DNA of 64,000 nucleotides from assembly GCA_021836125.1 (NCBI GenBank), contig JAKBJF010000001.1:1-64000 (forward strand), written 5' to 3'. The stretch comes from Nanobdellota archaeon (GTDB lineage: Archaea; Nanobdellota; Nanobdellia; Parvarchaeales; Parvarchaeaceae). A program made the translations under genes and the position numbers. The notes beneath the pieces were generated by a model. The model did no database searches, was not told where the DNA came from, and saw only the letters and a list, made by a program, of their open reading frames with translations. Of this stretch, positions 1 to 64,000 are shown one piece after another; position 1 is the first letter of the stretch, and each line of letters begins with the position of its first letter.

Positions 1-1060
1 CTTTAAGTTCTCTTCTTTCGACGTTATCCTTATATCTAAATTCTGCCTTTCCCGTTTCAATGGCCGATTTTAAAGGAGACTCTTGGGGCAAGAATGAACT
101 AGGGATTATTATAGTGTAATTCTTTTCCCCCATCACATCGCGTAATATTTTCTTGCTGATTCCTCCCGTACAGAATCCAGATGTTGAAACTATCACGCTT
201 CTTTGTTCTTTATATCCCGAGGGTACGTTCCTTACTTCGTTCAGGTTCTTGAAGTCCATATCTGTGTATATCATATTTCGCATTGCAATTGAAGAGGGGG
301 AAACCATGTAAAATGAATAGTCCGAATACTTTTCTGCCAGTCTATTCAGTATCGTGCCTACTGCTTGTATCCTCTCTATGGCGAAGGCAGGTATAAAGAC
401 ATTATTTCCACTTTCTATCGCTTCCGAAACGCATTTTTCAAGCTCTTTTGACCTGACCTCGCTAGTACCTCTTATTTTATCACCGTATGTGGACTCTATT
501 ATAAGCACGTCTGGGTCCTTTTCGATATGTTCCAAATCAGGGGTCTCGCCGAGCACATTGCCCTCGAGGTTTATATCTCCTGTGTATACAACGCGCTTAC
601 CATTTTTCTTTACCTCTGTTAGAGCCGACCCCGGTATGTGTCCTGCATTATATAAAGTCACATCAAATCCTTTTGATGAGAATGTCTGTCGGTAAGGCTT
701 TGACTGCCAGCGGTTCATTGTATTTACTATATCATCGAGTGAAATGCTCCTTCTTTGAGATTTGTTTCCGTCTCTTTGGCTTATCGCAAGCATATCTTCC
801 AATTGATATCTAACGATTCTGCCTGAACGCTCTGTTCCAAATATGTCCACTTTAGGATTCCGTTTAACGGCTTCAGCAATGTTACCTATATGGTCAAGAT
901 GAGAGTGAGATATTACTACAGCGTCAACGTACGGCAGTATCCCGTCCAAATTTTCTTTTCCCTGTTTTGTCCCATAATCCAAGCACAGCAACGATTCGTC
1001 CTCCAAGACTATCCTGACGTTTCCGACTTCCTTTGCGCCGCCGTAGAATTTTAGTTTCGT
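1..1060 (-). CDS. Beta-CASP metallo-beta-lactamase-fold ribonuclease (RNase J/CPSF-like), C-terminus cut by window
   Basis: The minus strand reads through to base 1 as a metallo-beta-lactamase-fold protein. Near the N-terminus it has the HSHLDH zinc motif (H-x-H-x-D-H), later a GDINLEG segment and the ESTYGDK motif typical of beta-CASP RNA nucleases, so its likely role is RNA processing or decay in the cytoplasm. The reading frame closes upstream at a TAA (1064-1066), and no ATG, GTG or TTG lies where the family N-terminus KLKFYGGAKEVG begins. The codon in the expected Met position is ACG (1058-1060). A TATA-like box lies about 30 bases upstream, which fits a start there. Either ACG is the start, or this is a sequence error or mutation of ATG. 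Family assignment is firm; the exact subfamily (aRNase J versus CPSF-like) is not settled because the C-terminus is missing. Confidence 0.85.
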
Positions 1061-1084
1061 ATGTTAACTATTAGAAAGTAAAAG

Positions 1085-1094
1085 CTATTTAAAC
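1085..1094 (-). promoter_or_regulatory. TATA-like box of the beta-CASP gene
   Basis: On the minus strand this reads GTTTAAATAG, centred about 30 bases before the proposed ACG start at 1060. The spacing predicts a leaderless or nearly leaderless transcript and therefore supports initiation at 1060 rather than at an internal TTG. Confidence 0.55.
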
Positions 1095-1106
1095 GTTTAA
1101 GCGGAC

Positions 1107-2423
1107 TCACGACGTCGAAATTCCGTATATTTGGCCGAAGGAAGTTGACACTTGCGTTATCCCATTGGTCGTAGTGTTGTAACTCATTAGTATGTCCGCG
1201 TTATACACTTCATTTGCTGCCGTGCACTTAGGAGTAGTCGGTGACGGAGTAAGGAAGAAAGTTTGTTCTGGTGCTATGCCAGTAGTGTTTGCGGACAGTG
1301 GTGAAACCACGAAATCAGCTGGCCCTGGCCCAAAACCAGACGGTATCGTCGTTAGATTAACTCCGCCGTCTACCTGTGCATAATTTATGAATATAGTTGT
1401 GTTAAAGTTGTTAATAAATCCTATTGATATACCAGAACTGGCGCTGCATGTCTGCTCGATTACTGTCATATTCGTGAATCCGGAGGAACCTGGACCCTGT
1501 GGACTAAATATGGGGGAAGAGGGGGCGAAAACGCTATTCGGTGGCAGAGATGAAAAGGTTGCTGTGTTAACGGAGTTTATTTGGCTGCTAAACTGAAGAG
1601 ACGCAGTAATGCGGCTTAGACCTAACAAGTTCGGTTGAGAAGCGTTAGGGGCTGAAAGCATGTTTATGCTTGCCGATAAGGGCAAACCTAAACTGTCGGA
1701 AAAGCATATGTTGCCGCTGACTGTCGTGCCGTTCTGATTTCCGTTTATTGTCATGAGAGAACAGGCTTGACCGTTCACGGTTGACTGGCCTTGGTATTTG
1801 AACCCTAATCCCTTCAGGCTGCTAATGTTTTCACCTAAAACGCTTGTTGAATTAATTGTTGATATATTGTACTGTTTCTTTGAATAGCTGCAAGTATAAT
1901 TGAAAGGTCTGCTGTTATTTGTGAATGCCAGGCATTGTATAGATCCTGTCGAGTTCTGGACTGTATCGAGATATAACGTCATCCTTAATCCTGATAAATT
2001 CGATAGAGAAGGTGTCTGGCTGCTTCCCGATGCGAAAACCCCTCCCGAAAAGAATCCAAAAAGCGCTCCGACGAGGCCACTTGGTCCAAGTTGTGCAGAA
2101 AGCCGTGAGAGGTTACCGTCTTTGGCATAATCCAATGCGAAGGCTGAATTCAGACTTACGTTCGTATTATTTAATTCAAGTCCGACGTTTATTGAACCAG
2201 TATAACTCACATTGAAAGAATTGACTGAGGCCATCTGTTTATTGAGCGCTGAAAGCACCTGAGGAGTGTTTGTAGCGGTTGATAATTCACTTTGAAGGGC
2301 ATAAGTCGATAAATAACTGTGCGAAAGCATTACAACTGCGACGACAAGCACTACGACGACAATTGCAGCGATTATTACTGTATTCCTCTTGCCGAACGGA
2401 AAAAATGAATCTGGAATTGCCAT
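1107..2423 (-). CDS. Signal-anchored extracellular protein of unknown function
   Basis: No family is recognised. Residues about 13-37 form one strongly hydrophobic segment rich in Val, Ile and Ala, preceded by GKR, giving a signal anchor with the rest outside. The ectodomain of about 400 residues is rich in Ser, Asn and Thr with many N-x-S/T sequons, as expected for a glycosylated archaeal surface protein, and has several Cys that could pair. The ATG is supported by a TATA-like box (AATATAAACC on the minus strand) about 28 bases upstream. It is transcribed in the same direction as the beta-CASP gene, but that gene has its own promoter. Confidence 0.8.
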   Translation of the reverse strand: MAIPDSFFPFGKRNTVIIAAIVVVVLVVAVVMLSHSYLSTYALQSELSTATNTPQVLSALNKQMASVNSFNVSYTGSINVGLELNNTNVSLNSAFALDYAKDGNLSRLSAQLGPSGLVGALFGFFSGGVFASGSSQTPSLSNLSGLRMTLYLDTVQNSTGSIQCLAFTNNSRPFNYTCSYSKKQYNISTINSTSVLGENISSLKGLGFKYQGQSTVNGQACSLMTINGNQNGTTVSGNICFSDSLGLPLSASINMLSAPNASQPNLLGLSRITASLQFSSQINSVNTATFSSLPPNSVFAPSSPIFSPQGPGSSGFTNMTVIEQTCSASSGISIGFINNFNTTIFINYAQVDGGVNLTTIPSGFGPGPADFVVSPLSANTTGIAPEQTFFLTPSPTTPKCTAANEVYNADILMSYNTTTNGITQVSTSFGQIYGISTS

Positions 2424-2642
2424 AAACTTTGATTACATCTCAGGTTTATATTCCTTTATTCTAAATTGATTATTAAAAATCTAGAGGCATAATCACGTTA
2501 AGCCCATATATATTGTACGTTTATCGTTGCGAAACAAATGTACGCTTACCAAAACAATTAACTGAAAGGAGCTATTATAAATAATTTGATGGTTGATAAC
2601 GGCGCTGAGTTTAAATTAAAAAGATTTTAGCATCTTGTTTAA

Positions 2643-3206
2643 TTATACGAGCGACAAAAAAAGCATTAACGGAGATATCATAAATGCTACGTTAAGTACA
2701 AACCATATTGCCTGTACCCGTATTTTATAAACCAACCACATAAAAAGAGAATACGCGCTTACAACGACTGCGCCTAAAACAAATAAGAAACTTGTTAAAA
2801 ACTCGAAGTTTCCACTGTTGAAAGCGTATCCGAACGCTAAGATAATAAAACCAGCGGTCCCCAACAGTTCTATTTCGTGTTTTTTGTAGTGTCCTATAGA
2901 AACGAAATACGCCAGCATTATTGCGACCACTATCGTCATTGCGACTATAGTAATGTCGAACGGCAAAAGGAAAAATGATAATGACACCCCTGCCAAGGCC
3001 ACTATTTCTATTGCCGCGAGTGTGTTCTGTCTGCTTTCGACCGCAACCAAAAACAGGATTACGGCCCCAAGAAAAAACAGGGATCTCTGTGTAAATGTAC
3101 CAAAGGTTATAAAAGATACAGTAAATACGAGCACCAACATCCCTACTATCCCTAACGCAAAAAATGCGTCGCTCCTTAGTTTTTCTCGCTTTGATTTACT
3201 TTTCAT
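2643..3206 (-). CDS. Polytopic membrane protein, paralogue of the protein at 48905-49465
   Basis: A 187-residue protein made almost entirely of hydrophobic helices (six to seven segments) after a short Lys/Arg-rich cytoplasmic start. It aligns along its whole length with the 186-residue protein at 48905-49465: both have a central HY[KR]K turn, a GF[IL][LI]FA[IF]G-like helix with a [FL]N[ST]G turn, and a late LYKIR[LV]Q loop followed by a last hydrophobic helix. Function unknown. Its 3' end is 219 bases from the next gene on the same strand. Confidence 0.8.
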   Translation of the reverse strand: MKSKSKREKLRSDAFFALGIVGMLVLVFTVSFITFGTFTQRSLFFLGAVILFLVAVESRQNTLAAIEIVALAGVSLSFFLLPFDITIVAMTIVVAIMLAYFVSIGHYKKHEIELLGTAGFIILAFGYAFNSGNFEFLTSFLFVLGAVVVSAYSLFMWLVYKIRVQAIWFVLNVAFMISPLMLFLSLV

Positions 3207-3534
3207 TTACGCCTTCACTCTTTTTTTTGAAGCTATTGGTGATTGCACAGGTTTCCTTTTTGAATTCTGACGTCAGAGATGATATGGCTCTATGTTTAAA
3301 TTTTGATGGCATATTTTTATTTATCAGATTATAAGATGAGAAGGGGTATTTAAGTTTTTTACCGAAACAAGATTGCGATTCATGGCTATGGCGTATACAA
3401 GCTAGTAACTAGATTTAGATTTAAAGTTTGTTAGTATTTGTTTCTGCAGGTAACCAAACCCAACAGCAATGCTTAAATATAAGTCTAAACTTAATTATGT
3501 TTTCAGTTGCATGGAGGTAGATTAACAAATCAAA
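3207..3534. other. Intergenic region holding two divergent promoters, no gene seen
   Basis: This 328-base stretch separates divergent genes. I see no convincing coding frame longer than about 20 codons and no tRNA. On the plus strand it carries the TATA-like box and Shine-Dalgarno site of the nucleoside hydrolase; the part near 3207-3350 should hold the promoter of the membrane protein on the minus strand. A short palindrome CTAGTAACTAG lies near 3400. Confidence 0.5.
3471..3518 (+). promoter_or_regulatory. Promoter and Shine-Dalgarno site of the nucleoside hydrolase gene
   Basis: A TATA-like box GCTTAAATATAAG begins at 3471, and GGAGGT lies at 3513-3518. The ATG at 3535 is 16 bases beyond the GGAGGT, a long spacing. 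This is one of few genes in the window with a leader and a strong Shine-Dalgarno sequence; most others look leaderless. Confidence 0.5.
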
Positions 3535-4467
3535 ATGAAAGGCGTTATAATAAATTGTGATCCAGGAATAGACGATTCATTGGCTATAATGCTTGCGATA
3601 AAATCTTCTCGCCTTGATATAGCAGGAATAACGACCTCGTTCGGAAACACTTCTGCAGAAAAGACGACTGATAACGCACTGGGGCTACTTGATTATCTTG
3701 GTGTTAAAATACCTGTCGCACAGGGTGCCGGAAAACCAATCGCGGGAAAACGGGTAAAGGCAAACTATGTACACGGAGAAAACGGTTTCGCCGATATAGT
3801 GCTTCCACGTAAATCTATGTCCGTTCCGGAAAGCGCTGACGATTTCATAATAAACAACGTTGAATCCGGAAGAGTGGATACGCTGATAAGCACCGGTCCG
3901 CTTACTAATATTATAACAGCATTTAAGAAGAAGCCGGAAATCATGCGAAAAGTGAAAGACCTAATAATAATGGGCGCGGCAATAACCGAGCCGGGCAGCA
4001 TAACCAGGGTCGCGGAATTCAATTTTTATTGTGACCCCTACGCAGCCGATGCGGTCCTTCATACCGATGTTAAGAAAACGCTTATCTCACGGGACGTTAC
4101 GCAACGCGCGATCCTGAAACCGTCTGACCTGCCGAGGTTTGGCAATAGCAAAACTGCTAAACTGGCTGTTAAGCTTATAAAATTCTACCAGAAGTTCTAT
4201 GTGGATGTCTTTAAACTGGAAGGTAACCCTCTTCCCGATGCGCTCACGGTCGGATATGCTATAAACAAAGATTTTATAGAAACCAAGGAAATGGATGTGG
4301 TTGTAGAGACTGAAGGCGTGCATACACACGGAATGTCCATTGCAGAAAGAAGGACAGGAAAATTTCAGGAAGAAGCTAAACTCAATGCAGCGGTAAGCGT
4401 TAAGGTAAAAGCCAAGGAGTTTATAGATTATTTCATAGAGACTTTATCTTTGCCGGACAAAAATTAA
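3535..4467 (+). CDS. Inosine-uridine preferring nucleoside hydrolase family protein
   Basis: Hydrolyses the N-glycosidic bond of ribonucleosides to ribose and free base, a salvage step. The N-terminus carries the family calcium/ribose-binding signature, DPGIDD at residues 9-14. Further family features are the STGPLTNI-type segment (about residues 120-127), an MGAA turn in the middle, the NFYCDPYAAD segment (about 163-172) and HTHGMS near the C-terminus. The 310 residues match the usual family length. The gene stands alone between a divergent promoter and a convergent neighbour. Together with the phosphorylase at 48159 and the PRTase at 27740 it suggests dependence on scavenged nucleosides. 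Substrate preference cannot be read from sequence. Confidence 0.92.
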   Translation: MKGVIINCDPGIDDSLAIMLAIKSSRLDIAGITTSFGNTSAEKTTDNALGLLDYLGVKIPVAQGAGKPIAGKRVKANYVHGENGFADIVLPRKSMSVPESADDFIINNVESGRVDTLISTGPLTNIITAFKKKPEIMRKVKDLIIMGAAITEPGSITRVAEFNFYCDPYAADAVLHTDVKKTLISRDVTQRAILKPSDLPRFGNSKTAKLAVKLIKFYQKFYVDVFKLEGNPLPDALTVGYAINKDFIETKEMDVVVETEGVHTHGMSIAERRTGKFQEEAKLNAAVSVKVKAKEFIDYFIETLSLPDKN

Positions 4468-4469
4468 AC

Positions 4470-4958
4470 TCAACAGCTTGTACCAGAGCACGGTAACGTT
4501 CTCATTAATGTTAAATTCATGCGCGCGGAATTGACTGCTGTCCCATTAACGGACCAAACCATATGAAGGATTGCATAAGAAATCGTGTAGTTTATATAAG
4601 CTGAAGCGGAATAATCATCTGTCTTATTCAGAGCGATGCTGTGATAAACGCCGTTTGTATCTATAAATGTTACAGACGCATTAATCGGAAAAACGAACAG
4701 GCTTACATAAGACTGCAGATCTGAAATCAGAAATATATTTGTAGAATTTGTGATTCCTGCAGGATAAGAAAGCGGAGAAAGGTTGTTCATTTCGATCGTA
4801 CATCTGCCGCTCGCATTGGTTGTGCAACTTCCGTCAAAAATGATATGAGTCGCCGCAGACACTGTAGTGTGAGAACCTGATATGTATCCTGATAATGCTG
4901 TCGCAGCAATTAATACGATGACAACCGTTATGCCTACGGATATCAAAAACCTTAGCAT
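4470..4958 (-). CDS. Small signal-anchored extracellular protein
   Basis: Unrecognised 162-residue protein. Residues about 3-24 are a hydrophobic signal anchor. The remainder has several N-x-S/T sequons and two Cys pairs (CTTNASGRC and a C-terminal CSGTSC), so it is probably outside the membrane and disulphide-bonded. Its stop lies 2 bases from the stop of the convergent nucleoside hydrolase. Confidence 0.75.
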   Translation of the reverse strand: MLRFLISVGITVVIVLIAATALSGYISGSHTTVSAATHIIFDGSCTTNASGRCTIEMNNLSPLSYPAGITNSTNIFLISDLQSYVSLFVFPINASVTFIDTNGVYHSIALNKTDDYSASAYINYTISYAILHMVWSVNGTAVNSARMNLTLMRTLPCSGTSC

Positions 4959-5039
4959 AAATAGGGAGATTAAATTAGTTTTATATAAAACTTGCGCTTT
5001 TGTTAGGTGTTTGTCTAACAGTAAAAAAATTTTACATGT

Positions 5040-5378
5040 TTATTGTTCATGTAACTTTATTATACCGTCCAGAGCTCCCAAAAAAACTACAATGGTTTTT
5101 GGTTCGTTGATTATTATCTCGGAAGCACCATTTACATCGGTTATTTCTTCCCTTGATACTTGTTCGCTCCACTCCTTTAAAAGGAATTCAGAAAAATTAT
5201 TTAGCGTTATGCTTACTATCTCGCCATTTTTATCATAATCCGCGGAAAACTTCTTGTTTTGCTTTGTGCTATATGAAATATTACCTGGCCGCGTAATAAA
5301 CAAAATATCTTTTTCTTTATCGTAACTGAGTTTTACAGGAATACGTGTTTCGCCGTAATATGAATTTTTGCTCGGCAT
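5040..5378 (-). CDS. DUF2283-like small protein
   Basis: The central part has the DUF2283 pattern: a KLSYDKEKD-type strand, an acidic or polar turn, then DYDKNGEIVSITL. DUF2283 proteins are short beta-rich proteins of unknown role, often toxin-antitoxin-like in context, but no partner toxin is adjacent here. The N-terminal 15 and C-terminal 40 residues extend beyond the usual domain. Confidence 0.7.
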   Translation of the reverse strand: MPSKNSYYGETRIPVKLSYDKEKDILFITRPGNISYSTKQNKKFSADYDKNGEIVSITLNNFSEFLLKEWSEQVSREEITDVNGASEIIINEPKTIVVFLGALDGIIKLHEQ

Positions 5379-5524
5379 CCATTACTTATTCCTTTTATGC
5401 TTATAACCTCTTAAGATAACGAACTAAGGTATCGATGCAATAGGGCCAGTAAATCTAGTTCTTATGTTTTAGTTATGTTTTAATAAGAGCCGTATTTATA
5501 ATATAAAACGCATGATTATATAAT

Positions 5525-5848
5525 ATGGAAAACAAAAACTCATCGCTTAACTTCTACCATGTAGGCAAGATAATAAAAGTAATAAAAGGAAAAAACACTG
5601 ATAAAATTGCGAAAGCTGTTATTGAAATGTGGGATAGCAATGTTATAACTTGTTGTTTAGGAAAAGCAAGACCACGTGACGGCGACTTTGTAGTCGTTAG
5701 GTTCGATGGTATAAACCAAGCTAATGGCCTCCTTATGCATCCAGCTGAGATAACAGACATTCTAGAGCAAACTGATGGCGAATCTATATGGAGCGCATAC
5801 AAACACTTTTTTGACAAAGCCAAACCGGCACACCCATTAACCGGCTAA
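5525..5848 (+). CDS. Unknown 107-residue protein, upstream partner of the VIT1/CCC1 gene
   Basis: No family recognised. It looks like a soluble, globular alpha/beta protein with a VIKGK start, a GDFVVVRFDG strand and an acidic C-terminal helix. A TATA-like box about 25 bases before the ATG supports a leaderless start. The stop at 5848 is followed 2 bases later by the ATG of the metal-transporter gene, so the two genes are almost certainly one operon; a role in metal handling is only a guess from this. Confidence 0.75.
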   Translation: MENKNSSLNFYHVGKIIKVIKGKNTDKIAKAVIEMWDSNVITCCLGKARPRDGDFVVVRFDGINQANGLLMHPAEITDILEQTDGESIWSAYKHFFDKAKPAHPLTG

Positions 5849-5850
5849 AT

Positions 5851-6960
5851 ATGAATGAAGCCCAGGTATTCGAAAGGATACTGAATAGAGAGTGCGCACA
5901 CTTTAACACTTACTCTAAACTTTATGCTGTAGAGACTAATCCGCAGAAACGCGCGATGCTAAAAAAGCTTCTCGTGATAGAAAAACGGCACATAAGCATG
6001 TGGTGCCAGATGTCTGGTAAAAGTTTTTCCGTAAATAAAAGTGGTTTATTCATTTCATCGTTTTTAATGGCGGTTCACAAGCTATTCGGCGACAAGATAA
6101 CTTATAAATTGGTGCCTCTTTATGAAAATTTTGGCTTATCCGATCTTTTCAAGGCTATCACCATAGCTCCACAAGAAAAAATGGACTTGCTTGTTAGGAT
6201 AATCCTGGATGAGATTTATAACGAACGTTCGATAGCTAATGGCGGTTCGGAAATCAGCTTCATATCACATATACGGGATGTGATATTCGGAATGAACGAC
6301 GGACTCGTCGAGATATTGGGTACTGCAGCAGGTCTCGTCGGTATATACAAGAGCAATTATATAACTGCGATAGCTGGAATAATAGTCGGTATTTCCGGTA
6401 CATTATCTATGGCCGTGGGGGCTTATTTGTCATCTAAATCTGAAAAAGACGTTTATTCTACAGAGGCAAACCGAATAAAACTCGAAATGACCAGCATAAT
6501 GGGCCGTGCGGAAAAAGACCTTGGCCTAAAACATAGTAATAGTTTAAAAAAAACGTCTGACATCCTAAAAAAACTAAAAAAAAGCGGCAACCCTCTTCAC
6601 AAGCTACTGTCAAAAGCGATGTCGATGGAAGACTCGGCTATATACCGCGCAGGAAGGTCAAATGCAACTCCTTTCAAAGACGCGCTTTATGTCGGTGTTT
6701 TCTATTTTATGGGCGCGATTATACCTCTGTTGAGTTTCATATTCGGCGTATTGTTTAATGGTTCACCGACTGTCGATCTTATAATAGCGATTACGCTTAC
6801 AGCCATTGTCAGTGCTGCTACTACTGCGATCATAGCGTTAGGAACGCACAAAAGTGTGATCAATAATGTCGCAGAGTACGTTATTCTTAGTTTATCGACT
6901 GCCGGAATAACTTACTTCATAGGAACGTTAATATCCACATACTTAAACGTGACAATTTAG
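5851..6960 (+). CDS. Ferritin-like domain fused to VIT1/CCC1-family iron/manganese transporter
   Basis: Residues about 1-130 are helical and rubrerythrin-like, with Glu/His pairs such as RECAH and IEKRH suited to binding metal. From about residue 140 the VIT1/CCC1 signature begins (SHIRDVIFGMNDGLVEILG), followed by a helix pair, a cytoplasmic charged loop rich in Lys/Glu, and three more membrane helices. VIT1/CCC1 proteins move Fe(II) or Mn(II) out of the cytoplasm; fusion to a ferritin-like domain is known in bacteria (MbfA type) and couples sensing or delivery to export. It is the second gene of an operon with 5525-5848. Confidence 0.88.
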   Translation: MNEAQVFERILNRECAHFNTYSKLYAVETNPQKRAMLKKLLVIEKRHISMWCQMSGKSFSVNKSGLFISSFLMAVHKLFGDKITYKLVPLYENFGLSDLFKAITIAPQEKMDLLVRIILDEIYNERSIANGGSEISFISHIRDVIFGMNDGLVEILGTAAGLVGIYKSNYITAIAGIIVGISGTLSMAVGAYLSSKSEKDVYSTEANRIKLEMTSIMGRAEKDLGLKHSNSLKKTSDILKKLKKSGNPLHKLLSKAMSMEDSAIYRAGRSNATPFKDALYVGVFYFMGAIIPLLSFIFGVLFNGSPTVDLIIAITLTAIVSAATTAIIALGTHKSVINNVAEYVILSLSTAGITYFIGTLISTYLNVTI

Positions 6961-7002
6961 TGTCTGCGCACCAAATATAGTGTGCTATTGCCTTGACTCA
7001 AA

Positions 7003-7010
7003 GATTTATT
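7003..7010 (+). promoter_or_regulatory. TATA-like box deciding the start of the HAD gene
   Basis: GATTTATT-type box centred about 28 bases before the ATG at 7034. An in-frame TTG at 7013 would fall inside the untranscribed region, so the ATG is preferred. Confidence 0.5.
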
Positions 7011-7033
7011 GATTGGAGTTCAACAGATATTAC

Positions 7034-7816
7034 ATGCAAAACTCTGTAAAAACGGTATTCTTTGACTTGGACGGGACAATAATAGCAAAACATCCTCTGG
7101 ACACCGCACTTAAAGAGGCATATGAATCGATATCTAAACAGACTGGTCATTCGGTTAATTATGTGAAAAAATGCGTGTCTACTATCCAAGAAGGCATAGG
7201 CGACAATTACACCGGCTGGGACTGGGATAAAGTGGTCAGCGACGTGGCGAAACGACTTGGCGCAGACATAGAAGTGAATCTCATAAGATCAATGAGCAGA
7301 CACTTGCACGCCCCTTATTTGAAGATGTATCCGAATGCAAAGGAGACTATAATCAGATTACACGAAGAAGGGTATAATTTGAATATAGCCACGCACGGAT
7401 TTTTATGTTATCAAGGGCCTATTTTAAGAAAATTGGGGCTATTACAGTATTTCAACAGCGTTATAACTTTAGATAAGGTTAAAAAAACAAAGACGCACGC
7501 GGCTTTCTTCGGCTCTTACAAAGGAAACAGGGCTAGAGCGGTGATGGTTGGTGACAGTTACCATTTCGATATTGTCGGCCCGAAGAGATTGGGCTTTAAA
7601 GCAATCTGGGCAGTATTCTGGATGAAAAGAGCTTATGTAAGCAAATTAAAATTACTGGACCCTACAAAGAGAGCGAACGACGTCACTGGGCTATCGAAGC
7701 ATGACGATTACAATAACGGCCTTGAGCGTGCTTACAAGGATAATGTCTCGATAAAACCGGACGCAGTCATTCTTGGACTGGACGAGCTGCCTCCTTTGAT
7801 AAAAAAGCTTATTTGA
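7034..7816 (+). CDS. HAD-superfamily hydrolase
   Basis: Cytoplasmic phosphatase-type enzyme. All HAD motifs are present: FFDLDGTI (nucleophile Asp and acid/base Asp), ATHG (motif II Thr), a Lys in KKTKTH (motif III), and GDSYHFD (motif IV acidic residues). A helical cap lies between motifs I and II, as in phosphoglycolate phosphatase-like members. The C-terminal about 60 residues after the core are extra. The start at 7034 is chosen from the TATA spacing; substrate unknown. Confidence 0.88.
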   Translation: MQNSVKTVFFDLDGTIIAKHPLDTALKEAYESISKQTGHSVNYVKKCVSTIQEGIGDNYTGWDWDKVVSDVAKRLGADIEVNLIRSMSRHLHAPYLKMYPNAKETIIRLHEEGYNLNIATHGFLCYQGPILRKLGLLQYFNSVITLDKVKKTKTHAAFFGSYKGNRARAVMVGDSYHFDIVGPKRLGFKAIWAVFWMKRAYVSKLKLLDPTKRANDVTGLSKHDDYNNGLERAYKDNVSIKPDAVILGLDELPPLIKKLI

Positions 7817-7915
7817 AATATTCTATAAAACGGTATACTGTGAAGTTATATAGCATAATTGTATAAATTATTACTTAAAAGAAGGTATTTATATATAATT
7901 ATTCCATAAAGTGTC

Positions 7916-8722
7916 GTGAAAACTATGATGTCCCTGTCCGAACTGCTTGAAACTATCGAACTAGCACCGGATTGCTTGCAATGCACCGGAGATTCATATT
8001 ACGATAGTGTAATCGAGCCGGGACTTGCGATATTAAGGTTTTACGTTGATGGTCTGTGCTCGGATGGAAGTCCGTATGATAATATAGCGAAACGTGTCGT
8101 TGATAATATAGAAAGGGGCAACCAGAAACCGCTTTCGAATCTCATAGAAGCCAATATGGACGCTATCTGCGGCCATTACGAGGGTGATTACTCAAGAGGC
8201 GAGAGGGGAAAACGGGCCCTTATTGAAGCAGCTTACCGTGTAAAAGCTAATATCGATAATCCTGAGCTAAAGGTTGCTAGACACCTCGGCAGAAGAACTG
8301 CCATTAATGTCAGGAGTATGTGTTTCCTAACGGAAAAACAAAATGCAGAGACGAAATTTGACACGGTAGCGTACGTAGCTTCTGGCGGGGCAGAACCCGC
8401 TCTTTTGATAGCCGATAAACTGAGCATACGTGATGTGGTACCTATACGGTATTCTAGAATATCCTGCCGGGATCGTAAAACTAGGGTTCCGTCGTGCTTT
8501 ACTGAAGATTATCTTTCAAATGTTTTTAGCGGGAAAAATGTACTCGTTGCAGAAGATTCGACTATAACGGGGGAGAGCGTTATCGCTGTTTCGAATAGGA
8601 TTAAAGACTACCATCCAAAAGAAATATATATGGCAATCGTCGCGCCAAGGAACAATTATGACAACCCCTCTATATTAGGCAGATACGACGACTCGTTTTT
8701 CGCCTTAAAGTTAAAGGAATAG
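7916..8722 (+). CDS. PRTase-like protein with novel N-terminal domain (paralogue 1 of 3)
   Basis: The C-terminal half is a type I phosphoribosyltransferase fold. It has a YVASGGAEPALL strand-loop and the PRPP-binding-like motif VLVAEDSTITGES (family form is VLVVDD followed by TG). The N-terminal about 130 residues are helical and match no family I know, but recur in the proteins at 36014 and 38279. A TATA-like box centred near 7891 puts the transcript start at the GTG at 7916 or just before the ATG at 7925. SLSELL lies within the first 11 residues, a loose form of the window-wide motif. The acceptor base is not predictable; it could be regulatory rather than catalytic. The gene at 8727 follows after 4 bases. 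Confidence 0.75.
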   Translation: MKTMMSLSELLETIELAPDCLQCTGDSYYDSVIEPGLAILRFYVDGLCSDGSPYDNIAKRVVDNIERGNQKPLSNLIEANMDAICGHYEGDYSRGERGKRALIEAAYRVKANIDNPELKVARHLGRRTAINVRSMCFLTEKQNAETKFDTVAYVASGGAEPALLIADKLSIRDVVPIRYSRISCRDRKTRVPSCFTEDYLSNVFSGKNVLVAEDSTITGESVIAVSNRIKDYHPKEIYMAIVAPRNNYDNPSILGRYDDSFFALKLKE

Positions 8723-8726
8723 ACTT

Positions 8727-9392
8727 ATGACAAACGAAAACAATGACCTGGCGGTGTTTCAAAGAGATCTCGGGCAGCAAGAGATGGGCAGTGAGGAATT
8801 AAAAAGGCTTGAGAAATTGTTAAAGGACATCGATGACAAGTCATTCAAAGCTTCTGACGTGAATGAGAACGGCCTTGTGCTTGTTTATTTACGCTATTCG
8901 CCGAAAAAATTTTATTATGAAGCTACAAAATATGATATAGACAATCTAGAAGTCGAAGTAGAATACGATGATAAGTATAATATAACTTCTGCAAGACAAA
9001 AATTTACGCCGGACATCGGCATAAGCAAGGGTAAATGGAAAGATGTTACGTCCGCGTACCTGTCAAAGACATCCTCTGGCAGCATCCCGTCAGATCTTAG
9101 TCTGGATCCAAGGTATATTTTCAGAAAGGGGATGCTCGTCTCGAGAAACGGCCAGTTCTACTCCTTCTATGAAAAAATGGGTATGTTCTCGCCGGAACTG
9201 TACGCTATCGCGCTGGAAGTGACTGACGAGCACATAACCGGCATACAGGCTGCGATGAAAGCGGATCTCGTGTGGATGGATGGTTTCAAATGTGCCAGTG
9301 ATGTTGTGAAATCAAAAATTCTAAAATTCAAGTTTGATGAAGGACAAAAACAATGTTCAGGTAGGGAGCAGATCGAAAGCGAACAGCAGTAG
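8727..9392 (+). CDS. Unknown 221-residue protein, operon partner of PRTase-like paralogue 1
   Basis: No family recognised. The first about 50 residues are charged and helical and include RLEKLL at residues 27-32 (the recurrent motif). The middle is beta-rich with many Tyr, Asp and Lys, and the end is polar. It starts 4 bases after the PRTase-like gene ends, so it is cotranscribed. The last 36 bases overlap, in antisense, the small pilin-like gene on the minus strand. Confidence 0.7.
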   Translation: MTNENNDLAVFQRDLGQQEMGSEELKRLEKLLKDIDDKSFKASDVNENGLVLVYLRYSPKKFYYEATKYDIDNLEVEVEYDDKYNITSARQKFTPDIGISKGKWKDVTSAYLSKTSSGSIPSDLSLDPRYIFRKGMLVSRNGQFYSFYEKMGMFSPELYAIALEVTDEHITGIQAAMKADLVWMDGFKCASDVVKSKILKFKFDEGQKQCSGREQIESEQQ

Positions 9393-9470
9393 AAGCACAA
9401 AAACTATCAGAAAAATCACCCATCCGTAGACCATTAGATACTCTACCAGCCACTGGCCAACCCGGTGCAT
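9357..9470 (-). CDS. 37-residue class III (pilin-like) micro-protein
   Basis: The encoded peptide has the hallmarks of an archaeal class III signal peptide with almost nothing after it. G5-Q6 is the predicted prepilin peptidase site, Glu10 is the conserved E+5, and EYLMVYGW is followed by a 15-residue run of I, L, V and F. The larger secreted proteins at 51068 and 58778 have the matching EYMMTYGW with the same Q-to-E spacing. A minus-strand TATA-like box (9494-9505) is centred 29 bases upstream, giving a leaderless start. The ectodomain is only about 7 residues (AFDLLPT). It could be a minimal pilin or a membrane-inserted helper. Its 3' end overlaps the gene at 8727-9392 in antisense. Confidence 0.65.
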   Translation of the reverse strand: MHRVGQWLVEYLMVYGWVIFLIVFVLLLLFAFDLLPT

Positions 9471-9493
9471 AACACTGTAATTTTACCACTGTT

Positions 9494-9505
9494 CTTATAA
9501 TTTTT
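9494..9505 (-). promoter_or_regulatory. TATA-like box of the pilin-like micro-gene
   Basis: AAAAATTATAAG on the minus strand, centred 29 bases before the ATG at 9470, the usual archaeal TATA to leaderless-start distance. Confidence 0.55.
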
Positions 9506-9567
9506 AGGTTTAAAAGGGGCGTTTGGACTGTAATAGATTATATAAACTGTCTGCAATATTATATTGA

Positions 9568-10446
9568 ATGGCGTTTTTTCAGAATTTCAACGTGGGCTGG
9601 CAGCTTGGAAAACAGGTAAGAAAGCTCGTGTTCGGGGATAAAAAACTGTTAATGTACCCTGTCTTTATAATGGTAATCTCTATATTGGAATTGGGTGCCT
9701 TATTCTCGATTTACTTTTTTAGCAGCGGTCTGTCCTTTATGAGCACCAACAGTCAGCTAGCCGAGTTACTATCTATCCTGGAGATTTTCGTAGCGTATCT
9801 GCTGATCACGTTTACGGCTACATATGGTATAATCGCTATGCTTATCGCATTCAGAGCATATTCCAGCGGTAAAGAAATGGGCTTAGTTGAGGCTATTTCA
9901 ATAACGAGCGGTTATACTAAATACATATTAGAGTGGGCCATTTTTTATGCAATTGTCTTAATGGTTTTGAGGATGATGTCGCGCAACAGGATGATCGGGT
10001 TCATGGCAAATCTTGTCGGGGGAATTGCGCTTAGCATCGCTACGATCTTCGTTGTGCCGGTAATAATAGACAACAAGCTGGGACCCATTGCCGCTATAAA
10101 GCTGAGTGCCAAAACGTTCATTGACAATTTCGGCAGGACGGTGGGCGGGATAGCATTTATAGACCTGTATAACTTAGTTTTCATACTGGTAGGTGTTGCG
10201 ATCTTTGCTGGAGGCATACTTGCTTTTTCCCTAACCGGGAGTCTGTTCGCGTTCGCCTACGGATACATGATTCCTATAATCGCAATGGCAGCCGGTGTTT
10301 TATTTATAATATTTGGGATATTGATGATGTACGTGAGTTCGAATGTGTACCGCTTCATCTTGTATGAGTTCATAAACGGCAAGCCGTTGCCAAATGGAAT
10401 AGACGAGAATCTTATCAAATCCCAGGTTCCTGGGGCTAAAGGATAG
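9568..10446 (+). CDS. DUF6159-like polytopic membrane protein
   Basis: A 292-residue protein beginning with a short amphipathic region (GWQLGKQVRKLVFGDKKLLMYP) and then six membrane helices at about residues 28-50, 66-95, 118-138, 142-166, 195-225 and 228-262. The first helix begins at KLLMYP, matching the DUF6159 family as I know it; function unknown. A TATA-like box (ATTATATAAACT) lies 27 bases before the ATG. A T-run follows the stop. The gene sits immediately upstream of the nuo operon but is separated from it by 268 bases. Confidence 0.7.
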   Translation: MAFFQNFNVGWQLGKQVRKLVFGDKKLLMYPVFIMVISILELGALFSIYFFSSGLSFMSTNSQLAELLSILEIFVAYLLITFTATYGIIAMLIAFRAYSSGKEMGLVEAISITSGYTKYILEWAIFYAIVLMVLRMMSRNRMIGFMANLVGGIALSIATIFVVPVIIDNKLGPIAAIKLSAKTFIDNFGRTVGGIAFIDLYNLVFILVGVAIFAGGILAFSLTGSLFAFAYGYMIPIIAMAAGVLFIIFGILMMYVSSNVYRFILYEFINGKPLPNGIDENLIKSQVPGAKG

Positions 10447-10456
10447 ACTCCTCGTC

Positions 10457-10463
10457 TTTTTTT
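10457..10463 (+). terminator. T-run terminator after the DUF6159-like gene
   Basis: Seven consecutive T beginning 11 bases after the stop codon, in a stretch CGTCTTTTTTTACG; oligo-T tracts terminate archaeal RNA polymerase. Confidence 0.4.
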
Positions 10464-10582
10464 ACGATTGTAACTCTAACATCCCTGCTAAACTTTTATG
10501 CTGCGACAGTAAAGAACAGGGCAACATGACCTTTTTATGTATAGTTTAGACGGATAACCGTTGGAAAAAGAAAACATATGCT

Positions 10583-10654
10583 TTACCGCTTGCACCAGTG
10601 CTTCTGAAGTCCGGTTAAAACTTCGTTAGCTCTTGTCATCGCTGTTTTTAACAT
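10583..10654 (-). CDS. Possible 23-residue micro-protein
   Basis: A 23-codon minus-strand frame ending in KHWCKR lies in the gap before nuoA. Its ATG is 26 bases from an A/T-rich TATA-like box (near 10680). There is no homology argument and the frame is very short, so this is only a candidate. The rest of the 268-base gap holds no other feature I can support. Confidence 0.25.
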   Translation of the reverse strand: MLKTAMTRANEVLTGLQKHWCKR

Positions 10655-10714
10655 AACCGTGTTATGTTTCACACAAAATAAAAAAGAATTTATTGCACTG
10701 TTATATAACATAAT

Positions 10715-11071
10715 ATGGACGTGAACAACTTCCTGATCCTCGCCATTTTCACAATCGTGGGCATAGGTCTATGGATAGGCATGATAGTCATGGAGAACGT
10801 GCTAAGTCCGCGTGTAAAGGCGCGTGGGATGGGCCCTGCGGTAATCGAAAGCGGAGAAAAGAGCCTGACGCTCTCAAGACTTGTCGGATTTGGATATTAT
10901 TTTTATGCCATCCTTTTCGTGATCATGGAGGCGCTGCTCGTCCTTGTTTTCTTGTGGTCTCAGAACGCACAGCTTCTTGGGCCGTATATGTTTATAGTAA
11001 TAGCAATAGCACTATTGTATGCCATACTTTTGATTAGATATGCGCTTTCCAAACTTAACGAGGTCATATGA
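10715..11071 (+). CDS. nuoA: NADH-quinone oxidoreductase-like complex I subunit A
   Basis: First gene of the nuo operon. 118 residues with three membrane helices (about 5-27, 63-85, 91-110), as usual for NuoA. The loop after helix 1 carries ESGEKS in place of the family YECGE-type loop that borders the quinone site, so the usual Cys is replaced by Ser. It acts in the membrane arm of complex I at the junction with subunits H and D. The stop overlaps the nuoB start by 4 bases. Confidence 0.9.
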   Translation: MDVNNFLILAIFTIVGIGLWIGMIVMENVLSPRVKARGMGPAVIESGEKSLTLSRLVGFGYYFYAILFVIMEALLVLVFLWSQNAQLLGPYMFIVIAIALLYAILLIRYALSKLNEVI

Positions 11072-11601
11072 TGAAAAAGGAAATCGGTAATTTCGGCGGA
11101 TTATCCTATCCGGGGCTGGGCGAAGTGCTTTTAACAAAAGCTGACAACTTTATAGAAACCGTGCTTAACTGGGGGCGAAGTAATTCTTTATGGCCGCTTA
11201 CTTTTGGCACAAAGTGCTGCGCGATGGAGATGATACCCTTCGGTGCGACAAAGGTCGACGCGGACAGGCTTGGGACTCTTTTCATAGGTGATTCGCCCAG
11301 GCAGGCAGATCTTATACTTGTAAGCGGTACAATATCAAAGAAAATGGCGCGCAGGCTTATCAACGTATACGAACAGATGCCTTCTCCAAAATACGTGATT
11401 GCGGTCGGTGCCTGCAACATAAGCGGCGGGCTGTTCCATGACAGTTACAACACTATAGAAGGAATTGACCGAATAATGCCTGTAGATGCATTCATACCTG
11501 GTTGTCCTCCTAGACCGGAAGAATTCTTAGACGCGGTGCGCGTTCTGCAAAAACTCATACGCGAAAACAAGATAGAAAGGTACGGGAATGGAAGTGATTG
11601 A
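11068..11601 (+). CDS. nuoB: Complex I subunit B (N2 iron-sulphur cluster subunit)
   Basis: Carries the four N2 ligands: the vicinal pair Cys50-Cys51 (FGTKCCAMEM), Cys116 (GACNISGG) and Cys146 (PGCPPRPE). N2 hands electrons to the quinone. Length 177 is normal. It overlaps nuoA by 4 bases and nuoC by 14 bases, so translation is probably coupled. Confidence 0.97.
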   Translation: MMKKEIGNFGGLSYPGLGEVLLTKADNFIETVLNWGRSNSLWPLTFGTKCCAMEMIPFGATKVDADRLGTLFIGDSPRQADLILVSGTISKKMARRLINVYEQMPSPKYVIAVGACNISGGLFHDSYNTIEGIDRIMPVDAFIPGCPPRPEEFLDAVRVLQKLIRENKIERYGNGSD

Positions 11602-12058
11602 CGCGCTTGCATCGAAATTCGGCGATTCTATAAAGGACGTAAGTGTGCCATCACAGAAGGAAAAAATAGTTGAGCTTTCTGATTCTAAAAGGATTTTGGA
11701 CGCCGCAAAAATTATCGGTAAACATTTGGATGCACTATTCATGCTTATGGTCGTAGACAGGCTTCCTGAAATCTTTGAGATGAATTATGTATTTTTCAGT
11801 TATTCCAGCACGGATGTCCTTGTGCTACGCACTAAAGTAGACCGAGAAAAGGCGAAGATAGACTCTCTGGCGAATATGTTCAAATCTGCGGAATGGGAAG
11901 AAAGGGAAGCTTATGATATGTTTGGTATAACTTTCAATGGACACCCCAACCTTAAGCGGCTGCTTTTGCCGGAAGACTGGCCTGGCCGGCCGTTAAGAAA
12001 GGACTTCATAGTGACCGAGGAGGTAAGACGCTGGACCGGCCTTGACATGAAATTTTGA
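11588..12058 (+). CDS. nuoC: Complex I subunit C (30 kDa)
   Basis: 156 residues with the family C-terminal signature: WEEREAYDMFGITF, followed by LLPEDWPGRPLRKDF. It is a peripheral-arm subunit that packs against D. It starts within nuoB and ends 3 bases before nuoD. Confidence 0.95.
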   Translation: MEVIDALASKFGDSIKDVSVPSQKEKIVELSDSKRILDAAKIIGKHLDALFMLMVVDRLPEIFEMNYVFFSYSSTDVLVLRTKVDREKAKIDSLANMFKSAEWEEREAYDMFGITFNGHPNLKRLLLPEDWPGRPLRKDFIVTEEVRRWTGLDMKF

Positions 12059-12061
12059 AGT

Positions 12062-13171
12062 ATGGAAAAAAAGTCTACTGAAGAAGGAATAGAAATAAAC
12101 ATCGGTCCAGTGCACCCATCCACCCACGGCGTGCTCAAATTCGTCGTAAACATAGAAGGCGACAATGTTAAAAAAGCCGTCCCTGAAATCGGGTTCGTTC
12201 ATCGTGGTGTTGAAAAGATAGCGGAAGGAAGGCCTTATCTGCGTTTCCTGCCGGTTATAGACAAACTGGATTATGTAGCTGCCCTTAACTGGGAAGTTAT
12301 GTATGCAATGCTTCTGGAAAAGGCAGCGAATATGTCCGTCACGCCGCGTGCGGTTTATATAAGAACGATAATGTGCGAGCTTCAGAGGATAATGAGCCAC
12401 CTTTTGTTCATAGGGCATACTGGAGAAGACTTGGGCAACACTACTCTGTTCATGTGGGGTTTCAGGGAACGCGAACTACTGATGGATGTGACTGAGAAGA
12501 TAAGCGGTGGTAGGCTCGCACCCGTATATATGATAACGGGAGGAACTTTCTATGACCTGCCGGCAGATATAAGTGATTATCTTCTGCCGAGGCTGGACCT
12601 TATAGAGAAAAGATTAAAGAATGAGTATAAAGCGATGTCCTATGAGAACGAGATGTTTAAGGCTAGGACTGTCGGTGTCGGTATGCTCGATTACAATATG
12701 GCAAAGGAGTATGGAATAACAGGCCCTAACCTTCGTGCTACCGGCGTGAAAAACGACTTGAGAAAGGATGAGCCTTACCTCGCATATGACAAACTTGATT
12801 TTGATGCGATAAGCGAAAATGGATGCGACACATATTCTCGTTTCATGGTCAGGGTAAACGAAATATTCGAATCGATAAAAATCATAAAGCAGGCGCTAAA
12901 GGACATCCCGCCCGGCGCATCGCGGACTAAGACGGCGTGGTTCTTTAACGTACCTGCTTCTTACACGTTTATCAGACAGGAGACTCCTAGGGGAGAAGGT
13001 GCTATGTATCTGGTAAGTGATGGCACACAGAATCCGTACAGGCTAAAGATAAGGAGCCCTTGCCTTTACTCGGTACAGGCGTTCGAAAGGATATTTAATG
13101 GCGGGAGAGTAGCAGACATCGCGGCTATAATCGGAAGTCTTGACCCGACTCCCGGAGAGGTCGACAGGTAA
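12062..13171 (+). CDS. nuoD: Complex I subunit D (49 kDa)
   Basis: Forms the quinone pocket together with B. The N-terminus has GPVHPSTHG (quinone-binding His region) and FVHRGVEK. The C-terminus has RSPCLYS and ends ...PGEVDR, the family terminus. It is related to [NiFe]-hydrogenase large subunits but, as in all NuoD, lacks the NiFe Cys motifs. The stop overlaps the nuoH start. Confidence 0.97.
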   Translation: MEKKSTEEGIEINIGPVHPSTHGVLKFVVNIEGDNVKKAVPEIGFVHRGVEKIAEGRPYLRFLPVIDKLDYVAALNWEVMYAMLLEKAANMSVTPRAVYIRTIMCELQRIMSHLLFIGHTGEDLGNTTLFMWGFRERELLMDVTEKISGGRLAPVYMITGGTFYDLPADISDYLLPRLDLIEKRLKNEYKAMSYENEMFKARTVGVGMLDYNMAKEYGITGPNLRATGVKNDLRKDEPYLAYDKLDFDAISENGCDTYSRFMVRVNEIFESIKIIKQALKDIPPGASRTKTAWFFNVPASYTFIRQETPRGEGAMYLVSDGTQNPYRLKIRSPCLYSVQAFERIFNGGRVADIAAIIGSLDPTPGEVDR

Positions 13172-14169
13172 TGTTTGAGCTCATATATCCCTGGCTAAGT
13201 AGCTTCCTACCGCCTCTGCTGGCTTATTTAGGAACTCTTTTGATTCTGCTTGTAATAGCCCTGTTGCTTGTTTTTATTATCCCCGTAATACTGGGATGGG
13301 TGGACCGCAAGATGTCTGCCAGGATCCAATCAAGGTACGGCCCTGTGTATGTGGGTAAGTTCGGATTGTTACAAAATATAGCAGATGTCGTAAAATTAAT
13401 GGGTAAAAGGTTTATAGAAAACCGAAACATAGACAGGTTGGCATTTGATTTTGTGCCTATAGCTTTCGCTACTACCGGGCTGATGATAATCCTGATAATT
13501 CCATGGGGATATTCGAATCTTGCGATCCTTGAACTGCCATACAATCTGCTTTTCCTGTATGTTCTCCTGGCCGTATCGCCTTTGTTCGTGCTTATAGCTG
13601 GTTGGGGTGAAAACAACAAATATGCTCTTCTCGGTGGTTTCAGGGGCGCGGCACAGATAATAACGTACGAACTAAGCCTCATCGTAGTGATGATAAGCGT
13701 TGCGTTGTTCTCTGGCAGCTATGATATAACAAAAATAGTGGCTGCGCAATCGTCCGCCTGGCTGATAGAATATTTACCCGTGACTTTCATAGTTTTCATA
13801 CTTGCTAGTCTGGCCATAATAGAGCGCGCACCATTTGACCTCCCGGAAGCATCGCAGGAACTACAGGCTGGCTGGAAGATTGAGTACAGCGGAATCAAGT
13901 ACGGCCTTTTCTTACTTGAAGAATACGTAAAAGTACTGGCGATATCTATGCTTGCGGTCTATCTGTTCTTTGGAGGCTGGAACGGCCCCGTGCTTCCCCC
14001 ATTTGTGTGGTTTTGGATAAAGACAGTTATATTCACTTTCCTGTTCATGTCGCTTAGATGGGTGTTCAACAGAGTCAGGATAGACCAGCTAGTAAGGTTT
14101 GGATTGAACGTTCTACTTCCTCTTTCTATAGCAAATCTTTTAATCGCCGGGCTTGTTGTGACGTTATGA
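13171..14169 (+). CDS. nuoH: Complex I subunit H (membrane anchor subunit 1)
   Basis: 332 residues, about eight membrane helices. Family motifs are present: DRKMSARIQSRYGP, GLLQNIADVVKL, and ERAPFDLPEASQEL with the downstream conserved glutamates (ELQAGWKIEYSG). It joins the membrane arm to the peripheral arm. ATG overlaps the nuoD stop (TAATG), and the stop overlaps the nuoI start (ATGA). Confidence 0.97.
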   Translation: MFELIYPWLSSFLPPLLAYLGTLLILLVIALLLVFIIPVILGWVDRKMSARIQSRYGPVYVGKFGLLQNIADVVKLMGKRFIENRNIDRLAFDFVPIAFATTGLMIILIIPWGYSNLAILELPYNLLFLYVLLAVSPLFVLIAGWGENNKYALLGGFRGAAQIITYELSLIVVMISVALFSGSYDITKIVAAQSSAWLIEYLPVTFIVFILASLAIIERAPFDLPEASQELQAGWKIEYSGIKYGLFLLEEYVKVLAISMLAVYLFFGGWNGPVLPPFVWFWIKTVIFTFLFMSLRWVFNRVRIDQLVRFGLNVLLPLSIANLLIAGLVVTL

Positions 14170-14687
14170 CGATAAAAGAGACTATAAAGGCCGCGGGCTA
14201 TGCGCTTAAAAACATGACTAAGAAACCGTCCACGGTAATGTATCCTGATGTGCCTTTGCCCGTCGAGAAGCGCTCACGCGGCATGCTGAGTTTAGACCTT
14301 GAAAATTGCATAGGATGTGAGCTGTGTTTCAGGATCTGCCCTGCAGATGCGATAAGGATGACGAAACTCGACGTACATTATCCTAAGAATGCGCGTGATG
14401 AGGCTCCGGCAATAGATTTCAACAAGTGTATCTTCTGTGGACTGTGCAGTGAGATATGCCCGCCGCAGGTCCTTCACCATACGCACAAATTTGATATATC
14501 GACGTCAAGCCACAGCGATCTTGAGTATTCGCCGCAGGAGTTGAAAGAGGTCTTTTTTTCCGAATACAAAAACAAGATTTCCGAATATGAGCTTCCGGCG
14601 AGCAGGAGCGTGCAGTCTGGGAGCGCTACCGCGGCCGCAAAACCGCCGGAGCAGAACAACGCTCAAAACAGCGAAAAAGGCCAATAG
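14166..14687 (+). CDS. nuoI: Complex I subunit I (2x[4Fe-4S] ferredoxin-like)
   Basis: 173 residues from the ATG overlapping the nuoH stop. Two CxxCxxCxxxC clusters are visible: Cys48/51/54/58 and Cys88/91/94/98, the N6a and N6b sites. The C-terminal about 50 residues (after the second cluster) are polar and Ala/Gln-rich, longer than the minimal family end. It is the last gene of this nuo block. No J, K, L, M or N gene follows, and no NuoE, F or G precedes, so the electron donor is unknown. Confidence 0.95.
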   Translation: MTIKETIKAAGYALKNMTKKPSTVMYPDVPLPVEKRSRGMLSLDLENCIGCELCFRICPADAIRMTKLDVHYPKNARDEAPAIDFNKCIFCGLCSEICPPQVLHHTHKFDISTSSHSDLEYSPQELKEVFFSEYKNKISEYELPASRSVQSGSATAAAKPPEQNNAQNSEKGQ

Positions 14688-14710
14688 AATCAATTTACAT
14701 TATCTAAAAA

Positions 14711-14720
14711 GATTTATACT
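14711..14720 (+). promoter_or_regulatory. TATA-like box of small-protein cassette 1
   Basis: GATTTATACT, centred 26 bases before the ATG at 14742. The sequence from here to the start is visibly similar to the promoter-to-start stretch of the second cassette at 20109-20140. Confidence 0.55.
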
Positions 14721-14741
14721 AAATATTTTCAATAAACTATC

Positions 14742-14873
14742 ATGAATGCGAAGCGTCGGACGAGCAAGAAAACTACAAAGAAAGTTCCTGAAGACGAGGA
14801 AAAACGCGCGGGAGACTGGGAAGAACGAGAAGACCGTACAGATGCAAAGGAGTCAGGAGATAATTATATATGA
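14742..14873 (+). CDS. 43-residue basic-then-acidic small protein (cassette 1)
   Basis: The first half is Lys/Arg/Thr-rich (MNAKRRTSKKTTKK), the second half Glu/Asp-rich, ending in KESGDNYI. The protein at 20140-20325 has the same plan and tail (TESEDNYI). The stop overlaps the ATG of the HELGH peptidase (ATGA), so translation is coupled. Function unknown; a short intrinsically disordered partner or chaperone-like peptide for the following gene is one possibility. Confidence 0.7.
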   Translation: MNAKRRTSKKTTKKVPEDEEKRAGDWEEREDRTDAKESGDNYI

Positions 14874-15697
14874 ACTCTAAACTAGAGAAGACAATCTCGG
14901 ACGAAGAAGTACTTGAAGAATCGATAGATCGGACGGATATGCCTAACGACATTAAACTTGAGAGCCTTATAAACGCTGCCGTATCGGGGGGCGCAAACCT
15001 GCAGAAACGGCGCAGAAACGTCAGAAAACTGTTCGATTATCTTTCCAGTGAGATACCTGCATATTTTGGCCTAAAAAAACCAAGAGTATACTTAAGATTT
15101 GGTAGATATCAAGATTTTAAGAGAAGAGTTGGCTGGAAGAAAATCGCGGCAACGGCTTTCTATAACGGAAAGAAAACAATATACTTGAATGAAAGGACAC
15201 TTAAGCCGCCGTACAGAGGTGTAACCTACAGTAAAGCGATGGTGGTTAACCCTGGCAGAGCGCTTGCGCTCGCCCTTGCTCATGAACTAGGTCATGCGTT
15301 GGACTATAATTACAACCAACAGCAGTTCGATGGTACTATATTTGCGTACATTAACGATGTGAAGACACCGTATCTATACGCACGGTCTTTACAGGAAAGC
15401 ACTGCAGAAGCGGTTGCAACAGCATATCTGAAGAGCGCTCTTTGTGACTTCAGTTACACGAGCCTATCTGAACGCAGCTTTAACGACAACGGTACGGCGT
15501 TTATTTATGGATGCTCAATCTGTGCCGGAAAACTTGTATCGTCAATTGACGAAAGGTCACGCGTAAAAATTATCAGGGAGGTCATCCTGTCGCGTAATCC
15601 GGACAAAAAACTTGAACGTCTGTTTTCTGGGGAATTTAACAAGGTTAGCGCAAGGATGGTTAAAGTATCAAACGGCTATCTAAATACAAAAAAATGA
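14870..15697 (+). CDS. HELGH zinc metallopeptidase-like protein
   Basis: Residues 138-142 are HELGH, a classical HExxH zinc site, on a hydrophobic helix. QESTAEAVATAYL starts at about 175 and supplies the likely third ligand Glu (176 or 180), a gluzincin-like arrangement. No signal peptide is seen, so it is probably cytoplasmic. The N-terminal 35 residues are charged, and KLESLI at 29-34 is a copy of the recurrent motif. It is cotranscribed with the 43-residue protein. It belongs to no peptidase family I can name with certainty. Confidence 0.8.
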   Translation: MNSKLEKTISDEEVLEESIDRTDMPNDIKLESLINAAVSGGANLQKRRRNVRKLFDYLSSEIPAYFGLKKPRVYLRFGRYQDFKRRVGWKKIAATAFYNGKKTIYLNERTLKPPYRGVTYSKAMVVNPGRALALALAHELGHALDYNYNQQQFDGTIFAYINDVKTPYLYARSLQESTAEAVATAYLKSALCDFSYTSLSERSFNDNGTAFIYGCSICAGKLVSSIDERSRVKIIREVILSRNPDKKLERLFSGEFNKVSARMVKVSNGYLNTKK

Positions 15698-15837
15698 GGG
15701 AAGCACGACGCTGATTATGGCTGTTGAACAAAATACTCAGGAACAGTATATTCAGGAATAGTAAGGTCAGATAACGAAATGAAATGTGGGCTGGACCTAA
15801 AAAGTGGCTTATTTTAAGGTTTTATACGCATCCATGC

Positions 15838-15848
15838 AAATATTTATC
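15838..15848 (+). promoter_or_regulatory. TATA-like box deciding the start of the large surface protein
   Basis: AAATATTTATC, centred 37 bases before the ATG at 15881. An in-frame TTG at 15857 would be only 13 bases from the box and is therefore unlikely to be transcribed as a start. Confidence 0.5.
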
Positions 15849-15880
15849 TTAATAAATTGTCTGTAATACGTGCGAAATAT

Positions 15881-18800
15881 ATGTCTACATTTAATGCGCC
15901 GCCTCCAGAAGGGCCTGCACCGCTGCAGCCTCCGAGCGGTCTGAGAATAAAACTTACAAAGCTAACAACGACCCCGTCAAGAAGCAGCTTATACGCAATA
16001 GTTATAGGTGTGATAATAGCGGTGATAGCCGTCATTTTGATACTTGGTTTGTATGTTTTAAAATCGCCAAGTTCACCCAGCATAAATCTTCCACTGGCAC
16101 TCACTGTTTCTAACGCTACAGCGAATTCGTCGTTATTATTTTTTAAGGTGATGAACGAAAACAACGATTCTGTTCACTTGGCTGCCCTCTCCGCAATATT
16201 CAAGGGATCAACTTATTCTAATTTTCAATGCGCTTCGGATTATATAACTGGTCATAATTATACTATCTGCAATGTAAAGACCAGCAATTTGCTACCTAAT
16301 TCGTCTGTAGAATTATCACTTAAATACAACCTTATAAATTCTAGCATGTATAATTCGCTGAATGAATCGCTTCAGATAAAAAGCTTATCGAACATAAGCG
16401 GATATGTTTATACCAAATTCAATGAAACCGGTCTTCCCTCGGGTTCAATTTGGCGCGTCGGATTCAATGGAATTTACATAAATACAAACAGAACCTCTGT
16501 GTGGTTTTATAATAGCATGAATATCTATTCGTTTAATGTTTCGGCCGTGACCGTGTCGGGCTGTATATTCACACCGTCGCCAAAGAACGGCAGAATTGCC
16601 GCTGCAATAACCGAAATTGTGAGATTTAATTCCTCTTGTTCGGCATCATTTTCGGAGTCTGGATTGCCAGCTGGAATGAGTTGGTCGGTAACGTATGACG
16701 GTATAACTAAATCGACTAGTGCACCTTCAAACATAGTTTTCACGACACGGGCGGGCGTGTTTAATTATTCTGTTAATTCTTTAACTACGGCCTCTGGCAG
16801 TTGTACAACGATGTATTCTCCTTCACCAGCCGCCGGTAGGTTGGTTGCCGGATTTGCACTTTCGATATCCTTCTCTTCAAGCACCTCGTGCAGCAACTCC
16901 ACACATGTTAACACTACGTTCTCCAGCTCAGGTTTGTCGACTGGAATTAGTTGGTCGGTAACGTATGACGGTATAACTAAATCGGCTAGTGCACCTTCAA
17001 ACATAGTTTTCACGACTTCCACAGGCACATTCGCGTATTCGGTTCCTACAATTTCAAATTCTTCCTCAAATTGTACGACGATGTACTCCCCATCACCTGC
17101 CAATGGCAGTACCACAGCTGGAACTCGCGTGAATATAATTTTCAGCGGATCTACGTCATGCAGCAGCTCACATCTAATAAACACGACTTTTTCAGAATCC
17201 GCGCTTCCGTCCGGTGCCTCTTGGGCAGTCACATTTGCTGGAACGACTAAAACCAAGAATACTCCATCATCAATCATATTCTCTACATCACGAGGCAACT
17301 TTTCTTTTTCAGTCCAAAATGTAGTTATTAAGAATGCTTCATCAAGCTGCGATTCGACTTATCACCCTAACCCAGCATCCGGCATCGAAACTGCTGGCTC
17401 AAATGTTTCTGTCACGTTTTCAAGCATAACGACAAGTTGTAACACTGCATTTATGGAACAGAATCTGCCTTTGTCCGGAGTTTCTAGTGTTACATCTCCA
17501 CAAAATATATTATATATCATACCCATAACCATAAACAATACACAATCTTCGCCAACCGCTTCACCTTTCCAACAGCTAATAAACGTTTCTAGTTCGTCTA
17601 ACTTCTGGAACGAAATAAATTATTCGGGGCAGAACGTTGAATTTTTCTATGCAAACGGTACGATAATCTCTTCATGGTTAGAAAGCGTACTCCCAAGCTT
17701 TGTGTGGTGGGTAAAGATTGGGTCTATAGCCCCTAAGTCAACTTTAACCATATATATGGGGTTGGCCAATGTAAATGTAAGTCTATTCAACAACGTAAAC
17801 GTGGGGCTAGCTCCTTATTTGCCGTCGAATTATGGATTTGGAACTTACGGACAATACGATGACGGTGCGAACGTGTTCAATTTCTACGATAATTTCGCTG
17901 GTACTGCTTTGAGCAGTAAATGGGTCAATAATACGGTCAATTCCGGCGGAAAATTAACGATAAATAATGGCATGAGTTTCGCTCGAGGCACAGTCGGAAA
18001 CGCACAGGCTTTCCTTTACTCGAAGACTAATTTCAGTACCGGTGTATACGAGACTTACGGAACTATCCCTGCCGGCGGATCTTCCCTGCTAAAGTACATA
18101 TACGCTGCTTTCGGTGCATCCAATCGCAGCGCTACAAATTATGGAGCGGCCGTTGGAGACTTCAAGTCTGTCTATGGTCTTAGAACGGGAACTTCCTTGG
18201 CTGGCCATGTACAGATACCCGGACTTTATGGGGGGGATTATATATGGCAATTATTCGTCCCTGCAGCGTCTCCTGCATTCATAAACGCGTCTCAAGATTA
18301 CGGAACTATGATAACATCAAACAGCTACGTCCCTAATTTCCCTCTTCCCATAACGTTTTTCGACCAGAATAACACGGGAATAAATGTTGGGCCTTTCAAC
18401 TGGGTACGGGTGCGCGCCTATCCGCCGAATAATGTTATGCCTTCGGTAAGTTTTGGTACGTGGTTAATTAAACAATGGAATGTGACTTACGATGGAATAA
18501 ACTCCGCATCCACACAGAACGCAATGGTATTTTCTACGTCTGCAGGAACGTTCAGCTTTTCTGTTCCAAACGAATTTAGCTATTCGCCTGTGTGCATAAC
18601 AACGTATGCACCGTATCCGTCGTCGGGCAGCCAATCATCAGGCTCGTCTAAGACAATAACATTTACGCCGTCTACATTATGTACGACGACTTTCTTTGAA
18701 TCTAATCTAGCGGGCAGTCCAATGGATATACCTTGGAATATAACATACGACGGCGTTGACAACCAATCTTCACTATTTCCGGGAGGGTGTGTTGAGATAT

Positions 18801-19882
18801 GCAGAATGCCATCGTATAGCACTAGTATTAACTTTTACACGCCGCCAGGTTCCTACGCGTACAGTGCATCTGTAGCGCCATCTACACCGAACGAAATCGG
18901 TATATACAAACCCATAAACAAAAACATAAGCAATCCTGGCCAACCGCTTGGAATAGCGTTTGACTCTCTTAACAAAGAGATATTCGTTGCAGATTATGCT
19001 GACAACAAAACGAGTATAATAAACACGAGCACAAACACTGTAATAAATAACATAACAGGGTTTGCGCACCCGTACATTCTTGTTTTCGATCCTGCAAACA
19101 AATTGTTATATATAAGCGATTATGGCGCTAACAAAATAACCGTTGTAAATACTACTTCAGACGCAGTACTTAAGAATATCAGCACACCTTCGAGTAATTC
19201 GGTTTTTAGTATGACGTTTGACCAAGCTGATAATGAGATATGGGCCGCGGATGAAGCCAATATCGTCGTTATTAATGCTACTACGAACCAGAACATAAAA
19301 AACATGAGCCTTCCATACTTCCCATCATCCACACTCGGCATAACTTATGACCCTTCCAACGGTTACGTATATGCTTCAATTTGGAGCGCCGGTGTCGTCG
19401 CACAAATAAACACGAATACATACAAAATAATAGAGAACATTTCAGTTCAAAGCGGCCCACAGGGATTGGCGTATGATCCTTCGAATAAAGAACTTTACGT
19501 GGCGAATTTCCTTGCAAACACCACTAGTGTAATAAACACGACTACAAACACAAATATAAAAAACATCGCCATAAACGGCAGCCCAACGCCGATAGCGTAC
19601 GGTGGAAATGCGATTTATGTATTAAGCTATAATTCTGCGTATGGTTCTATAATAAGTGATAAAACAAATTCTGTTATAAGCACATTTTATGACGGATATA
19701 ATCCCTCCATAAATTATGCTGATTCCGTGAACGGGTTTATGGCAGAGGATACTCTCAATGGCGTAATGTACCTGACAGATTCTATAAATAATGTTACGAG
19801 ACGGCTAAACAAGATCTATGTTCCAAGTCCGATGTCCGGAACACTTACTGCTGGTTCAACAATGACAATAACATATAGTTAA
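15881..19882 (+). CDS. Giant surface protein: Ig-like repeats, DUF2341/LamG-like insert, YVTN-type beta-propeller
   Basis: 1333 residues. A Pro-rich cytoplasmic start is followed by one membrane helix (about residues 38-62). Then come about five copies of an 80-90-residue beta domain with the signature F[SN]E[ST]GLP, W[SR]V[TG][YF][DN]G, a [ST]T.GTF.[YF]SV strand and a YSPSP..G closing strand. A DUF2341-type domain plus a concanavalin-like segment is inserted after a partial repeat (about residues 540-860). A second insert of YVTN/NHL-type propeller blades (repeated VADY, NTSTNTV and ITYDPSNG elements) lies near the C-terminus. The final strand SPMSGTLTAGS closes a repeat that began before the propeller. 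It is probably an adhesin or cell-contact protein. It has many N-glycosylation sequons. Confidence 0.85.
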   Translation: MSTFNAPPPEGPAPLQPPSGLRIKLTKLTTTPSRSSLYAIVIGVIIAVIAVILILGLYVLKSPSSPSINLPLALTVSNATANSSLLFFKVMNENNDSVHLAALSAIFKGSTYSNFQCASDYITGHNYTICNVKTSNLLPNSSVELSLKYNLINSSMYNSLNESLQIKSLSNISGYVYTKFNETGLPSGSIWRVGFNGIYINTNRTSVWFYNSMNIYSFNVSAVTVSGCIFTPSPKNGRIAAAITEIVRFNSSCSASFSESGLPAGMSWSVTYDGITKSTSAPSNIVFTTRAGVFNYSVNSLTTASGSCTTMYSPSPAAGRLVAGFALSISFSSSTSCSNSTHVNTTFSSSGLSTGISWSVTYDGITKSASAPSNIVFTTSTGTFAYSVPTISNSSSNCTTMYSPSPANGSTTAGTRVNIIFSGSTSCSSSHLINTTFSESALPSGASWAVTFAGTTKTKNTPSSIIFSTSRGNFSFSVQNVVIKNASSSCDSTYHPNPASGIETAGSNVSVTFSSITTSCNTAFMEQNLPLSGVSSVTSPQNILYIIPITINNTQSSPTASPFQQLINVSSSSNFWNEINYSGQNVEFFYANGTIISSWLESVLPSFVWWVKIGSIAPKSTLTIYMGLANVNVSLFNNVNVGLAPYLPSNYGFGTYGQYDDGANVFNFYDNFAGTALSSKWVNNTVNSGGKLTINNGMSFARGTVGNAQAFLYSKTNFSTGVYETYGTIPAGGSSLLKYIYAAFGASNRSATNYGAAVGDFKSVYGLRTGTSLAGHVQIPGLYGGDYIWQLFVPAASPAFINASQDYGTMITSNSYVPNFPLPITFFDQNNTGINVGPFNWVRVRAYPPNNVMPSVSFGTWLIKQWNVTYDGINSASTQNAMVFSTSAGTFSFSVPNEFSYSPVCITTYAPYPSSGSQSSGSSKTITFTPSTLCTTTFFESNLAGSPMDIPWNITYDGVDNQSSLFPGGCVEICRMPSYSTSINFYTPPGSYAYSASVAPSTPNEIGIYKPINKNISNPGQPLGIAFDSLNKEIFVADYADNKTSIINTSTNTVINNITGFAHPYILVFDPANKLLYISDYGANKITVVNTTSDAVLKNISTPSSNSVFSMTFDQADNEIWAADEANIVVINATTNQNIKNMSLPYFPSSTLGITYDPSNGYVYASIWSAGVVAQINTNTYKIIENISVQSGPQGLAYDPSNKELYVANFLANTTSVINTTTNTNIKNIAINGSPTPIAYGGNAIYVLSYNSAYGSIISDKTNSVISTFYDGYNPSINYADSVNGFMAEDTLNGVMYLTDSINNVTRRLNKIYVPSPMSGTLTAGSTMTITYS
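16671..16746 (+). repeat. Internal DNA repeat, copy 1
   Basis: 76 bases matching 16941-17016 at 74 positions, in frame and 270 bases (90 codons) apart. This is far more similar than the surrounding repeat units, which points to recent duplication or gene conversion inside the surface-protein gene. Confidence 0.9.
16941..17016 (+). repeat. Internal DNA repeat, copy 2
   Basis: Second copy of the 76-base unit; it differs from copy 1 at two bases only (a G/T and an A/G change). It encodes the WSVTYDGITKS region of an Ig-like domain. Confidence 0.9.
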
Positions 19883-20108
19883 AACCGTCGATAACTGGCG
19901 TTAATCATTGTCTATTGCGTGCAATTGTTTTTAAGGGTACAGGTCTTGATAAATACCAAAATCCGTTGTCAAGTGCCGGACTTGTTCAGGACAATAAATT
20001 ATCAAACGATGCGGCAAAACAAGATTTCTAGAATGGATTCATATATTATTCTGATGGATGAGAAGTACTTCAATCTTAGCCGATTGTAATTTATCTAAAT
20101 AAAAAAGA

Positions 20109-20117
20109 GATTTATAG
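20109..20117 (+). promoter_or_regulatory. TATA-like box of small-protein cassette 2
   Basis: GATTTATAG, centred 27 bases before the ATG at 20140 and 21 before the ATG at 20134, which favours 20140. The stretch from box to start resembles that at 14711-14744. Confidence 0.5.
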
Positions 20118-20139
20118 TAAATTCTCCAATAATATGAAT

Positions 20140-20325
20140 ATGGCAAAAAAAGAGCAGGTAAAACGCACGTCGAAGAATAAAGTTGCAAAACAAAAAGGGG
20201 CTGGGGCCCCTAAAGACGAAGATTTAGAAGTTGATGAGCAACCTACGGACGACGAATATAGCGAAGAGGAAGAGGAAGAAGAAGGTCGTAAAGACAACAC
20301 GGAGTCAGAAGATAATTACATTTAA
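20140..20325 (+). CDS. 61-residue basic-then-acidic small protein (cassette 2)
   Basis: Begins MAKKEQVKRTSKN (Lys-rich), then turns strongly acidic with a run of eight Glu after Ser, and ends TESEDNYI. It shares composition, order and tail with the 43-residue protein at 14742. An alternative ATG lies 6 bases earlier. The next gene starts 1 base after the stop, so the two form a cassette. Confidence 0.7.
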   Translation: MAKKEQVKRTSKNKVAKQKGAGAPKDEDLEVDEQPTDDEYSEEEEEEEGRKDNTESEDNYI

Positions 20326-20326
20326 T

Positions 20327-20599
20327 ATGGGACTTGATACGCTCCTCGTTGACGGAAAGGTCGCGACATATGCAAGTCGCTTGAAGTCTACATACAATGC
20401 AATAAAATGCGCTCCATTTAAATATAAACTCGGTGTGGGAATTACAGTACTGATTGGCGGGTGGTACTCTCTTATCGGGATAGCAAACGCCATCCAGGGC
20501 GATTTCGCGGGTTTATTTTTCGCTGGTTTCGGTGCTGTGTCTTTTGGAGCTACTGGCGACATATTAAGAAGTGCTTATAATAAGTATTCTAAATTGTGA
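20327..20599 (+). CDS. 90-residue two-helix membrane protein
   Basis: The motif GLDTLL is at residues 2-7. A polar stretch follows, then two hydrophobic segments (about residues 40-57 and 62-80) separated by a short Gly/Asp turn. The start is chosen just after the stop of the small charged protein (spacing 1 base); an upstream GTG-like extension in the same frame would overlap the charged gene and is unlikely. Function unknown. Confidence 0.7.
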   Translation: MGLDTLLVDGKVATYASRLKSTYNAIKCAPFKYKLGVGITVLIGGWYSLIGIANAIQGDFAGLFFAGFGAVSFGATGDILRSAYNKYSKL

Positions 20600-20615
20600 A
20601 TAATCGGAACGTCTT

Positions 20616-21782
20616 CTACTCCGGTATTAATCTCTTTACGGCGCAGTAAAAGCGCCCCCGAAGTTCTTTATTGACCTTGTCGTCAACTACATCCGATTCG
20701 TCTTTAACCAGCCGGACCAGATCCTTTCTTTCTAGCCCAGACAGTTCCAAAGCATTTTTATAGGCTAAAGGAAATGCAGACTTTAGTTGTTTCCGCACAT
20801 TGTTCATAACTGAATCCCAGTCTATATTTTCGCATTCTATCTCCTCTAAGTCTACAAAATAAAGTGTACCGTCGACTGACACTGCGCTATCCCTTGCGAC
20901 ATTGCCGTAAGGGAGATAATATATTGACCCGGCGCTGCTTCTCGCAGGCATGCTTGCTATCATAAAAAGTGAGTTAAAAAGATTTTTGAAAAATGTCTCC
21001 TTTTTTTCAATTTTTTCTATAGACTTTGCACAGTTAGAAAGGGTCATAACGCCGGTGTCCGCTTTATATCTTTCCAGCCTTACTCGAGAAGGCAAGCCTC
21101 GTATTTCCTGCATAACTACGTCAGACGATTTATGGTCTTCCGAAGCGGGAATCAGGGACGCACTGTCAGCTTCGCAAATATAGAAAACTGGCGGTAAGTT
21201 AACTCCTAAAAGCTTAAGTTCTGAAAGCCTTAACTCTTGCTCTGCATATTCTTTTGCTTGCCCACCATACGGCCTGTCAAAATCATCGCGTGCGCTGCAT
21301 ATTACACGCGCGCTTCCGTTCCTTGTTATCAGGTCGTTTATATTTTTCTTATAGGCAGGAGACATGAAGCTTTCAACGGTTTTTATCGAATAACCGCACC
21401 CCTTTACATTTAAGGCGAACTCCTGGTCGTTTACGACAACTTTAGGAACCTGCTTTTTTGATCCATCACATACTATCTCCTCTAAATTTGCTGATCTGCC
21501 ACCCATTATCGTTGCGTTTATGTATTCTTGTGTTGGTGTTGATGTATCAGATGTCTTTGAGCCGAAAATACGTGAAAGTATTCCTTTGCTAGCATGGTTA
21601 TTACCAGTATCACTGCCAGTCAAAAGATCCATGTCATATGGTATAAAGAAACCATCAAGAAGCCGTTTTATTTCCGCAGATAGACCATTGTATGCTTGCC
21701 CATATTTTAAAGAGGGTGAACGCCTTTTCAGAAGTATTATCCTATCGCTTTGAGGCTCCGGGTCCCAGTAATTTTTTACCAT
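20616..21782 (-). CDS. Kinase-fold-like protein with degenerate catalytic loop
   Basis: 388 residues. It has features of a protein-kinase/aminoglycoside-kinase-like fold in the right order: VKGCG (Gly-rich turn), an EQELRLSELKLLG helix followed by PPVFYICE, a hinge-like VMQEIRGLPSRVR, then a catalytic-loop-like segment YGNVARDS and GTLYFVDLEEIE in place of the usual HGD...N and IDFD/DFG. His and Asp of HGD are replaced by Tyr and Asn, so it may be a pseudokinase or use other chemistry. This is inference from pattern only. It starts 4 bases after the 756-residue gene ends, in one operon. Confidence 0.6.
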   Translation of the reverse strand: MVKNYWDPEPQSDRIILLKRRSPSLKYGQAYNGLSAEIKRLLDGFFIPYDMDLLTGSDTGNNHASKGILSRIFGSKTSDTSTPTQEYINATIMGGRSANLEEIVCDGSKKQVPKVVVNDQEFALNVKGCGYSIKTVESFMSPAYKKNINDLITRNGSARVICSARDDFDRPYGGQAKEYAEQELRLSELKLLGVNLPPVFYICEADSASLIPASEDHKSSDVVMQEIRGLPSRVRLERYKADTGVMTLSNCAKSIEKIEKKETFFKNLFNSLFMIASMPARSSAGSIYYLPYGNVARDSAVSVDGTLYFVDLEEIECENIDWDSVMNNVRKQLKSAFPLAYKNALELSGLERKDLVRLVKDESDVVDDKVNKELRGRFYCAVKRLIPE

Positions 21783-21786
21783 GTCG

Positions 21787-24057
21787 TTATGTTAATAGTT
21801 TAGTTTGCGTTTCTTCAGCCGGTGACTGACTCGCAGTATCTCCTACGGCACTGTCCTTATTTACTTCAAAAACGTAGCCGTTTAGTTCTTTGTGCGATTC
21901 TATGTATGCGTCTGTATCGAGCGCAAACGTCGACGTGTATGTTTGTAAGTTTTTCTTCTTTACGTAGTCTATGAACTCCTGCGGTGTCTTGTTCTGCACG
22001 TCTCTGTTGAAGATTATTCTCGCTACGCCATAGTTTTTTGCACGATCTATTAGGTCCGAATATATAAGCCTGATGTTTTCTTCTTTTCTAATTTCCTTGC
22101 ACCCTTCCACCGAATCTACGACGATGGCATCCTTCTCTCGATAGCATATGGCTGCTGCAGATGGTTTTCCCTGAAATTCGTATCTTACGAGAAGAAACCT
22201 GTTGTCTGCGCAGTATTTTAGTATAGTCTCTGATTTTGCCATAAAGGGTGGAAACACGCACGCATTCATATCATTGTCATTAAAGTCCAGAGGGTTGTTG
22301 CTTTCAACGGCTTTTATAAAGAGCCCCTTCTTTGGTCCATTGTCATAAAATTTCTCAAGAGCAAGCACATCATTTATAAGGCCGCTATCGATTTCGCGGA
22401 TAGCTTCGAACGCGCTGTCGTATCCCCGCAAATTTATAGATCGTTCGAGCGCAGAAACGCGACTTGCGTCCGCATACAATTCCTTTCTCGCGCGGTCAAT
22501 CGTCTCTTCTTGCACTATGTTCTGAGAAAACCCGCTATCTTGTGCCTTTTCAGGGCTTAGAAGAAGGTTTACAACGTACTCTTTAACTGATTCCTTGGGG
22601 CAGTTTAACGCGAACTTTTTGGACGCGGAATAGAAGCTTTGATTCTTCCTTTCTGATTTATTTATCAGGTCAACAAGACGTGATTGCTCATCTTTTTTAA
22701 GAAATGAGAAGAATGCCATTAGTTCATCCAAGTTAGTCAGTTTATCTTTCAGACCGAATTTCGATTCTAAGTGCTTATTTGTGAGCTCTAGATAGTTGCC
22801 TATATTCTTGCGGGAAGGTTTTGGTAAAGCCGTATTGTAATAAACTGATGATAAATATGATATGGAAATTTTCAGTTTGTCAACATCGGTTATAAGGTCT
22901 GGGTTGCAAGAAGAAACAAAATGGTGTAGGAAGAAAACATTGTTGCCCTTATACGCCTCTAGCATTTCCTTGGAGGAGACTAACCTGTCCCAAAGATCTA
23001 ATGCTTTGTCTATTCTCTTTTTACTGCGTAACCGTGATAAGCTATCAACTAAATCTTCTATTTGACCACTTTCGTCTTTCGCGTAAAGTGCGTGTACTGC
23101 ATCAAATACTCTATCGTCGTTCAACAACGCGGCCAATTTCTCTGCGGATTTAATGCCGTGCGTTCTCGCCTCGTTAACTATGTTAGTGATCAAGTGGTAC
23201 GAATACCATTTATTATAATGATTAGACAATTTTATTATCTCTTTAGAAGATAATAACGCGCAAAATGAATTTATTGTCGATCTTGACGGTGATATGTCGA
23301 CTATGTCTATGAAATACGAGCCGGACGCTTCAAAAAGCGCCTTATTTTGCCGCGCGGTTTTGTCGAGTGAAGCGAGCAGTTTTTCATCCAATAATTCCTT
23401 TGAAGGAGACAATGAGTTTAATAGTTGATACAGTAATGCTGACGAAAGATCATCGTAAAGGGAGTTTATCTTTTCTGCCACCTCTTTTCTGCTTAACAGC
23501 CCCAATACGTCAAAAAGTTTCTTATCCAGACCTGGTCTCAAAGCACAATTTGTAAGGGAATCAGCTATTTGTTCAGCGTTCTTATCATTATATAGATTAA
23601 GCATATTTTGCACCTCTTCGTTCGAAAACACGCTGTAATATCTCCTTTTGTCAAGCGCCGGTCTTACGGTTTCAATGTATATTATTTCTGCTAACACTTG
23701 ATATAGCACTTTTGGACTATTGAACTTGTCAAGTAAAGGAATCAACGATTCCGCATTTAATGCTTCTTTTTTGTACTTTGAACAAAACAATAACTTTCTT
23801 ATGATTTCGCCCGTGTTATCTTGGTTGGAAAACTTATTCAAAAGATTTGTAACACCTTCGTTCTGGAAATATTCCAGCGCCTTAGATCTTGAAATATCCC
23901 GACTTTCATGGTAGAGATTAAGACTCTGTACGAACATATCGCGTAAATCTGGGTTTAATCGTGACAGCACAGTCTCCAGTTTTTTATTAGACTGACTATT
24001 GACCGCCATCCTAACCTGTTTGGCCTGAAGCATCGATTCTATGTTCTTTTTTGTCAT
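21787..24057 (-). CDS. Large helical-repeat protein with GNAT-like C-terminus
   Basis: 756 residues. Residues about 20-500 are a series of 35-45-residue helical units (HEAT/TPR-like in look, each with paired amphipathic helices), suggesting a scaffold. The last about 150 residues resemble a GNAT acyltransferase fold: FLLVRYEFQGKPSAAAICYRE, a central VVDSVEG strand, then a helix and ARIIFNRDV. The clear acetyl-CoA loop R-x-x-G-x-G is not seen. The N-terminus has NIESML at residues 5-10. It is upstream in the operon with the kinase-like gene; no function is assigned. Confidence 0.6.
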   Translation of the reverse strand: MTKKNIESMLQAKQVRMAVNSQSNKKLETVLSRLNPDLRDMFVQSLNLYHESRDISRSKALEYFQNEGVTNLLNKFSNQDNTGEIIRKLLFCSKYKKEALNAESLIPLLDKFNSPKVLYQVLAEIIYIETVRPALDKRRYYSVFSNEEVQNMLNLYNDKNAEQIADSLTNCALRPGLDKKLFDVLGLLSRKEVAEKINSLYDDLSSALLYQLLNSLSPSKELLDEKLLASLDKTARQNKALFEASGSYFIDIVDISPSRSTINSFCALLSSKEIIKLSNHYNKWYSYHLITNIVNEARTHGIKSAEKLAALLNDDRVFDAVHALYAKDESGQIEDLVDSLSRLRSKKRIDKALDLWDRLVSSKEMLEAYKGNNVFFLHHFVSSCNPDLITDVDKLKISISYLSSVYYNTALPKPSRKNIGNYLELTNKHLESKFGLKDKLTNLDELMAFFSFLKKDEQSRLVDLINKSERKNQSFYSASKKFALNCPKESVKEYVVNLLLSPEKAQDSGFSQNIVQEETIDRARKELYADASRVSALERSINLRGYDSAFEAIREIDSGLINDVLALEKFYDNGPKKGLFIKAVESNNPLDFNDNDMNACVFPPFMAKSETILKYCADNRFLLVRYEFQGKPSAAAICYREKDAIVVDSVEGCKEIRKEENIRLIYSDLIDRAKNYGVARIIFNRDVQNKTPQEFIDYVKKKNLQTYTSTFALDTDAYIESHKELNGYVFEVNKDSAVGDTASQSPAEETQTKLLT

Positions 24058-24197
24058 ATGGGTTGTTATAATTATGATGGTCCAATGTATATATATTTAA
24101 TGTCACTATAAAATAGTTAATTATTACATAATAAGTGTGCTGTTAATTCAATGAAAGTTAAGGAGAAGCATAAAAATATGGCGCAGCTATCTCTATA

Positions 24198-24755
24198 ATG
24201 AGAGTCCTGGTATTATCGGATATACATTACCCCCATACCGACACAAGAGTCTTAATATCTATAGTAAAAAAAGAAAAACCAGACAAACTTATCTTACTTG
24301 GGGATATAATAAACGATAAGGGTTATGATAAGAAACTGTTCAAACTAGTTGAAAGGTTGGTAGGCGACAATTATTATTTTGTAAAAGGGGACGAAGATAA
24401 AGTAAATTATGGGTTAAGCAAGCTCACTATGGAAATAAACGGCGTGCGTTTCCTTTTTGCGCACGGTCATAAACTTCAAATGGTGGGTGATGAACCAGTA
24501 GAATACATCGCAGAAAAAATAAAGAGTATAAACAAAAACGCACCGCTTCTTATGTATGCTATCGTAGCAAGGCTCAGAAACATTTTTTTCAAAGGAGAAA
24601 TAGTACTCGGGCATGTACATGCACTAAGACGTTTCAAAAGGTTAAGAGTCACGTGTGCTGGTACCCTTACCGATCTAAATAACATATACAACGAGAAAGG
24701 TTATGTTGTTATTGACACTACTGGAATACATACTGTCAGATTGCTGAAAAAATAA
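24198..24755 (+). CDS. YfcE/MJ0936-type metallophosphoesterase with altered motif III
   Basis: 185 residues, the normal size. Motifs in order: DIH (Asp8, His10), LLGDII, then KGDED where the family has G-N-[HC]-[DE], HGH and GHVH. The Asn that normally binds the second metal and transition state is Asp here. It probably still binds two metals. It may hydrolyse phosphodiesters, but specificity is unknown. A TATA-like box is seen about 24 bases upstream. Confidence 0.88.
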   Translation: MRVLVLSDIHYPHTDTRVLISIVKKEKPDKLILLGDIINDKGYDKKLFKLVERLVGDNYYFVKGDEDKVNYGLSKLTMEINGVRFLFAHGHKLQMVGDEPVEYIAEKIKSINKNAPLLMYAIVARLRNIFFKGEIVLGHVHALRRFKRLRVTCAGTLTDLNNIYNEKGYVVIDTTGIHTVRLLKK

Positions 24756-24780
24756 ACGGATTATAATTATGGTATTTTTA

Positions 24781-25377
24781 TCAATTCCCAAACCTGGGAT
24801 CCTTATCTGCCCAATAATCTAGGACCATCGACTCTATCCATTTTCTGTCTTCTTTGATGTTTCTCTCGTCATCCTTCCGTCTCAAGCTCGGCGCTGGATC
24901 TAATAATTTTATGTATACATGTCCCCCTTTTTTGTACTTGATTATATTCGAATAGTCTAGGTCTCCGTGTCCTATACCTTTTGAATGCAAAGCCTCAACA
25001 GCATAAATTATCTGTGAGCGTATTTCCCTTGCTTCGCGCGGTGAAATTAATTTCATTTTCGCTTTTTCCAAATCTTCTCCTTCAATTTTTTCTGAAAGAT
25101 AACCCACGTATTGGCCTTTTTTGTCTACAATAAGGGCATGGGGTGATGAGACATATTCCGGAGCCGCACCGTATATTCTAGACATATTTCTGTATTCCCC
25201 ATACACTAAATCTCCCATGAAATATGTAGGTTGTAACCGTTTAACGTGCACGCCGCGTCTTTTCATATCTGATTTTTTTACATCGGATAAATCAACGGTC
25301 TTCATGCCTTTAGCATCAATTTTAACTTTTATTCCAAGTAACCTTTCCAAGTTTATTTTATTTGTATCTGGATTCAT
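24781..25377 (-). CDS. Small protein-kinase-like protein
   Basis: 198 residues. The C-terminal part has the kinase catalytic loop HGDLDYSN (His137, Asp139, Asn144) and KLLDPA (Asp160 for metal, as in BUD32/RIO-type kinases). The region before has a hinge-like YLSEKIEG. There is no obvious Gly-rich loop, but an N-lobe is short in this class. The N-terminus carries NLERLL (residues 9-14), the recurrent motif. It is convergent with the metallophosphoesterase, 25 bases apart. Confidence 0.8.
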   Translation of the reverse strand: MNPDTNKINLERLLGIKVKIDAKGMKTVDLSDVKKSDMKRRGVHVKRLQPTYFMGDLVYGEYRNMSRIYGAAPEYVSSPHALIVDKKGQYVGYLSEKIEGEDLEKAKMKLISPREAREIRSQIIYAVEALHSKGIGHGDLDYSNIIKYKKGGHVYIKLLDPAPSLRRKDDERNIKEDRKWIESMVLDYWADKDPRFGN

Positions 25378-25434
25378 AGCGAAGTCACTTAATTTTTGGT
25401 TTTGTACGTTGTTTAAACCCCGTGTTGGTCGATG

Positions 25435-25695
25435 TTATAGGTACCTACGTTTATGCCCGTAGCGCTCCTTGTAAGAGGGGGCACGATCATTTTTGTCCAA
25501 TTTTAATCCTAAAAGTGGAGTAAACAATTCATTTGATAACGGGTACGCATTATACGCACATAAAAACGCGAGGGGTAATTTGCTTTTTTCATTTTCACAG
25601 AATTCGTCTAAAGTCGATTGTCTCCACTTTCGTTCCCTGAAACCTAAAAGTGCCATCGGCTCGAGCGTCTTACCTTTCAAATTTAGATAGTACAT
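25435..25695 (-). CDS. Unknown 86-residue protein
   Basis: Basic, no recognised family. It is supported by a TATA-like box (CTATAAAAAAG on the minus strand) about 27 bases upstream of its ATG and by an amino-acid composition unlike a shadow frame. It lies directly upstream of the kinase gene on the same strand, 57 bases away. Confidence 0.55.
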   Translation of the reverse strand: MYYLNLKGKTLEPMALLGFRERKWRQSTLDEFCENEKSKLPLAFLCAYNAYPLSNELFTPLLGLKLDKNDRAPSYKERYGHKRRYL

Positions 25696-25931
25696 ATCGC
25701 ATTATTAACTACTTTTTTATAGTGATTATAGTATATAAAGTTTTCGCAATGCAAACAAAGCGTTAAATTTACAAGTTAGCGGCGATGTTTTATTTTTGTC
25801 GTGGCGAGGTATAACTCATCGCACGATTCCATCTTTTTGATATTTTAGTTTCCTATATTCTTTTAAGGGCTCGCATAACAGTCGCATAAAACGTCTATTT
25901 GTCAATAATAAGACGATGATTAATTGTAATT

Positions 25932-25946
25932 AATGTATTTATATTA
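25932..25946 (+). promoter_or_regulatory. TATA-like box deciding the start of the 133-residue gene
   Basis: ATGTATTTATATTA-type box, centred about 29 bases before the ATG at 25969. The earlier in-frame ATG at 25933 is inside the box itself, so it cannot be the start of a leaderless message. Confidence 0.55.
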
Positions 25947-25968
25947 CGTACGGTCTCAAATAGTAAAT

Positions 25969-26370
25969 ATGGCGTACAGCTTATCTGAGATGCTCAAAGA
26001 GCGCGCGTATATCGCCAAATATATAGCACGGCTTTCCAGAACACTTACTAAAGATGATGCAAAAAAAATAAGCGATACTTATCTAAACCATTTTTCTTCA
26101 TATCTTGGCGGCAAGAACGGCTTATTGAATTATGCGCAGCCTCCAAAGACGGATGTGGAAGTCTTTTGGAAAGAATTTGATAAGGCGACACCGGTAAAAA
26201 TTAAAAGGGAATCGCTTAATAGATTAATTGATGGTGAAGGCGTAAAATTTCTGCCTATGTCGTTTTCAATTATAAATCAATTGATAGATGGACTACATAA
26301 CAACAATAATACTGGCGCAGAAATGGAATTAAGAAGAATATACGATTTTATAAGGTCCACTGACCGCTAA
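25969..26370 (+). CDS. Unknown 133-residue helical protein
   Basis: Begins MAYSLSEML, a loose form of the recurrent motif at residues 4-9, then a basic helical region (KYIARLSRTL) and an acidic-basic alternating helical body. No family recognised. The start is chosen by TATA spacing. It converges with the HAD gene at 26382, 11 bases apart. Confidence 0.7.
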   Translation: MAYSLSEMLKERAYIAKYIARLSRTLTKDDAKKISDTYLNHFSSYLGGKNGLLNYAQPPKTDVEVFWKEFDKATPVKIKRESLNRLIDGEGVKFLPMSFSIINQLIDGLHNNNNTGAEMELRRIYDFIRSTDR

Positions 26371-26381
26371 AGTACCTGATA

Positions 26382-27110
26382 TTAAATATACTTCTTTATT
26401 ATGTCGACTAAATCGTTCAGGTCGTCTATTATATAATCTGGCCTAAAATCTTTCACATTGTGTTGTGGATGCGAAAACCCTAAAAACAAAACTGCAATCA
26501 TGTTTGCTCTTTTTGCATTGTCAATATCGTTGTCCGGTTTGTCACCCACATAAATTATTTTTTTAGGGTTTATACCCAACATTTCCGCTGTTTTTATGAA
26601 AGAAGCCGGCGTTTCCTTAGACTCTGGTATTGTCTGCGTTGCTATAACGGACAAGTCGACCATATTGATTACTGGTAGGTTACCTAGGCGCTTTTTCTTG
26701 TAATCTGAGTCTGGAAACATGGAATTATCCGTTAGTATACCTATTTTAAGACCTTGTGATTTTATCCACTTAAACAGCGGTCTTATCCCTTTTGAAAATT
26801 CCATATGGGACAGCATCGAGTCTATGAAGATTCTCTTGCATTCTATTGTTTCCTTTTCTGAAAGGCTGAGTTCAGCATATTTGGAAAGAATCCGATAAAG
26901 GTCTATATTATCGCTAAAGTTTTTTGCCCTGAATTCCGTACTTGCATTTTGCAGAGCTTCGAGATAAGTCTTCTCCGTTATGTCATGCCGTTTTTTAATG
27001 TATACAAAAACTTCTTTTCTTGCGCGTGTTATTGATTTCGATGTGTTTGTCAATGTATTGTCAAAATCAAATATCACAGCTTCAATTTTATTTTTAATAA
27101 GTCCACTCAT
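26382..27110 (-). CDS. HAD-superfamily hydrolase
   Basis: 242 residues. Motifs: IFDFDNTLT (motif I), ILTDNSM (motif II Thr), ESKETPAS (motif III Lys) and VGDKPDND (motif IV). A helical cap between I and II fits haloacid dehalogenase/phosphoglycolate phosphatase subfamily I. Substrate unknown; cytoplasmic. Confidence 0.88.
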   Translation of the reverse strand: MSGLIKNKIEAVIFDFDNTLTNTSKSITRARKEVFVYIKKRHDITEKTYLEALQNASTEFRAKNFSDNIDLYRILSKYAELSLSEKETIECKRIFIDSMLSHMEFSKGIRPLFKWIKSQGLKIGILTDNSMFPDSDYKKKRLGNLPVINMVDLSVIATQTIPESKETPASFIKTAEMLGINPKKIIYVGDKPDNDIDNAKRANMIAVLFLGFSHPQHNVKDFRPDYIIDDLNDLVDIIKKYI

Positions 27111-27172
27111 GCAAAACCTTAAAAATAAATTCGCACTGCATACTTTAATAATTTAATATTTTTGGCATTGCG

Positions 27173-27664
27173 TCATTGCGTTGTGTATCTTATTGTAGTG
27201 TTATTTCTTTTTGTGCATATACTTTCTACGCGCATACCTGCCGATTCCATAGTCTTTCTTGATGCCATATTGTTCTCGTCAACATTTGCTATAAATACGG
27301 CTCGATTCTCCTCGGCGACGTCTATAGAATATCTGATTAGCGCCTTGCCTACTCCATAACCGCGAATTTCTCTTGCGGTGACTACAAAGCCGCTGGCAAT
27401 GATCTGTTTTTTTATATTTTTATCAAACATTATTCCCGAAACTCCGATAACTACACCTTGTTCGTTCCTCGCGATTACATAAGTTGGTGCGCTCGCACTG
27501 TTTATTAAACCCTTTAAGGCATTGCAAAAAGAACCATAATTTAATATGTACCTGCCGCCATCTCTAATGACTAAAAGAACGGCATCGCCAGGCAGCTTTG
27601 ACTCTGCACGAATGGTATATGTGCCCGGGTCACCGATAACTGCATCTAAACATTTATTCGCCAT
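27173..27664 (-). CDS. GNAT-family N-acetyltransferase
   Basis: 163 residues. The acetyl-CoA pyrophosphate loop REIRGYGVGKALI is clear (R-x-x-G-x-G), followed by an IANVDENNMASRKTMESAGM segment typical of GNAT motif B. Substrate unknown. On the opposite strand the PRTase gene begins 76 bases away. Confidence 0.85.
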   Translation of the reverse strand: MANKCLDAVIGDPGTYTIRAESKLPGDAVLLVIRDGGRYILNYGSFCNALKGLINSASAPTYVIARNEQGVVIGVSGIMFDKNIKKQIIASGFVVTAREIRGYGVGKALIRYSIDVAEENRAVFIANVDENNMASRKTMESAGMRVESICTKRNNTTIRYTTQ

Positions 27665-27739
27665 TCTTATTGTTTTTAACGGTAATTTTTATATAGTTTA
27701 TAAAAAAAACATTTTATATATACTGATGCTTTTACTTAT

Positions 27740-28231
27740 ATGGAGCAGACAAAGTACATGGTGAGCATTGACAAGTTATATTCTATGTCTGAAGCACTTG
27801 CAGAAAAAATAAATTCAAAGTATCCTAATCAAAAGACTGATATCGTTATTGGCGTAGCGAGAGGCGGCTTGTTTTCTGCGCTTATCCTTGCTGATAGGCT
27901 GGGTGCAGAATTTGATTCTGTACGGGTAAAATCTTATGTTAACGGTTCATTACAAGAACCTGTATTGGTTTCTGATGTATCAAAGAATTTAAACGGCAAA
28001 AGCGTCGTTGTGGTGGACGACGTGTCAGATCGTGGAGAAACATTCGAGTTTGTAGTAAAACACCTTAAAGCTAATTACTCATTAAAGGACATAAAGACGG
28101 CTTCGCTATTTATAAAGCCCTGGACAAAATTCATGCCAGACGTATATATATCTGAAACTAAAAGCTTCGTTGTCTTTCCTTGGGAACTTAAAGAGAGCGG
28201 CGCACTTGATAAACTTCTATTAGAAAAATAG
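27740..28231 (+). CDS. Purine-type phosphoribosyltransferase
   Basis: 163 residues. The PRPP-binding signature is VVVVDDVSDRGET (Asp93, Asp94) after GVARGGLFSALILADRL, the pattern of hypoxanthine/xanthine-guanine PRTases. It adds ribose 5-phosphate from PRPP to a free purine base, complementing the nucleoside hydrolase and phosphorylase of this window. A TATA-like box lies 23 bases before the ATG. Base specificity not determined. Confidence 0.85.
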   Translation: MEQTKYMVSIDKLYSMSEALAEKINSKYPNQKTDIVIGVARGGLFSALILADRLGAEFDSVRVKSYVNGSLQEPVLVSDVSKNLNGKSVVVVDDVSDRGETFEFVVKHLKANYSLKDIKTASLFIKPWTKFMPDVYISETKSFVVFPWELKESGALDKLLLEK

Positions 28232-28564
28232 AAACTGAATTACTAACTAACTGAATTTAGTTATTCATTTGCGGTGTCCATACAAAAATTAGTAAGACTT
28301 TTGCGATTATTTGGGTCGCAAACGTCTGCGATAGTTCTTATTTTTATATAGTTAGGCATGAAAGAACAACTGCAGCAATGGAGATATACCTAGACGATAC
28401 ACAGCACGTTTTACATTTTCTATAAGGACAATTGCACCACATCAGACTTGCACGTAAGACACATGTGCCGTTGGATGCTTTTTAGAAGTTTAACTGATAA
28501 AAAACGGCACTAAATAGTTAAATAGTAGTTACGGTCATTTAGCTTAATCACAAAAGGTGTTAAA
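28232..28564. other. Intergenic region, no supported gene
   Basis: 333 bases between genes on the plus strand. Short open frames near 28357-28500 are interrupted by stops and lack a consistent frame; together they might be coding debris. A TATA-like stretch is near 28330-28345 and the promoter of the following gene should lie near 28510-28540. No tRNA or repeat is seen. Confidence 0.4.
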
Positions 28565-28909
28565 ATGAGCATTTTAGAAAGACTGTTAGCAAAGTTAAAC
28601 ACTAAAAAGACGGTGGTAAAGCTACATGAGCACAAATACGAAGCATTTTTGCCTTTAGACGTTTGGCTAAAGGGAGACCGCTATACGAACTTTATGCCGA
28701 TTGTGTGCTCTACTTGTTATAGTGTGAGCGGTATACCCTCCGCTAATTTTAATCTTGCAAAGGATTATCATGCAGAACCTGATGAAAATTGGGAGCAGTT
28801 TATATTAAAATTACAGAAGTATGTAAAGGAAAAGGGGAGGGGGCCGCCGACACTTTTTGATAATGCACTTAAAACATTTTATGTCGAACCTGTCGAAGAA
28901 ACTTTATGA
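28565..28909 (+). CDS. Unknown 114-residue protein
   Basis: Starts MSILERLLAK, with the recurrent motif at residues 3-8. One Cys pair (CSTC) sits mid-protein, perhaps metal-binding or a disulphide. The overall pattern is alpha/beta. The stop overlaps the next gene's start by 4 bases (ATGA), so they are cotranscribed. Confidence 0.7.
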   Translation: MSILERLLAKLNTKKTVVKLHEHKYEAFLPLDVWLKGDRYTNFMPIVCSTCYSVSGIPSANFNLAKDYHAEPDENWEQFILKLQKYVKEKGRGPPTLFDNALKTFYVEPVEETL

Positions 28910-29286
28910 TAAAAAACGAAGAGAAATCTAAATTTTCTAAACTTGAAGAAAGACTTTTTAACGAAGCGTCGGAGCTTGTTAAGAAAAAAGGCAAAGCGCC
29001 ATCCGGTATTTCTACTTATACCGCGTCCAGCCGCGGTTCTAGTGTCCGTCTTGATGGACTCAGCATAGAATCTGGTACTTTCATCGGCCTTTCATCTTCT
29101 TATTACCAATGCTGGGACGTTACTATAATGGGTCCTGACGATAAAACACATTATCTAAAACTTATGCATGAAATCAATGAAAAGCCTATGTTGAACAAAT
29201 ACACAGTAAGGGTAGACGGTGATATAAAATCTATAGCTAGTTATATACACAAGATATATATGAAGTATATTTCAGGACAGGAGTAA
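28906..29286 (+). CDS. Unknown 126-residue protein, paralogue of 30686-31066
   Basis: Starts with a charged helix (KLEERLFNEASELVKKKG). The middle has VRLDGLSIESGTF and the end an amphipathic helix ending YMKYI. The protein at 30686-31066 has the same length and the same order of elements (LESKLIDQSLALIKEKG, MHLEGL, then a helix ending FNKYI). Operon with 28565. Function unknown. Confidence 0.75.
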   Translation: MIKNEEKSKFSKLEERLFNEASELVKKKGKAPSGISTYTASSRGSSVRLDGLSIESGTFIGLSSSYYQCWDVTIMGPDDKTHYLKLMHEINEKPMLNKYTVRVDGDIKSIASYIHKIYMKYISGQE

Positions 29287-29369
29287 ATAATTAAAAATTA
29301 ATTATCATATATTAGAATTTTACATAAAATTTAATTTAAAATGTCGGCGTAATTAATTACTCTTGACGT

Positions 29370-30326
29370 TTACTGACTAGAAGAAATTTGCCAGTTTTTT
29401 GATGAAGAAAAACGAATACTGTCATAAACGTCCTGCACTGGGATACGATAATACGCACCTAATACGCAGGAGGCTAACCCCGCCACGTCTGTTAGCTCTT
29501 CGGCAGAAATGCTGCTCACGGCGCTGTATACGAATTGAAAATCGCTTTCTTCTTTTGTTTTAGTATCGTCTAAGTAAAGTGCTTTTGACAGCGGATCACC
29601 ATCAGCCGCATATCTTAAGTAATTACAGAATCTTTTATTTGCGGTTCGAATGAATTCAGATTCTACCTTCAGAAAATTACCAACTCCAGAATACATTGTA
29701 TCTATAAGTGATACTATATCTGTTGAGTCGTATTGTGACACTCTGCTTGCATACGCCCTTGCTTTCATTAGTATCAGAGATCGCGGTGATGCTACTCTTA
29801 TTTTATATTCTTCCAGCATTTCGCGGGTGTGTGCTGGTCCCTCTTCTTCAGAATATAGCTGTGCAGCTTTAGAAAACATTTTACCAATGCCGTTCTGTCT
29901 TTTTTGTAGTTTAACGTCTATGCTAATTGAGTCTTCAAGAAAATCGGCTATATTCATAAAGCTAGTTATTACAAATGGAAATGACCCATCAGAATAAAAA
30001 ATTTCTATTTCTGGACCTTCTGCTGAACAGAACGCGCCTTCATGAACGGAAGGGGCATGATAATAACCGCTATAAGCGAGTTGGTAAGGCAGTTTAGATC
30101 TATTTTTGTGACTTTCATCCCTTACGAAGACGTCAGTGTCCTTATGCTGTCTTTTTATCGCCGGACATAAAATTTCAGCAGCCCAGCCACCCATAAGCAC
30201 GGTGTCACATCCGAATACACTCTTTATGCGGTCATAGTCGCGCAACATTCTTTTGAATTTTGTGTCTACTTCATCAAAGTCCACTAATAGTGATTCTAAA
30301 TTTCTTCCGTTTGCGCAATCTCTCAT
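29370..30326 (-). CDS. Nucleotidyltransferase-fold protein (AbiEii/KNT-like)
   Basis: 318 residues. GGWAAEIL followed by KDTDVFV (the G-G...D-x-D pattern of pol-beta-like nucleotidyltransferases), then an AbiEii-like helix RSLILMKARAYASRV with DSTDIVSL. Such proteins are toxins in type IV toxin-antitoxin systems or house-keeping NTases; no AbiEi-like antitoxin lies beside it. The N-terminus has NLESLL at residues 9-14, the recurrent motif. It lies between the two 126-residue paralogues. Confidence 0.72.
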   Translation of the reverse strand: MRDCANGRNLESLLVDFDEVDTKFKRMLRDYDRIKSVFGCDTVLMGGWAAEILCPAIKRQHKDTDVFVRDESHKNRSKLPYQLAYSGYYHAPSVHEGAFCSAEGPEIEIFYSDGSFPFVITSFMNIADFLEDSISIDVKLQKRQNGIGKMFSKAAQLYSEEEGPAHTREMLEEYKIRVASPRSLILMKARAYASRVSQYDSTDIVSLIDTMYSGVGNFLKVESEFIRTANKRFCNYLRYAADGDPLSKALYLDDTKTKEESDFQFVYSAVSSISAEELTDVAGLASCVLGAYYRIPVQDVYDSIRFSSSKNWQISSSQ

Positions 30327-30370
30327 CCGAATCAGATGATTATATCCGATATTTATAGTTTAAGTCGCAT

Positions 30371-30601
30371 TTAGGTGCTGATAATTAACTTCTCTTTTTG
30401 TGGTTTTCTATTTCGGCTATTCTTCGCATCGGATCCAAATGCCTTGTTTAGTTTCCTTCTTATACGATCCAAAAATTCTCTGTCCAACTCACTGTTTTCT
30501 AGTGAGGTGTACAGTTTTATACTCCTATGTACGCTCCCAATGCAAGTGAACTTATAGTGAATGACGCAGGAAGAACATATTATATTATGAACATTATGCT
30601 C
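30371..30601 (-). pseudogene. Open frame without start codon, possible gene remnant
   Basis: About 75 codons are open on the minus strand, with protein-like composition (a C-S-S-C, a C-terminal Lys/Arg-rich helix) between 30605 and the stop at 30371. No ATG, GTG or TTG exists near its beginning; the first TTG is deep inside. It could be a decayed gene or chance. The remaining intergenic sequence to 30685 holds nothing else I can support. Confidence 0.3.
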
Positions 30602-30685
30602 TCACGATGCGCCGCAGTATAGAAAAGCAGAGCAGTTTGGTTATATTTTTATGACTTATAACGTGCTGCACTTTTAGTGCGAGCA

Positions 30686-31066
30686 TCACACTACTGGCAT
30701 TTTCTTTGTTTCTTTTTTATTCTTTCCAATGTATTTATTAAAGAGTTCTTGTACTAGTGCAGCTAAATAAATCATGCTTCCTGATCTTCTGATTTTGTAT
30801 GAGCCTTTAGGATTTTCTGGTGTAACTTCTTTGTTAACAGAAAGTGCATTGGTCTCATAACATATATATACAGTAGCCCTAGAAAGTTTTTTGTAATTAG
30901 CTTCTATACTTCCATAATCTGCAAATAATCCCTCTAAATGCATAGATGCATTGTTGAGCGTGATATCTCCAATTGTCCCGTTTCCAGGGAATTGCGCACC
31001 TTTTTCTTTTATAAGCGCCAGCGATTGGTCTATTAGTTTTGATTCTAGTTTTGTAGGTTTTTCCAT
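30686..31066 (-). CDS. Unknown 126-residue protein, paralogue of 28906-29286
   Basis: Same size and order of secondary elements as the protein at 28906. The C-terminus adds a Lys-rich tail (KNKKETKKMP). Function unknown. The two copies lie on opposite strands with the nucleotidyltransferase gene between them. Confidence 0.75.
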   Translation of the reverse strand: MEKPTKLESKLIDQSLALIKEKGAQFPGNGTIGDITLNNASMHLEGLFADYGSIEANYKKLSRATVYICYETNALSVNKEVTPENPKGSYKIRRSGSMIYLAALVQELFNKYIGKNKKETKKMPVV

Positions 31067-31135
31067 TTCATACTAACAGATACTCCATCCTATTTAAGTT
31101 TATTTGATTCGATGAGCATCAGCATGCCATTATTC

Positions 31136-31795
31136 TTACATTTCAGTCTTTTTTGTCCTACTCGGCGTAAATTTATTGACTAGGTATAAACAGCTGTATC
31201 CTTCCTCTTCCGAAGGCACCATAACCGGCAGTTTAAATTTACTATAAGACTTATTAAGTTTTGGATCAAAGACATTACGGATTTCTGGCTTTTGTTCTAT
31301 TACATTGCAAACTTTCCCGCCATTAACGGATTCTACGCTAAAGGAAACCGTTTGTCTTGATGGCAATAAACTGCCGCAGGTTTTGATGCCGTTATATTCT
31401 GTCTTTAGAGCGTGTACGTTTCCCATCAGCGCAACTACGCGACCGCTTATCTTTTTCAGGCTTTTCGCCATGGCGATATCCTTATCTTCGCTTAAACTAT
31501 AGTCCTCGATCGCGTAAACTTTTAATTTCCTGCGTTTCAATTCGACCAACAGCCTCTTCATAGCTTCGGATGCCCTGCCGTCTCCACGAGACCAGTTCGT
31601 ATTAAAGACTGGAAGCTTATCTATCCCTAATCTGCCTTCCATAAATTCGTCTATGTTTTTCTGGAAATCGGATGGCCACTCGAGCGCTACGTTTTTCGCA
31701 CCGTAATTCTCAATTATGTCCAAGAACGCCTTGCTGGCTTCATTTGTTCCGTGCATTTCACCTACCAGAACGTACTTCACGCTCATACGGCTCAT
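31136..31795 (-). CDS. TraB/ChaN/EreA-like (TIKI-type) protein
   Basis: 219 residues. GEMHGTNE near the N-terminus, ALEWP, and GNVHAL in the second half match the GExHG / E / GNxH pattern of the TraB-PrgY/ChaN/erythromycin-esterase superfamily, a putative metal-dependent hydrolase fold. No signal peptide or membrane helix is seen, so it is cytoplasmic. Activity unknown. Confidence 0.7.
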   Translation of the reverse strand: MSRMSVKYVLVGEMHGTNEASKAFLDIIENYGAKNVALEWPSDFQKNIDEFMEGRLGIDKLPVFNTNWSRGDGRASEAMKRLLVELKRRKLKVYAIEDYSLSEDKDIAMAKSLKKISGRVVALMGNVHALKTEYNGIKTCGSLLPSRQTVSFSVESVNGGKVCNVIEQKPEIRNVFDPKLNKSYSKFKLPVMVPSEEEGYSCLYLVNKFTPSRTKKTEM

Positions 31796-32000
31796 ATCAA
31801 GAGCTCTACGTTATTTCACCATCTTGGTCGGCAAAATAAATCTGCTTCTTTATTCTACTACGAAGGTCTTTTTCTTTGTTTTCTCCTTTTGTGGGATTGC
31901 GTTTTTCCATTTTATAAAAGCTGCTGCTACACTTGTATTATGATGGGTTTTTATATAAATACTTTTTATAACTTTAAAATAGTAATTTCACTAAACATTA
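31796..32000. other. Intergenic region with promoter elements
   Basis: Holds the promoter region of the TraB-like gene on the minus strand, and two TATA-like boxes on the plus strand (TTATATAAATA at 31951 and CTTTTTATAACTTT at 31962-31975). The second is about 32 bases before the GTG at 32001. No intact gene is seen. Confidence 0.45.
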
Positions 32001-32128
32001 GTGAAGACATTGGCGTTTCTGGCGCATCCGATAAAAAGAAGGGTTATCTACAAGAATTGGAAACATTGTGGTACATATTAAACATAAATGAGCTATTGGA
32101 GCGACGGAGAGGATTCGGCACCCTATAA
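32001..32128 (+). pseudogene. Frameshifted remnant of an ArsR-like helix-turn-helix regulator
   Basis: From the GTG at 32001 the frame reads V-KTLAFLAHPIKRRVIYK, the start of an ArsR-type winged helix (LA.L.HP.RR.I). That frame then closes. In another frame from about 32050, LETLWYILNINELLERRRG continues the pattern, with an L-N-[IV]-x-E-L helix as in ArsR, up to a TAA at 32126-32128. A single indel would join them. The reading is mine and rests on a short region. Confidence 0.35.
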
Positions 32129-32172
32129 CGTGTGACTGCCGCATTCCTGTTTAGCAAGCATCCAAATTCATA

Positions 32173-32727
32173 TTAATTATAAATGCCTTCTAGTTCTCTT
32201 TCTGCTGCTAGCGCGCCAGTGTAAGTGTTGCCTGGTGGTTTTCTTGAGTATGAAGCAGGATAAAACGAATCGTCATCGCCACTCGGTTGTGTTTTTTCAT
32301 CTTTTTTGTCGTCGTCACTGTTGAGTTCCTTTGTTAATTCAAAGGCAGTATGAAATCCAAACCCTGCGCCCGTTAGGGTGCCTGCCGCTTCAAATACTTT
32401 TACAGTTACGTTTGAAGAAGGGTTCATTCCTAGTGCTTTGGCCGCACACGGTATTGCATCTTTAAGATACGGGAGTGCATTGAACAAGGAGCCAGCAAAC
32501 CAACCTGAGGCGTAACCTACATAACCACCGACTATTATTCCTGTTATTAAAACTAGTCCGGCAAACGCACCGATTGCTGCTGTCGCGGCTACGCCAGTCC
32601 CTATGCTCCCACGATAGCCTAATCTTGAATGGTAAAGGTGATTTGTAGCGCGTGCGCTCTGCTCCCGGTTATGTACATCGTTAGCGTTGAAACCCAATAA
32701 TTCCGAGAGTTTTTTATGTATTGACAT
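32173..32727 (-). CDS. Membrane protein with glycine-zipper helices
   Basis: 184 residues. The N-terminus has KLSELL (residues 6-11, loose motif). Residues about 40-75 contain a Gly/Ala-rich pair of membrane helices with GxxxG spacing, and a second Gly-rich region lies near 110-125. The C-terminus is acidic then polar. No family recognised; the layout resembles small scaffold or pore-type proteins. Confidence 0.7.
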   Translation of the reverse strand: MSIHKKLSELLGFNANDVHNREQSARATNHLYHSRLGYRGSIGTGVAATAAIGAFAGLVLITGIIVGGYVGYASGWFAGSLFNALPYLKDAIPCAAKALGMNPSSNVTVKVFEAAGTLTGAGFGFHTAFELTKELNSDDDKKDEKTQPSGDDDSFYPASYSRKPPGNTYTGALAAERELEGIYN

Positions 32728-32816
32728 ATGCCGGTTTCTTATATAATAAAGAGGTGTAAACGTTTAAATAAGTTTAAAGTTCTTGGTATCCGAACAATGG
32801 ACTAATTGTTCTTTAA

Positions 32817-32829
32817 CGGCGCAACGCCG
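32817..32829. repeat. GC-rich hairpin in an AT-rich gap
   Basis: CGGCG-CAA-CGCCG makes a 5-base-pair stem with a 3-base loop, and longer imperfect pairing TTCTTT/AAAGAA flanks it. It lies about 90 bases upstream of the gene at 32173-32727 and about 170 beyond the trpS stop. Role unknown. Confidence 0.4.
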
Positions 32830-33000
32830 ATTGTAAAAGAATAGTTTTCTATAGAAATTTTGAGTTTTAAAGTTATATCTTTATATTACTATAATGCTTT
32901 TCGCTTTTTGATTGTACAACCTTAATATCGCTGAGATTAATCCAGCATGCGATATACTATGCGCGGAAATGTTTCTTCCACACCGTGACATTGCTTATGT

Positions 33001-34065
33001 TTATCGCTCGTTTTTTAATAGGGCGCTTTCTACTTCCTTTTCTGTTAATTTTTCGAACGCGTTTTTGAAGTTGCCGATGTCTATCAGGAGGCTTTTAAGC
33101 AGCATCTTCTTTACGTCCCCGCTGAGTAGCTTCCCGCTCCTGTAATCGTTGAATAGGCGTTCTCCCTCGTCTTTGTTCAGGAAATACCCGGCAAGATATA
33201 AACAGGCAACGTCGATTTCTGGGTTTCCGCCAGATTTCTTGTGCTCTTCGATAGTCTTCGCGCCACCGCTGAACGCTATCGTAACTTTCTTTTTTATTTC
33301 CGCTTCGCTGTCATGATAAAAAATCGCGTTGTTCTTCGACTTTGACATCTTTTGGCCGTCGACTCCCGGCATAAACTTTGAATGCACGACCGCTGGTTTT
33401 GGATAACCGCACCTCGCTGCCATGTCTCTCGCTGCTCTTAAGTGCGCGTCCTCGTCCGGTCCTATTGGAACAAGAATGTTGCTTATCTTCTTGAGTTCAA
33501 ACGGCAGGACAACGTGCGCAGATTGAACTGCGGGATAGAAATGCAGCCCGACGTTTTCCTCATTCTTGTAGCCGTATATAGCTTTTACTTCAGACATCGT
33601 TATATGTCTAGAAAGTTTTATTGCGAGATTGTATATATTTGTAAAAATCTGATCTATTATTATGAACGTGTTTTTCGGATCAAAGCCCAGAGCGAGCATA
33701 TCTTTCGCTAGCAACTTAGCGTTTTTGAAGGCCTCCTCCTGAGACTCAACTTTCTTAGAAACATAGCTTTCATCGTCCGAAATCGGTATGAAAACCGGTA
33801 CACCATATTTTCTCTGGAAGAACAGATTTGTATCAAAAACTGCTTTATGCCCTATATGTATTGTGCCGGATGCGTTTAGACCGGACACTATGGCTGACGG
33901 CTCACCCTTTTTTAGCCGCTCCATGAACTTGTCGAAGTCTCTATGCGAATATATCAATCCGTTGTTGAACGTGTAGAAATCTGGCAGGCCCTTCACTTTT
34001 GATATCGGCTCTGCGTTGAATTTTTCGACCAGTTCAACATTGTCCCTCATTATTTCATTCTCCAT
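33001..34065 (-). CDS. trpS: Tryptophanyl-tRNA synthetase
   Basis: Charges tRNA-Trp in the cytoplasm. Class I signatures are HIGH (His70-His73, in TIHIGHKAVF) and KMSKS (239-243, after MPGVDGQ). The PIGPDEDAHLRAARDMAARCGYPKPA segment is typical of archaeal/eukaryal TrpRS. 354 residues fits. A strong AGGAGG lies 9 bases before the ATG. The 3' end of a decayed racemase reading frame overlaps the first codons of trpS, which suggests an old operon. Confidence 0.93.
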   Translation of the reverse strand: MENEIMRDNVELVEKFNAEPISKVKGLPDFYTFNNGLIYSHRDFDKFMERLKKGEPSAIVSGLNASGTIHIGHKAVFDTNLFFQRKYGVPVFIPISDDESYVSKKVESQEEAFKNAKLLAKDMLALGFDPKNTFIIIDQIFTNIYNLAIKLSRHITMSEVKAIYGYKNEENVGLHFYPAVQSAHVVLPFELKKISNILVPIGPDEDAHLRAARDMAARCGYPKPAVVHSKFMPGVDGQKMSKSKNNAIFYHDSEAEIKKKVTIAFSGGAKTIEEHKKSGGNPEIDVACLYLAGYFLNKDEGERLFNDYRSGKLLSGDVKKMLLKSLLIDIGNFKNAFEKLTEKEVESALLKNER

Positions 34066-34340
34066 GCAATTTAACCTCCTCCAGCTTTCTTATAGTTGCG
34101 TCTACACGAACATCCCTTGTGTCCAAAAAAGCAACTCTGGACCCCTGAAGCATCAATGATATCTCCGTGCATCCAGCGATTATTGTGTTCGAACGTCCTG
34201 AATGTAGTTTCGCGATGTCCCTTACAATATGAGTTTATGGCTACTTCTTCGGAATATGGTGTTGTAAACCTGTCCCACGCACTGCCACCAACAACTAAAG
34301 AATCATCGAGAAATTCAAGCTGATAGGTTGAAAAGCTGAA
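34055..34340 (-). pseudogene. Decayed Asp/Glu racemase, C-terminal part
   Basis: In one frame the last part reads SNTIIAGCTEISLML followed by VAFLDTRDV, the second catalytic Cys motif and the end of the aspartate/glutamate racemase family. The stop overlaps the trpS start. The part before it, in another frame (LVVGGSAWDRFTTPYSEEV), fits the region preceding this motif; the switch of frame lies near 34221-34236. A TAG at 34341-34343 ends the frame further upstream, and an open frame to 34493 is unassigned. The first catalytic Cys half is missing. A sequencing error could explain one shift but not the missing N-terminus. Confidence 0.6.
34075..34080 (-). promoter_or_regulatory. Shine-Dalgarno site of trpS
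   Basis: AGGAGG on the minus strand, 9 bases before the trpS ATG. Such a strong site is unusual in this mostly leaderless window and fits trpS having been translated as a downstream operon gene. Confidence 0.7.
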
Positions 34341-34493
34341 CTAACCACTGTTGTGTCCATGAAGTTCTAGTCTTTGCCGAGTTAATAATTGCCTAAGATT
34401 ACAATCGTTTATGTCTCCGCGTATTATTTTGCCTGGAAGGTCCCTTAATTTTCTTATTCTCTCAGGGGACCTGGCACGTAAACTTTTTTTGTT
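34341..34493 (-). other. Unassigned stretch between decayed racemase and the 121-residue gene
   Basis: An open frame of about 50 codons follows in-frame after the stop of the gene at 34494 and ends at the TAG at 34341. It is hydrophilic (PGKIIRGDINDCNLRQLL) and resembles nothing I recognise. Either debris of an older gene or a readthrough extension; neither is supported strongly. Confidence 0.3.
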
Positions 34494-34859
34494 TTATGTG
34501 GGGGTATTAGGTAGCGCGTATACATGCTTGTAAAGTGTATCAGAAAAACTTTTTACTTCTGAATCTGGCGCTGAGAATTCAAAAGTCACGTCTTTTCCTG
34601 TATAAAACTTTTCTTTTATTACACCTGAATCTTCTGATTTCTCTAAAAAGGTTATGCTAGTGGTTATTATTCGTCCAAACCAGCCTTGTCCCCTTAATCT
34701 ATAGTGTACTTCGATAGGTATTAATTTTGTGTTGTCTCTCGGGTCTGGTGCGTAGCCCTGTTTGTAGATCCCTACATCAAAACCAAGCTCCGCGGCTGTA
34801 AGTTCTAGACAATGCGCAAGATCTCTTCCGTTTACTTTCTTTCCGAAATATAGTTCCAT
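34494..34859 (-). CDS. Unknown 121-residue protein
   Basis: No family recognised; beta-rich with a helical N-terminus (LAHCLELTAAELG). It begins 9 bases after the stop of the 191-residue gene upstream, so they are cotranscribed. Confidence 0.7.
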   Translation of the reverse strand: MELYFGKKVNGRDLAHCLELTAAELGFDVGIYKQGYAPDPRDNTKLIPIEVHYRLRGQGWFGRIITTSITFLEKSEDSGVIKEKFYTGKDVTFEFSAPDSEVKSFSDTLYKHVYALPNTPT

Positions 34860-34868
34860 AATACACCT

Positions 34869-35444
34869 CTAATCACTTAATTGAGATCGTACACCGAATC
34901 CGTGCTCCATTTCCCACAGCTTATCCTGCAGCAGCTGTAGTCTTGCTTTCTTTGCAAGTTCGTTCAGTTCATTCTCCCAAGTGCCTTGTATATAATTGTT
35001 AACCTCAACACTGGAATCTCCGCCTTCTTCTCTTATGTAAGCGCTGTAAAGGCATGGGGAGCAAAGTTCTCCGTCTTGCGCACGATCATCTTCAAAGTCG
35101 TATACCGTAGTACGCTTTAGGATTCCCTTAGTCTTGGTTTTTAGTTTCCCATGATGAATCGCAACACTATGAGTCGGCCCGCTGTTACTATCATAACTAG
35201 ACTTCATTATAAGTAGTCCCGTTGGAATGCCGTTTTCTGTTCCTGTCTGGTAGAATTTCCCTAGATAGGGTACCCTTACCTCCCCCAGGTCTGATCTATA
35301 AATATCAAGGACTGAAGCGTGTATTCTCCCTTGAATTGCATGCGCCTTTAGAGTAGAAACCTCTGCTTCTTTTTGCTGGCACAGACTTTCCAAACGAGAG
35401 ACCTTTTCCTCAATGCTGTGTGTAGATTCGTCTTTTTCGCTCAT
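34869..35444 (-). CDS. Unknown 191-residue protein with coiled-coil start
   Basis: Residues about 8-40 form a heptad-like coiled coil, including RLESLC (a loose match). The middle is beta-rich with a CSPC pair, and the end is helical (Leu/Lys-rich). Not recognised. First gene of a two-gene operon with 34494. Confidence 0.7.
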   Translation of the reverse strand: MSEKDESTHSIEEKVSRLESLCQQKEAEVSTLKAHAIQGRIHASVLDIYRSDLGEVRVPYLGKFYQTGTENGIPTGLLIMKSSYDSNSGPTHSVAIHHGKLKTKTKGILKRTTVYDFEDDRAQDGELCSPCLYSAYIREEGGDSSVEVNNYIQGTWENELNELAKKARLQLLQDKLWEMEHGFGVRSQLSD

Positions 35445-35558
35445 AGTCGTTCGCCAAGTTTTAACTTGTTTATTATTAAATGATAATGTCCCATATTAAT
35501 AGTTTTACGCGGCTGTTTTTAGCCAAATCGATAAGTATGATCAAAAACGTATCAAGGT

Positions 35559-36017
35559 ATGGAATACATAGAAGCTCCCAAATATTGGGGTGGTGAGGGG
35601 CAAAGCCTTTTTATAGCCGGCGGCATAACCGACTGCCCGGACTGGCAAAAGGATCTAATTGAACACCTAAAAGACACCGGGCTCGTTCTCCTAAACCCGA
35701 GACGAAGGACGTTCAATACCGAAAGATTGTCCGAAAGCGCTGACCAGATAAAATGGGAACACTTGCATCTGAAGAAGGCAGATGCCGTCTCTTTTTGGTT
35801 TCCAAAGGAGACTTTATGTCCGATAACTCTATATGAACTTGGAACTTGGTCTGCAAAAGGCAAAAAAATATTCGTTGGAGTGCATCCAGAATATAGACGA
35901 AGAAAGGACGTTGAAGTACAGACTGCGCTTGCGAGGCCCGATGTAACGGTCGTGTATGATATAAAGGAACTTTCAAAGCAGATAAAGAACTGGGCAAAAC
36001 AACCGACGAGTGATTAG
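35559..36017 (+). CDS. Nucleoside 2-deoxyribosyltransferase-like protein
   Basis: 152 residues. FIAGGITDCPDWQ near the N-terminus and a central WEHLHLKKADAVSFWFPKET match the nucleoside 2-deoxyribosyltransferase-like family (small alpha/beta fold, acts on N-glycosidic bonds of deoxynucleosides). Fits the nucleoside-salvage set. Catalytic Glu not certain. It overlaps the convergent PRTase-like gene by 4 bases. Confidence 0.75.
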   Translation: MEYIEAPKYWGGEGQSLFIAGGITDCPDWQKDLIEHLKDTGLVLLNPRRRTFNTERLSESADQIKWEHLHLKKADAVSFWFPKETLCPITLYELGTWSAKGKKIFVGVHPEYRRRKDVEVQTALARPDVTVVYDIKELSKQIKNWAKQPTSD

Positions 36018-36850
36018 GGCTTTGTTCCGTCGCATTTATTTAATTCATAAAAGCCATCAACACGAAATACACACGCTTGATTATGTCCTCTGTCCGGCCC
36101 TGGTACAATTTCCGACTTTATTCCTTTGATATTTACAGGAGAGACGCTTGTTATCACTGCAGATCCATATAGCCTATGTGGTTCAAGGTTGCCGACAAAT
36201 TCTAGTACCGTTCTCATCGTCATACCGCTACTGAGCCAATCGTCTACAACTAAAACTTTTTTCCCGGCTACACTCTTAAAAAGATAGTCTAAAACCGAAT
36301 CTGGAACAAATACTTTGCTGTCTCTATTTTTGTAAGGAGAAAATTTTACTGGCACAACCGTTCCACAGTTTAACTCGTTTGAAGCTATACACGCCGGTTC
36401 AAGCCCACCACCAGATACATACACTATAGCGTCGATGCTTAAGTCTTTGGCGGATTTTCTTATTGTGTCTTGAAAATTCTTATAAGTACTGCTTCCACTG
36501 ATTATATTGTTTTGGAAATCGATGGCCCATGAGGACGCAAATTCTTTTAATGGTGGCTCTATCTCTGATATTTTAGGTGCAGGCTGTATAAACCTTTGCG
36601 CATGTGAATTATATAGGGTGGATGCACACGCTGTGGCAGCGCTTATGAGACCATCTAGACCCGCTTTCTGTTTTTTCATAGTCTCTCGCTTGGATTCCTC
36701 CGAGCAATTCGGTGATGACCGATACCTGCACAAACCTGCGAAATAAGAACGTGATAGCCTGACTAATATGCTCATCGTACTGCTTGTACCTGGATTCGTA
36801 TCTATGAATGAAACGTATCCCCGCAGTCTGCTTTCTAAATCCGCTTCCAT
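36014..36850 (-). CDS. PRTase-like protein with novel N-terminal domain (paralogue 2 of 3)
   Basis: 278 residues. C-terminal type I PRTase-like fold with IVYVSGGGLEPACIA and VLVVDDWLSSGMT (PRPP-loop form close to canonical; the two Asp are present). The N-terminal about 130 residues are helical and share the general plan, with low identity, of the proteins at 7916 and 38279. The transcript probably starts near 36891 and begins with the hairpin at 36863-36890. The usual acceptor-base region is not recognisable, so function remains open. Confidence 0.75.
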   Translation of the reverse strand: MEADLESRLRGYVSFIDTNPGTSSTMSILVRLSRSYFAGLCRYRSSPNCSEESKRETMKKQKAGLDGLISAATACASTLYNSHAQRFIQPAPKISEIEPPLKEFASSWAIDFQNNIISGSSTYKNFQDTIRKSAKDLSIDAIVYVSGGGLEPACIASNELNCGTVVPVKFSPYKNRDSKVFVPDSVLDYLFKSVAGKKVLVVDDWLSSGMTMRTVLEFVGNLEPHRLYGSAVITSVSPVNIKGIKSEIVPGPDRGHNQACVFRVDGFYELNKCDGTKP

Positions 36851-36862
36851 TTTTGTGTCCTG

Positions 36863-36890
36863 ATGCCTTTTTTAACCCGTAAAAAGGCAT
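36863..36890 (-). promoter_or_regulatory. Perfect hairpin in the short leader of a PRTase-like gene
   Basis: ATGCCTTTTT and AAAAAGGCAT pair as a 10-base-pair stem with an 8-base loop. With a TATA-like box (CTTAAATATC) centred near 36917, transcription should start almost at the first stem base, making a leader of about 40 bases that begins with the hairpin and ends at the ATG. It may protect the 5' end or be a regulatory element; the stem itself also contains an out-of-frame ATG. Confidence 0.5.
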
Positions 36891-37001
36891 GTTTATTTTA
36901 GAAGTGCAGCGATATTTAAGTCTTTTTGGAACCTGCTTTCAATTATAAACGCACTGCTCTCTGGAGAGTTAGTTTATGCTATGCACGTGCAATGAACAAT
37001 C

Positions 37002-37496
37002 TTAAACCCCATATGCCGCTTTAAGGTCGTCTGCATTGTGATTTTGGCTTATTGACAGGGCTTTTTCGTAGAGAATGTCTAGACGGGTTTCCCAGTGAAA
37101 TCTCAAAGGGCCATATTCCTCGGAAGGTATATAACCTGTAGTATTGAACTCCAGACCTAAACGATCCAAACGATGTCTGTTTATGTAGACTTTGCGAACA
37201 TCTGCGGAAAATACTGGTTTACCTCCAGACGTTATATTTAACGTGCCTTTTCTTCCATCAAAACTGATTCTTATCAAGGTGTCCTTTTCGTCTGTGGTTT
37301 GCCCGCCACTACCAAACTGAGTCGACGAATCGTCATCGTACTTGTAAACCTCTTCCCCATGAGAATCGCCCAACACTTCCGCAATAGTCTTGGCCTTTTC
37401 GCCTATTTTGTGCTCTAAAGCAGTCTTTTGCCTTTCTGCAATAATATCATCGATTGTCGGTTTGCCTATACCAAATAACCTATACATCGTTCCCAT
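37002..37496 (-). CDS. Unknown 164-residue protein
   Basis: No family recognised. Helical start with TIDDII at 14-19 (a weak relative of the recurrent motif), then an acidic region and a beta-rich core, ending in a short helix. Two ATG codons lie near the 5' end. Confidence 0.65.
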   Translation of the reverse strand: MGTMYRLFGIGKPTIDDIIAERQKTALEHKIGEKAKTIAEVLGDSHGEEVYKYDDDSSTQFGSGGQTTDEKDTLIRISFDGRKGTLNITSGGKPVFSADVRKVYINRHRLDRLGLEFNTTGYIPSEEYGPLRFHWETRLDILYEKALSISQNHNADDLKAAYGV

Positions 37497-37661
37497 CTTA
37501 TTTCCTCCGTCGATACTTCGATATATTTAATAGAGTAATGATTGTTTCGGATATAAAAAGGTTTAAAAATTTGGGCGCGTAGAGGTTGTCTTCTTTATGG
37601 ATTTTTTGCCTGCAAAATGTTAATAAATAAGTACCAATCTAATATTTCTTTGTGAACAAAA

Positions 37662-38240
37662 ATGAAAGCGAAACTTGAGAAATTATTGCATCAATTCGAA
37701 AATAGCGTATATGATGCTCTGGAAGCTGCAAATTCCGATACGAAGAACGATGCTCCTTTGAATACGCGTTTTACCGATGCAGCCAAAAACCTTTTCTATG
37801 ATACTTTTTCAGCGTATAGGTACGATGATGATGAAAATGGTGCAGGTTCATACGCTGATGATTTGTATAAGCTTATGCTGTATTTCAGACAAAGGCTTCA
37901 GAACGATGATCAGTTATATATCAATTCGAGAGATATCCATAAGGCACTAGCCTCACTCAACAACGACGAAGCTGTAAATTACGAAGTGGGCGATGCGATG
38001 GCAGATATAATATCTAATATAGCTGCCAGAGGCGCCTTAAGCAGGTTCAAATGCGATCCCAATATGCAACGATTGATAATAGACACGTACTGCAACGCAG
38101 TCGAAAGCCTGAGCATGATAAACTTGATGGAATACAATAAAAGAGAACTTGCAAAATCCACGATGCGGGTGCTCCTAACTCCATCGGATTCGGCGGCCTT
38201 CAAGATGCAGACGGCAATGCTCCAGTACTCACTTAACTGA
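37662..38240 (+). CDS. Unknown 192-residue helical protein
   Basis: All-helical pattern; starts MKAKLEKLLHQF with the recurrent motif at 4-9. An acidic stretch (YRYDDDENG) lies near residue 53. It precedes the third PRTase-like paralogue by 38 bases on the same strand. Function unknown. Confidence 0.7.
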   Translation: MKAKLEKLLHQFENSVYDALEAANSDTKNDAPLNTRFTDAAKNLFYDTFSAYRYDDDENGAGSYADDLYKLMLYFRQRLQNDDQLYINSRDIHKALASLNNDEAVNYEVGDAMADIISNIAARGALSRFKCDPNMQRLIIDTYCNAVESLSMINLMEYNKRELAKSTMRVLLTPSDSAAFKMQTAMLQYSLN

Positions 38241-38278
38241 TTGAATAAACATACGAAAAATAACATGCTTAAAAACTT

Positions 38279-39085
38279 GTGATTATGAATATCAAAAACG
38301 ACTATAAAGCCAACAGCATTCCAGACTTATTTAACAAGTTAAGCCAGCATCCGAATAAAGATGGAGACGATTATACAGCAGTAGATGAATGTCTCGGAAT
38401 CCTAAAATTGTATTATGATGGTATTTACGAACATGGGAGAAAGAGGTTTATTTACAATTACCGTGCACAAAAAGAAAAGCAGACTCTTGAAGAACTCCTA
38501 TCTGGATGTAAAACTATAGTCGGACGCGTACATTCTGGTTATGAACTTCGTTCTTCAGATTTACAGCAAGTGCTGTCCTTAAAGAAGGAAGTAAGCACTT
38601 ATGCAAGCAGTGATGTTTGTAATTATAGACATCTTGCCAAGGATAACTTAACCGCTGGACTAGTTGATTACCTAGAAAAGATATGCAACGAAATTGGTTA
38701 CTTTGATAGTGTCTTCTACGTTGCATCTGGCGGCGCGGAGCCGGCGCTGCTTTACTGCGCGAGAAAGGGGGGGCTTCCAATCCCTATAAGATTTTCTAAA
38801 TGTAGAATGCATGACGCCAATGTTGTTATACCGAAGAGTCTGTCGATTGAGTATCTTAGCGAAAAAATCCGGGGAAAAAGGGTACTTGTAGTTGAAGACA
38901 TTATGATGAGCGGGCAAAGCCTTAAAAAAGTAATGGAATATATTTACGACTACAAGCCAAAGGAACTGTACGGGTGTGCTGTTTATGGGGTAGAGGATTT
39001 TAATTTTAAAAATATGCGTAAAATAACCGATGTACATAGCTCGGACGGCCGTTACATATTCCACGTGGTAAGTGACAGTGTTTGA
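38279..39085 (+). CDS. PRTase-like protein with novel N-terminal domain (paralogue 3 of 3)
   Basis: 268 residues. VFYVASGGAEPALL and VLVVEDIMMSGQS give the PRTase-like core; N-terminal half has D-x-C-L-G-I-L-K-L-Y-Y-D-G, which parallels the matching LAILRFYVDG of paralogue 1. The ORF begins with GTG at 38279 or ATG at 38285. The convergent glycosyltransferase stop lies adjacent. No substrate inferred. Confidence 0.75.
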   Translation: MIMNIKNDYKANSIPDLFNKLSQHPNKDGDDYTAVDECLGILKLYYDGIYEHGRKRFIYNYRAQKEKQTLEELLSGCKTIVGRVHSGYELRSSDLQQVLSLKKEVSTYASSDVCNYRHLAKDNLTAGLVDYLEKICNEIGYFDSVFYVASGGAEPALLYCARKGGLPIPIRFSKCRMHDANVVIPKSLSIEYLSEKIRGKRVLVVEDIMMSGQSLKKVMEYIYDYKPKELYGCAVYGVEDFNFKNMRKITDVHSSDGRYIFHVVSDSV

Positions 39086-40348
39086 TTATATATCATGTTC
39101 GGTTTTTTCCCAATCGTTTCTCTTTGTAAGTATCCTGTATGATGCACGTAGTTCTGAGACCCACTGCAGAAACCAATAAGCGGGTGTTGTTATTCCCACC
39201 AGTAAACTCTTTAACAGGCGATGCTTGGTATCGCCTTCTTTTGTAGCATCGGCGTACGATTTACCTTGCATATAACAGTAGGCTCCTACACACGCTAGAT
39301 TCGCTAAAGTCAAAACTTCCAAGACCGGCGGCATTTGTCCTCGTGAAAAATAAAACGCTGTGCTTAATGCTATCCCGGAGAAATTTATTGCGCCTATATG
39401 CGCGGAAATGTTTGACATATAAACGTGTAATTTCTTGCCTATGTTTCCCATGGGTTTACCCAGATGGGTGGTAGCGGTCATAATTTTACCTTGTGACCAT
39501 CTAGTCCTCTGACGCAGCCAAGAATCCAAAGTATCCGGCGGATCTTCTGTAGTGGTAGAAGCGATCATTCCGACTGGATTGTGCAGACCATTGCGCCCAT
39601 AAAACTCTTCGTAGATTCTCAATGCGAGCTCGTAATCCTCCGTAAGATTGCCATTCTTCCACCCACCTAGTTCCTTCAGCGTGTGTGTTCTAATGAAATT
39701 TGTCGTTCCACCGAGAGGCAGTGGGTATCCTGCTGCCGCTAATCTTGGCAGGTAGCTGTTATACCAGCGAAAATACTCTGCTTCGAATTGGTATGACCTC
39801 CAGGATTCTTTTTTGGAACGCATCTTGAGTATTCCCTGCACAGCGCAGTAATCGTTGTTATTGAACGCATCCGCTACCTTCTCAAAAAGTTTCTCGTCTA
39901 TTAAGTCCTCTGCATCTATTACTCCCGTTATTTCGCCTGACGCATATTTTAGTCCCTGATTCAGGGCCCTCGGTTTCCCGCGTATTCCGCTTTCATCGTT
40001 TACTACCGCGTGTTTTACGTTCGGATACCTTCTCTGCAGAGTATCTGCTATTCTGGACGTCGACTCATCGCCCTGCTCTGTCAGGAGAATGACTTCGAGA
40101 TTACTGTACCCGGATTTCTCTATGCTGTTCACTGTGCGCTCAAGGACTTTTTCTTCCTTGTATGCCGGCAACAACACGGATATCTTTGGATCGTATCCTC
40201 TTTCTTTCGGCGGTTCTTCTTTTGTAGATTTTAATAGATGATTTATGCGCCTCGTGTATGGATAAAAATTATACAGATTTGTCATCATCCATACTACATT
40301 AAATCCTGCAACCGCCCCCTCAAGGACGTTCTCTAAAAGTTCAATCAT
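39086..40348 (-). CDS. GT2-family processive-type glycosyltransferase
   Basis: 420 residues. One N-terminal membrane helix (about 9-31), then a GT-A domain: ISVLLPAYKEE, DAED (UDP-sugar/metal Asp), LTEDYELA and RQRTRWSQG (Q-x-x-R-W), the pattern of cellulose/hyaluronan-synthase-like processive transferases. Two further membrane helices follow (about 310-330, 338-356, 378-395). Likely makes a surface polysaccharide or lipid-linked glycan in the membrane. A TATA-like box CTATTATAAG is about 27 bases upstream. Confidence 0.85.
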   Translation of the reverse strand: MIELLENVLEGAVAGFNVVWMMTNLYNFYPYTRRINHLLKSTKEEPPKERGYDPKISVLLPAYKEEKVLERTVNSIEKSGYSNLEVILLTEQGDESTSRIADTLQRRYPNVKHAVVNDESGIRGKPRALNQGLKYASGEITGVIDAEDLIDEKLFEKVADAFNNNDYCAVQGILKMRSKKESWRSYQFEAEYFRWYNSYLPRLAAAGYPLPLGGTTNFIRTHTLKELGGWKNGNLTEDYELALRIYEEFYGRNGLHNPVGMIASTTTEDPPDTLDSWLRQRTRWSQGKIMTATTHLGKPMGNIGKKLHVYMSNISAHIGAINFSGIALSTAFYFSRGQMPPVLEVLTLANLACVGAYCYMQGKSYADATKEGDTKHRLLKSLLVGITTPAYWFLQWVSELRASYRILTKRNDWEKTEHDI

Positions 40349-40373
40349 AATCGTCCCTAATTATCATTACTAC

Positions 40374-40457
40374 TTATAATAGATTTATGTGCCTTTCGTG
40401 TGCTCGTCTTATTTCTTCGTACGGCTTTTCGACGAACACCAAGATATTGTCGATCAC
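40374..40457 (-). CDS. Possible 27-residue micro-protein upstream of the GT2 gene
   Basis: GTG start at 40457 leads to a 27-codon frame (VEKPYEEIRRAHERHINLL at the end) that ends 25 bases before the GT2 ATG. A TATA-like box (TATAAATAAAC) lies about 33 bases upstream. Composition is protein-like, but it is short and may be a remnant. Confidence 0.3.
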   Translation of the reverse strand: MIDNILVFVEKPYEEIRRAHERHINLL

Positions 40458-40630
40458 TATCCTAACTATGCTAGAGACTTGAAAGTTTATTTATAGATAT
40501 TATGGACGCTAATGACTTGGTGACGCGGTGTCAAATTAGCACATTAAAAATTAATCTCTTTTTAGGGGTAAAACATTTAAATACTCTGCTCATTCTTAGT
40601 ATCTTTAAGTCTGAGCGGAAATTCAAGAAT

Positions 40631-41962
40631 ATGGCGGATTTAAGACAAAAATTGAAGGGATTATACAGTGTCGTTGACGAAAGGTTCTACGTCGGAAGGA
40701 GTGCACGGGAATTTAACGGCGCAAACCCGGCTCTTCTCTTAAGTTTTCTTACTGGAGTTACAAACGGCAGGCAGCTTACTTTTGGAAACTGGGGCATGGG
40801 AAAGACTACGCTGTCGGAAACTTTAGAAGCCGTACTATACAGTACTCCATTGCAGGTCGTTTTGTCAACAGAAGCGCACGGAGATCCGGAAGTCACGAAA
40901 GAGGAGTTCATAGCCTCGCCTGACCTGGCCGATTTAAAGTCTGTGCTATGGAAAAGGTTCGTGCAGAATCCCGTAAAGAAATTCGATGAGTTTAACAGGA
41001 TGCCTTCCCAGAAACAATCCCTCTTCTTCGACGGAATAGACCGGGGAAACTTTGAATATCAGGGGATAACCCTATTCTCAAAGCCTGGGCCGTTTTTCGC
41101 CACGTGCAATTGGCCTGACCGGGGAAATTCAGAGATCCTCCCTCCTACAGAGGACCGATTTGACATCGCCGTTTGCTCGGAGGAACCCGACCTTTTATTA
41201 AGACGTCACATAATGCTAAACAAAGAGAGGAAGATAGACTACAATATACTTAAAGATGAAAGCAATGACTGGAAAGACATGCTAGCGACACTTGACGGTA
41301 ACGAGGATTACGACAAAAAAATGGTGAAGCTATCGGAACAGCGCTCTTCTTTCAGAAACCGGCTCGAAAAGACCCTTGGAGTAGAACTTCTGACTGATGA
41401 GGAGATAAAGAGCATAACTAAGCAGATAAACAGCGTCGAAATATCTCAGGAATCGTGGTCACTTATAGATATGATTCACGCGGAAGCCACATGCCCGTTC
41501 TGCGGCGAAAAGCTTCCAAACAAGGGCTCATGCAACTCTGGCTGTCATTATGCAAAGGCGAACGGCGGTTCGCAAAACGATTACATGTTCGTTAATACTA
41601 CAAGACCACTAACGATAAGATTTGACGATTCTCTTTCTAAGTACTCAAAAGCGCTTTCGTGGTACTCGGGCAGTAATGTGGTGCATCCTTCAGCTATACT
41701 TCTTATGCTGCCGTACTTGCTTTGGCACAGAGCCGGGTTCAGGGACGACTTCGGCTCAAACGACCCTTATACAGGTCCTTTGCAAGTATACCGTGCAAAA
41801 CTCATAGCCGGCGGCCTGCAACAGCGCTTCAATTCTGACAAGGCGCTGTTCATGGAAGCTTACAACAGTTTCATAAGTAATGAAAAGCCGAAGATGGGCT
41901 GGTTCTCGAACAATAGGGACCACCCTTTGTTCAAGCACTACGAGAAGAAGATGCAGGAATGA
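40631..41962 (+). CDS. MoxR-type AAA+ ATPase with inserted zinc ribbon
   Basis: 443 residues. Walker A GNWGMGKTT (52-60), Walker B-like KKFDEFNRM (Asp119, Glu120), sensor 1 FATCN (Asn160) and PTEDRFD match MoxR ATPases, which act with VWA proteins as chaperone-like complexes. A four-Cys zinc ribbon, Cys288-x2-Cys291 ... Cys301-x3-Cys305 with His306, is inserted in the C-terminal part, unusual for MoxR. Start chosen at ATG 40631; the earlier ATG at 40502 adds a poorly coded stretch containing a TATA-like box. First gene of the four-gene operon ending at 45795. Confidence 0.85.
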   Translation: MADLRQKLKGLYSVVDERFYVGRSAREFNGANPALLLSFLTGVTNGRQLTFGNWGMGKTTLSETLEAVLYSTPLQVVLSTEAHGDPEVTKEEFIASPDLADLKSVLWKRFVQNPVKKFDEFNRMPSQKQSLFFDGIDRGNFEYQGITLFSKPGPFFATCNWPDRGNSEILPPTEDRFDIAVCSEEPDLLLRRHIMLNKERKIDYNILKDESNDWKDMLATLDGNEDYDKKMVKLSEQRSSFRNRLEKTLGVELLTDEEIKSITKQINSVEISQESWSLIDMIHAEATCPFCGEKLPNKGSCNSGCHYAKANGGSQNDYMFVNTTRPLTIRFDDSLSKYSKALSWYSGSNVVHPSAILLMLPYLLWHRAGFRDDFGSNDPYTGPLQVYRAKLIAGGLQQRFNSDKALFMEAYNSFISNEKPKMGWFSNNRDHPLFKHYEKKMQE

Positions 41963-41968
41963 GCGCCA

Positions 41969-43036
41969 ATGGAAACTGAAGCGCTGAGACAAAAACTCGC
42001 CGAGGAATCGCAATCGAGACCTGCAGAAAACAGGCTGCTAAACGAATTGACAAAGAACATAACAAACCGATCAAAACCACACACAAAGGGATTGGAAGCT
42101 CTTTTGAAGACCTTCTCAGAAATGCCGATTCACGAAAGCTCGCACGGCGCCGAAGAAAATCCTTTTCTTAAAAAATGCCATATTTATTATTTCGGGTGCA
42201 GGGAAAAACTAGCCAAGATAGAGTACACCTTAGACGACGCCGTTAGCATGTACGAAGAGTTAAATAGCGACGATAACCCGGGTGGCTTCGGAATATTCAC
42301 ATCCGCTGCAATCAACAGTAAATTTTCCGGTAAACCGCTTATATTAAATCCAAAAAACGGTGCCGTGTCGCACTCACTTATGAATTTTGGCCGCTTTGTT
42401 AACGGCGAGTTTTCTAATAGGGGTGAAAAATCAGTTAATAAAAACTATTCAGAAGCAATAGTTAACGGGGACGTGGGGGATTACGCGTTTTTAGGCGCGT
42501 TTAAGTCCAAAATAACCGTAAGGGGACATGCTGGCGATTATCTCGGAGCTGATAACTATCATACAATTATTCACGCAAAGTCGGCGGGGCTAAAAACTGG
42601 CCTCCAGGGGCGGGCCTATACGCGTGAGACCATAAACCTGGAAAGAAAACCAATCTCTGTCGGCAAACCATATGACTCTGTAATTATCAATGAAAGGAGA
42701 ACTAAAAAATGGAAAACCTTTGGTTTTTATATGGACTGGTTTGAAAAAGCGCAACCGCGCACCGGCCTCGCTGAGCGAATCTCTGACTACGCAAACATCG
42801 GCATGATGCTGTCGGGGTCTATTTTTGTAGCAGGAGGGTACCTATTACCACACGAATGGCTGATAAATTATGTTAACAACAGCGGTTTTAATGGACCAAT
42901 TTTATTTCAACTCGGCGCATGGTGGTATGCGCTTAATAATTTAAAACCATTTACTAAAAAAGTATTAGAAAGATACGTAAGAAAGAGACGCACGATATAT
43001 GGAAAAGAATTTCCAGATTACACTAAATATCATTGA
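41969..43036 (+). CDS. GXGXG-like beta-helix membrane protein, copy A
   Basis: 355 residues. Variable N-terminus with GLEALL (41-46), then an alpha/beta region with GFGIFTSAA. Residues about 170-230 show repeated G-D-x-G-D-Y strands (NGDVGDYAF, RGHAGDYLG) like the GXGXG right-handed beta-helix of glutamate synthase or formylmethanofuran dehydrogenase subunit C. Two membrane helices near the C-terminus (about 275-295 and 305-325). It has the same plan as copy B (44725). It lies between the ATPase and the VWA protein. Confidence 0.75.
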   Translation: METEALRQKLAEESQSRPAENRLLNELTKNITNRSKPHTKGLEALLKTFSEMPIHESSHGAEENPFLKKCHIYYFGCREKLAKIEYTLDDAVSMYEELNSDDNPGGFGIFTSAAINSKFSGKPLILNPKNGAVSHSLMNFGRFVNGEFSNRGEKSVNKNYSEAIVNGDVGDYAFLGAFKSKITVRGHAGDYLGADNYHTIIHAKSAGLKTGLQGRAYTRETINLERKPISVGKPYDSVIINERRTKKWKTFGFYMDWFEKAQPRTGLAERISDYANIGMMLSGSIFVAGGYLLPHEWLINYVNNSGFNGPILFQLGAWWYALNNLKPFTKKVLERYVRKRRTIYGKEFPDYTKYH

Positions 43037-44712
43037 ACATGGAAACAAAAGAGAAACAGAGAAAAAGACCGGCCGTGTTAGACTCCTTAAAGTCGCTGAT
43101 AAAGGGCGCAAGAGAAATGAATTTCACGAAAAAGTTCTATAATTTTAACAAAAACGCACGAAAAGCAAAAACATACGCATCCGGATTGGAAGCTTTACTA
43201 TACGAAAGCTGGAAGAAGGTAAACGCAGAATTTGGCTTTGTGCCGTTTCGTCCGGAATTATCGGATGGCATGATGTCTTACATTGACATGAGCACAAAGA
43301 GAGTATACATAGGCAGCGAATTACTAAAAAAAACCAGTAAAGGCGGAACTCCTGACGAAAGGGTGGTTTATGCTGCTTGTATGCATGAGACGGGTCACTA
43401 TATGTACCATCCTTACGATTTAACTACGATACTGACTGAACTTAACGCTCTTAAATTCTACGATGACGGCCGGCTGGGTGGTCCAAAGGCTTCCATCATG
43501 CGCCTGATATATGATGACATAGTGAACGAAACTAGTATAATAATAAACCACAAAGATCACAACCTTGACAGAATGTACCGCGCTATGGGCTCGCTAGATT
43601 CCAGCTCTTCAGCAAAAAAGAGCAAAGAGGACGCGGTTTCTCTTATGCAGGCATATTACAGCGAAATAAGCGGCTTGGACTTCGGCGTAAAACGAAAGGA
43701 CCTTAGTGTTGACATGCAAGACCGTTTGGATAAGCTTAAAAAGATAGACTTCTTAAACAGGGCTCGAAACACGTACAATATACGCGAATTTGCGCGCATA
43801 ATCGCCGATATTTCACTTAATACGGATTGTAGGGGAAAACAGATAAACAGTTTTTCGGAACAAGAGGTCCAAAAAGCTATGCAGGATCTCGCACAACAGT
43901 GCAGCCCGGAAGAATATCAAAAAATAAGAAAGTTTATGGAAGACGCTGGATGCAAGGACAAGTTGACAGATGGTGAAAACGCAGACCTTGTCGAATATTA
44001 TAAAGGGCTTGCATCCAAGTACGCCATAAGAATACTTGGAAAGCCGATGTCGAGTGCGGAATCGGACTGCCCTTCTGAATTAAAGGAATGGGAAATAAGC
44101 AGCCCCGTAAGCAGAATCAACCCGTACAGGAGCTTTGGCAAAATAATCCCGGGCATAACAAAGCAATGGGTCAAGGGCACATACGACACTTACAACAGCA
44201 TAATTTCGATACCTAATTCCATTATAGTAATAGACTCTTCTGGCAGCATGCAAAATCCGCGCAGTATGAAATCCAACGCTGTAGTTGGTGCATTTTCGAT
44301 TGCAAGGGCGTATATTTTAAATGGCGCAAAGGTGGATGTGATAAATTTCAGCGATAATGCGGGCGTAACGCCATATAAGAGTGAATTGGACGCTTATAGG
44401 TCTCTGATAGTGTATAACGCCGGCGGAACCAAGCCGCCAATAAAGGCGCTCGAGGAATTACTGTCAAATCAAAGCAAAGACATAACGATAATAACCGATG
44501 GATTCGGAGGTGCATCTTTTCAGGATATAGATGCCTTCATGCGCAAACTGGATTCTATTGCAGAACACAGAAGGGTCTCTTTTGTCTATATCGCTGATGG
44601 GCCTTCCGCTACTTTTGTGGGACATGATAAAATAAAATTCCATCACGTAAGCAAAATCGAAGACATAGCCGGTATAGTGCTTGGTGATCTTAATTGGGCG
44701 CCTTCAAAATAG
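43033..44712 (+). CDS. Metallopeptidase-VWA protein (DUF2201-like)
   Basis: 559 residues. N-terminal: GLEALL at 51-56. HETGH (118-122, zinc site) opens a metallopeptidase-like domain. At about 398-545 there is a VWA domain with intact MIDAS: DSSGS (401-405), a Thr in GGTKP and ITDGFG. This pairing of putative metallopeptidase and VWA, beside a MoxR ATPase, is the DUF2201-type arrangement. It overlaps the preceding gene by 4 bases, and the second beta-helix gene begins 12 bases after its stop. No signal peptide. Confidence 0.82.
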   Translation: MNMETKEKQRKRPAVLDSLKSLIKGAREMNFTKKFYNFNKNARKAKTYASGLEALLYESWKKVNAEFGFVPFRPELSDGMMSYIDMSTKRVYIGSELLKKTSKGGTPDERVVYAACMHETGHYMYHPYDLTTILTELNALKFYDDGRLGGPKASIMRLIYDDIVNETSIIINHKDHNLDRMYRAMGSLDSSSSAKKSKEDAVSLMQAYYSEISGLDFGVKRKDLSVDMQDRLDKLKKIDFLNRARNTYNIREFARIIADISLNTDCRGKQINSFSEQEVQKAMQDLAQQCSPEEYQKIRKFMEDAGCKDKLTDGENADLVEYYKGLASKYAIRILGKPMSSAESDCPSELKEWEISSPVSRINPYRSFGKIIPGITKQWVKGTYDTYNSIISIPNSIIVIDSSGSMQNPRSMKSNAVVGAFSIARAYILNGAKVDVINFSDNAGVTPYKSELDAYRSLIVYNAGGTKPPIKALEELLSNQSKDITIITDGFGGASFQDIDAFMRKLDSIAEHRRVSFVYIADGPSATFVGHDKIKFHHVSKIEDIAGIVLGDLNWAPSK

Positions 44713-44724
44713 TCCGCGTAAGTT

Positions 44725-45795
44725 ATGGAAACTGAGCTGTTGAGAAAAGAATTGAGCAACAGAAGTTGTGAAAACCAGTCATATAAAACGGGATACGCCG
44801 CCCTCATTTCGTCTAATTACAAGAAGGAAAGCCCCGGCCTGGAGTCGCTGTTAAAAACGTTCAACGACCTTCCTGATTTCGACAATTCCGGCAATCAACG
44901 TGAATACACTGCAATCTGCATTGACAAATTAAAGCAAGTGAAATACGAGGCACGCGACGCGATAGAGATGTGCGAAAACTTCGTGCCTTACAACAACAAG
45001 AACGGTTTTGGGATTTTCGCTTCTGCGGCTTTATTTTATTCCATAGGGGACGATGCTGAGACTACTATCCGACTAAAGCGCGCAATACCATATTTTCTTT
45101 CCGGCGAATTATTTGTGGATGAGATCCTAAAAAGACCGTACAGAAAGCATAAAATAACGGTCGACGGAAACATCGGAGACTATTCTCTTTCGTACGCAAA
45201 CGGCCTGGAGGCCGCAATCACGGGATACGCCGGCAACCACGTATGCTATGAGATGAGAAACGGGTGCATAAAAATAGGAAAGGATGCTGGGAACTACTTA
45301 GGTGAAAATATGATAGACGGGGAAATAGATGTAGAGGGCAAAGCAGGGATTGAAATCTATAGAAATACGGAAACTATTCGCAAAAATAATGGCTTAAAGG
45401 GAATACCCGTGGTACACTGTAAAAAGGGTTTTATCTCTGCCGGTTCTGATTCGGCACCTTTTCTGTTTATAAAACGTACCAGCATTCACAATACTCTCTT
45501 TAATGTTGCGCATGCATATCAGCACTTTAGAGATTATGGTCCCGGTAACAAATATCTTAATTTTGTCGGCTATTCTTTACTGGCTGCTGACGCCATCGCA
45601 TTAGCTTCCTACTTTCTTGGGATTGACAATGGCAGTATTGCAACTATGCGTGATTTGATATTAAATACATCTGTGTTCCAGCTATTCTTCTGTTATTGGC
45701 CGGTTGCGCGTCAACTAAATAAGTTTTTCGGCCGGATAGTAAATGAACGCAAGAAAGACCATGATGCAAAGTTATCGCGCGTATTGGATTACTGA
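44725..45795 (+). CDS. GXGXG-like beta-helix membrane protein, copy B
   Basis: 356 residues. Same plan as copy A: METE-L-[LA]R start, GLESLL (38-43), GFGIF-SAA, then G-D-x-G-D/N strands (GNIGDYSL, GYAGNHVC, KDAGNYLG) and about two C-terminal membrane helices. It is the last gene of the operon. The two copies differ a lot in sequence, so the duplication is old. Confidence 0.75.
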   Translation: METELLRKELSNRSCENQSYKTGYAALISSNYKKESPGLESLLKTFNDLPDFDNSGNQREYTAICIDKLKQVKYEARDAIEMCENFVPYNNKNGFGIFASAALFYSIGDDAETTIRLKRAIPYFLSGELFVDEILKRPYRKHKITVDGNIGDYSLSYANGLEAAITGYAGNHVCYEMRNGCIKIGKDAGNYLGENMIDGEIDVEGKAGIEIYRNTETIRKNNGLKGIPVVHCKKGFISAGSDSAPFLFIKRTSIHNTLFNVAHAYQHFRDYGPGNKYLNFVGYSLLAADAIALASYFLGIDNGSIATMRDLILNTSVFQLFFCYWPVARQLNKFFGRIVNERKKDHDAKLSRVLDY

Positions 45796-45839
45796 GTGAT
45801 GTAGTCTAAATTTTACGTGCAAATTTTTGCTGTCAACGA

Positions 45840-46235
45840 TTAGAGCTCTCTGCTCTTTCTTTTCAGCCTCTCCATTAAGTCACGTAAAGAAGACCGATAC
45901 AAAAACGCGAATATCTCTTTGTACATCGCATCTGCTATTGGGTCATATGAGTACTGGTTGTATCGAATGCGTTCTTTATAGGCAGAACCAGCCATCGGGC
46001 GCCACGTAAAAACCACATAAACTTCTGAATTTGATTCCGGCTCCCTATCATTGCTATTCAATAACGCTTCCTTTACCTCTATCAACCTGCGCGTCTTTAT
46101 TGCGGCGTTTGGATCTTCCGGGTGTAGATCCGGATGGCATTCTTTCAACTTTCTTTTGAATGCAATTTCTATATCTTCTTCGGATGCATCTTCTTGTAAC
46201 CCTAGTATCTCATACAATGCTTTTCGATTAGCCAT
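45840..46235 (-). CDS. J-domain (DnaJ-like) protein
   Basis: 131 residues. N-terminal J domain: helices with YEILGL, then KECHPDLHP (HPD loop that stimulates Hsp70 ATPase). C-terminal half basic and helical. Type III J-protein by layout (no Cys repeat or Gly/Phe region). It converges with the beta-helix gene. Confidence 0.85.
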   Translation of the reverse strand: MANRKALYEILGLQEDASEEDIEIAFKRKLKECHPDLHPEDPNAAIKTRRLIEVKEALLNSNDREPESNSEVYVVFTWRPMAGSAYKERIRYNQYSYDPIADAMYKEIFAFLYRSSLRDLMERLKRKSREL

Positions 46236-46397
46236 AATTTAGCACAGTCATTCGATATTCATTATATTGGTGTTACGGGTTTATGAATATGCAATTCAAT
46301 GGTTCTTTGATTTTACCGACAAATTTAAAATTTATAGAAATTACAAATAATCGTTTATGATTAAATTTAAATAGATGGTGCAATCAGAGTATAAACA

Positions 46398-46805
46398 ATG
46401 GAAAACACAACTTGTAATAAACCAACTACGTTGAACGAAGTCTTAGAAATTTTATCTGAAAAACCACGTGCTGGACTGACCAGAGTGTACAACAGATATA
46501 CGTGTGAGGTAGAAGACATAAAGCTTGGCCCTCTTAACAAAATAGGTCTCGCTATTCTCGGTTATACAAAGGTTGAAAATAGAAGGTACGAAGGTTGGAC
46601 TGGTGAAAATCCATTTTATGCATACAAGTCTAAGGAAGGGGAGCAGGCCATCGTGCTGCTTGATTATCCCCACGGATATGCAATGAGACTCGACTCCGGC
46701 ATAAGGCTGCCTACTAAAAAGCCAGAAGTTGTTGCGACAGCAAATAATCAGCAATGTAAATGTGGTTCAACGTGCAACTGTTCCGATAGCGACTGTTCGA
46801 AATAA
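46398..46805 (+). CDS. Unknown protein with metallothionein-like Cys-rich tail
   Basis: 135 residues. The N-terminus has TLNEVL (11-16), a loose motif. The body is alpha/beta. The last 16 residues read C-K-C-x4-C-N-C-x4-C (CKCGSTCNCSDSDC), spacing reminiscent of metallothioneins and suited to soft metal binding. TATA-like box about 28 bases upstream. Function unknown; metal storage or sensing is a guess. Confidence 0.7.
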   Translation: MENTTCNKPTTLNEVLEILSEKPRAGLTRVYNRYTCEVEDIKLGPLNKIGLAILGYTKVENRRYEGWTGENPFYAYKSKEGEQAIVLLDYPHGYAMRLDSGIRLPTKKPEVVATANNQQCKCGSTCNCSDSDCSK

Positions 46806-46825
46806 TAAAGTAATAACAAAAAATT

Positions 46826-47968
46826 TTAAACCAGTGCGTTCGATAAGTCAGATAATATATCTGCTTTGTCTTCTATACCGACTGATAGTCTTATAAGCCC
46901 TTCCCCTATTTTCGCCGCTTCTTCTCTCGGAATCAGACCGTGTGTCATGGAAGCAGGGTGCTCTATCAAAGATTCCACTCCGCCAAGGCTTACAGCTAAG
47001 GTTATCAACTTTAGTTTCGATAAAAAACTTTGCGCCTGAGAATATCCGCCTTTCAAGGTGAACGACACCATCCCTCCGAACCCATACATTTGTTTTTTAG
47101 CTAACGCATGCTGCGGGTGGCTCTCCAAACCGGGATATATGACGCTTTCCACCGCTTTATTTTGTTCCAGAAATTTCGCTACGGCCATCGCGTTCTCTTC
47201 ATGTTTTCTCATCCTTACTCCTAACGTCTTTAATCCTCTAAGCACGAGAAAACTATCAAATGGCGAAAGTATACCGCCAGTTGCTACTCTGATAAAAAAG
47301 AGACTATCTCTAAGCGCGTCATCGGATGTCACTACCGCACCGCCTATAGAGTCGCTATGCCCATTCAAATATTTTGTTGTGCTGTGCACGACGACGTCTG
47401 CGCCAAATGACAACGGCCGCTGGAAATACGGACTTGCAAAAGTATTGTCGACAACGACCTTTGCGCCGGATTTGTGTGCTATAGAAGATATTGTCTTTAT
47501 ATCACAAAGTGTCAATCTGGGATTCGATGGCGTTTCCAACCATACAATCTTCGTGTTCGATTTTAGCGCCTTCTCAATGTTTTTCGGATTGGAAGCATCA
47601 ACATAGTCTACAGCAATTTTGAACTTATCGTTCATTATCCTGCCAAAAAGCTCTTTCGTGCCAGCGTATAAGTCATCAGATGCTACAATGTGGTCTCCAC
47701 TCTTTAAAATTGCCGTAGTTAACGCTGCTTCTGCCGCCATTCCAGAAGCGAAGGTTAGACAATGTCGTGCCTCTTCCAATGCAGCTATGCGTTTTTCTAA
47801 TGCATCCCGTGTCGGATTTGATAGTCTTGTGTATGCGTATCCCTTTGTTATATCTCCTGCTTCCTTTCTTGCAAACGTAGATGAAGTGTGGATAGGCATG
47901 ACTACATCCCCACCATTATCCGCATCTGGCTCCTCACCGATATGTACTGCCTTTGTATCAAATTCCAT
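46826..47968 (-). CDS. metB: Cys/Met metabolism PLP enzyme (cystathionine gamma-synthase/lyase family)
   Basis: 380 residues. Uses PLP: the lysine is in VVHSTTKYLNGHSDSIGG. ETPSNPRL and DNTFASPYFQRPL are family motifs. Catalyses gamma-replacement or elimination on homocysteine, cystathionine or O-acyl-homoserine; MetB is the closest name but the exact reaction is not set. The start is at ATG 47968: a TATA-like box (TTATATTTT) lies about 28 bases upstream of it, and the longer TTG start at 47989 would be too near. Confidence 0.9.
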   Translation of the reverse strand: MEFDTKAVHIGEEPDADNGGDVVMPIHTSSTFARKEAGDITKGYAYTRLSNPTRDALEKRIAALEEARHCLTFASGMAAEAALTTAILKSGDHIVASDDLYAGTKELFGRIMNDKFKIAVDYVDASNPKNIEKALKSNTKIVWLETPSNPRLTLCDIKTISSIAHKSGAKVVVDNTFASPYFQRPLSFGADVVVHSTTKYLNGHSDSIGGAVVTSDDALRDSLFFIRVATGGILSPFDSFLVLRGLKTLGVRMRKHEENAMAVAKFLEQNKAVESVIYPGLESHPQHALAKKQMYGFGGMVSFTLKGGYSQAQSFLSKLKLITLAVSLGGVESLIEHPASMTHGLIPREEAAKIGEGLIRLSVGIEDKADILSDLSNALV

Positions 47969-48158
47969 GAGGATATTAATGGTCAGCAAAATATAACGCT
48001 TATGCCTGATCCCATTTTTGTAGTGGATCGTTAGTTAAGGTGGCGATTATAATAGCACCGTGCGTTATGTAGTTTAAACGTTTAAATCCGAAGGTGTCAG
48101 TTGACAGCCAAAAACATGGATTTTTATAAATATTAATAAGCGCCACTTTAGTTTATTA

Positions 48159-48881
48159 ATGGTAGGTATAAAACCGATACACATACAACTTAAAAAAGGG
48201 GATATCGCGGAAAGGGTCTTAATAGCAGGAGACCCGGAAAGGATAGTAAACGTCTCACACTTGCTCACAAAGCCGAAACTTATCAACCGATATAGATATA
48301 CTGTCTACACCGGAGAATACAAAGGAAAAAGAGTTAGTCTAGCTTCGCATGGGATAGGTGCCCCTTCTATCGCCATAGCAGTGGAGGAATTGCACGCGCT
48401 TGGTGGCAGGTCTTTCATAAGGCTAGGCACATGCGGCGGATTGCTAACTAGCCAAAAACGCGGGGATCTGATAATACCTGATTCTGCATTGTCGTTCGGT
48501 GGTGGAGCCATAAAAGAATACGGGTTTAAGCCCAAATCCGTGTTTTCACCCAATAAAGCCCTTACGGATTCTATAATAGACAACGTGAGAAGAAGTGGAA
48601 AACGTTATACCACCGGTACTGTATTTTCCAGCGAAGCGCTATATGAGGAACGGCGTTCTATACAAAAAATTAAGAAAAAACTTGTCGGGGTAGAAATGGA
48701 GTGTGCGACTCTTTTTATGCTAGGAAAACTAAGGGAGTTCAAAGCCGCTTCTCTTTTAGTTGTAGTGGATTTACTCAGCAAACCCGTGGAAGAATCAACT
48801 TTCTTGGCTGTTGAAGAAATGCACAGGCTTTCAAAAGAAGCTGCTGTGACTGCGCTAGATGCTCTCGTAGAATCGAGATGA
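48159..48881 (+). CDS. Nucleoside phosphorylase (NP-I family)
   Basis: 240 residues. GDPER at the start, GTCGG and VEMECATLF are NP-I signatures (GDP phosphate loop, base site, ribose Glu/Met). Splits purine or uridine nucleosides with phosphate to ribose 1-phosphate. Whether purine (PNP) or uridine (Udp) type is not clear. TATA-like box about 32 bases before ATG. Confidence 0.9.
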   Translation: MVGIKPIHIQLKKGDIAERVLIAGDPERIVNVSHLLTKPKLINRYRYTVYTGEYKGKRVSLASHGIGAPSIAIAVEELHALGGRSFIRLGTCGGLLTSQKRGDLIIPDSALSFGGGAIKEYGFKPKSVFSPNKALTDSIIDNVRRSGKRYTTGTVFSSEALYEERRSIQKIKKKLVGVEMECATLFMLGKLREFKAASLLVVVDLLSKPVEESTFLAVEEMHRLSKEAAVTALDALVESR

Positions 48882-48904
48882 CCACTCGACTAAAACACAA
48901 GAAT

Positions 48905-49465
48905 TCAAATACCAAAAATGGAAATCACCAGTAAAATTGGTGTTATTGCCAGGAGAAAATTAAGTACTGCCCATGCAAGTTGTAATCTTATCTTATACAA
49001 GACAAAGGCAAGCGCTGAATATGCAGTTATTACCAATGCTCCAGAGCCTATTGCGAGACCAGTAATTAGGGGGCTTGAGCCAGTATTGAACGATAGTCCT
49101 ATCGCAAAAAGTATGAAGCCTAGGCTTCCAATCGTTCCTATCGGCTCTTTTCTGTAATGTTTTATCAGATAAAGATATACGACCATCAGTATCGCGATTG
49201 GAAGCATGATTGATAGTGAAATAAGAGGTGGTAATTTTACAAACGCAAGAGCTGCACCAGCGACAAGCACAAGCTGAAGCGCCTCCAGCACTTTCTGCTT
49301 TCCTGATATAGCAACGAAAAACAGCACTAGTGCGCCAGACAGAATCAATACTTTCTGGAGTTGTGATCCAAAGTTTAAGAACCAAAAAGAAAAGACTAAT
49401 TCGACCATCGTTGATATTGCTATACCTAGAAGTATTTCATCGCGCCTGTTATTATTCCGTTTCAT
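48905..49465 (-). CDS. Polytopic membrane protein, paralogue of the protein at 2643-3206
   Basis: 186 residues, six or seven hydrophobic helices after a basic start (MKRNNNRRDE). It matches the protein at 2643 along its length, including the KHY[RK]K turn, FNTG, and LYKIRLQ. Convergent with the phosphorylase gene. Function unknown. Confidence 0.8.
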   Translation of the reverse strand: MKRNNNRRDEILLGIAISTMVELVFSFWFLNFGSQLQKVLILSGALVLFFVAISGKQKVLEALQLVLVAGAALAFVKLPPLISLSIMLPIAILMVVYLYLIKHYRKEPIGTIGSLGFILFAIGLSFNTGSSPLITGLAIGSGALVITAYSALAFVLYKIRLQLAWAVLNFLLAITPILLVISIFGI

Positions 49466-49485
49466 AGTGGGGATTTTAGGGGTCT

Positions 49486-50115
49486 TTATATATAGGTCTG
49501 TGACCAGGATATAACTCTCTGTGGGAGCTTAAGGCTATTATGCGCTATAGAATCGCTTTTATCTGCGAGACAATTGGCGTAAATTTTTGCCTTTTCGATT
49601 ATATCCGTCCTTGCTTTAGTAATGGAAGACCGAAACGGGTTTTTATGCTTTAATATCCCCCAATAATTCAATTGCGCCTCCAGGCCAACTTCCGGTGAAA
49701 CGCCATGCAAGTGGGAGTATACTGCAATCTGCATTGAGAGTGCATCTAATGGATCTGCAGCTCTGCTTAAAGCATAAACTTGTGCGTTCAACTCGTCATT
49801 TATTCCATCATTCTTCATGTGCTGTGCTTCATGGTCAAGTGTAGTTCTTAAAAAAAGTTTAAACCTATCCAAATCTTGGTCTGAGAGTATACTGTACACT
49901 AAGCGTATAAAATATGATTCGGACAGTTTTAGTGCTTTTTTCCCGGATTTTCGTGAGGGGGCGTAAAAATTTGGCACGGGGTTGTTCTCATCAATTTTGA
50001 CGTAATATTCAAAACCAGGATAGAACTCCTGTATCTTGTCATTTATCGATTTCTCTGCCAGTTCATGCAGATTCGCATCGTCGTCCAATAAGATATCTAA
50101 ATTTGGATTTACCAT
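49486..50115 (-). CDS. HExxH zincin-type protein
   Basis: 209 residues. HEAQH (95-99) on a helix followed by NDELNAQVY; Glu108 may be the third ligand. NLDILL at 5-10 is the recurrent motif. No signal peptide. Third HExxH protein of the window, unrelated in sequence to 14870 and 43033. No family named. Confidence 0.75.
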   Translation of the reverse strand: MVNPNLDILLDDDANLHELAEKSINDKIQEFYPGFEYYVKIDENNPVPNFYAPSRKSGKKALKLSESYFIRLVYSILSDQDLDRFKLFLRTTLDHEAQHMKNDGINDELNAQVYALSRAADPLDALSMQIAVYSHLHGVSPEVGLEAQLNYWGILKHKNPFRSSITKARTDIIEKAKIYANCLADKSDSIAHNSLKLPQRVISWSQTYI

Positions 50116-50249
50116 ACGGTAGCTGTGAAATCAAATCATATTAATAATTATGCCCGTCTTAAGTAGACGCCCTTTGCGCTTGCGTACTTAGCAGAAAGCT
50201 AGTAATAAACCTCTAAAACAAACCCTAAATTAGTTAAAATATTGTCGGA

Positions 50250-50849
50250 TTACTGCATCCACGCATTCGCAGGATCGACATCCAGATCTAGTTCTGGTTC
50301 TTCTTGCGGTTCTTTGTCTTCCGGCGGAAGAACCTGCGGAAGCCACGGGTGTGAGTAATCGAAGTCGACTTCACTGTGAATGTTTTCGTTCCCGGTCTGA
50401 TCAATTGAAAGTATTCTCATACTGCTAAGTGAATCTTCGTTCAAAATAAAATCTACTCTTAGTTTAGTAGCTGGTAAAGGCGAGCCTAAGTCGTAGGATA
50501 TCTCTAACGAATAAGTGTCACTGCTTGATTTTATTATCCTGTCTTTATTATGCTCGTATAAGTATCTTGGATCGTAGAGCAGATGCAATGATTCTAACTT
50601 TGTAAGTAAAGCTTTTATGTAAGGGCCCAGGTCTGTGGCATTCTCCCCGTGGATTATGTGCAAGCCAGATAAATTATAACAAGCGTCGAAATCGAATTCA
50701 TTGCGCGTTCCGGCCATGTTTGACTCTATCAATACCTGTGGCGCATACATTACCGCGAAATTCTTGGTATTGCTTGGCTTGTAGATTTTGCCCCGGCCAC
50801 CGACGATGTTGCCCTCGAACTTGAATAAAGCGTCTTCAAGAGATACCAT
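50250..50849 (-). CDS. Unknown 199-residue protein with acidic tail
   Basis: Not recognised. SLEDAL at 3-8. A beta-rich body and a Pro/Glu/Asp-rich tail (PPEDKEPQEEPELDLDVD). 134 bases upstream of the 209-residue zincin, same strand. Function unknown. Confidence 0.7.
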   Translation of the reverse strand: MVSLEDALFKFEGNIVGGRGKIYKPSNTKNFAVMYAPQVLIESNMAGTRNEFDFDACYNLSGLHIIHGENATDLGPYIKALLTKLESLHLLYDPRYLYEHNKDRIIKSSSDTYSLEISYDLGSPLPATKLRVDFILNEDSLSSMRILSIDQTGNENIHSEVDFDYSHPWLPQVLPPEDKEPQEEPELDLDVDPANAWMQ

Positions 50850-51067
50850 TATTAGATATTAGTGAAACTATCTATAATTTAAGGATTTTAACAGTCTTAT
50901 CGTCGCAATTTTTAAACAAGAACGCCTTTTATCCCCGAAAAATCGGTTTATTTGTTGTTATAAAGCCGCATTACTAATTTTCTCTTGTCACAGGGTCCTA
51001 CAAAGCAGGGTACGTCCATAACAATCAAGATTGTGATCGGGATGGTTTTTAGCAAATGAGTGGGCGT

Positions 51068-52156
51068 TCATTTAAGTCCAAGTATGGAAGTAGTAAGAAT
51101 GAAATGGTTGCCTATGCCGCCATCGTATGTACTACCGACAGTGCATGCATCATTATCTGTGGAACCAGAAGAAGCTGAAAGCCAGCTTGAATTCAGAGCG
51201 GATACGCTAGGTGACCAACTTACATTTGTGAGATAACCCTGTGCTGCTCCTACACATAGATAATTACCATAAGTCGAATTCAATGTTGCCGTATCGTATA
51301 TTGCTGATGGCTGAGGCGAGGCGATTCCGCCGTTGCCGGCATATACGCTGCTATTGAAAGCAAACGGGCAGGAAGGCATGTTAAAGACATATACGGCTGA
51401 GCCTATGTAAGCCGTTTTTCCTGTAGTTACATTAAAATCATACGTACCTGGCGCCTGCGCATTACAAGTGGCTATGTAAGTCGACAGTGAGGACGGGCCT
51501 ACAAGGCCGCCTCCCAAGCTAGTATTAAACAAATCTTGCGTACATCCTAAAGGCATACGCGCAGTAGTTATATTCCCGCCGAAGCCGCTCGCGCTTACCA
51601 AAGCGACAAACGACCGTTTGCTAAGAGTGTATGATACTTTACTGAAGGTTGAATTAGTCACATTGCTAAAAAGCTCAAAGCTATTACACGGCAAAGGAGG
51701 TATGTTTCCTGGTGAAATCTCTACACGAAGAGAGCCGCTGGAATTGTATGTAAGTCCATTGCTCTGATAAGTTATAGTCCCTAGTGCGTTTACTTCTGGC
51801 CCAGTCAACGATAATCCTTGAATAAAGCACTGCGAATTCTGGGATGTTGTGAGATTGTTTGATAAGCATGTGAAATTTGAATACTGTTTATTATTGATTA
51901 CTACCGAGACGTTCTTTATACTTATATCGTTTCCTGCTTCGTCGGATATATATAACGACATTGCAGTTGAGTTTGCCTGCCCGTTTGTCACTGGCACTGT
52001 TGCGAATCCAGTTGCTGAGAATGGTGTAACTGATACTGACGTCGGGTTAAATACGCCGAACGAGTACAAGACTGCTGCGATTATTACTATTATGAGTATC
52101 GCCCAACCATAGGTCATCATGTACTCCAATGCTGATTGGCTTTTTTTAGCGTCCAT
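51068..52156 (-). CDS. Class III signal-peptide secreted (pilin-like) protein
   Basis: 362 residues. KS-Q7SALE11Y at the start, with Q at the predicted cleavage and Glu at +5, then a 20-residue helix. Exported pilin-like protein, probably on the surface. The ectodomain is Ser/Thr/Asn-rich with paired Cys. Start moved to ATG 52156: TATA-like box is about 30 bases upstream, and the longer ATG at 52198 adds a region unlike a signal peptide. Shares a 35-base identical stretch with 58778-61816. Confidence 0.85.
   Translation of the reverse strand: MDAKKSQSALEYMMTYGWAILIIVIIAAVLYSFGVFNPTSVSVTPFSATGFATVPVTNGQANSTAMSLYISDEAGNDISIKNVSVVINNKQYSNFTCLSNNLTTSQNSQCFIQGLSLTGPEVNALGTITYQSNGLTYNSSGSLRVEISPGNIPPLPCNSFELFSNVTNSTFSKVSYTLSKRSFVALVSASGFGGNITTARMPLGCTQDLFNTSLGGGLVGPSSLSTYIATCNAQAPGTYDFNVTTGKTAYIGSAVYVFNMPSCPFAFNSSVYAGNGGIASPQPSAIYDTATLNSTYGNYLCVGAAQGYLTNVSWSPSVSALNSSWLSASSGSTDNDACTVGSTYDGGIGNHFILTTSILGLK
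52093..52127 (-). repeat. 35-base identity with class III gene at 61746-61780, copy 1
   Basis: The bases encoding the EYMMTYGWAIL region are identical over 35 positions to those in the 1012-residue gene. Third codon positions are included, so this is more than protein conservation and suggests recent gene conversion. Confidence 0.85.
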
Positions 52157-52241
52157 AATATTAATTAAACACCGTAAGTTTAATATCTTAATGTTCAATC
52201 AAATATATATAAGAATATAAATTTAAGAGGCCAATCGATAT

Positions 52242-52832
52242 ATGAAACTTTGGGAAAAGGCGCTTATAAAAATCTCCTATGAATGGCCAAGCATACGAAA
52301 TAAACTGATAAAATTCTTACTATTTGCGTCTGTACTCGGAATTTTTGATTCTACACACCCTACAAAATACATAAACTTCAATTTAGCCGCAAGGTTTCTT
52401 TCTTCGACATTGCCGAAATGGCTAAATTCTTACGTCCCATTATTCACGTCAAACACCTTATACCAGACAATACTCATATCAATCAGTTTTGGACTCACGT
52501 TCCTTGCTTTATATGACTCCAGATTCAGTTGGGCGAGAAGGTCCCTAGCGGCGATGATGCTGATACCCGGGGCGGTAGTGATGGATTATGTTTCTGCCGC
52601 TATAACCGCAGGGAGACTGTTTATCCTGCCGCTCCCTAAGATAGATTATACATGGAGGCTGGGAGTCTATCAAAATACGGCTTTCTCAGGAATGGTTACT
52701 GTGATAAACGCTCCTTCTAAGATCTTGCCTGGCGCTATAATGGGATACGACATAGCTATTTACTTTGCGGTGGCTTTTATAGCGGCAAACATGGCTATTA
52801 TGTTGTACAAAATAAAGAATACTTGTAAGTAG
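52242..52832 (+). CDS. Unknown polytopic membrane protein
   Basis: 196 residues, about four membrane helices (about 25-40, 72-92, 102-125, 170-190) and an amphipathic N-terminus. No family recognised. TATA-like box 28 bases before the ATG. Divergent from the class III gene at 51068. Confidence 0.75.
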   Translation: MKLWEKALIKISYEWPSIRNKLIKFLLFASVLGIFDSTHPTKYINFNLAARFLSSTLPKWLNSYVPLFTSNTLYQTILISISFGLTFLALYDSRFSWARRSLAAMMLIPGAVVMDYVSAAITAGRLFILPLPKIDYTWRLGVYQNTAFSGMVTVINAPSKILPGAIMGYDIAIYFAVAFIAANMAIMLYKIKNTCK

Positions 52833-52867
52833 TAAAATATAAATACTATAACTTATCATAAAAAGGG

Positions 52868-53563
52868 ATGGTATACGATTCAAAATCAACTTATGGTCTT
52901 AGCTGCGGCCTTTATGGCGGCGGAATCAGGAAGTTTAACTTGGGCGGACAATTGTCAGGATATAATCGAAAAAGGCCCTCTTATGGCAGTATGCACGGCT
53001 GTGTAGTGCCTGTGGTTTTCTGCTCAGATCCGAAAAAGGAGTATACTGAGAATGATAACAAACTGCGTGGCATAGAGATTCCTGCAGATTACAGGAACTC
53101 GCCTATATTCGGGGGCTTCGCTGCAGAAGCGAAATTTAACGCTGGTGAATCGACCGGGCTTGATAGAATAAACCGCTACTTGAAATTTGTCAATGACAAG
53201 ATACGACCGGAAGCGTTTTCAGAGGCAGATATATTCGCTGGATGCTCAGTTGATCTTGATACTATTATTTCGCGCGGAATTGGGGAATGCGCAGAAGGCT
53301 CAACGGTTCTAAAAACTCTTCTTGACGAGGACTTGTCATTGAAAAAGGAGGGTTGGAAATTCAGATTCGTGGCGGGCCGGCGTGGCATAAAGGAAAAGGA
53401 CAATCATGCGTGGATAAGCGCTAAAAGAGGGGTAGATTACCTTCTTACACTCGATGCGATCGGGGGCGAAATGTATCTGCACGTATTAAATGGCCGCCTT
53501 AAAGACAAGAAAAAGGCAGGGTATACAGAAGACGAGGGTTACTTGATTTTTAGGCAGAAATAA
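52868..53563 (+). CDS. Transglutaminase-like (Cys-His-Asp) protein
   Basis: 231 residues. Cys141 (GECAEGSTVLKTLL), His180 (NHAWI) and Asp196 (LDAIGG) form the order and spacing of transglutaminase-like cysteine proteins. No signal peptide. Role may be peptidase or cross-linking; unknown. TATA-like box about 28 bases upstream. Confidence 0.75.
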   Translation: MVYDSKSTYGLSCGLYGGGIRKFNLGGQLSGYNRKRPSYGSMHGCVVPVVFCSDPKKEYTENDNKLRGIEIPADYRNSPIFGGFAAEAKFNAGESTGLDRINRYLKFVNDKIRPEAFSEADIFAGCSVDLDTIISRGIGECAEGSTVLKTLLDEDLSLKKEGWKFRFVAGRRGIKEKDNHAWISAKRGVDYLLTLDAIGGEMYLHVLNGRLKDKKKAGYTEDEGYLIFRQK

Positions 53564-53586
53564 TTGCCAGGACCTTTAAGATATTT

Positions 53587-54651
53587 TTAAGTCGTTCTTT
53601 GACTCGGTATTTTTCGCTGTCTTTGGAAGTTTTCCCAGTAACTTTCCATGCTCTTATCGTAGTTTACGATGTTTTTTAGATAACTCTGTTTTTCCTTGTA
53701 TAAGTGTCGCGAAGAAAAGAGTCCAACTCCTATTATTGGCAATAAAAACAGTTCTGCGCCGGTCATGTTGACGCCACCAAATTGGGTCGAAGAATTCAGC
53801 ATTGACAAGAAAAGATAAAAGAGATTGTAGTTTATGTTCGGCCCTCCGAACCAGGCCTCGTTTGCCAGGGGCAGTAAGCCTACTTCTTCAAGTGCCCCTA
53901 TCGCAGCGAAGCCCCCTATGATAGTTCCTATTGCTTCGGAAACATAACTCATGCTTTTAGACAAGCTGGAAAGGAGGGGTCTAAATATGCTTTTCTTAGA
54001 GTCTAGGCGTTTATTTGCTATTACGGTGCTGCCATCTTCACTTCCATAGCCAAAGTGGGGACCAGTAACACCGTACACAACGAATTTTTTGCGCGGGGGC
54101 GTTGCTGTAGCAAGATAGTCGAGCTCGTCTACATTCTTAAGTCTTAGTGATTTCGCTAATTTTGAATTATTAAAAAAGCAACTGATAGCCAACCCCCCTA
54201 TCTGCGATGAGGAAATTGGCATATACAAGCTAAATTTTTTGTCGTTATCATAAACCCTATCGATGGCGATCTTTGTGCTGTTAAGTCTGCTTAGCACGCC
54301 TTCTATATCAGTTACTATATTTTCTGCGAATTTACTGATACTGCGCGCATCCGCATGGGAATAAAATTCCTTGTCAATATATGAGTCTAAGTACTGGTAA
54401 AATACGCTGGACGCCTTACTTGACCCGAACTTTACATTTGTATTTTCCTCAAAATAGGCCGCTGTCGCCAGTATAGCACTTGTTATGTCCTCCTTTGCTG
54501 CACGGTAAAACTCTTGATATGACAGCCTGTCTGGACTAAGGTAATTATACGCTGTTTTAAAGGGCAAAGCGACTTTCTTCTCAAACTTAAGAAGCTCGTC
54601 TAATGCAACGTTCTTAATATCTTTGTTAAACATACTCCAATTAGAATGCAA
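53587..54651 (-). CDS. Unknown protein with C-terminal membrane helices
   Basis: 354 residues. ALDELL at 16-21 (recurrent motif). A soluble region of about 230 residues, then two membrane segments at about 240-260 and 298-318, with a charged end. The size, motif and two C-terminal helices resemble the beta-helix proteins of the MoxR operon, but the middle lacks the G-D strands. It converges with the transglutaminase-like gene. Confidence 0.7.
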   Translation of the reverse strand: MHSNWSMFNKDIKNVALDELLKFEKKVALPFKTAYNYLSPDRLSYQEFYRAAKEDITSAILATAAYFEENTNVKFGSSKASSVFYQYLDSYIDKEFYSHADARSISKFAENIVTDIEGVLSRLNSTKIAIDRVYDNDKKFSLYMPISSSQIGGLAISCFFNNSKLAKSLRLKNVDELDYLATATPPRKKFVVYGVTGPHFGYGSEDGSTVIANKRLDSKKSIFRPLLSSLSKSMSYVSEAIGTIIGGFAAIGALEEVGLLPLANEAWFGGPNINYNLFYLFLSMLNSSTQFGGVNMTGAELFLLPIIGVGLFSSRHLYKEKQSYLKNIVNYDKSMESYWENFQRQRKIPSQRTT

Positions 54652-54751
54652 CGTCTATAAAAAGGTTCCAATATAAATCGGTGCTCTGCAAAAATTTACG
54701 TCTTAAAATGAACTAAACATTTAAATAGTCGGAACAGTCTATATCCTACCT

Positions 54752-55291
54752 ATGAAATTACAGGATACTCTAGACGCTCTGGTCGGTAAACCGTTTAAAG
54801 AAGAATTCTGGGGCAAGGATACGCTAAGCGGTAAGCTGTTCCGATACAATATGCCGATCGGCGAAAGGTATACTACGCCCAGCAAGCAGGGCTATGCATC
54901 GATAAAAGAATACTCTGATGTATTCCCTGAAGGCGCAAGTGTTGACGACGGGATAAGGTATATTATTGACCCTGGCAAGTTAATCGAACAAGTCTGCAAC
55001 AACTCAAGTAAACTTGTTAATTTGGAATACCACTTTGATACTCATAAGGACGATAAATATTTACTGGAGACTAAAGTCGGGGAATTCGAAAGATATGATG
55101 CCAGTACGGGGGTTTTACACCATGTTAGCAGATACGCTAAGCTTTCCTTTTGGGCTAGTCACGACCATATTTTACCAATTAAACTGGAAATAAAGGAAAA
55201 CATATCCGGTACTGCGAGTACACCGTGCTCTGAAAAACAAATGTTCGAAATTTTATTCATGTCAAACCCCAACGACGCTGGATCTGTCTAA
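54752..55291 (+). CDS. Unknown 179-residue protein
   Basis: Not recognised. KLQDTLDALVG at the start is a loose match to the recurrent motif. Beta-rich, with a Tyr-rich middle. TATA-like box (CATTTAAATAG) 29 bases before the ATG. Confidence 0.7.
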   Translation: MKLQDTLDALVGKPFKEEFWGKDTLSGKLFRYNMPIGERYTTPSKQGYASIKEYSDVFPEGASVDDGIRYIIDPGKLIEQVCNNSSKLVNLEYHFDTHKDDKYLLETKVGEFERYDASTGVLHHVSRYAKLSFWASHDHILPIKLEIKENISGTASTPCSEKQMFEILFMSNPNDAGSV

Positions 55292-55458
55292 ATCTGTAGG
55301 CTGTAGATTATTGAACGATTCTATCACACGCTAACGCTCATTGTTTGTAGGCTTAAAAGCTAATCTGAATGATTAAAAAAATATTATCTCCGCCAATTAT
55401 TGTGTGCAATAAGTTTATATACCTCTGTTTATCATTAGAAAGAATAAAGAGAATCTGT

Positions 55459-55463
55459 GGAGG
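55459..55463 (+). promoter_or_regulatory. Shine-Dalgarno site of the 213-residue gene
   Basis: GGAGG 6 bases before the ATG at 55470, with a TATA-like box (AGTTTATATACC) near 55416, so this message has a leader of about 28 bases and a strong ribosome site. Confidence 0.6.
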
Positions 55464-55469
55464 ACAAAT

Positions 55470-56111
55470 ATGGTTAAAATAGACACTAGCGGAACGATTC
55501 AAACCCAGAAGAAACCGAAAAACATCTCTTTGGGAGAGCTGCTGAGCACGCTGCCTTCATCAGAAGAGCTAAGAAGTCAGCTTAACACGCAGCTAGAAGC
55601 AAACGAAGCTTCTCAAATATCAACAGCGGTGGTATCAGCCATAAAAAATTGCGCATCGACGATAGAATGGAACAGACGACATGTCGATTATACCGGCCCT
55701 AATTTCGTTAGATTGGGTGACGGACGGTTAGGAGACCTACTAAAAGCTGATTCTGAAAGCGCTTTACAGGAAACGCTGGATATCCTGCGTAAAGACAATC
55801 GTTCAGACTGGAGCAACGCAGATTTGGTGGAATCAACGGCATTTAGTAAAATTTTTACAGAACGCTTGGAATATACGATGCGCTTTAGAACGTGTGGGGA
55901 CGGGATGTTCAATTTGTACGGAGAAAAGTGTCTCAAAGACCATCTGGTAGAGGAAGTTGTAGATTATCTTGTTAAAGGATTATACGGCGATAAGTACGGT
56001 AAGATAAATTATTCCGGCCCGGGTGTCATAAAGGATGCGATAAAAAGCAATCATAGTAAGTTTGAAAAGCAAAACGACGGGCGTGCGAGATCGTGCTGGG
56101 GCGACAAATAA
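55470..56111 (+). CDS. Unknown 213-residue protein
   Basis: Not recognised. SLGELL at 20-25 (loose motif). Helical with three Cys; CGDGMF lies mid-protein and RSCWGDK at the end. It is followed after 21 bases by the next gene, so probably cotranscribed. Confidence 0.7.
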   Translation: MVKIDTSGTIQTQKKPKNISLGELLSTLPSSEELRSQLNTQLEANEASQISTAVVSAIKNCASTIEWNRRHVDYTGPNFVRLGDGRLGDLLKADSESALQETLDILRKDNRSDWSNADLVESTAFSKIFTERLEYTMRFRTCGDGMFNLYGEKCLKDHLVEEVVDYLVKGLYGDKYGKINYSGPGVIKDAIKSNHSKFEKQNDGRARSCWGDK

Positions 56112-56132
56112 ATTTTCCGAAAGTGGTCTAAA

Positions 56133-56801
56133 ATGGTAGAAAATCTGGATGAATTACTCAAGAAAAATGCAGTAACCAAATCCTATATAGATACAGAAAG
56201 AAGAGAACAAGAAGCAAAAATCGAAGGCAATCGCATATCTGAGTTCCTTGCTTCAAAGAGAAGAGAGGAAGAAACCAGAAAGGAAAACGCTTACAGAAAG
56301 ATGCAAAGATACGCAAGCGCAATTTTTTACGGCATAGTATCAAAAGGATATATAGCGGCGGAATCTTGGTCTTCGCGCGGCAATAAATACGACATGCTCT
56401 TGTCAGATGGACGCGGCATTATACATGACTTTACAACGCTGGAAAATCCGTTCCACAAATATTATGAAGTGAGCGCGCATATAATCAATCCCTCTTTCAG
56501 GAAAAAACTGTTCGGAATGGAAGAAGAAGGGTCTGTGGAAATAGGTAAGATAATCATGTACTTTAGCCCGGAAGGCGAGCTAGAAAAAGGTTCTAAGATC
56601 TCAATATATGGGGAAGACAATGTAAAGCCAATACTCGAAATAGAAGGAGAAATACTTTCCAGACTCGACGAAAAACCAAATTTTGATAAAGATGTCTCAA
56701 AAAAAGAAGCTACACAGGTAAGAAGCGAATATCTTTATCGCAGAGAAACGTCTGCACTGAAGAATCTAATAAAAATACGCCCTGAAATACTCCACAAATA
56801 G
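56133..56801 (+). CDS. Unknown 222-residue protein with coiled-coil start
   Basis: NLDELL at 4-9. Residues about 20-55 are a charged helix (many Arg/Glu) likely to form a coiled coil. The rest is alpha/beta. Function unknown. Operon with 55470. Confidence 0.7.
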   Translation: MVENLDELLKKNAVTKSYIDTERREQEAKIEGNRISEFLASKRREEETRKENAYRKMQRYASAIFYGIVSKGYIAAESWSSRGNKYDMLLSDGRGIIHDFTTLENPFHKYYEVSAHIINPSFRKKLFGMEEEGSVEIGKIIMYFSPEGELEKGSKISIYGEDNVKPILEIEGEILSRLDEKPNFDKDVSKKEATQVRSEYLYRRETSALKNLIKIRPEILHK

Positions 56802-56882
56802 ATTCTATAAAAATTACAACTACTTAGTAATGGTAAAAGTATTAATAGTTATTCATGTCTTATAAATTTAGAAGGAAAAATT

Positions 56883-57266
56883 ATGAAAGCAAAGGTAATC
56901 CGCGAGAACAAATCAATAAAGCGTGCGCACAATACAAGATCGCTTTTGGAAGCTTTGGGCATACACTTGACCGGAAATGAATTTCTGGGACTTATAAAAA
57001 ATTGCGAAAGCGTTGAACAAACGTATGATCTTACGCCTGCAAGTGCAATGATAACTTACTCCAATAAGGAACCTTTGATACGTGGGAAAATTACATACAA
57101 CGTGGACGATTCGCATGCAAATATGAAGCGCCGAGTGTGTAATTGCCTGTCGGAAAAGCAGCCATATTTTACAGACACAGACGTAAAGACAGGGCACTTG
57201 TCTAAATTTCCGTGCAACTCTGAAATTTACTTCAAAGACGGGAACTACCACATCGCATACTTTTAA
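56883..57266 (+). CDS. Unknown 127-residue protein
   Basis: Not recognised. SLLEAL at 20-25 (loose). Pattern alpha/beta with a late CNCL pair. GAAGGA upstream may serve as a weak ribosome site. Confidence 0.65.
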   Translation: MKAKVIRENKSIKRAHNTRSLLEALGIHLTGNEFLGLIKNCESVEQTYDLTPASAMITYSNKEPLIRGKITYNVDDSHANMKRRVCNCLSEKQPYFTDTDVKTGHLSKFPCNSEIYFKDGNYHIAYF

Positions 57267-57356
57267 TGTTAAGATGGGATTGAGAAGTCAAAGAAATCTT
57301 ACTATATATCGCTGTAGCATGCATCAAAAACCAATGAAACTCGGACATATAAAATT

Positions 57357-58106
57357 ATGACGATAAAACGAATAGGTCTGATAGAAATGGGCACTGGTTT
57401 TTCCGGCAAGGACATTAGAGGCGATGTGCGTTCGGTTCTTGACGCGATAAAGGTCGGCAAGAAGGCTAAATTAGACGCTATAATAGGGCCGGAATTCTCG
57501 CTCGTCGACAAAAATCGAATTGTGGAAAAACCCGCCTGGAGATATTACTACACCGACGAAGAGCATAATCGTCTTATCAGCCTGCTTGAGTCGCAGTCCA
57601 AAGACAGCAAAATGTTGGTCATACCCGGTACAATGGTTTATATGGACGGAGATGGAAACGCAAGAAACCTTCTACCAGTGATATCAGATGGAGCTCTGCT
57701 GCATTCCTACCATAAAAGGTTGAACGGAGGAACCACATCCTTTTTTTATGATTCGATTGTTGGAAGAACAAATCCGCCTTTTGCTGCGGGCCGGGAAAGT
57801 AACGTGTTCGAATATCGGGGGGAAAGGATAGGGCTTGAAGTATGTGCTGATACCGGCCGCTTAAGCTATAATAACGTAAAGGATCTGGATCTCCAGATAC
57901 TTTCTTCGTGTGGCATACAATTCACGAATCACGTCATTAAAGAAGGAGGCATATTTGTGTTGACCGACGGTTACTCTAAAAGGGCCAGTTTAAGCGTTTT
58001 GTCTGCAGGTAAAATGGATTTGAAGAATCCCTTATATAAAAATACTCTTAGATATGGATTGAGCGTGGATCCGATTTATCTGTCTATTTACAATATACAA
58101 CCGTGA
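57357..58106 (+). CDS. Nitrilase-superfamily (carbon-nitrogen hydrolase) protein
   Basis: 249 residues. The Glu-Lys-Cys triad is in order: Glu46 (GPEFSL), Lys120 (YHKRL) and Cys163 (LEVCADTG). These enzymes cleave amide or nitrile C-N bonds. The spacing matches the family. Substrate unknown. Monocistronic by its neighbours. Confidence 0.82.
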   Translation: MTIKRIGLIEMGTGFSGKDIRGDVRSVLDAIKVGKKAKLDAIIGPEFSLVDKNRIVEKPAWRYYYTDEEHNRLISLLESQSKDSKMLVIPGTMVYMDGDGNARNLLPVISDGALLHSYHKRLNGGTTSFFYDSIVGRTNPPFAAGRESNVFEYRGERIGLEVCADTGRLSYNNVKDLDLQILSSCGIQFTNHVIKEGGIFVLTDGYSKRASLSVLSAGKMDLKNPLYKNTLRYGLSVDPIYLSIYNIQP

Positions 58107-58208
58107 TCCTCTGTTTTTCTTGAATTAAATTATATAATATGATGAGTACATTTTTATATTTAGAACCGACGTTAAAACCATAATTAAAAAATGTAAATAA
58201 CCAAGCGT

Positions 58209-58652
58209 ATGAAAATAAGACCATTAAGAGAGGACGACATTCTCCATGCATCGAAGATAACTGGGGAAAATTACTCTTTGAGATACGCGAAGAATTCTAT
58301 TAGGGAAATGCGCGCGTCTTTTGATAACCCTGTGATAGCGCCAAAATATGTCGTTGCAGAAGACAAGGGAAAAATTGTGGGTTATGGCGGATACATCCAG
58401 TCTTGGATGGACTATCATGTGTATAACTTATTTTGGATAAACGTGTCTCCAAATCGACAAAGAGAAGGGATTGGAACAAAGATAGTCAAAAGACTGATTT
58501 CGGAGATAAAAAGACAGAGGGGCATGGACAAAAAGGCGTTGATGATATTGCTTACGACGAGCAAACCTAAGTTCTACTCCAAGTGCTTTGGTTTCAAAGT
58601 TTTGACGAAATTTAAACATGACAGAAATTATTTGATGTGTCTTAAGTTTTAA
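58209..58652 (+). CDS. GNAT-family N-acetyltransferase
   Basis: 147 residues. RQREGIGTKIV (R-x-x-G-x-G acetyl-CoA loop) and FYSKCFGF near the end (typical GNAT motif B). The N-terminus MKIRPLREDD is family-like. Substrate unknown. Confidence 0.88.
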   Translation: MKIRPLREDDILHASKITGENYSLRYAKNSIREMRASFDNPVIAPKYVVAEDKGKIVGYGGYIQSWMDYHVYNLFWINVSPNRQREGIGTKIVKRLISEIKRQRGMDKKALMILLTTSKPKFYSKCFGFKVLTKFKHDRNYLMCLKF

Positions 58653-58777
58653 TAATAAAGCTGCAGATGAGTTTAGTTCAAAGTGAATATTAAGTGCAGA
58701 CCAGAATTCGCACAAACGCTTTAAGTTTTCATTACACTTTATTACGTACAATAAAAAGAATTTTCTTTGATATATTT

Positions 58778-61700
58778 TTAGCCATATCCGCTGACAGGAA
58801 TGACACCATTACCATTGCAGGCGGCTGCTGTTGCGCCATTTGTTGGAAGGTAGTTCGGTATGTTGTCGGATATCGTAGTCAAAAGAGAAGTTCCAGAGTA
58901 TACTTGTATAGTCGTGATGTTATAATAGTTTCCGACATTATGTTCAAAAAACATATATAAGTATCCTGTACTTGGGTCGACAGCAGATGCTGAAAGATGT
59001 ATATGCGCTATGCCCGTCGTTTGTGTGATATTCGCTATTGAAGTCAATCCATTGAATACTTCCATTGTAGTATTAAAAATATATGAAGTAGTATTCATCC
59101 AATTCTTATAAACGTAGGTGTAGTTGTTTACAGGATCGAATTCAACATCGTATATTAAATGGTAATATCCATTAACGCCGGGTATGGAGGCGTTATAAAG
59201 CGTAGTAGTATTATCCATTATCTGAAGATTTGCCATCGCGTTTCTTTCTAGCACGGAATACACGTAATTATAATGCGGGTTATATGTTATACATTTGGCG
59301 TCGACGGCTGAGAATTCGTGTGTGATAGTCGTGCCGGATATCATTTCGATGCCAGATCCGCTCTCTACATATATATCCGAATTATTTGAATCAAATGCCA
59401 TGTCATAAGTGAATGGATGTTTTACCGTTGTATCATACACATAACCAACGAGGTTGAGCCCGTTTACTACAGCGATTGTGTCATTTACAACCGCGCTGTA
59501 ATTTACCGTATCTGCAGGATTATCGCAATTTATGCCGTTGCCACTTACATAAAGGCACCCGCCGCTTGCAAAGTAAACGTCGCCATTATTGGGATTGTAT
59601 ATCGCATCCTGGAATGTCAAGCCCGTTTGTATGCTTCCTACTAACCTAGTGTTGTTTATTATGTATATCGTACCATAGTTATACGAAGATGCGTATACTA
59701 GATGATTACTGGAATCATAAACTATGGAAAGAAAATCACTAGAGTTGCCTGAACCACCTTGAGCAAGTTTTATATTAGCTATGTCGGTAGATCCTTTTAT
59801 TACAGCGATATAGTCGGCACCGGTACCATTCGTATATCCTGAGTACATATCTCCATTATTTGAATCAAATACTGCATGGCCTATATTGTCTACTCCGGCC
59901 TGCACTTCCGAAAAGCCTTTAAGATCACTTATACTTATATTTGCAACTATCTGTGTCCCATTTAGTATCTGTCCCGCAACAGGAGATGTTTTGGCGTTAA
60001 AGAAATAAAGAAGATAATTACACGATGTTGAAGCTGAATAAGATATTAACTGCGATTTTCCTGCAGCTAAAGCGCCGGAGGACGGAGACGGAGAATAAAT
60101 CGTTGTCCCTAAGACTCCTGCACAGCCCGAATTATAAGATTGATTCAACTGCTGCTCTGCAGTATAAGAATAGGTGCTATTTATAACATTGAATGTAATA
60201 GAGGTCCCAAAAGCAGAATCATATGTGCCCCCGTAATATACTGTCCAGCCCTCTGCAGACAATATATTTGCAGGTATACCGGCCTCTGTGAATGTAGTTA
60301 AGCACCTGGTTGCGCCTGCAAACGACAAGTGTATCGTCGAACCGGCCGCGAGGGTTCCTGAAGATTTATTTACAGTGTAAGTAGTGGTACACAAACCCGT
60401 TGAATTCACGTGGTTATAGACTTTGAAAGCATAGTTCGCCGAAGAAGTGTTAAAAGTTATCTGCGGTGTTGTGGAGCTATTCAAAATACCGGTGCCAGGG
60501 CCATAAGTCGCGTTCCAGTTATATCCAGAAGGCAGTCCGATCTCTGTGAATGTTGTCGTAACTGTAGCACTGCAGGAGGTAGCATGTGAAAATGACACGC
60601 TCTCGGGAGTCCCAGCACTCAAACTGCCTGCTGATGGCGATGCGGTATAATTTGTCCTGCAGCCTGCAGTCCAATTACTTTCATTATAGACAGAAAAGCT
60701 GTGCGCCCCCGAATTCGACAGGAAAGATATTGTCGTGCTGACAGAAGAGTTTCGTGTTCCATCATATGAGGCTGACCAGTTATAATTCGACGGCAAGCCT
60801 GATTCCGTAAAGATTGTATTGGTGCATGTAGAAGAAGCCAAGGAAAACGCTACTGGTTTAGTAGAACCTGCATTAAATGTGCCGGAAGAGGGCGTCGGAG
60901 AATAAATCGAATAGCAGCCTGCTGAAGTGATGTTTTTAGATGGGATAGAATAATAAAAGTTTCCGCTCGCCGTGGAGAAAGCGATCGAAGATGAGACGCT
61001 TGAATTCAAAGACCCCGCATAGACGACGCTCCACAAAGCACCTTTAGGTAAGCCGCTTTCAGAAAACGTGGTAATTACACAGGAACCAGTAGTTTCAGAA
61101 AAGCCTACATTTATCGAAGAACCTGCATTCAATGTACCGCTTGATACGTTTGCGGCATAAATAAAACAGCCGGATGTGCTGTCGTTCATTATACTGAAAC
61201 TGTGCGGGCCCGAACTTGTGTTGAACACTATTGTAGTTAGGTTCGAGCTGTTAATTAAACTGTCATAGACCACAGTCCAGTACAATCCCGATGCAATACC
61301 AGATTCTGTGAATGTGGATAAAGCCGTTCCGGAAAGTCCAGAACCAGCAAACAGCGGCCCCGTCTGCTTTCCTAATCTTATTGTTCCTGTCGAAGTAAGA
61401 TTCTCAAGACTGTTTATGACTGTGTAATGGATGTTGCCCACTACTGACACTGTGCTTTCTGAAAATGTGCCCTTTACATAGCAACCAGTGTATTGCCCTT
61501 GCAAGAGGACTATATTAGTGCAATTAGTGACCGTGAACAACTGGCTACCATCCAGCAGGGTTACGTTGTTTATTCTTATCGTTTGTCCATACTGGTCGGT
61601 TATGGTTACCTTAAAGAAGCTACTGTTAACCGCCGCACTTGTTACCGGAACGTCGGAGAATCCCGTTATCAGCGGGGCGCTTGTCACATTTGAGGAGGGA

Positions 61701-61816
61701 TTGAATATCCCAAAGGAGTATAGTACGGCGGCGACTATGACGATGATGAGTATCGCCCAACCATAGGTCATCATGTACTCTAAAGCCGACTGTGCTCGTT
61801 TGTCGCCCGATCTCAT
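58778..61816 (-). CDS. Class III secreted Ig-repeat plus beta-propeller surface protein
   Basis: 1012 residues. Class III signal: A8|Q9SALE13YMMTYGW then a hydrophobic helix. About six Ig-like repeats follow, each with F[ST]E[SI]G[LI]P and a WS[VA]xY or W[NT][AV][TY]Y strand and a YSPSPSSG-type end. The C-terminal third (about residues 625-1000) has YVTN/NHL-like blades (YDSSNHLVYAS, DSNNSDIYVES). Same domain set as 15881-19882 but with a pilin-type anchor instead of a membrane helix. Likely an adhesive filament or surface protein. Confidence 0.85.
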   Translation of the reverse strand: MRSGDKRAQSALEYMMTYGWAILIIVIVAAVLYSFGIFNPSSNVTSAPLITGFSDVPVTSAAVNSSFFKVTITDQYGQTIRINNVTLLDGSQLFTVTNCTNIVLLQGQYTGCYVKGTFSESTVSVVGNIHYTVINSLENLTSTGTIRLGKQTGPLFAGSGLSGTALSTFTESGIASGLYWTVVYDSLINSSNLTTIVFNTSSGPHSFSIMNDSTSGCFIYAANVSSGTLNAGSSINVGFSETTGSCVITTFSESGLPKGALWSVVYAGSLNSSVSSSIAFSTASGNFYYSIPSKNITSAGCYSIYSPTPSSGTFNAGSTKPVAFSLASSTCTNTIFTESGLPSNYNWSASYDGTRNSSVSTTISFLSNSGAHSFSVYNESNWTAGCRTNYTASPSAGSLSAGTPESVSFSHATSCSATVTTTFTEIGLPSGYNWNATYGPGTGILNSSTTPQITFNTSSANYAFKVYNHVNSTGLCTTTYTVNKSSGTLAAGSTIHLSFAGATRCLTTFTEAGIPANILSAEGWTVYYGGTYDSAFGTSITFNVINSTYSYTAEQQLNQSYNSGCAGVLGTTIYSPSPSSGALAAGKSQLISYSASTSCNYLLYFFNAKTSPVAGQILNGTQIVANISISDLKGFSEVQAGVDNIGHAVFDSNNGDMYSGYTNGTGADYIAVIKGSTDIANIKLAQGGSGNSSDFLSIVYDSSNHLVYASSYNYGTIYIINNTRLVGSIQTGLTFQDAIYNPNNGDVYFASGGCLYVSGNGINCDNPADTVNYSAVVNDTIAVVNGLNLVGYVYDTTVKHPFTYDMAFDSNNSDIYVESGSGIEMISGTTITHEFSAVDAKCITYNPHYNYVYSVLERNAMANLQIMDNTTTLYNASIPGVNGYYHLIYDVEFDPVNNYTYVYKNWMNTTSYIFNTTMEVFNGLTSIANITQTTGIAHIHLSASAVDPSTGYLYMFFEHNVGNYYNITTIQVYSGTSLLTTISDNIPNYLPTNGATAAACNGNGVIPVSGYG
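61746..61780 (-). repeat. 35-base identity with class III gene at 52093-52127, copy 2
   Basis: Second copy of the identical 35-base coding stretch around the EYMMTYGW signal. Confidence 0.85.
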
Positions 61817-61908
61817 AATGCTGCAGCACAGAACTATGATAATATCTATATATATTAAGGTTCGAAACCTTAGCTAAGCTAGAAAATTTATCGTGAATTG
61901 TCTTTAAA

Positions 61909-62277
61909 TTATACGAAAGAATCATCGATTGTCCATGCGGGTGCGCTTATCACGTAAAATTCTAGTTTAGTGCGCTTGTCCCTGTTAAATATCTGGTGCA
62001 CTTTTCCAGGCATTATAAGATAGGAATCTCCTTTCTTGACTTCTATGCTCTCTCCGTCCACTACCATTATGCCTTTGCCCCTCGTTATCAGATAGCTCTC
62101 CTCAGATACTTTATGGTAGTGCGCTGCGGACGATTTTTTCGGCGGCAGGCGAACATAAGCAACACTTTGCTTTGAGGTGCCACCAAGTTCAACGTTTCTT
62201 CCGAATATCTCATATATCACTTCGCCAAGCGGGTTCACGATGGGATTCGTTATGTCTTCCAGCCTTTTGCCTTTCAT
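61909..62277 (-). CDS. Cupin-domain protein
   Basis: 122 residues. Cupin motif 1 AAHYHKVSEESYLITRGKG (His, His, Glu) and motif 2 GDSYLIMPGKVHQI (His). Resembles the cupin half of type II phosphomannose isomerase (GMP-ManP) but lacks the nucleotidyl part. Binds a metal; role unknown. Confidence 0.85.
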   Translation of the reverse strand: MKGKRLEDITNPIVNPLGEVIYEIFGRNVELGGTSKQSVAYVRLPPKKSSAAHYHKVSEESYLITRGKGIMVVDGESIEVKKGDSYLIMPGKVHQIFNRDKRTKLEFYVISAPAWTIDDSFV

Positions 62278-62366
62278 GTTCAGCTATCACTTTTTTGTTA
62301 TTAATAGATTCTAGTAAATTGCAAGTAATTGATTAAAGCGAGTGCTGTGGTTTTCATCGGTAGATG

Positions 62367-62654
62367 TCACAATTTCTCCAGTTCCTTTTCTATTTCATTT
62401 AGCATAATGTCGATTGGCGGTTGATACTGCACGTCTATCGTCTCTTTTTTGTAATATGCTAGGTTTTTACGCATGAACGCTACCTGAGTTGGTATGTATG
62501 AAAAAACATCTATGTCCTGTCTCTCGCCCGCAATCTCTAAATAAGTCTTGTATTTTTTGGGCTCTTTCATTGTTTTAAACCCGCGCCATAGATCATATAT
62601 GTCTTTAAGCATGTTTCTGTCTGCCATGGCAATTGTTTTTTCGGCGATAAGCAT
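62367..62654 (-). CDS. Unknown 95-residue protein
   Basis: Helical and charged; no family. TATA-like box (CTATAAAATC) about 28 bases before the ATG supports this start. The C-terminus is acidic. Confidence 0.65.
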   Translation of the reverse strand: MLIAEKTIAMADRNMLKDIYDLWRGFKTMKEPKKYKTYLEIAGERQDIDVFSYIPTQVAFMRKNLAYYKKETIDVQYQPPIDIMLNEIEKELEKL

Positions 62655-62743
62655 GATAAAATCATTTTACTAGATTTTATAGATAAAACAACTACTTTAT
62701 AGTGATAGAAAAGTATTTATACTAGTCTATCTCATATAAGCCT

Positions 62744-63643
62744 ATGGAAAACTATTCAGAAGAAAAGGAAGGGAAAGACGTATTTCAATCTCCGTATTCA
62801 GCGGATTTAGAAGCTATTTTAGCGGCTGATTTGGAAAATATAGAAGCTGGACTTAAAAAGATCTCTGCAACTAATAATAGGCAGGCTGTGAACGGTTCGG
62901 CAAATCGTGCTCCTGCAAGGCGTTACTCGGCACCTACAAGCGTGTTTGATGCTATCTATCAGGATCTAGAACGCGCTAGTGAAGGTGCTTATAACGCGTT
63001 AAGCAATGTTGGCGGCTCTCTAAAAGAGAAAACTGGAGATGTTTATGAAAATTATTTTGTAGAGCGTAAGCCTGTTGCGTCCTTTTATCAAACGCTGAAA
63101 AATAAAGGAAATAGTTTATACGGCAGCGTAAAAAGGTTGGGAAAACAGACAAAAACCCGAGCAGCAAACAGAATGTACAAATTATTTGGAAAGGAAGCAC
63201 CTTCAGCGAAGGTAGCTGACGAAAACGTTGCTGTTTCTGCTGAAGAGCCAGAAGGTCTGGATATAATTAGACAAGGGAGTTATAATCAAAACGAAAACTC
63301 CGACGGTGCGCCGCGCGGTGTTAACTTGTTGGAAGATGATGAACTTTTAGGGGCTAATTTTGATGCTTTAAACGAAAAGGATATAAATAACAACAAACGA
63401 AACACGGAAAAGTATAAAGGACTTTCACCTATAAAGCGTGTAAGACTCCCTAACAAACGGATGGGCTATTTCATACAGAACGGAAATCGGGCTGCTCCTT
63501 ACAGTTCACAGGTACGCGGTCCGCTGCCAAACTCTGTATCTTATTCCTTTACGATGTCTTACGGCAATAGAGGATTTAACATGTCGTATACTGTCTCAGC
63601 AGGATTCGGCATATCATCAGGATATGCATACACGTCTAACTAG
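62744..63643 (+). CDS. Unknown 299-residue low-complexity protein
   Basis: DLEAIL at 21-26 (recurrent motif). Residues about 30-60 are Asn/Ala-rich, then Tyr/Lys-rich helical parts, an acidic patch, and a C-terminal segment rich in Ser, Tyr, Gly and Asn (NMSYTVSAGFG). Probably largely disordered. TATA-like box about 27 bases upstream. It precedes the J-domain gene by 12 bases, so they form an operon. Confidence 0.7.
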   Translation: MENYSEEKEGKDVFQSPYSADLEAILAADLENIEAGLKKISATNNRQAVNGSANRAPARRYSAPTSVFDAIYQDLERASEGAYNALSNVGGSLKEKTGDVYENYFVERKPVASFYQTLKNKGNSLYGSVKRLGKQTKTRAANRMYKLFGKEAPSAKVADENVAVSAEEPEGLDIIRQGSYNQNENSDGAPRGVNLLEDDELLGANFDALNEKDINNNKRNTEKYKGLSPIKRVRLPNKRMGYFIQNGNRAAPYSSQVRGPLPNSVSYSFTMSYGNRGFNMSYTVSAGFGISSGYAYTSN

Positions 63644-63655
63644 ACGGACCGCAGC

Positions 63656-64000
63656 ATGGATAAATTAGTTTATTCGATTAAAACTGGTAAGCCTTATGAA
63701 GAGGACTATAAAACCATTAAAATCGATTATAAAGAATTGTTGGACCTGGATAATATTATTAGCGACATGCTAAAGAAAGAGGCAGAAGCCAGAGCAAGAG
63801 AAGAAGAAACTAAAAGAAAACTAGAAGAAGAAAGAAAAAATAGAGCAGAAGCCGCAAGAAATAGAAGAGTCGAGGAAGCGAGAGTCAAAGATCCTTATTC
63901 TATACTTGGCGTAAGCCGCAACGCATCAATTTCAGATGTACAAAGGGCATACTTCAGCTTAGCCAGAAGATATCATCCTGACTTGTTCCAAGATCCTCGT
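63656..64000 (+). CDS. J-domain protein with charged coiled coil, C-terminus cut by window
   Basis: 115 codons are seen. Residues about 49-82 are a Glu/Arg/Lys/Ala-rich coiled coil. A J domain then starts at [13 protein letters not shown] and contains RRYHPDLF (HPD). A C-terminal or internal J domain after a coiled coil is unlike DnaJ. It follows the disordered 299-residue protein in an operon, so it may recruit Hsp70 to it (inference). Confidence 0.8.

Follow-up and report, generated by a model that had tools for sequence, protein, structure and literature searches.

Why do proteins with little else in common share a short string of residues near their N-terminus? This question is raised by the stretch of 64,000 nucleotides of archaeal DNA analysed here (the window), where a first-pass annotation noticed a recurrent L-[ED]-x-[LI]-[LI], referred to below as the strict motif, and proposed that it could be a docking or targeting peptide. 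The source genome is that of a member of a Parvarchaeum-like (DPANN) genus, a lineage of tiny, acid-loving archaea; it has 26 relatives.

Tag sites in the window

All 14 strict motifs reported were found at the genes named. On the forward strand, orphan proteins carry RLEKLL (8808-8822; gene 8727-9392), ILERLL (28574-28588; gene 28565-28909), KLEKLL (37674-37688; gene 37662-38240) and NLDELL (56145-56159; gene 56133-56801), and a low-complexity orphan (62744-63643) carries DLEAIL (62807-62821). KLESLI (14957-14971) lies in a zincin-like protein (14870-15697; AHELGHALDY), and GLDTLL (20333-20347) in a small membrane protein (ORF 20231-20599), at residue 3 when counted from 20327, which is codon 33 of that ORF and an in-frame ATG. 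Further along the same strand, GLEALLKTF (42092-42106) in the protein at 41969-43036 and GLESLLKTF (44839-44853) in its paralogue at 44725-45795 flank the vWA-metallopeptidase (43033-44712), which carries GLEALLYESWKK (43186-43200). Carriers on the reverse strand are a RIO/protein-kinase-like protein (24781-25377) with NLERLL (25336-25350), a nucleotidyltransferase-like protein (29370-30326) with NLESLL (30285-30299), an orphan (49486-50115) with NLDILL (50086-50100) and a membrane protein (53587-54651) with ALDELL (54589-54603). Looser forms are SLEDAL (50826-50840, reverse strand; gene 50250-50849) and SLSELLETI in a phosphoribosyltransferase (PRTase)-family protein (7916-8722, forward strand). 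C-terminal transmembrane (TM) segments are present in carriers 53587, 44725, 41969 and 20327; a GH15-like protein (L025:11938) and the PRTases, also among the carriers, look like cytosolic enzymes.

The list was not complete, since strict N-terminal matches in a nitrilase-like protein (57357) and a J-domain protein (63656) were missing from it. The carriers had been described as non-homologous, but 41969 and 44725 are paralogous (27% identity) and so do not count as independent cases; the motif of 43033, though present, is shared with its homologues, where it forms the domain's first conserved helix. A variable leader ahead of the motif is borne out for 41969/44725 and the PRTase family, but is uncertain for 8727, 14870, 20327 and 43033, where a later in-frame ATG means that part of the leader may be start-site uncertainty; in 8727, the motif is at residue 28, or at residue 9 if translation begins at the codon-20 ATG.

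Enrichment at the N-termini of lineage-specific proteins

N-terminal enrichment of the motif is confirmed. In the window, 14 of 67 N-terminal 60-mers contain it, compared with a mean of 1.4 (maximum 4) in 300 shuffles, as the claim of rarity by chance had anticipated, and with 5 of 204 internal 60-mers. Counts on the source genome cover 579 kb of its 800 kb, taken as stretches; outside the window, the motif is found in 24 of 464 N-termini (shuffle mean 9.2, maximum 17), so that the window is tag-rich relative to the remaining genome. Carriers show a weak excess of adjacent pairs (8 versus 4.7 by chance, p = 0.085). Of the other genomes of the genus, G016 has the motif in 19 of 317 N-termini (6.7 when shuffled, maximum 15), G023 in 18 of 276 (5.3, maximum 15) and G004 in 9 of 194 (4.3, maximum 12), the last not being significant alone.

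A held-out set was assembled from homology-reduced lineage-specific families of four same-genus genomes, with all window clusters taken out, and the first 45 residues were scored. The motif is present in 35 of 513 families, against a shuffle mean of 8.5 (maximum 17 over 1000 shuffles) and against 30 of 2041 internal segments (Fisher p = 1e-9). Among families common to the whole class it occurs in 1 of 181, which is the chance level. When TM contexts were removed, a count that also leaves out class III pilin-like signals, 42 of 542 lineage-specific families carry the motif (9.1 when shuffled; 1.3% of internal segments). C-terminal 45-mers show no enrichment (9 versus 7.5 shuffled). Thus the comparisons on which the annotation had staked its proposal gave no enrichment in shuffled N-termini, internal segments or conserved (housekeeping-like) proteins. 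The overall N-terminal excess in lineage-specific families is about 4-5 fold, the strict form being found in only about 8% of them. Some carriers are coincidental matches: a GNAT protein (L030:6175), the nitrilase at 57357, TM segments and class III pilin signals such as QASLEYLIIIG.

Specificity of the pattern

An unsupervised scan of four-position patterns placed exactly this pattern on top (z 12.7), and among the 60 possible slot orderings none is more enriched; the L-x-[ED]-[LI]-[LI] ordering is enriched 2.9-fold. Leu in the first slot and Glu over Asp are preferred, and with Ile or Val first the enrichment falls to 1.3. The acid at +1 is found in 25% of N-terminal L..[LI][LI] strings and in 13% of internal ones (p = 0.003). 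The consensus is [N/D/S/G]-L-[E>D]-x-[L/I]-[L/I], frequently with a hydrophobic or aromatic residue at +7. The codons of the motif are diverse, which rules out a DNA-level element and places the signal at the protein level.

Retention in diverged homologues

Diverged homologues in sister genomes retain the motif, as the annotation's proposal required, and in three families it persists while identity elsewhere in the protein drops to 20-50%. In the 50250 family, it is at residue 3-4 in 12 of 12 aligned members (25-50% identity), and L4, D10, F11 and E12 stand well above the mean column information. PRTase homologues of 7916 are encoded at 36014 (DLESRL) and 38279 (SIPDLFNKL), and in this family the motif is kept ahead of the domain behind a leader of 1 to about 45 residues. 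The 41969/44725 pair retains GLExLLKTF at 25-27% overall identity as the longest identical block of a divergent N-terminus, and a similar block, KLETLLSEF, is found in a tandem family adjoining the vWA gene of another genus (G030). AF2 models, weak at pLDDT 52 and 43 with window-only alignments, place the motif in a helix that may be either free or packed on its own domain; in that of 44725, a discrete helix at residues 37-47 is the highest-confidence part. In the vWA-metallopeptidase, PRTase and 41969 families, the helix may belong to a small N-terminal domain.

A proposed portable docking helix

Enrichment, N-terminal placement, order-specificity, restriction to lineage-specific proteins and retention in diverged homologues were obtained directly. 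From these sequence properties we infer, with a probability of roughly 0.55, that the motif is a portable N-terminal amphipathic helix for docking or assembly. That it is shared by unrelated lineage-specific proteins suggests that they are brought together by an address or assembly tag not recognised before. The L/I face of the tag would pack into a hydrophobic groove, formed either by like tags in a mixed helical bundle, as in metabolosome encapsulation peptides, or by a lineage-specific hub protein, and the acid at the helix start could add a salt bridge. In this way soluble enzymes would be collected in one assembly along with a few membrane proteins whose N-terminus is cytosolic, the tag acting like an encapsulation or assembly peptide without a known shell.

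The annotation had likened the motif to the encapsulation peptides of bacterial microcompartments (BMC), and at the level of the peptide the comparison stands. In PduP, PduD and EutC, too, unrelated proteins share a short amphipathic helix at the N-terminus. The encapsulation peptide of PduP is MNTSELETLIRTILSEQL (PMC5405515), and its core L6-E7-T8-L9-I10 (MNTSE-LETLI-RTIL) fits L-[ED]-x-[LI]-[LI] exactly. E7A, I10A and L14A abolish encapsulation (PMC11157265), E7-R11 and I10 drive self-assembly without a shell, and metabolosome peptides can work shell-free, by bundling (PMC12339742). The Parvarchaeum tag likewise combines a terminal amphipathic helix, L/I at i, i+3 and i+4, and a conserved Glu. 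Unlike BMC peptides, it has a shorter core, and its carriers, membrane proteins among them, do not make up a metabolic pathway. K/R at +5 is not specifically enriched over internal motifs, so the E7-R11 bridge of PduP has no counterpart here.

At the level of the receptor, the comparison fails. Neither the BMC shell (PF00936) nor encapsulin (PF04454) was found in any of the 33 genomes of genus and class (20 of the genus in the case of the BMC shell), and the contractile-injection sheath (PF04984) was found in 0 of 29; controls were positive in each case, E. coli and S. elongatus serving for the BMC shell. All three were rejected as receptors, being absent from the genomes searched. Encapsulin targeting peptides, too, are short peptides that recruit unrelated cargo; they are usually C-terminal and Gly/Leu-rich, and the Parvarchaeum tag is N-terminal only. 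A further candidate was the vWA-MoxR conflict systems, known for shared adaptor segments. The window has a tagged operon (40502-45795) encoding a MoxR-like ATPase (40502), the vWA-metallopeptidase (43033) and a tagged membrane protein, and G030 has tandem tagged paralogues by its vWA gene. Within the genus, however, the vWA model matches in G000 only and not in G004, G016 or G023. With the tag genus-wide and the operon absent from tag-bearing sister genomes, the suggestion that it is the common partner was dropped. None of the conserved lineage-specific candidate receptors listed from partial genomes stood out.

Other explanations of the motif

The strongest competitor, possible though doubtful, is a general helix-start effect: N-cap, acid in the first turn and i/i+3/i+4 hydrophobics make a good helix N-terminus that packs on its own domain, with no common partner, and lineage-specific proteins often start with a short helix. 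The enrichment of the L-x-[ED]-[LI]-[LI] ordering and the position of the motif in the vWA-metallopeptidase family fit this account, as does a weak excess of about 1.6-fold in unrelated DPANN archaea (G036, 10.5 versus 6.4; G050, 5.0 versus 3.1), and a general helix-start preference may account for part of the signal. Yet the excess is about 5-fold in the Parvarchaeum genus and is not seen in internal helices, the preference for order and residue is strong, and conserved folded proteins from genomes of that genus show no such excess; N-terminal 60-mers of E. coli (0/33) and T4 (0/55), both small samples, have none.

Export is improbable. A helix that exports effectors from the cell or delivers them to a thermoplasmatal host would suit lineage-specific carriers with diverse protease-, kinase- and nucleotidyltransferase-like domains, and a polar leader of variable length recalls the N-terminal secretion signals of effectors; but membrane proteins and apparent cytosolic enzymes are among the carriers, no secretion machinery was identified as a partner, and the injection sheath is missing from the 29 genomes searched. 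More improbable still is an N-terminal degron for regulated degradation, recognised by an AAA+ protease or an unfoldase of the MoxR type. A short linear motif at the N-terminus of many accessory proteins would fit, and the window encodes both the ATPase and the vWA-metallopeptidase, but tag-carrying sister genomes that are 98-100% complete lack the vWA system, and a stable conserved helix before intact domains is atypical for a degron. Chance combined with selective reading is hardly credible: the pattern is short and degenerate and a few matches are coincidental, but the held-out families, which have no window member, already refute it, and the unsupervised scan arrived at the same pattern. 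A viral or defence island was rejected as well: across 42 carriers neither PHROG nor PADLOC gave a consistent signal, and the carriers matched no defence family except an AbiEii-like nucleotidyltransferase.

Implications and related motifs

Returning to the docking helix, we tentatively extend it to a genus-wide Parvarchaeum address code directing lineage-specific enzymes and membrane proteins to a common assembly without a known shell protein. Such an assembly might be connected with the tubular structures observed in the cytoplasm of ARMAN cells (PMC4110969). The function of most DPANN archaeal proteins is not known. If the reading is true, the shared tag would place dozens of a genus's orphan families within one cellular system, the tag peptide would be a direct handle for fishing out the hub, and the system would be an archaeal shell-free parallel to bacterial metabolosome assembly peptides.

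Searching the literature for an N-terminal motif of the LxxLL type in archaea returned nothing relevant, and no such archaeal tag was found. The eukaryotic LxxLL motif (NR-box) has the same leucine spacing in a short docking helix, but it is not N-terminal, its receptor is the groove of nuclear receptors, and an acid at +1 is not required. Within archaea, class III (pilin-like) signals have strings resembling LE[YF][LI][LI] close to the N-terminus (e.g. L122:12599 of G023); they differ from the tag in that a long hydrophobic segment follows directly after the string.

Enrichment of the motif at N-termini

The first-pass annotation listed 14 strict N-terminal copies of L-[ED]-x-[LI]-[LI] (the tag) in the window, and all 14 were located. 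The window lies in a 157-kb contig (C22) of an 800-kb, 35-contig archaeal genome, and its NuoD is 64-68% identical to those of MAGs labelled Ca. Parvarchaeota/Nanoarchaeota. Genes were called over 579 kb of this source genome (G000) with a dicodon scorer purpose-written for this analysis, which was also applied to samples of G016, G004 and G023 (same genus), G030 (same family) and G036 and G050 (same class); the comparison set comprised 26 same-genus genomes and four more from the family. Gene starts are predictions, and the genomes are incomplete and in part sampled.

The motif occurs in 14 of 67 N-terminal 60-mers of the window, compared with 1.4 after shuffling the same 60-mers (maximum 4, 300 shuffles), and in 5 of 204 internal 60-mers. 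Elsewhere in the source genome it is found in 24/464 N-termini (shuffled 9.2, maximum 17), and in sister genomes in 19/317, 18/276 and 9/194 (shuffled 6.7, 5.3 and 4.3). Its density is 2.25 per 1000 sites at residues 1-10 and drops to about 0.4 within protein interiors.

For a held-out test, proteins of four same-genus genomes were grouped by homology into 748 clusters, any cluster with a window member was dropped, and the first 45 residues of one representative were counted per lineage-specific cluster, a label that here denotes the absence of BLAST hits to samples of G036 and G050. Among these, 35/513 were tagged (shuffle mean 8.5, maximum 17 in 1000), against 30/2041 internal 45-mers (Fisher p = 1e-9) and only 1/181 clusters that have homologues in the wider class (p = 2e-4). 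The N-terminal enrichment noted in the first-pass annotation is therefore borne out against shuffled N-termini, internal segments and class-conserved proteins. With hydrophobic contexts excluded, the motif was present in 42/542 N-terminal, 9/542 C-terminal (shuffle 7.5) and 1.3% of internal segments.

Specificity of the pattern

When the five slots are permuted in all 60 distinct ways, L[ED].[LI][LI] gives the largest N-terminal:internal ratio (4.1); its relaxed forms and L.[ED][LI][LI] (2.9) come next, and [ED]L.[LI][LI] reaches 1.2. Replacing the acid by K/R gave 1.5, and the first Leu by Ile, Val or Phe 1.3, 1.3 and 0.7. An unsupervised scan covering every four-position class pattern (span up to 6) put the tag pattern in top place (48.2 observed, 9.3 expected, z 12.7). 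An acid follows the first Leu of L..[LI][LI] in 25% of N-termini versus 13% of internal sites (p = 0.003). That conservation acts on the protein is indicated by the mixed codons for Leu, Glu/Asp and Ile. Aligning 42 unrelated carriers left M1 and one motif L as the only near-invariant columns, partly by construction since carriers were picked by motif.

Carriers and conservation

Carriers are mostly orphans, with zincin-, kinase-, nucleotidyltransferase-, PRTase-, GNAT-, SprT-, GH15- and Toprim-like proteins and a few membrane proteins; no defence or phage signature was common to them. Coincidental matches comprise a GNAT start (L030:6175, on a sampled stretch), the nitrilase at 57357, TM segments and class III pilin signals. 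Large secreted or surface proteins at 51068-52198 and 58778-61816 have a class III (pilin-type) signal, SALEYMMTYGWAILII. In vWA-metallopeptidases, the motif forms the opening helix of the family's conserved domain.

The motif is retained in sister-genome homologues of the unannotated, lineage-specific 50250 family (50250-50849; L024:3456-3989; ~170-220 aa, starting MKTLDQIIxDFE), found in 8/55 genomes, all within the genus. All 12 aligned members, at 25-50% identity to the query, have the motif at residue 3-4 (MKTLDQIIQDFE, MKGLDDIIADFE, MDTLEKIIGDFE, MEELERIITKFE, MKTLGEIIADFE, MSLDSALQDFE and others), and column information at L4, D10, F11 and E12 is well over the mean. The PRTase (phosphoribosyltransferase-like) family was compared through 7916, 36014 and 38279 of the window together with eleven homologues; TLDVILKEV, TLEKILQEA, ELEKILREA, SLNDLLIDA, TLSGILKTA or SLSELLETI precedes the domain behind an unalignable leader of 1 to ~45 residues. 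This expanded family has an unusual N-terminal helical extension, is patchy across the genus and has six copies in the source genome (7916-8722, 36014-36850, 38279-39085, C22:64384, C22:91729, L010:10298-11062).

The longest identical block in the divergent N-termini of 41969 and 44725 is GLExLLKTF; KLETLLSEF occurs in tandem proteins adjoining the vWA gene of G030, and GH15-like proteins of G000 and G016 have RALDRILLENGRLEKI and RNLEQLLSENERLEKI. Of 122 homologous pairs less than 60% identical, 71 show a strict or loose motif in the partner as well, a count dominated by a few large families, versus a 32% loose-form background. AF2 models from two or three window sequences are weak (mean pLDDT 43 and 52); in both, the motif falls within a short helix of its own, at residues 37-47 of 44725 (the highest-confidence block) and 12-21 of the PRTase protein.

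Possible function

On the likeliest reading, the tag would be a portable docking or assembly helix. The encapsulation peptide of the bacterial microcompartment (BMC) enzyme PduP, MNTSELETLIRTILSEQL, includes the pattern as LETLI (PMC5405515); encapsulation is lost in the E7A, I10A and L14A mutants (PMC11157265), and even in the absence of a shell the peptide self-assembles, with I10 as its core and a bridge between E7 and R11 (PMC12339742). Since both share an L-E-x-L-I core, it is plausible by analogy that tag helices would bundle homotypically or bind a groove.

The likeness to encapsulation peptides drawn in the first-pass annotation thus holds for the core but not for the compartment: BMC shell proteins and encapsulins were not found in 33 genomes, nor contractile sheaths in 29. 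Its other comparison, with vWA-MoxR systems, is not supported as regards a common partner, since the sister genomes G004, G016 and G023 have tags and no vWA system. The hub, if any, is therefore not of a type yet recognised. ARMAN cells contain unexplained cytoplasmic tubes (PMC4110969), and a link between these and the tag is speculation.

The operon at 40502-45795 encodes a MoxR-like AAA ATPase, a fusion of vWA and metallopeptidase parts, with HETGH and the MIDAS-like motif DSSGS, and two tagged membrane proteins that are paralogues of each other. The vWA protein is present again at L024:14683-16344, and that of G030 accompanies seven tandem tagged paralogues (L149:4377-12854). Two J-domain proteins lie near tagged genes (45840-46235; 63656-64000, with N-terminal DLDNII).

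Lineage specificity

The main rival is that young proteins might in general favour such sequences at a helix start, which may account for part of the signal, as two unrelated DPANN genomes have a 1.6-fold excess (10.5 vs 6.4; 5.0 vs 3.1). The excess in the Parvarchaeum genus is 5-fold (47.7 vs 9.5), and small E. coli and T4 samples have 0/33 and 0/55. We consider a lineage-specific tag likely, short of proof because the controls are two genomes and these small samples. In G036, of another DPANN family, the overall excess is not significant; small families there have the tag-like N-termini TLEKLLLDA, RLEDILRR, NLDWIIKNSF and NLDNIIKSSF (L072:7501-8889, L076:12164, L079:13832). A 784-aa protein of G030, a different genus of the family, has N-terminal KKNLDTILDDN (L148:521-2875), which suggests that the tag predates the genus.

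Follow-up and report, generated by a model that had tools for sequence, protein, structure and literature searches.

An archaeal MoxR-VWA operon with GXGXG-type beta-helix partners: possibly one form of an engine with interchangeable, N-terminally tagged recognition modules

The window studied here, a stretch of 64,000 nucleotides from a Nanobdellota archaeon (GCA_021836125.1, JAKBJF010000001.1:1-64000), carries between positions 40631 and 45795 four open reading frames on the same strand, encoding a MoxR-type ATPase, a beta-helix (BH) protein, a protein that combines an HExxH motif with a VWA domain, and a second beta-helix protein (Table 1), as the original prediction had it. The moxR gene is separated from the first beta-helix gene by 6 nt and the VWA gene from the second beta-helix gene by 12 nt, while the first beta-helix gene and the VWA gene overlap by 4 nt at most, depending on the start codon of the latter. 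For moxR an upstream ATG at 40502 is a possible alternative start. Genome annotation would miss the four-gene set, because AAA_5, VWA_2 and GXGXG/FwdC are matched weakly by Pfam and NCBIfam.

Table 1. The MoxR-VWA operon and a possible related gene in the window
Feature	Coordinates	Strand	Evidence and remarks
MoxR-type AAA+ ATPase (443 aa from ATG 40631)	40631..41962	+	Walker A, Walker B, CPFC...CNSGC insert
Partner protein 1: tag METEALRQKL, helical domain from GLEALL, short GXGXG-type beta-helix, hydrophobic C-terminal part	41969..43036	+	Independent profile, relation of the family profile to the FwdC family, AF2 model
HETGH metallopeptidase-like and VWA protein, intact MIDAS	43033..44712	+	Start TTG 43033 or ATG 43039
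Partner protein 2: tag METELLRKEL, GLESLL helix, GXGXG beta-helix, hydrophobic C-terminal part	44725..45795	+	Pfam GXGXG, NCBIfam FwdC, independent profile
Possible orphan paralogue of the beta-helix family with TM-like segments, weak	53587..54651	-	BH2 profile, score 17.2, E 3.6e-4

The operon lies on a 157-kb contig (C22) of an 800 kb genome that is 66% complete and whose taxonomic family includes Ca. Acidifodinimicrobium mancum (Parvarchaeota, DPANN). The best relatives of the neighbouring genes, 44-64% identical, fall inside the genus, so that the contig belongs to this lineage and contamination could be rejected. A virus or plasmid origin was likewise rejected: no relatives of the VWA protein occur in IMG/VR, phages or plasmids, PHROG matches were weak and there is no jump in composition. 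The same holds for a known defence system, since PADLOC matched none of the genes in the operon. The beta-helix search of this genome led to three places and included one additional strong paralogue, whose N-terminus differs, and a second locus encoding both MoxR and VWA (together called the engine below) was found on contig C12, ordered BH-MoxR-VWA. The possible orphan in the window reached no better than E 0.03 with the independent profile described below.

The MoxR protein, in which Walker A reads GNWGMGKT and Walker B reads FDEFNR, remains below the threshold of Pfam AAA_5 (18.8 of 22 bits) and is, in the aligned part, 35% identical to the MoxR protein of two related loci (L006/L008). It had been described as carrying an inserted zinc ribbon; the MoxR assignment stands and a zinc-ribbon-like CxxC insert is present, but it is absent from the near relatives, a CxxC near the insert region being found only in the window and in two Archaeoglobi among 33 proteins scanned. 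Judging from the family, MoxR would act as an AAA+ hexamer, and MoxR-VWA pairs use ATP to remodel the proteins that they bind. In the VWA protein the predicted intact MIDAS was confirmed (D401-S-S-G-S, T466 and D489, invariant in an alignment of 18 rows), and the nearest PDB neighbours of its AlphaFold model (pLDDT 80) are VWA domains, including the midasin (MDN1) MIDAS and NorD. The HETGH motif, also as predicted, occupies residues 118-122. As a third zinc ligand E136 is a candidate, not uniform among the relatives, and the N-terminal domain is a candidate zinc metallopeptidase. No DUF2201 domain was matched by Pfam in the operon proteins up to E 1.

The two partner proteins are related over their whole length, and the GXGXG-like beta-helix proposed for both is borne out by profile comparisons. 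Taken singly, the second partner matches NCBIfam FwdC (E 9e-8) and, below the cut-off, Pfam GXGXG (E 1e-3). An independent profile, built from bacterial and Archaeoglobi sequences only and without DPANN to exclude circularity, finds the second partner at E 3.3e-17 and the first at E 1.6e-7, with E values between 2e-19 and 1e-8 for the copies of A. mancum, and a profile of 22 family members reaches the FwdC structures (E 7e-27) and the GXGXG domain of glutamate synthase (GltS, E 2e-9). The beta-helix extends over about residues 160-215 in the first partner and 140-225 in the second. The AlphaFold model of the first partner is moderate (pLDDT 60), with a helical domain at residues 40-118 (pLDDT about 80-95) that is followed by short strands, both well modelled, and with a poor C-terminal third; Foldseek placed FwdC, FhcC and GltS at the top of the PDB folds, without significance, and unrelated folds were not found. 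The suggested membrane location, on the other hand, is weak: the best 19-residue hydropathy windows of the two partners score 1.41 and 1.60, and none of 72 partner proteins passed the hydropathy threshold for a TM segment.

A profile of three VWA proteins gave 60 named relatives or loci (numbered L), and relatives in 45 of the 378 genomes (numbered G) of the class; the genomes are mostly draft MAGs, in which ORFs were called mechanically. Searching the genome contigs with a single protein found nothing, whereas the alignment-based search did. The operon is conserved, often with extra beta-helix copies, and this argues for the four genes as one functional unit, as originally proposed. In A. mancum (L007/L014) MoxR is followed by three beta-helix proteins, VWA and another four beta-helix proteins, and other arrangements are MoxR-BH-BH-VWA-BH (L031; Aenigmatarchaeota), 4BH-MoxR-VWA-x-2BH (L113) and MoxR-VWA-BH-BH in Archaeoglobi; two loci, L144 and L145, have 9 and 12 tag-sharing partners, respectively. 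In many DPANN a beta-helix gene adjoins the VWA gene. Duplicated beta-helix partners, which had seemed to be without parallel, are the rule in several DPANN lineages. Deltaproteobacteria/Myxococcota and Latescibacterota have single-copy MoxR-BH-VWA triads, and these bacterial forms, with their one partner, gave no sign of diversification. In Asgard relatives MoxR-VWA is present and no beta-helix partner was detected.

Within the genus of the window, the VWA search found no relative in the other 26 genomes. The other members of the genus nevertheless do not all lack the system, since G003 has a MoxR gene beside a beta-helix gene in a locus that is cut by the contig end. Orphan beta-helix genes also occur in genomes of the genus where no VWA homologue was found. 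This counts against the engine hypothesis given below, and either the body may work without the engine too or the engine may have been lost to assembly gaps. The flanks of the operon are not syntenic in the sister genomes, so that no clean insertion site could be demonstrated there. As a separate observation, two stretches of the contig were compared with G155, filed as the same species, and apart from a repeated signal-peptide stretch no DNA could be aligned.

In four other DPANN genomes (L104; L105 and L106; L107; L108) the VWA gene is flanked not by beta-helix genes but by targets of diversity-generating retroelements (DGRs), and to find DGR targets in the slots that flank VWA is new. The layout is MoxR-X-VWA-X, in which X stands for pairs or triplets of genes with near-repeats at their 3' ends, adjoining a reverse transcriptase gene (PF00078). 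In L107 an unbiased, ungapped comparison of the template repeat (TR) with three variable repeats (VRs) placed 10 of 11, 12 of 13 and 14 of 15 mismatches at TR adenines; longer TR/VR cores in all DGR loci agree, as found with a script that favours A-mismatches by design. The targets in L105 and L106 match AvpA (PDB 5ioo), an archaeal DGR variable protein with a lectin fold, at E 1.5e-13, and the other targets gave no match to a solved structure. The engines of the lectin/DGR type occupy separate places when 47 VWA proteins are arranged in a tree, requiring three changes, and their union in one clade (a group named after the loci had been seen) is rejected with p-AU 7e-6; modules of unlike fold have therefore taken each other's place in a given slot. 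In this tree the window falls with A. mancum (support 98). No reverse transcriptase (RVT_1) was found in 28 genomes of the genus of the window, and the modules of the window itself are therefore not DGR targets. Further body types were assigned by eye only, namely propeller-like repeats in L150 and helical bodies elsewhere.

Partners within a locus have a common N-terminal stretch that differs between loci, e.g. LHRxxEDIVxQYEGLxSAD (L114), LLGDLExPxxEKxLKV (L113), YLGxGKPDEKK (L118) and MPID[DKQ]xL (L145). The shared tag of the two partners in the window proves nothing alone, because these proteins are related over their whole length, and paralogues in several other loci are similar in the same way. 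It could be argued that the shared tags are functionless leftovers of recent tandem duplication and that the GLEALL motif discussed below is a chance resemblance, the more so as GLEALL in the VWA protein lies within the ordinary range of its helix. We consider this very improbable, and largely refuted already by 41 within-locus pairs and by the genome G340. In these pairs (5 of 15 in L118, 31 of 66 in L145 and 5 of 6 in L150) the first 30 residues are common and the rest is at background, as judged by simple local alignments against 2351 cross-locus pairs; in L118 such a tag is common to a lectin-type protein and to beta-helix proteins. Among beta-helix proteins unlinked to an engine the best tag match was the engine locus of the own genome in 21 of 26 cases, a number reached in none of 20000 label shuffles. 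In G126/G086, G223 and G284 the bodies of the unlinked partners are also nearest to those of the own genome, and the tags may have been carried along by duplication. In G340, however, all five unlinked beta-helix proteins bear the tag of their own genome though their bodies are nearer to those of other genomes, and an unlinked DGR target (L169) bears the same tag, which makes this genome the cleanest evidence for selection on the tag itself. A locus-specific tag that is common to partners with otherwise unrelated bodies, including unlinked beta-helix proteins in one genome, is new. In other genomes the engine locus does resemble the suggested hub for other tagged proteins; for the genome of the window, where the additional paralogue has a differing N-terminus, such a hub is conjectural.

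The motif GLE[AS]LL, originally regarded as a tag, is indeed present in all three non-ATPase proteins (residues 41-46 and 38-43 in the first and second partner, 51-56 in the VWA protein), and the sharing of N-terminal tags by the partners stood. In the beta-helix family, however, GLEALL is the conserved helix with which the folded N-terminal domain opens in the AlphaFold model; orphan members of the genus show it as SGLEALLFEFS, MKGLEALLSVFSDLS and NNGLESLLADFS, and the distant locus L144 as HGLEALLNAGDAF. In the VWA protein it starts a conserved domain of its own, with NLETAL, SLSFAL and DLQELL in relatives, and the agreement with the motif of the beta-helix proteins probably arose in parallel and is not that of a tag. 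One universal GLEALL tag was therefore rejected for the VWA protein, and the more tag-like part of the two partners, METExLRxxL, lies upstream.

On balance we lean towards seeing in the operon one version of a MoxR-VWA engine whose recognition modules are interchangeable and carry N-terminal tags. MoxR and the VWA protein would form an ATP-driven remodelling core, of which the MIDAS and the peptidase-like N-terminal domain would contact the partner. The locus-specific tag of about 20-35 residues would dock the partner to the core, and the variable body (beta-helical in the window and A. mancum, a DGR-hypermutated AvpA-like C-type lectin in other DPANN, propeller-like or helical elsewhere) would bind a ligand. 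Ligand on the body would then switch the core, which would remodel, or in the HExxH forms possibly cut, the docked protein or another target. We infer docking by the tag from sequence comparison, which supports it well, and ligand sensing, the output and any role in defence or symbiosis are likewise inferred; Pfam, NCBIfam and PADLOC showed no effector domains in the four operon genes.

For the output, proteolysis deserves separate consideration. The HExxH motif is retained in nearly all engines of DPANN, the group in which tagged arrays occur, and the engines of bacteria and Archaeoglobi, which have one or two partners, lack its Glu. Such a distribution would suit a switch in which active MoxR lets the HExxH domain cleave the partners, at the tag or close to it, and frees the bodies as effectors, a reading that we judge rather improbable, since phylogeny confounds this correlation, there is no more than a candidate for the third zinc ligand and L150 and L145 have partner arrays without HExxH. 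Of the remodelling or proteolytic machine originally suggested, a general proteolytic role is accordingly doubtful, and DPANN may have gained proteolysis as an extra output that is dispensable for the family as a whole.

Alternatively, MoxR-VWA could act as an assembly or maturation chaperone that folds, assembles or metallates tagged clients, with the tag as client handle and the bodies as structural or attachment proteins towards a host cell. The characterised pairs NorQD (PMC9976466, PMC13036017), RavA-ViaA (PMC3893208) and CbbQO act in this way, and DPANN are episymbionts, a symbiosis role having been suggested for AvpA-like proteins (PMC5006420). Yet neither a metal enzyme nor a fixed client was found beside the operons, one tag is common to unlike folds, and the partners have no clear TM segment, which argues against surface display; we therefore regard this role as unlikely, though it deserves more weight than the proteolytic switch. 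Returning to the engine with exchangeable recognition modules, a wider proposal can be made only tentatively: DPANN might possess an intracellular system for recognition that is modular and in part hypermutating, in which one MoxR-VWA engine reads many receptors, linked or not, via a shared N-terminal tag, any body being pluggable. If true, cells with a genome of about 1 Mb would have a repertoire of receptors that all act through one signal-transducing motor, and by the rule that the tag follows the engine the candidate receptors of a genome could be listed from its sequence alone.

The partners share the GXGXG beta-helix repeat region with FwdC and GltS and differ from these by an additional N-terminal helical domain and tag; a methanofuran dehydrogenase or glutamate synthase context was not seen around the family, and such partners may also account for isolated genes that would be annotated as 'formylmethanofuran dehydrogenase subunit C'. 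In a literature search no description of MoxR and vWA with GXGXG, or of MoxR with formylmethanofuran dehydrogenase subunit C, was found, and MoxR with DPANN gave nothing on point, although the DPANN DGRs of Paul et al. 2017 could contain MoxR/vWA neighbours. A term search of the AvpA paper (PMC5006420) found no MoxR-VWA link for the homologues of the L105/L106 targets, and it is the DGR loci of the four genomes that provide this link, the non-mutating beta-helix version occupying the same slots. In the multicellular bacteria of Dore et al. 2024 (PMC10907252) MoxR adjoins DGR targets with a C-type-lectin variable domain, as it does here, whereas the DPANN targets are tagged proteins of their own, encoded on either side of VWA and exchangeable with beta-helix proteins. 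With NorQD, CbbQO and RavA-ViaA the operon has the remodelling pair of MoxR and a VWA MIDAS in common, NorD being among the PDB neighbours of the VWA protein; these systems have a dedicated metabolic client where the present one has interchangeable tagged partners. The four MoxR-vWA ternary conflict systems (VMAP, iSTAND, FtsH and beta-propeller types; Kaur et al. 2020, PMC7159879) also combine MoxR and a vWA protein with MIDAS with a third conserved component, and DGR diversification and propellers occur around them as well. Pfam, NCBIfam and PADLOC gave no match in the window to a VMAP, iSTAND, double FtsH or propeller-type third component. Where the ternary systems have VMAP, iSTAND or FtsH, the loci considered here encode a tagged protein with a beta-helix, a lectin or another body. 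Their vWA protein carries an HExxH domain at its N-terminus, and the system is found in DPANN, with single- or double-copy forms in Archaeoglobi, Latescibacterota and Delta/Myxococcota.

The neighbourhood of a GNAT and an IDFHTHSG amidohydrolase was common to the loci L213, L215, L221, L007 (that of Ca. Acidifodinimicrobium mancum) and L229. This neighbourhood holds MoxR and beta-helix genes in A. mancum and in G003, a genome of the same genus, and beta-helix genes only in the genomes G002, G025 and G008; in the latter three the MoxR-VWA pair was apparently lost while the beta-helix partners were retained.

Further proteins are listed in the table. The DGR-like target of L173 has two kinds of gene next to it, one for a small VWA protein, the other for a reverse transcriptase that is split. 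The beta-helix proteins of L143 vary in repeat number, as if repeats were gained and lost fast.

Proteins at the loci compared and in the window
Feature	Location	Strand	Remark
Beta-helix proteins made of near-perfect repeats GNVGxxCGxxSTxGTYxI	L143 4914-7297
Small glycine-rich, zipper-like membrane proteins	L020 1976-3491		after MoxR-VWA, in place of beta-helix/lectin partners
Small glycine-rich, zipper-like membrane proteins	L109 4882-6169		after MoxR-VWA, in place of beta-helix/lectin partners
DGR-like target with N-terminal J-domain-like stretch	L173 2154-4163 (G197:C16)
Multi-TM protein	window 52242-52829	+	near weak beta-helix paralogue 53587-54651
Multi-TM protein	L111 12855-13499		downstream of second MoxR-VWA-beta-helix locus on contig C12 of the window's genome

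Between genome G155 and C22, the contig of the window, almost no alignable DNA was found in the two 20 kb stretches of C22 compared, despite G155 being filed under the same species as the window's genome. The best-conserved of all stretches tested against G155 was window 52007-52145, which codes for an N-terminal class III signal peptide (QSALEYMMTYGWAILII) and has at least five sites in G155 (DNA identity 77-86%). Could this stretch be an N-terminal cassette undergoing recombination?

Directly past the operon, a DnaJ-domain protein (Pfam E-value 2.7e-12) is encoded on the opposite strand (window 45840-46235, minus strand). Sequence comparison of the two multi-TM proteins gave 36% identity (E-value 1e-38), and the multi-TM protein is a possible membrane partner.
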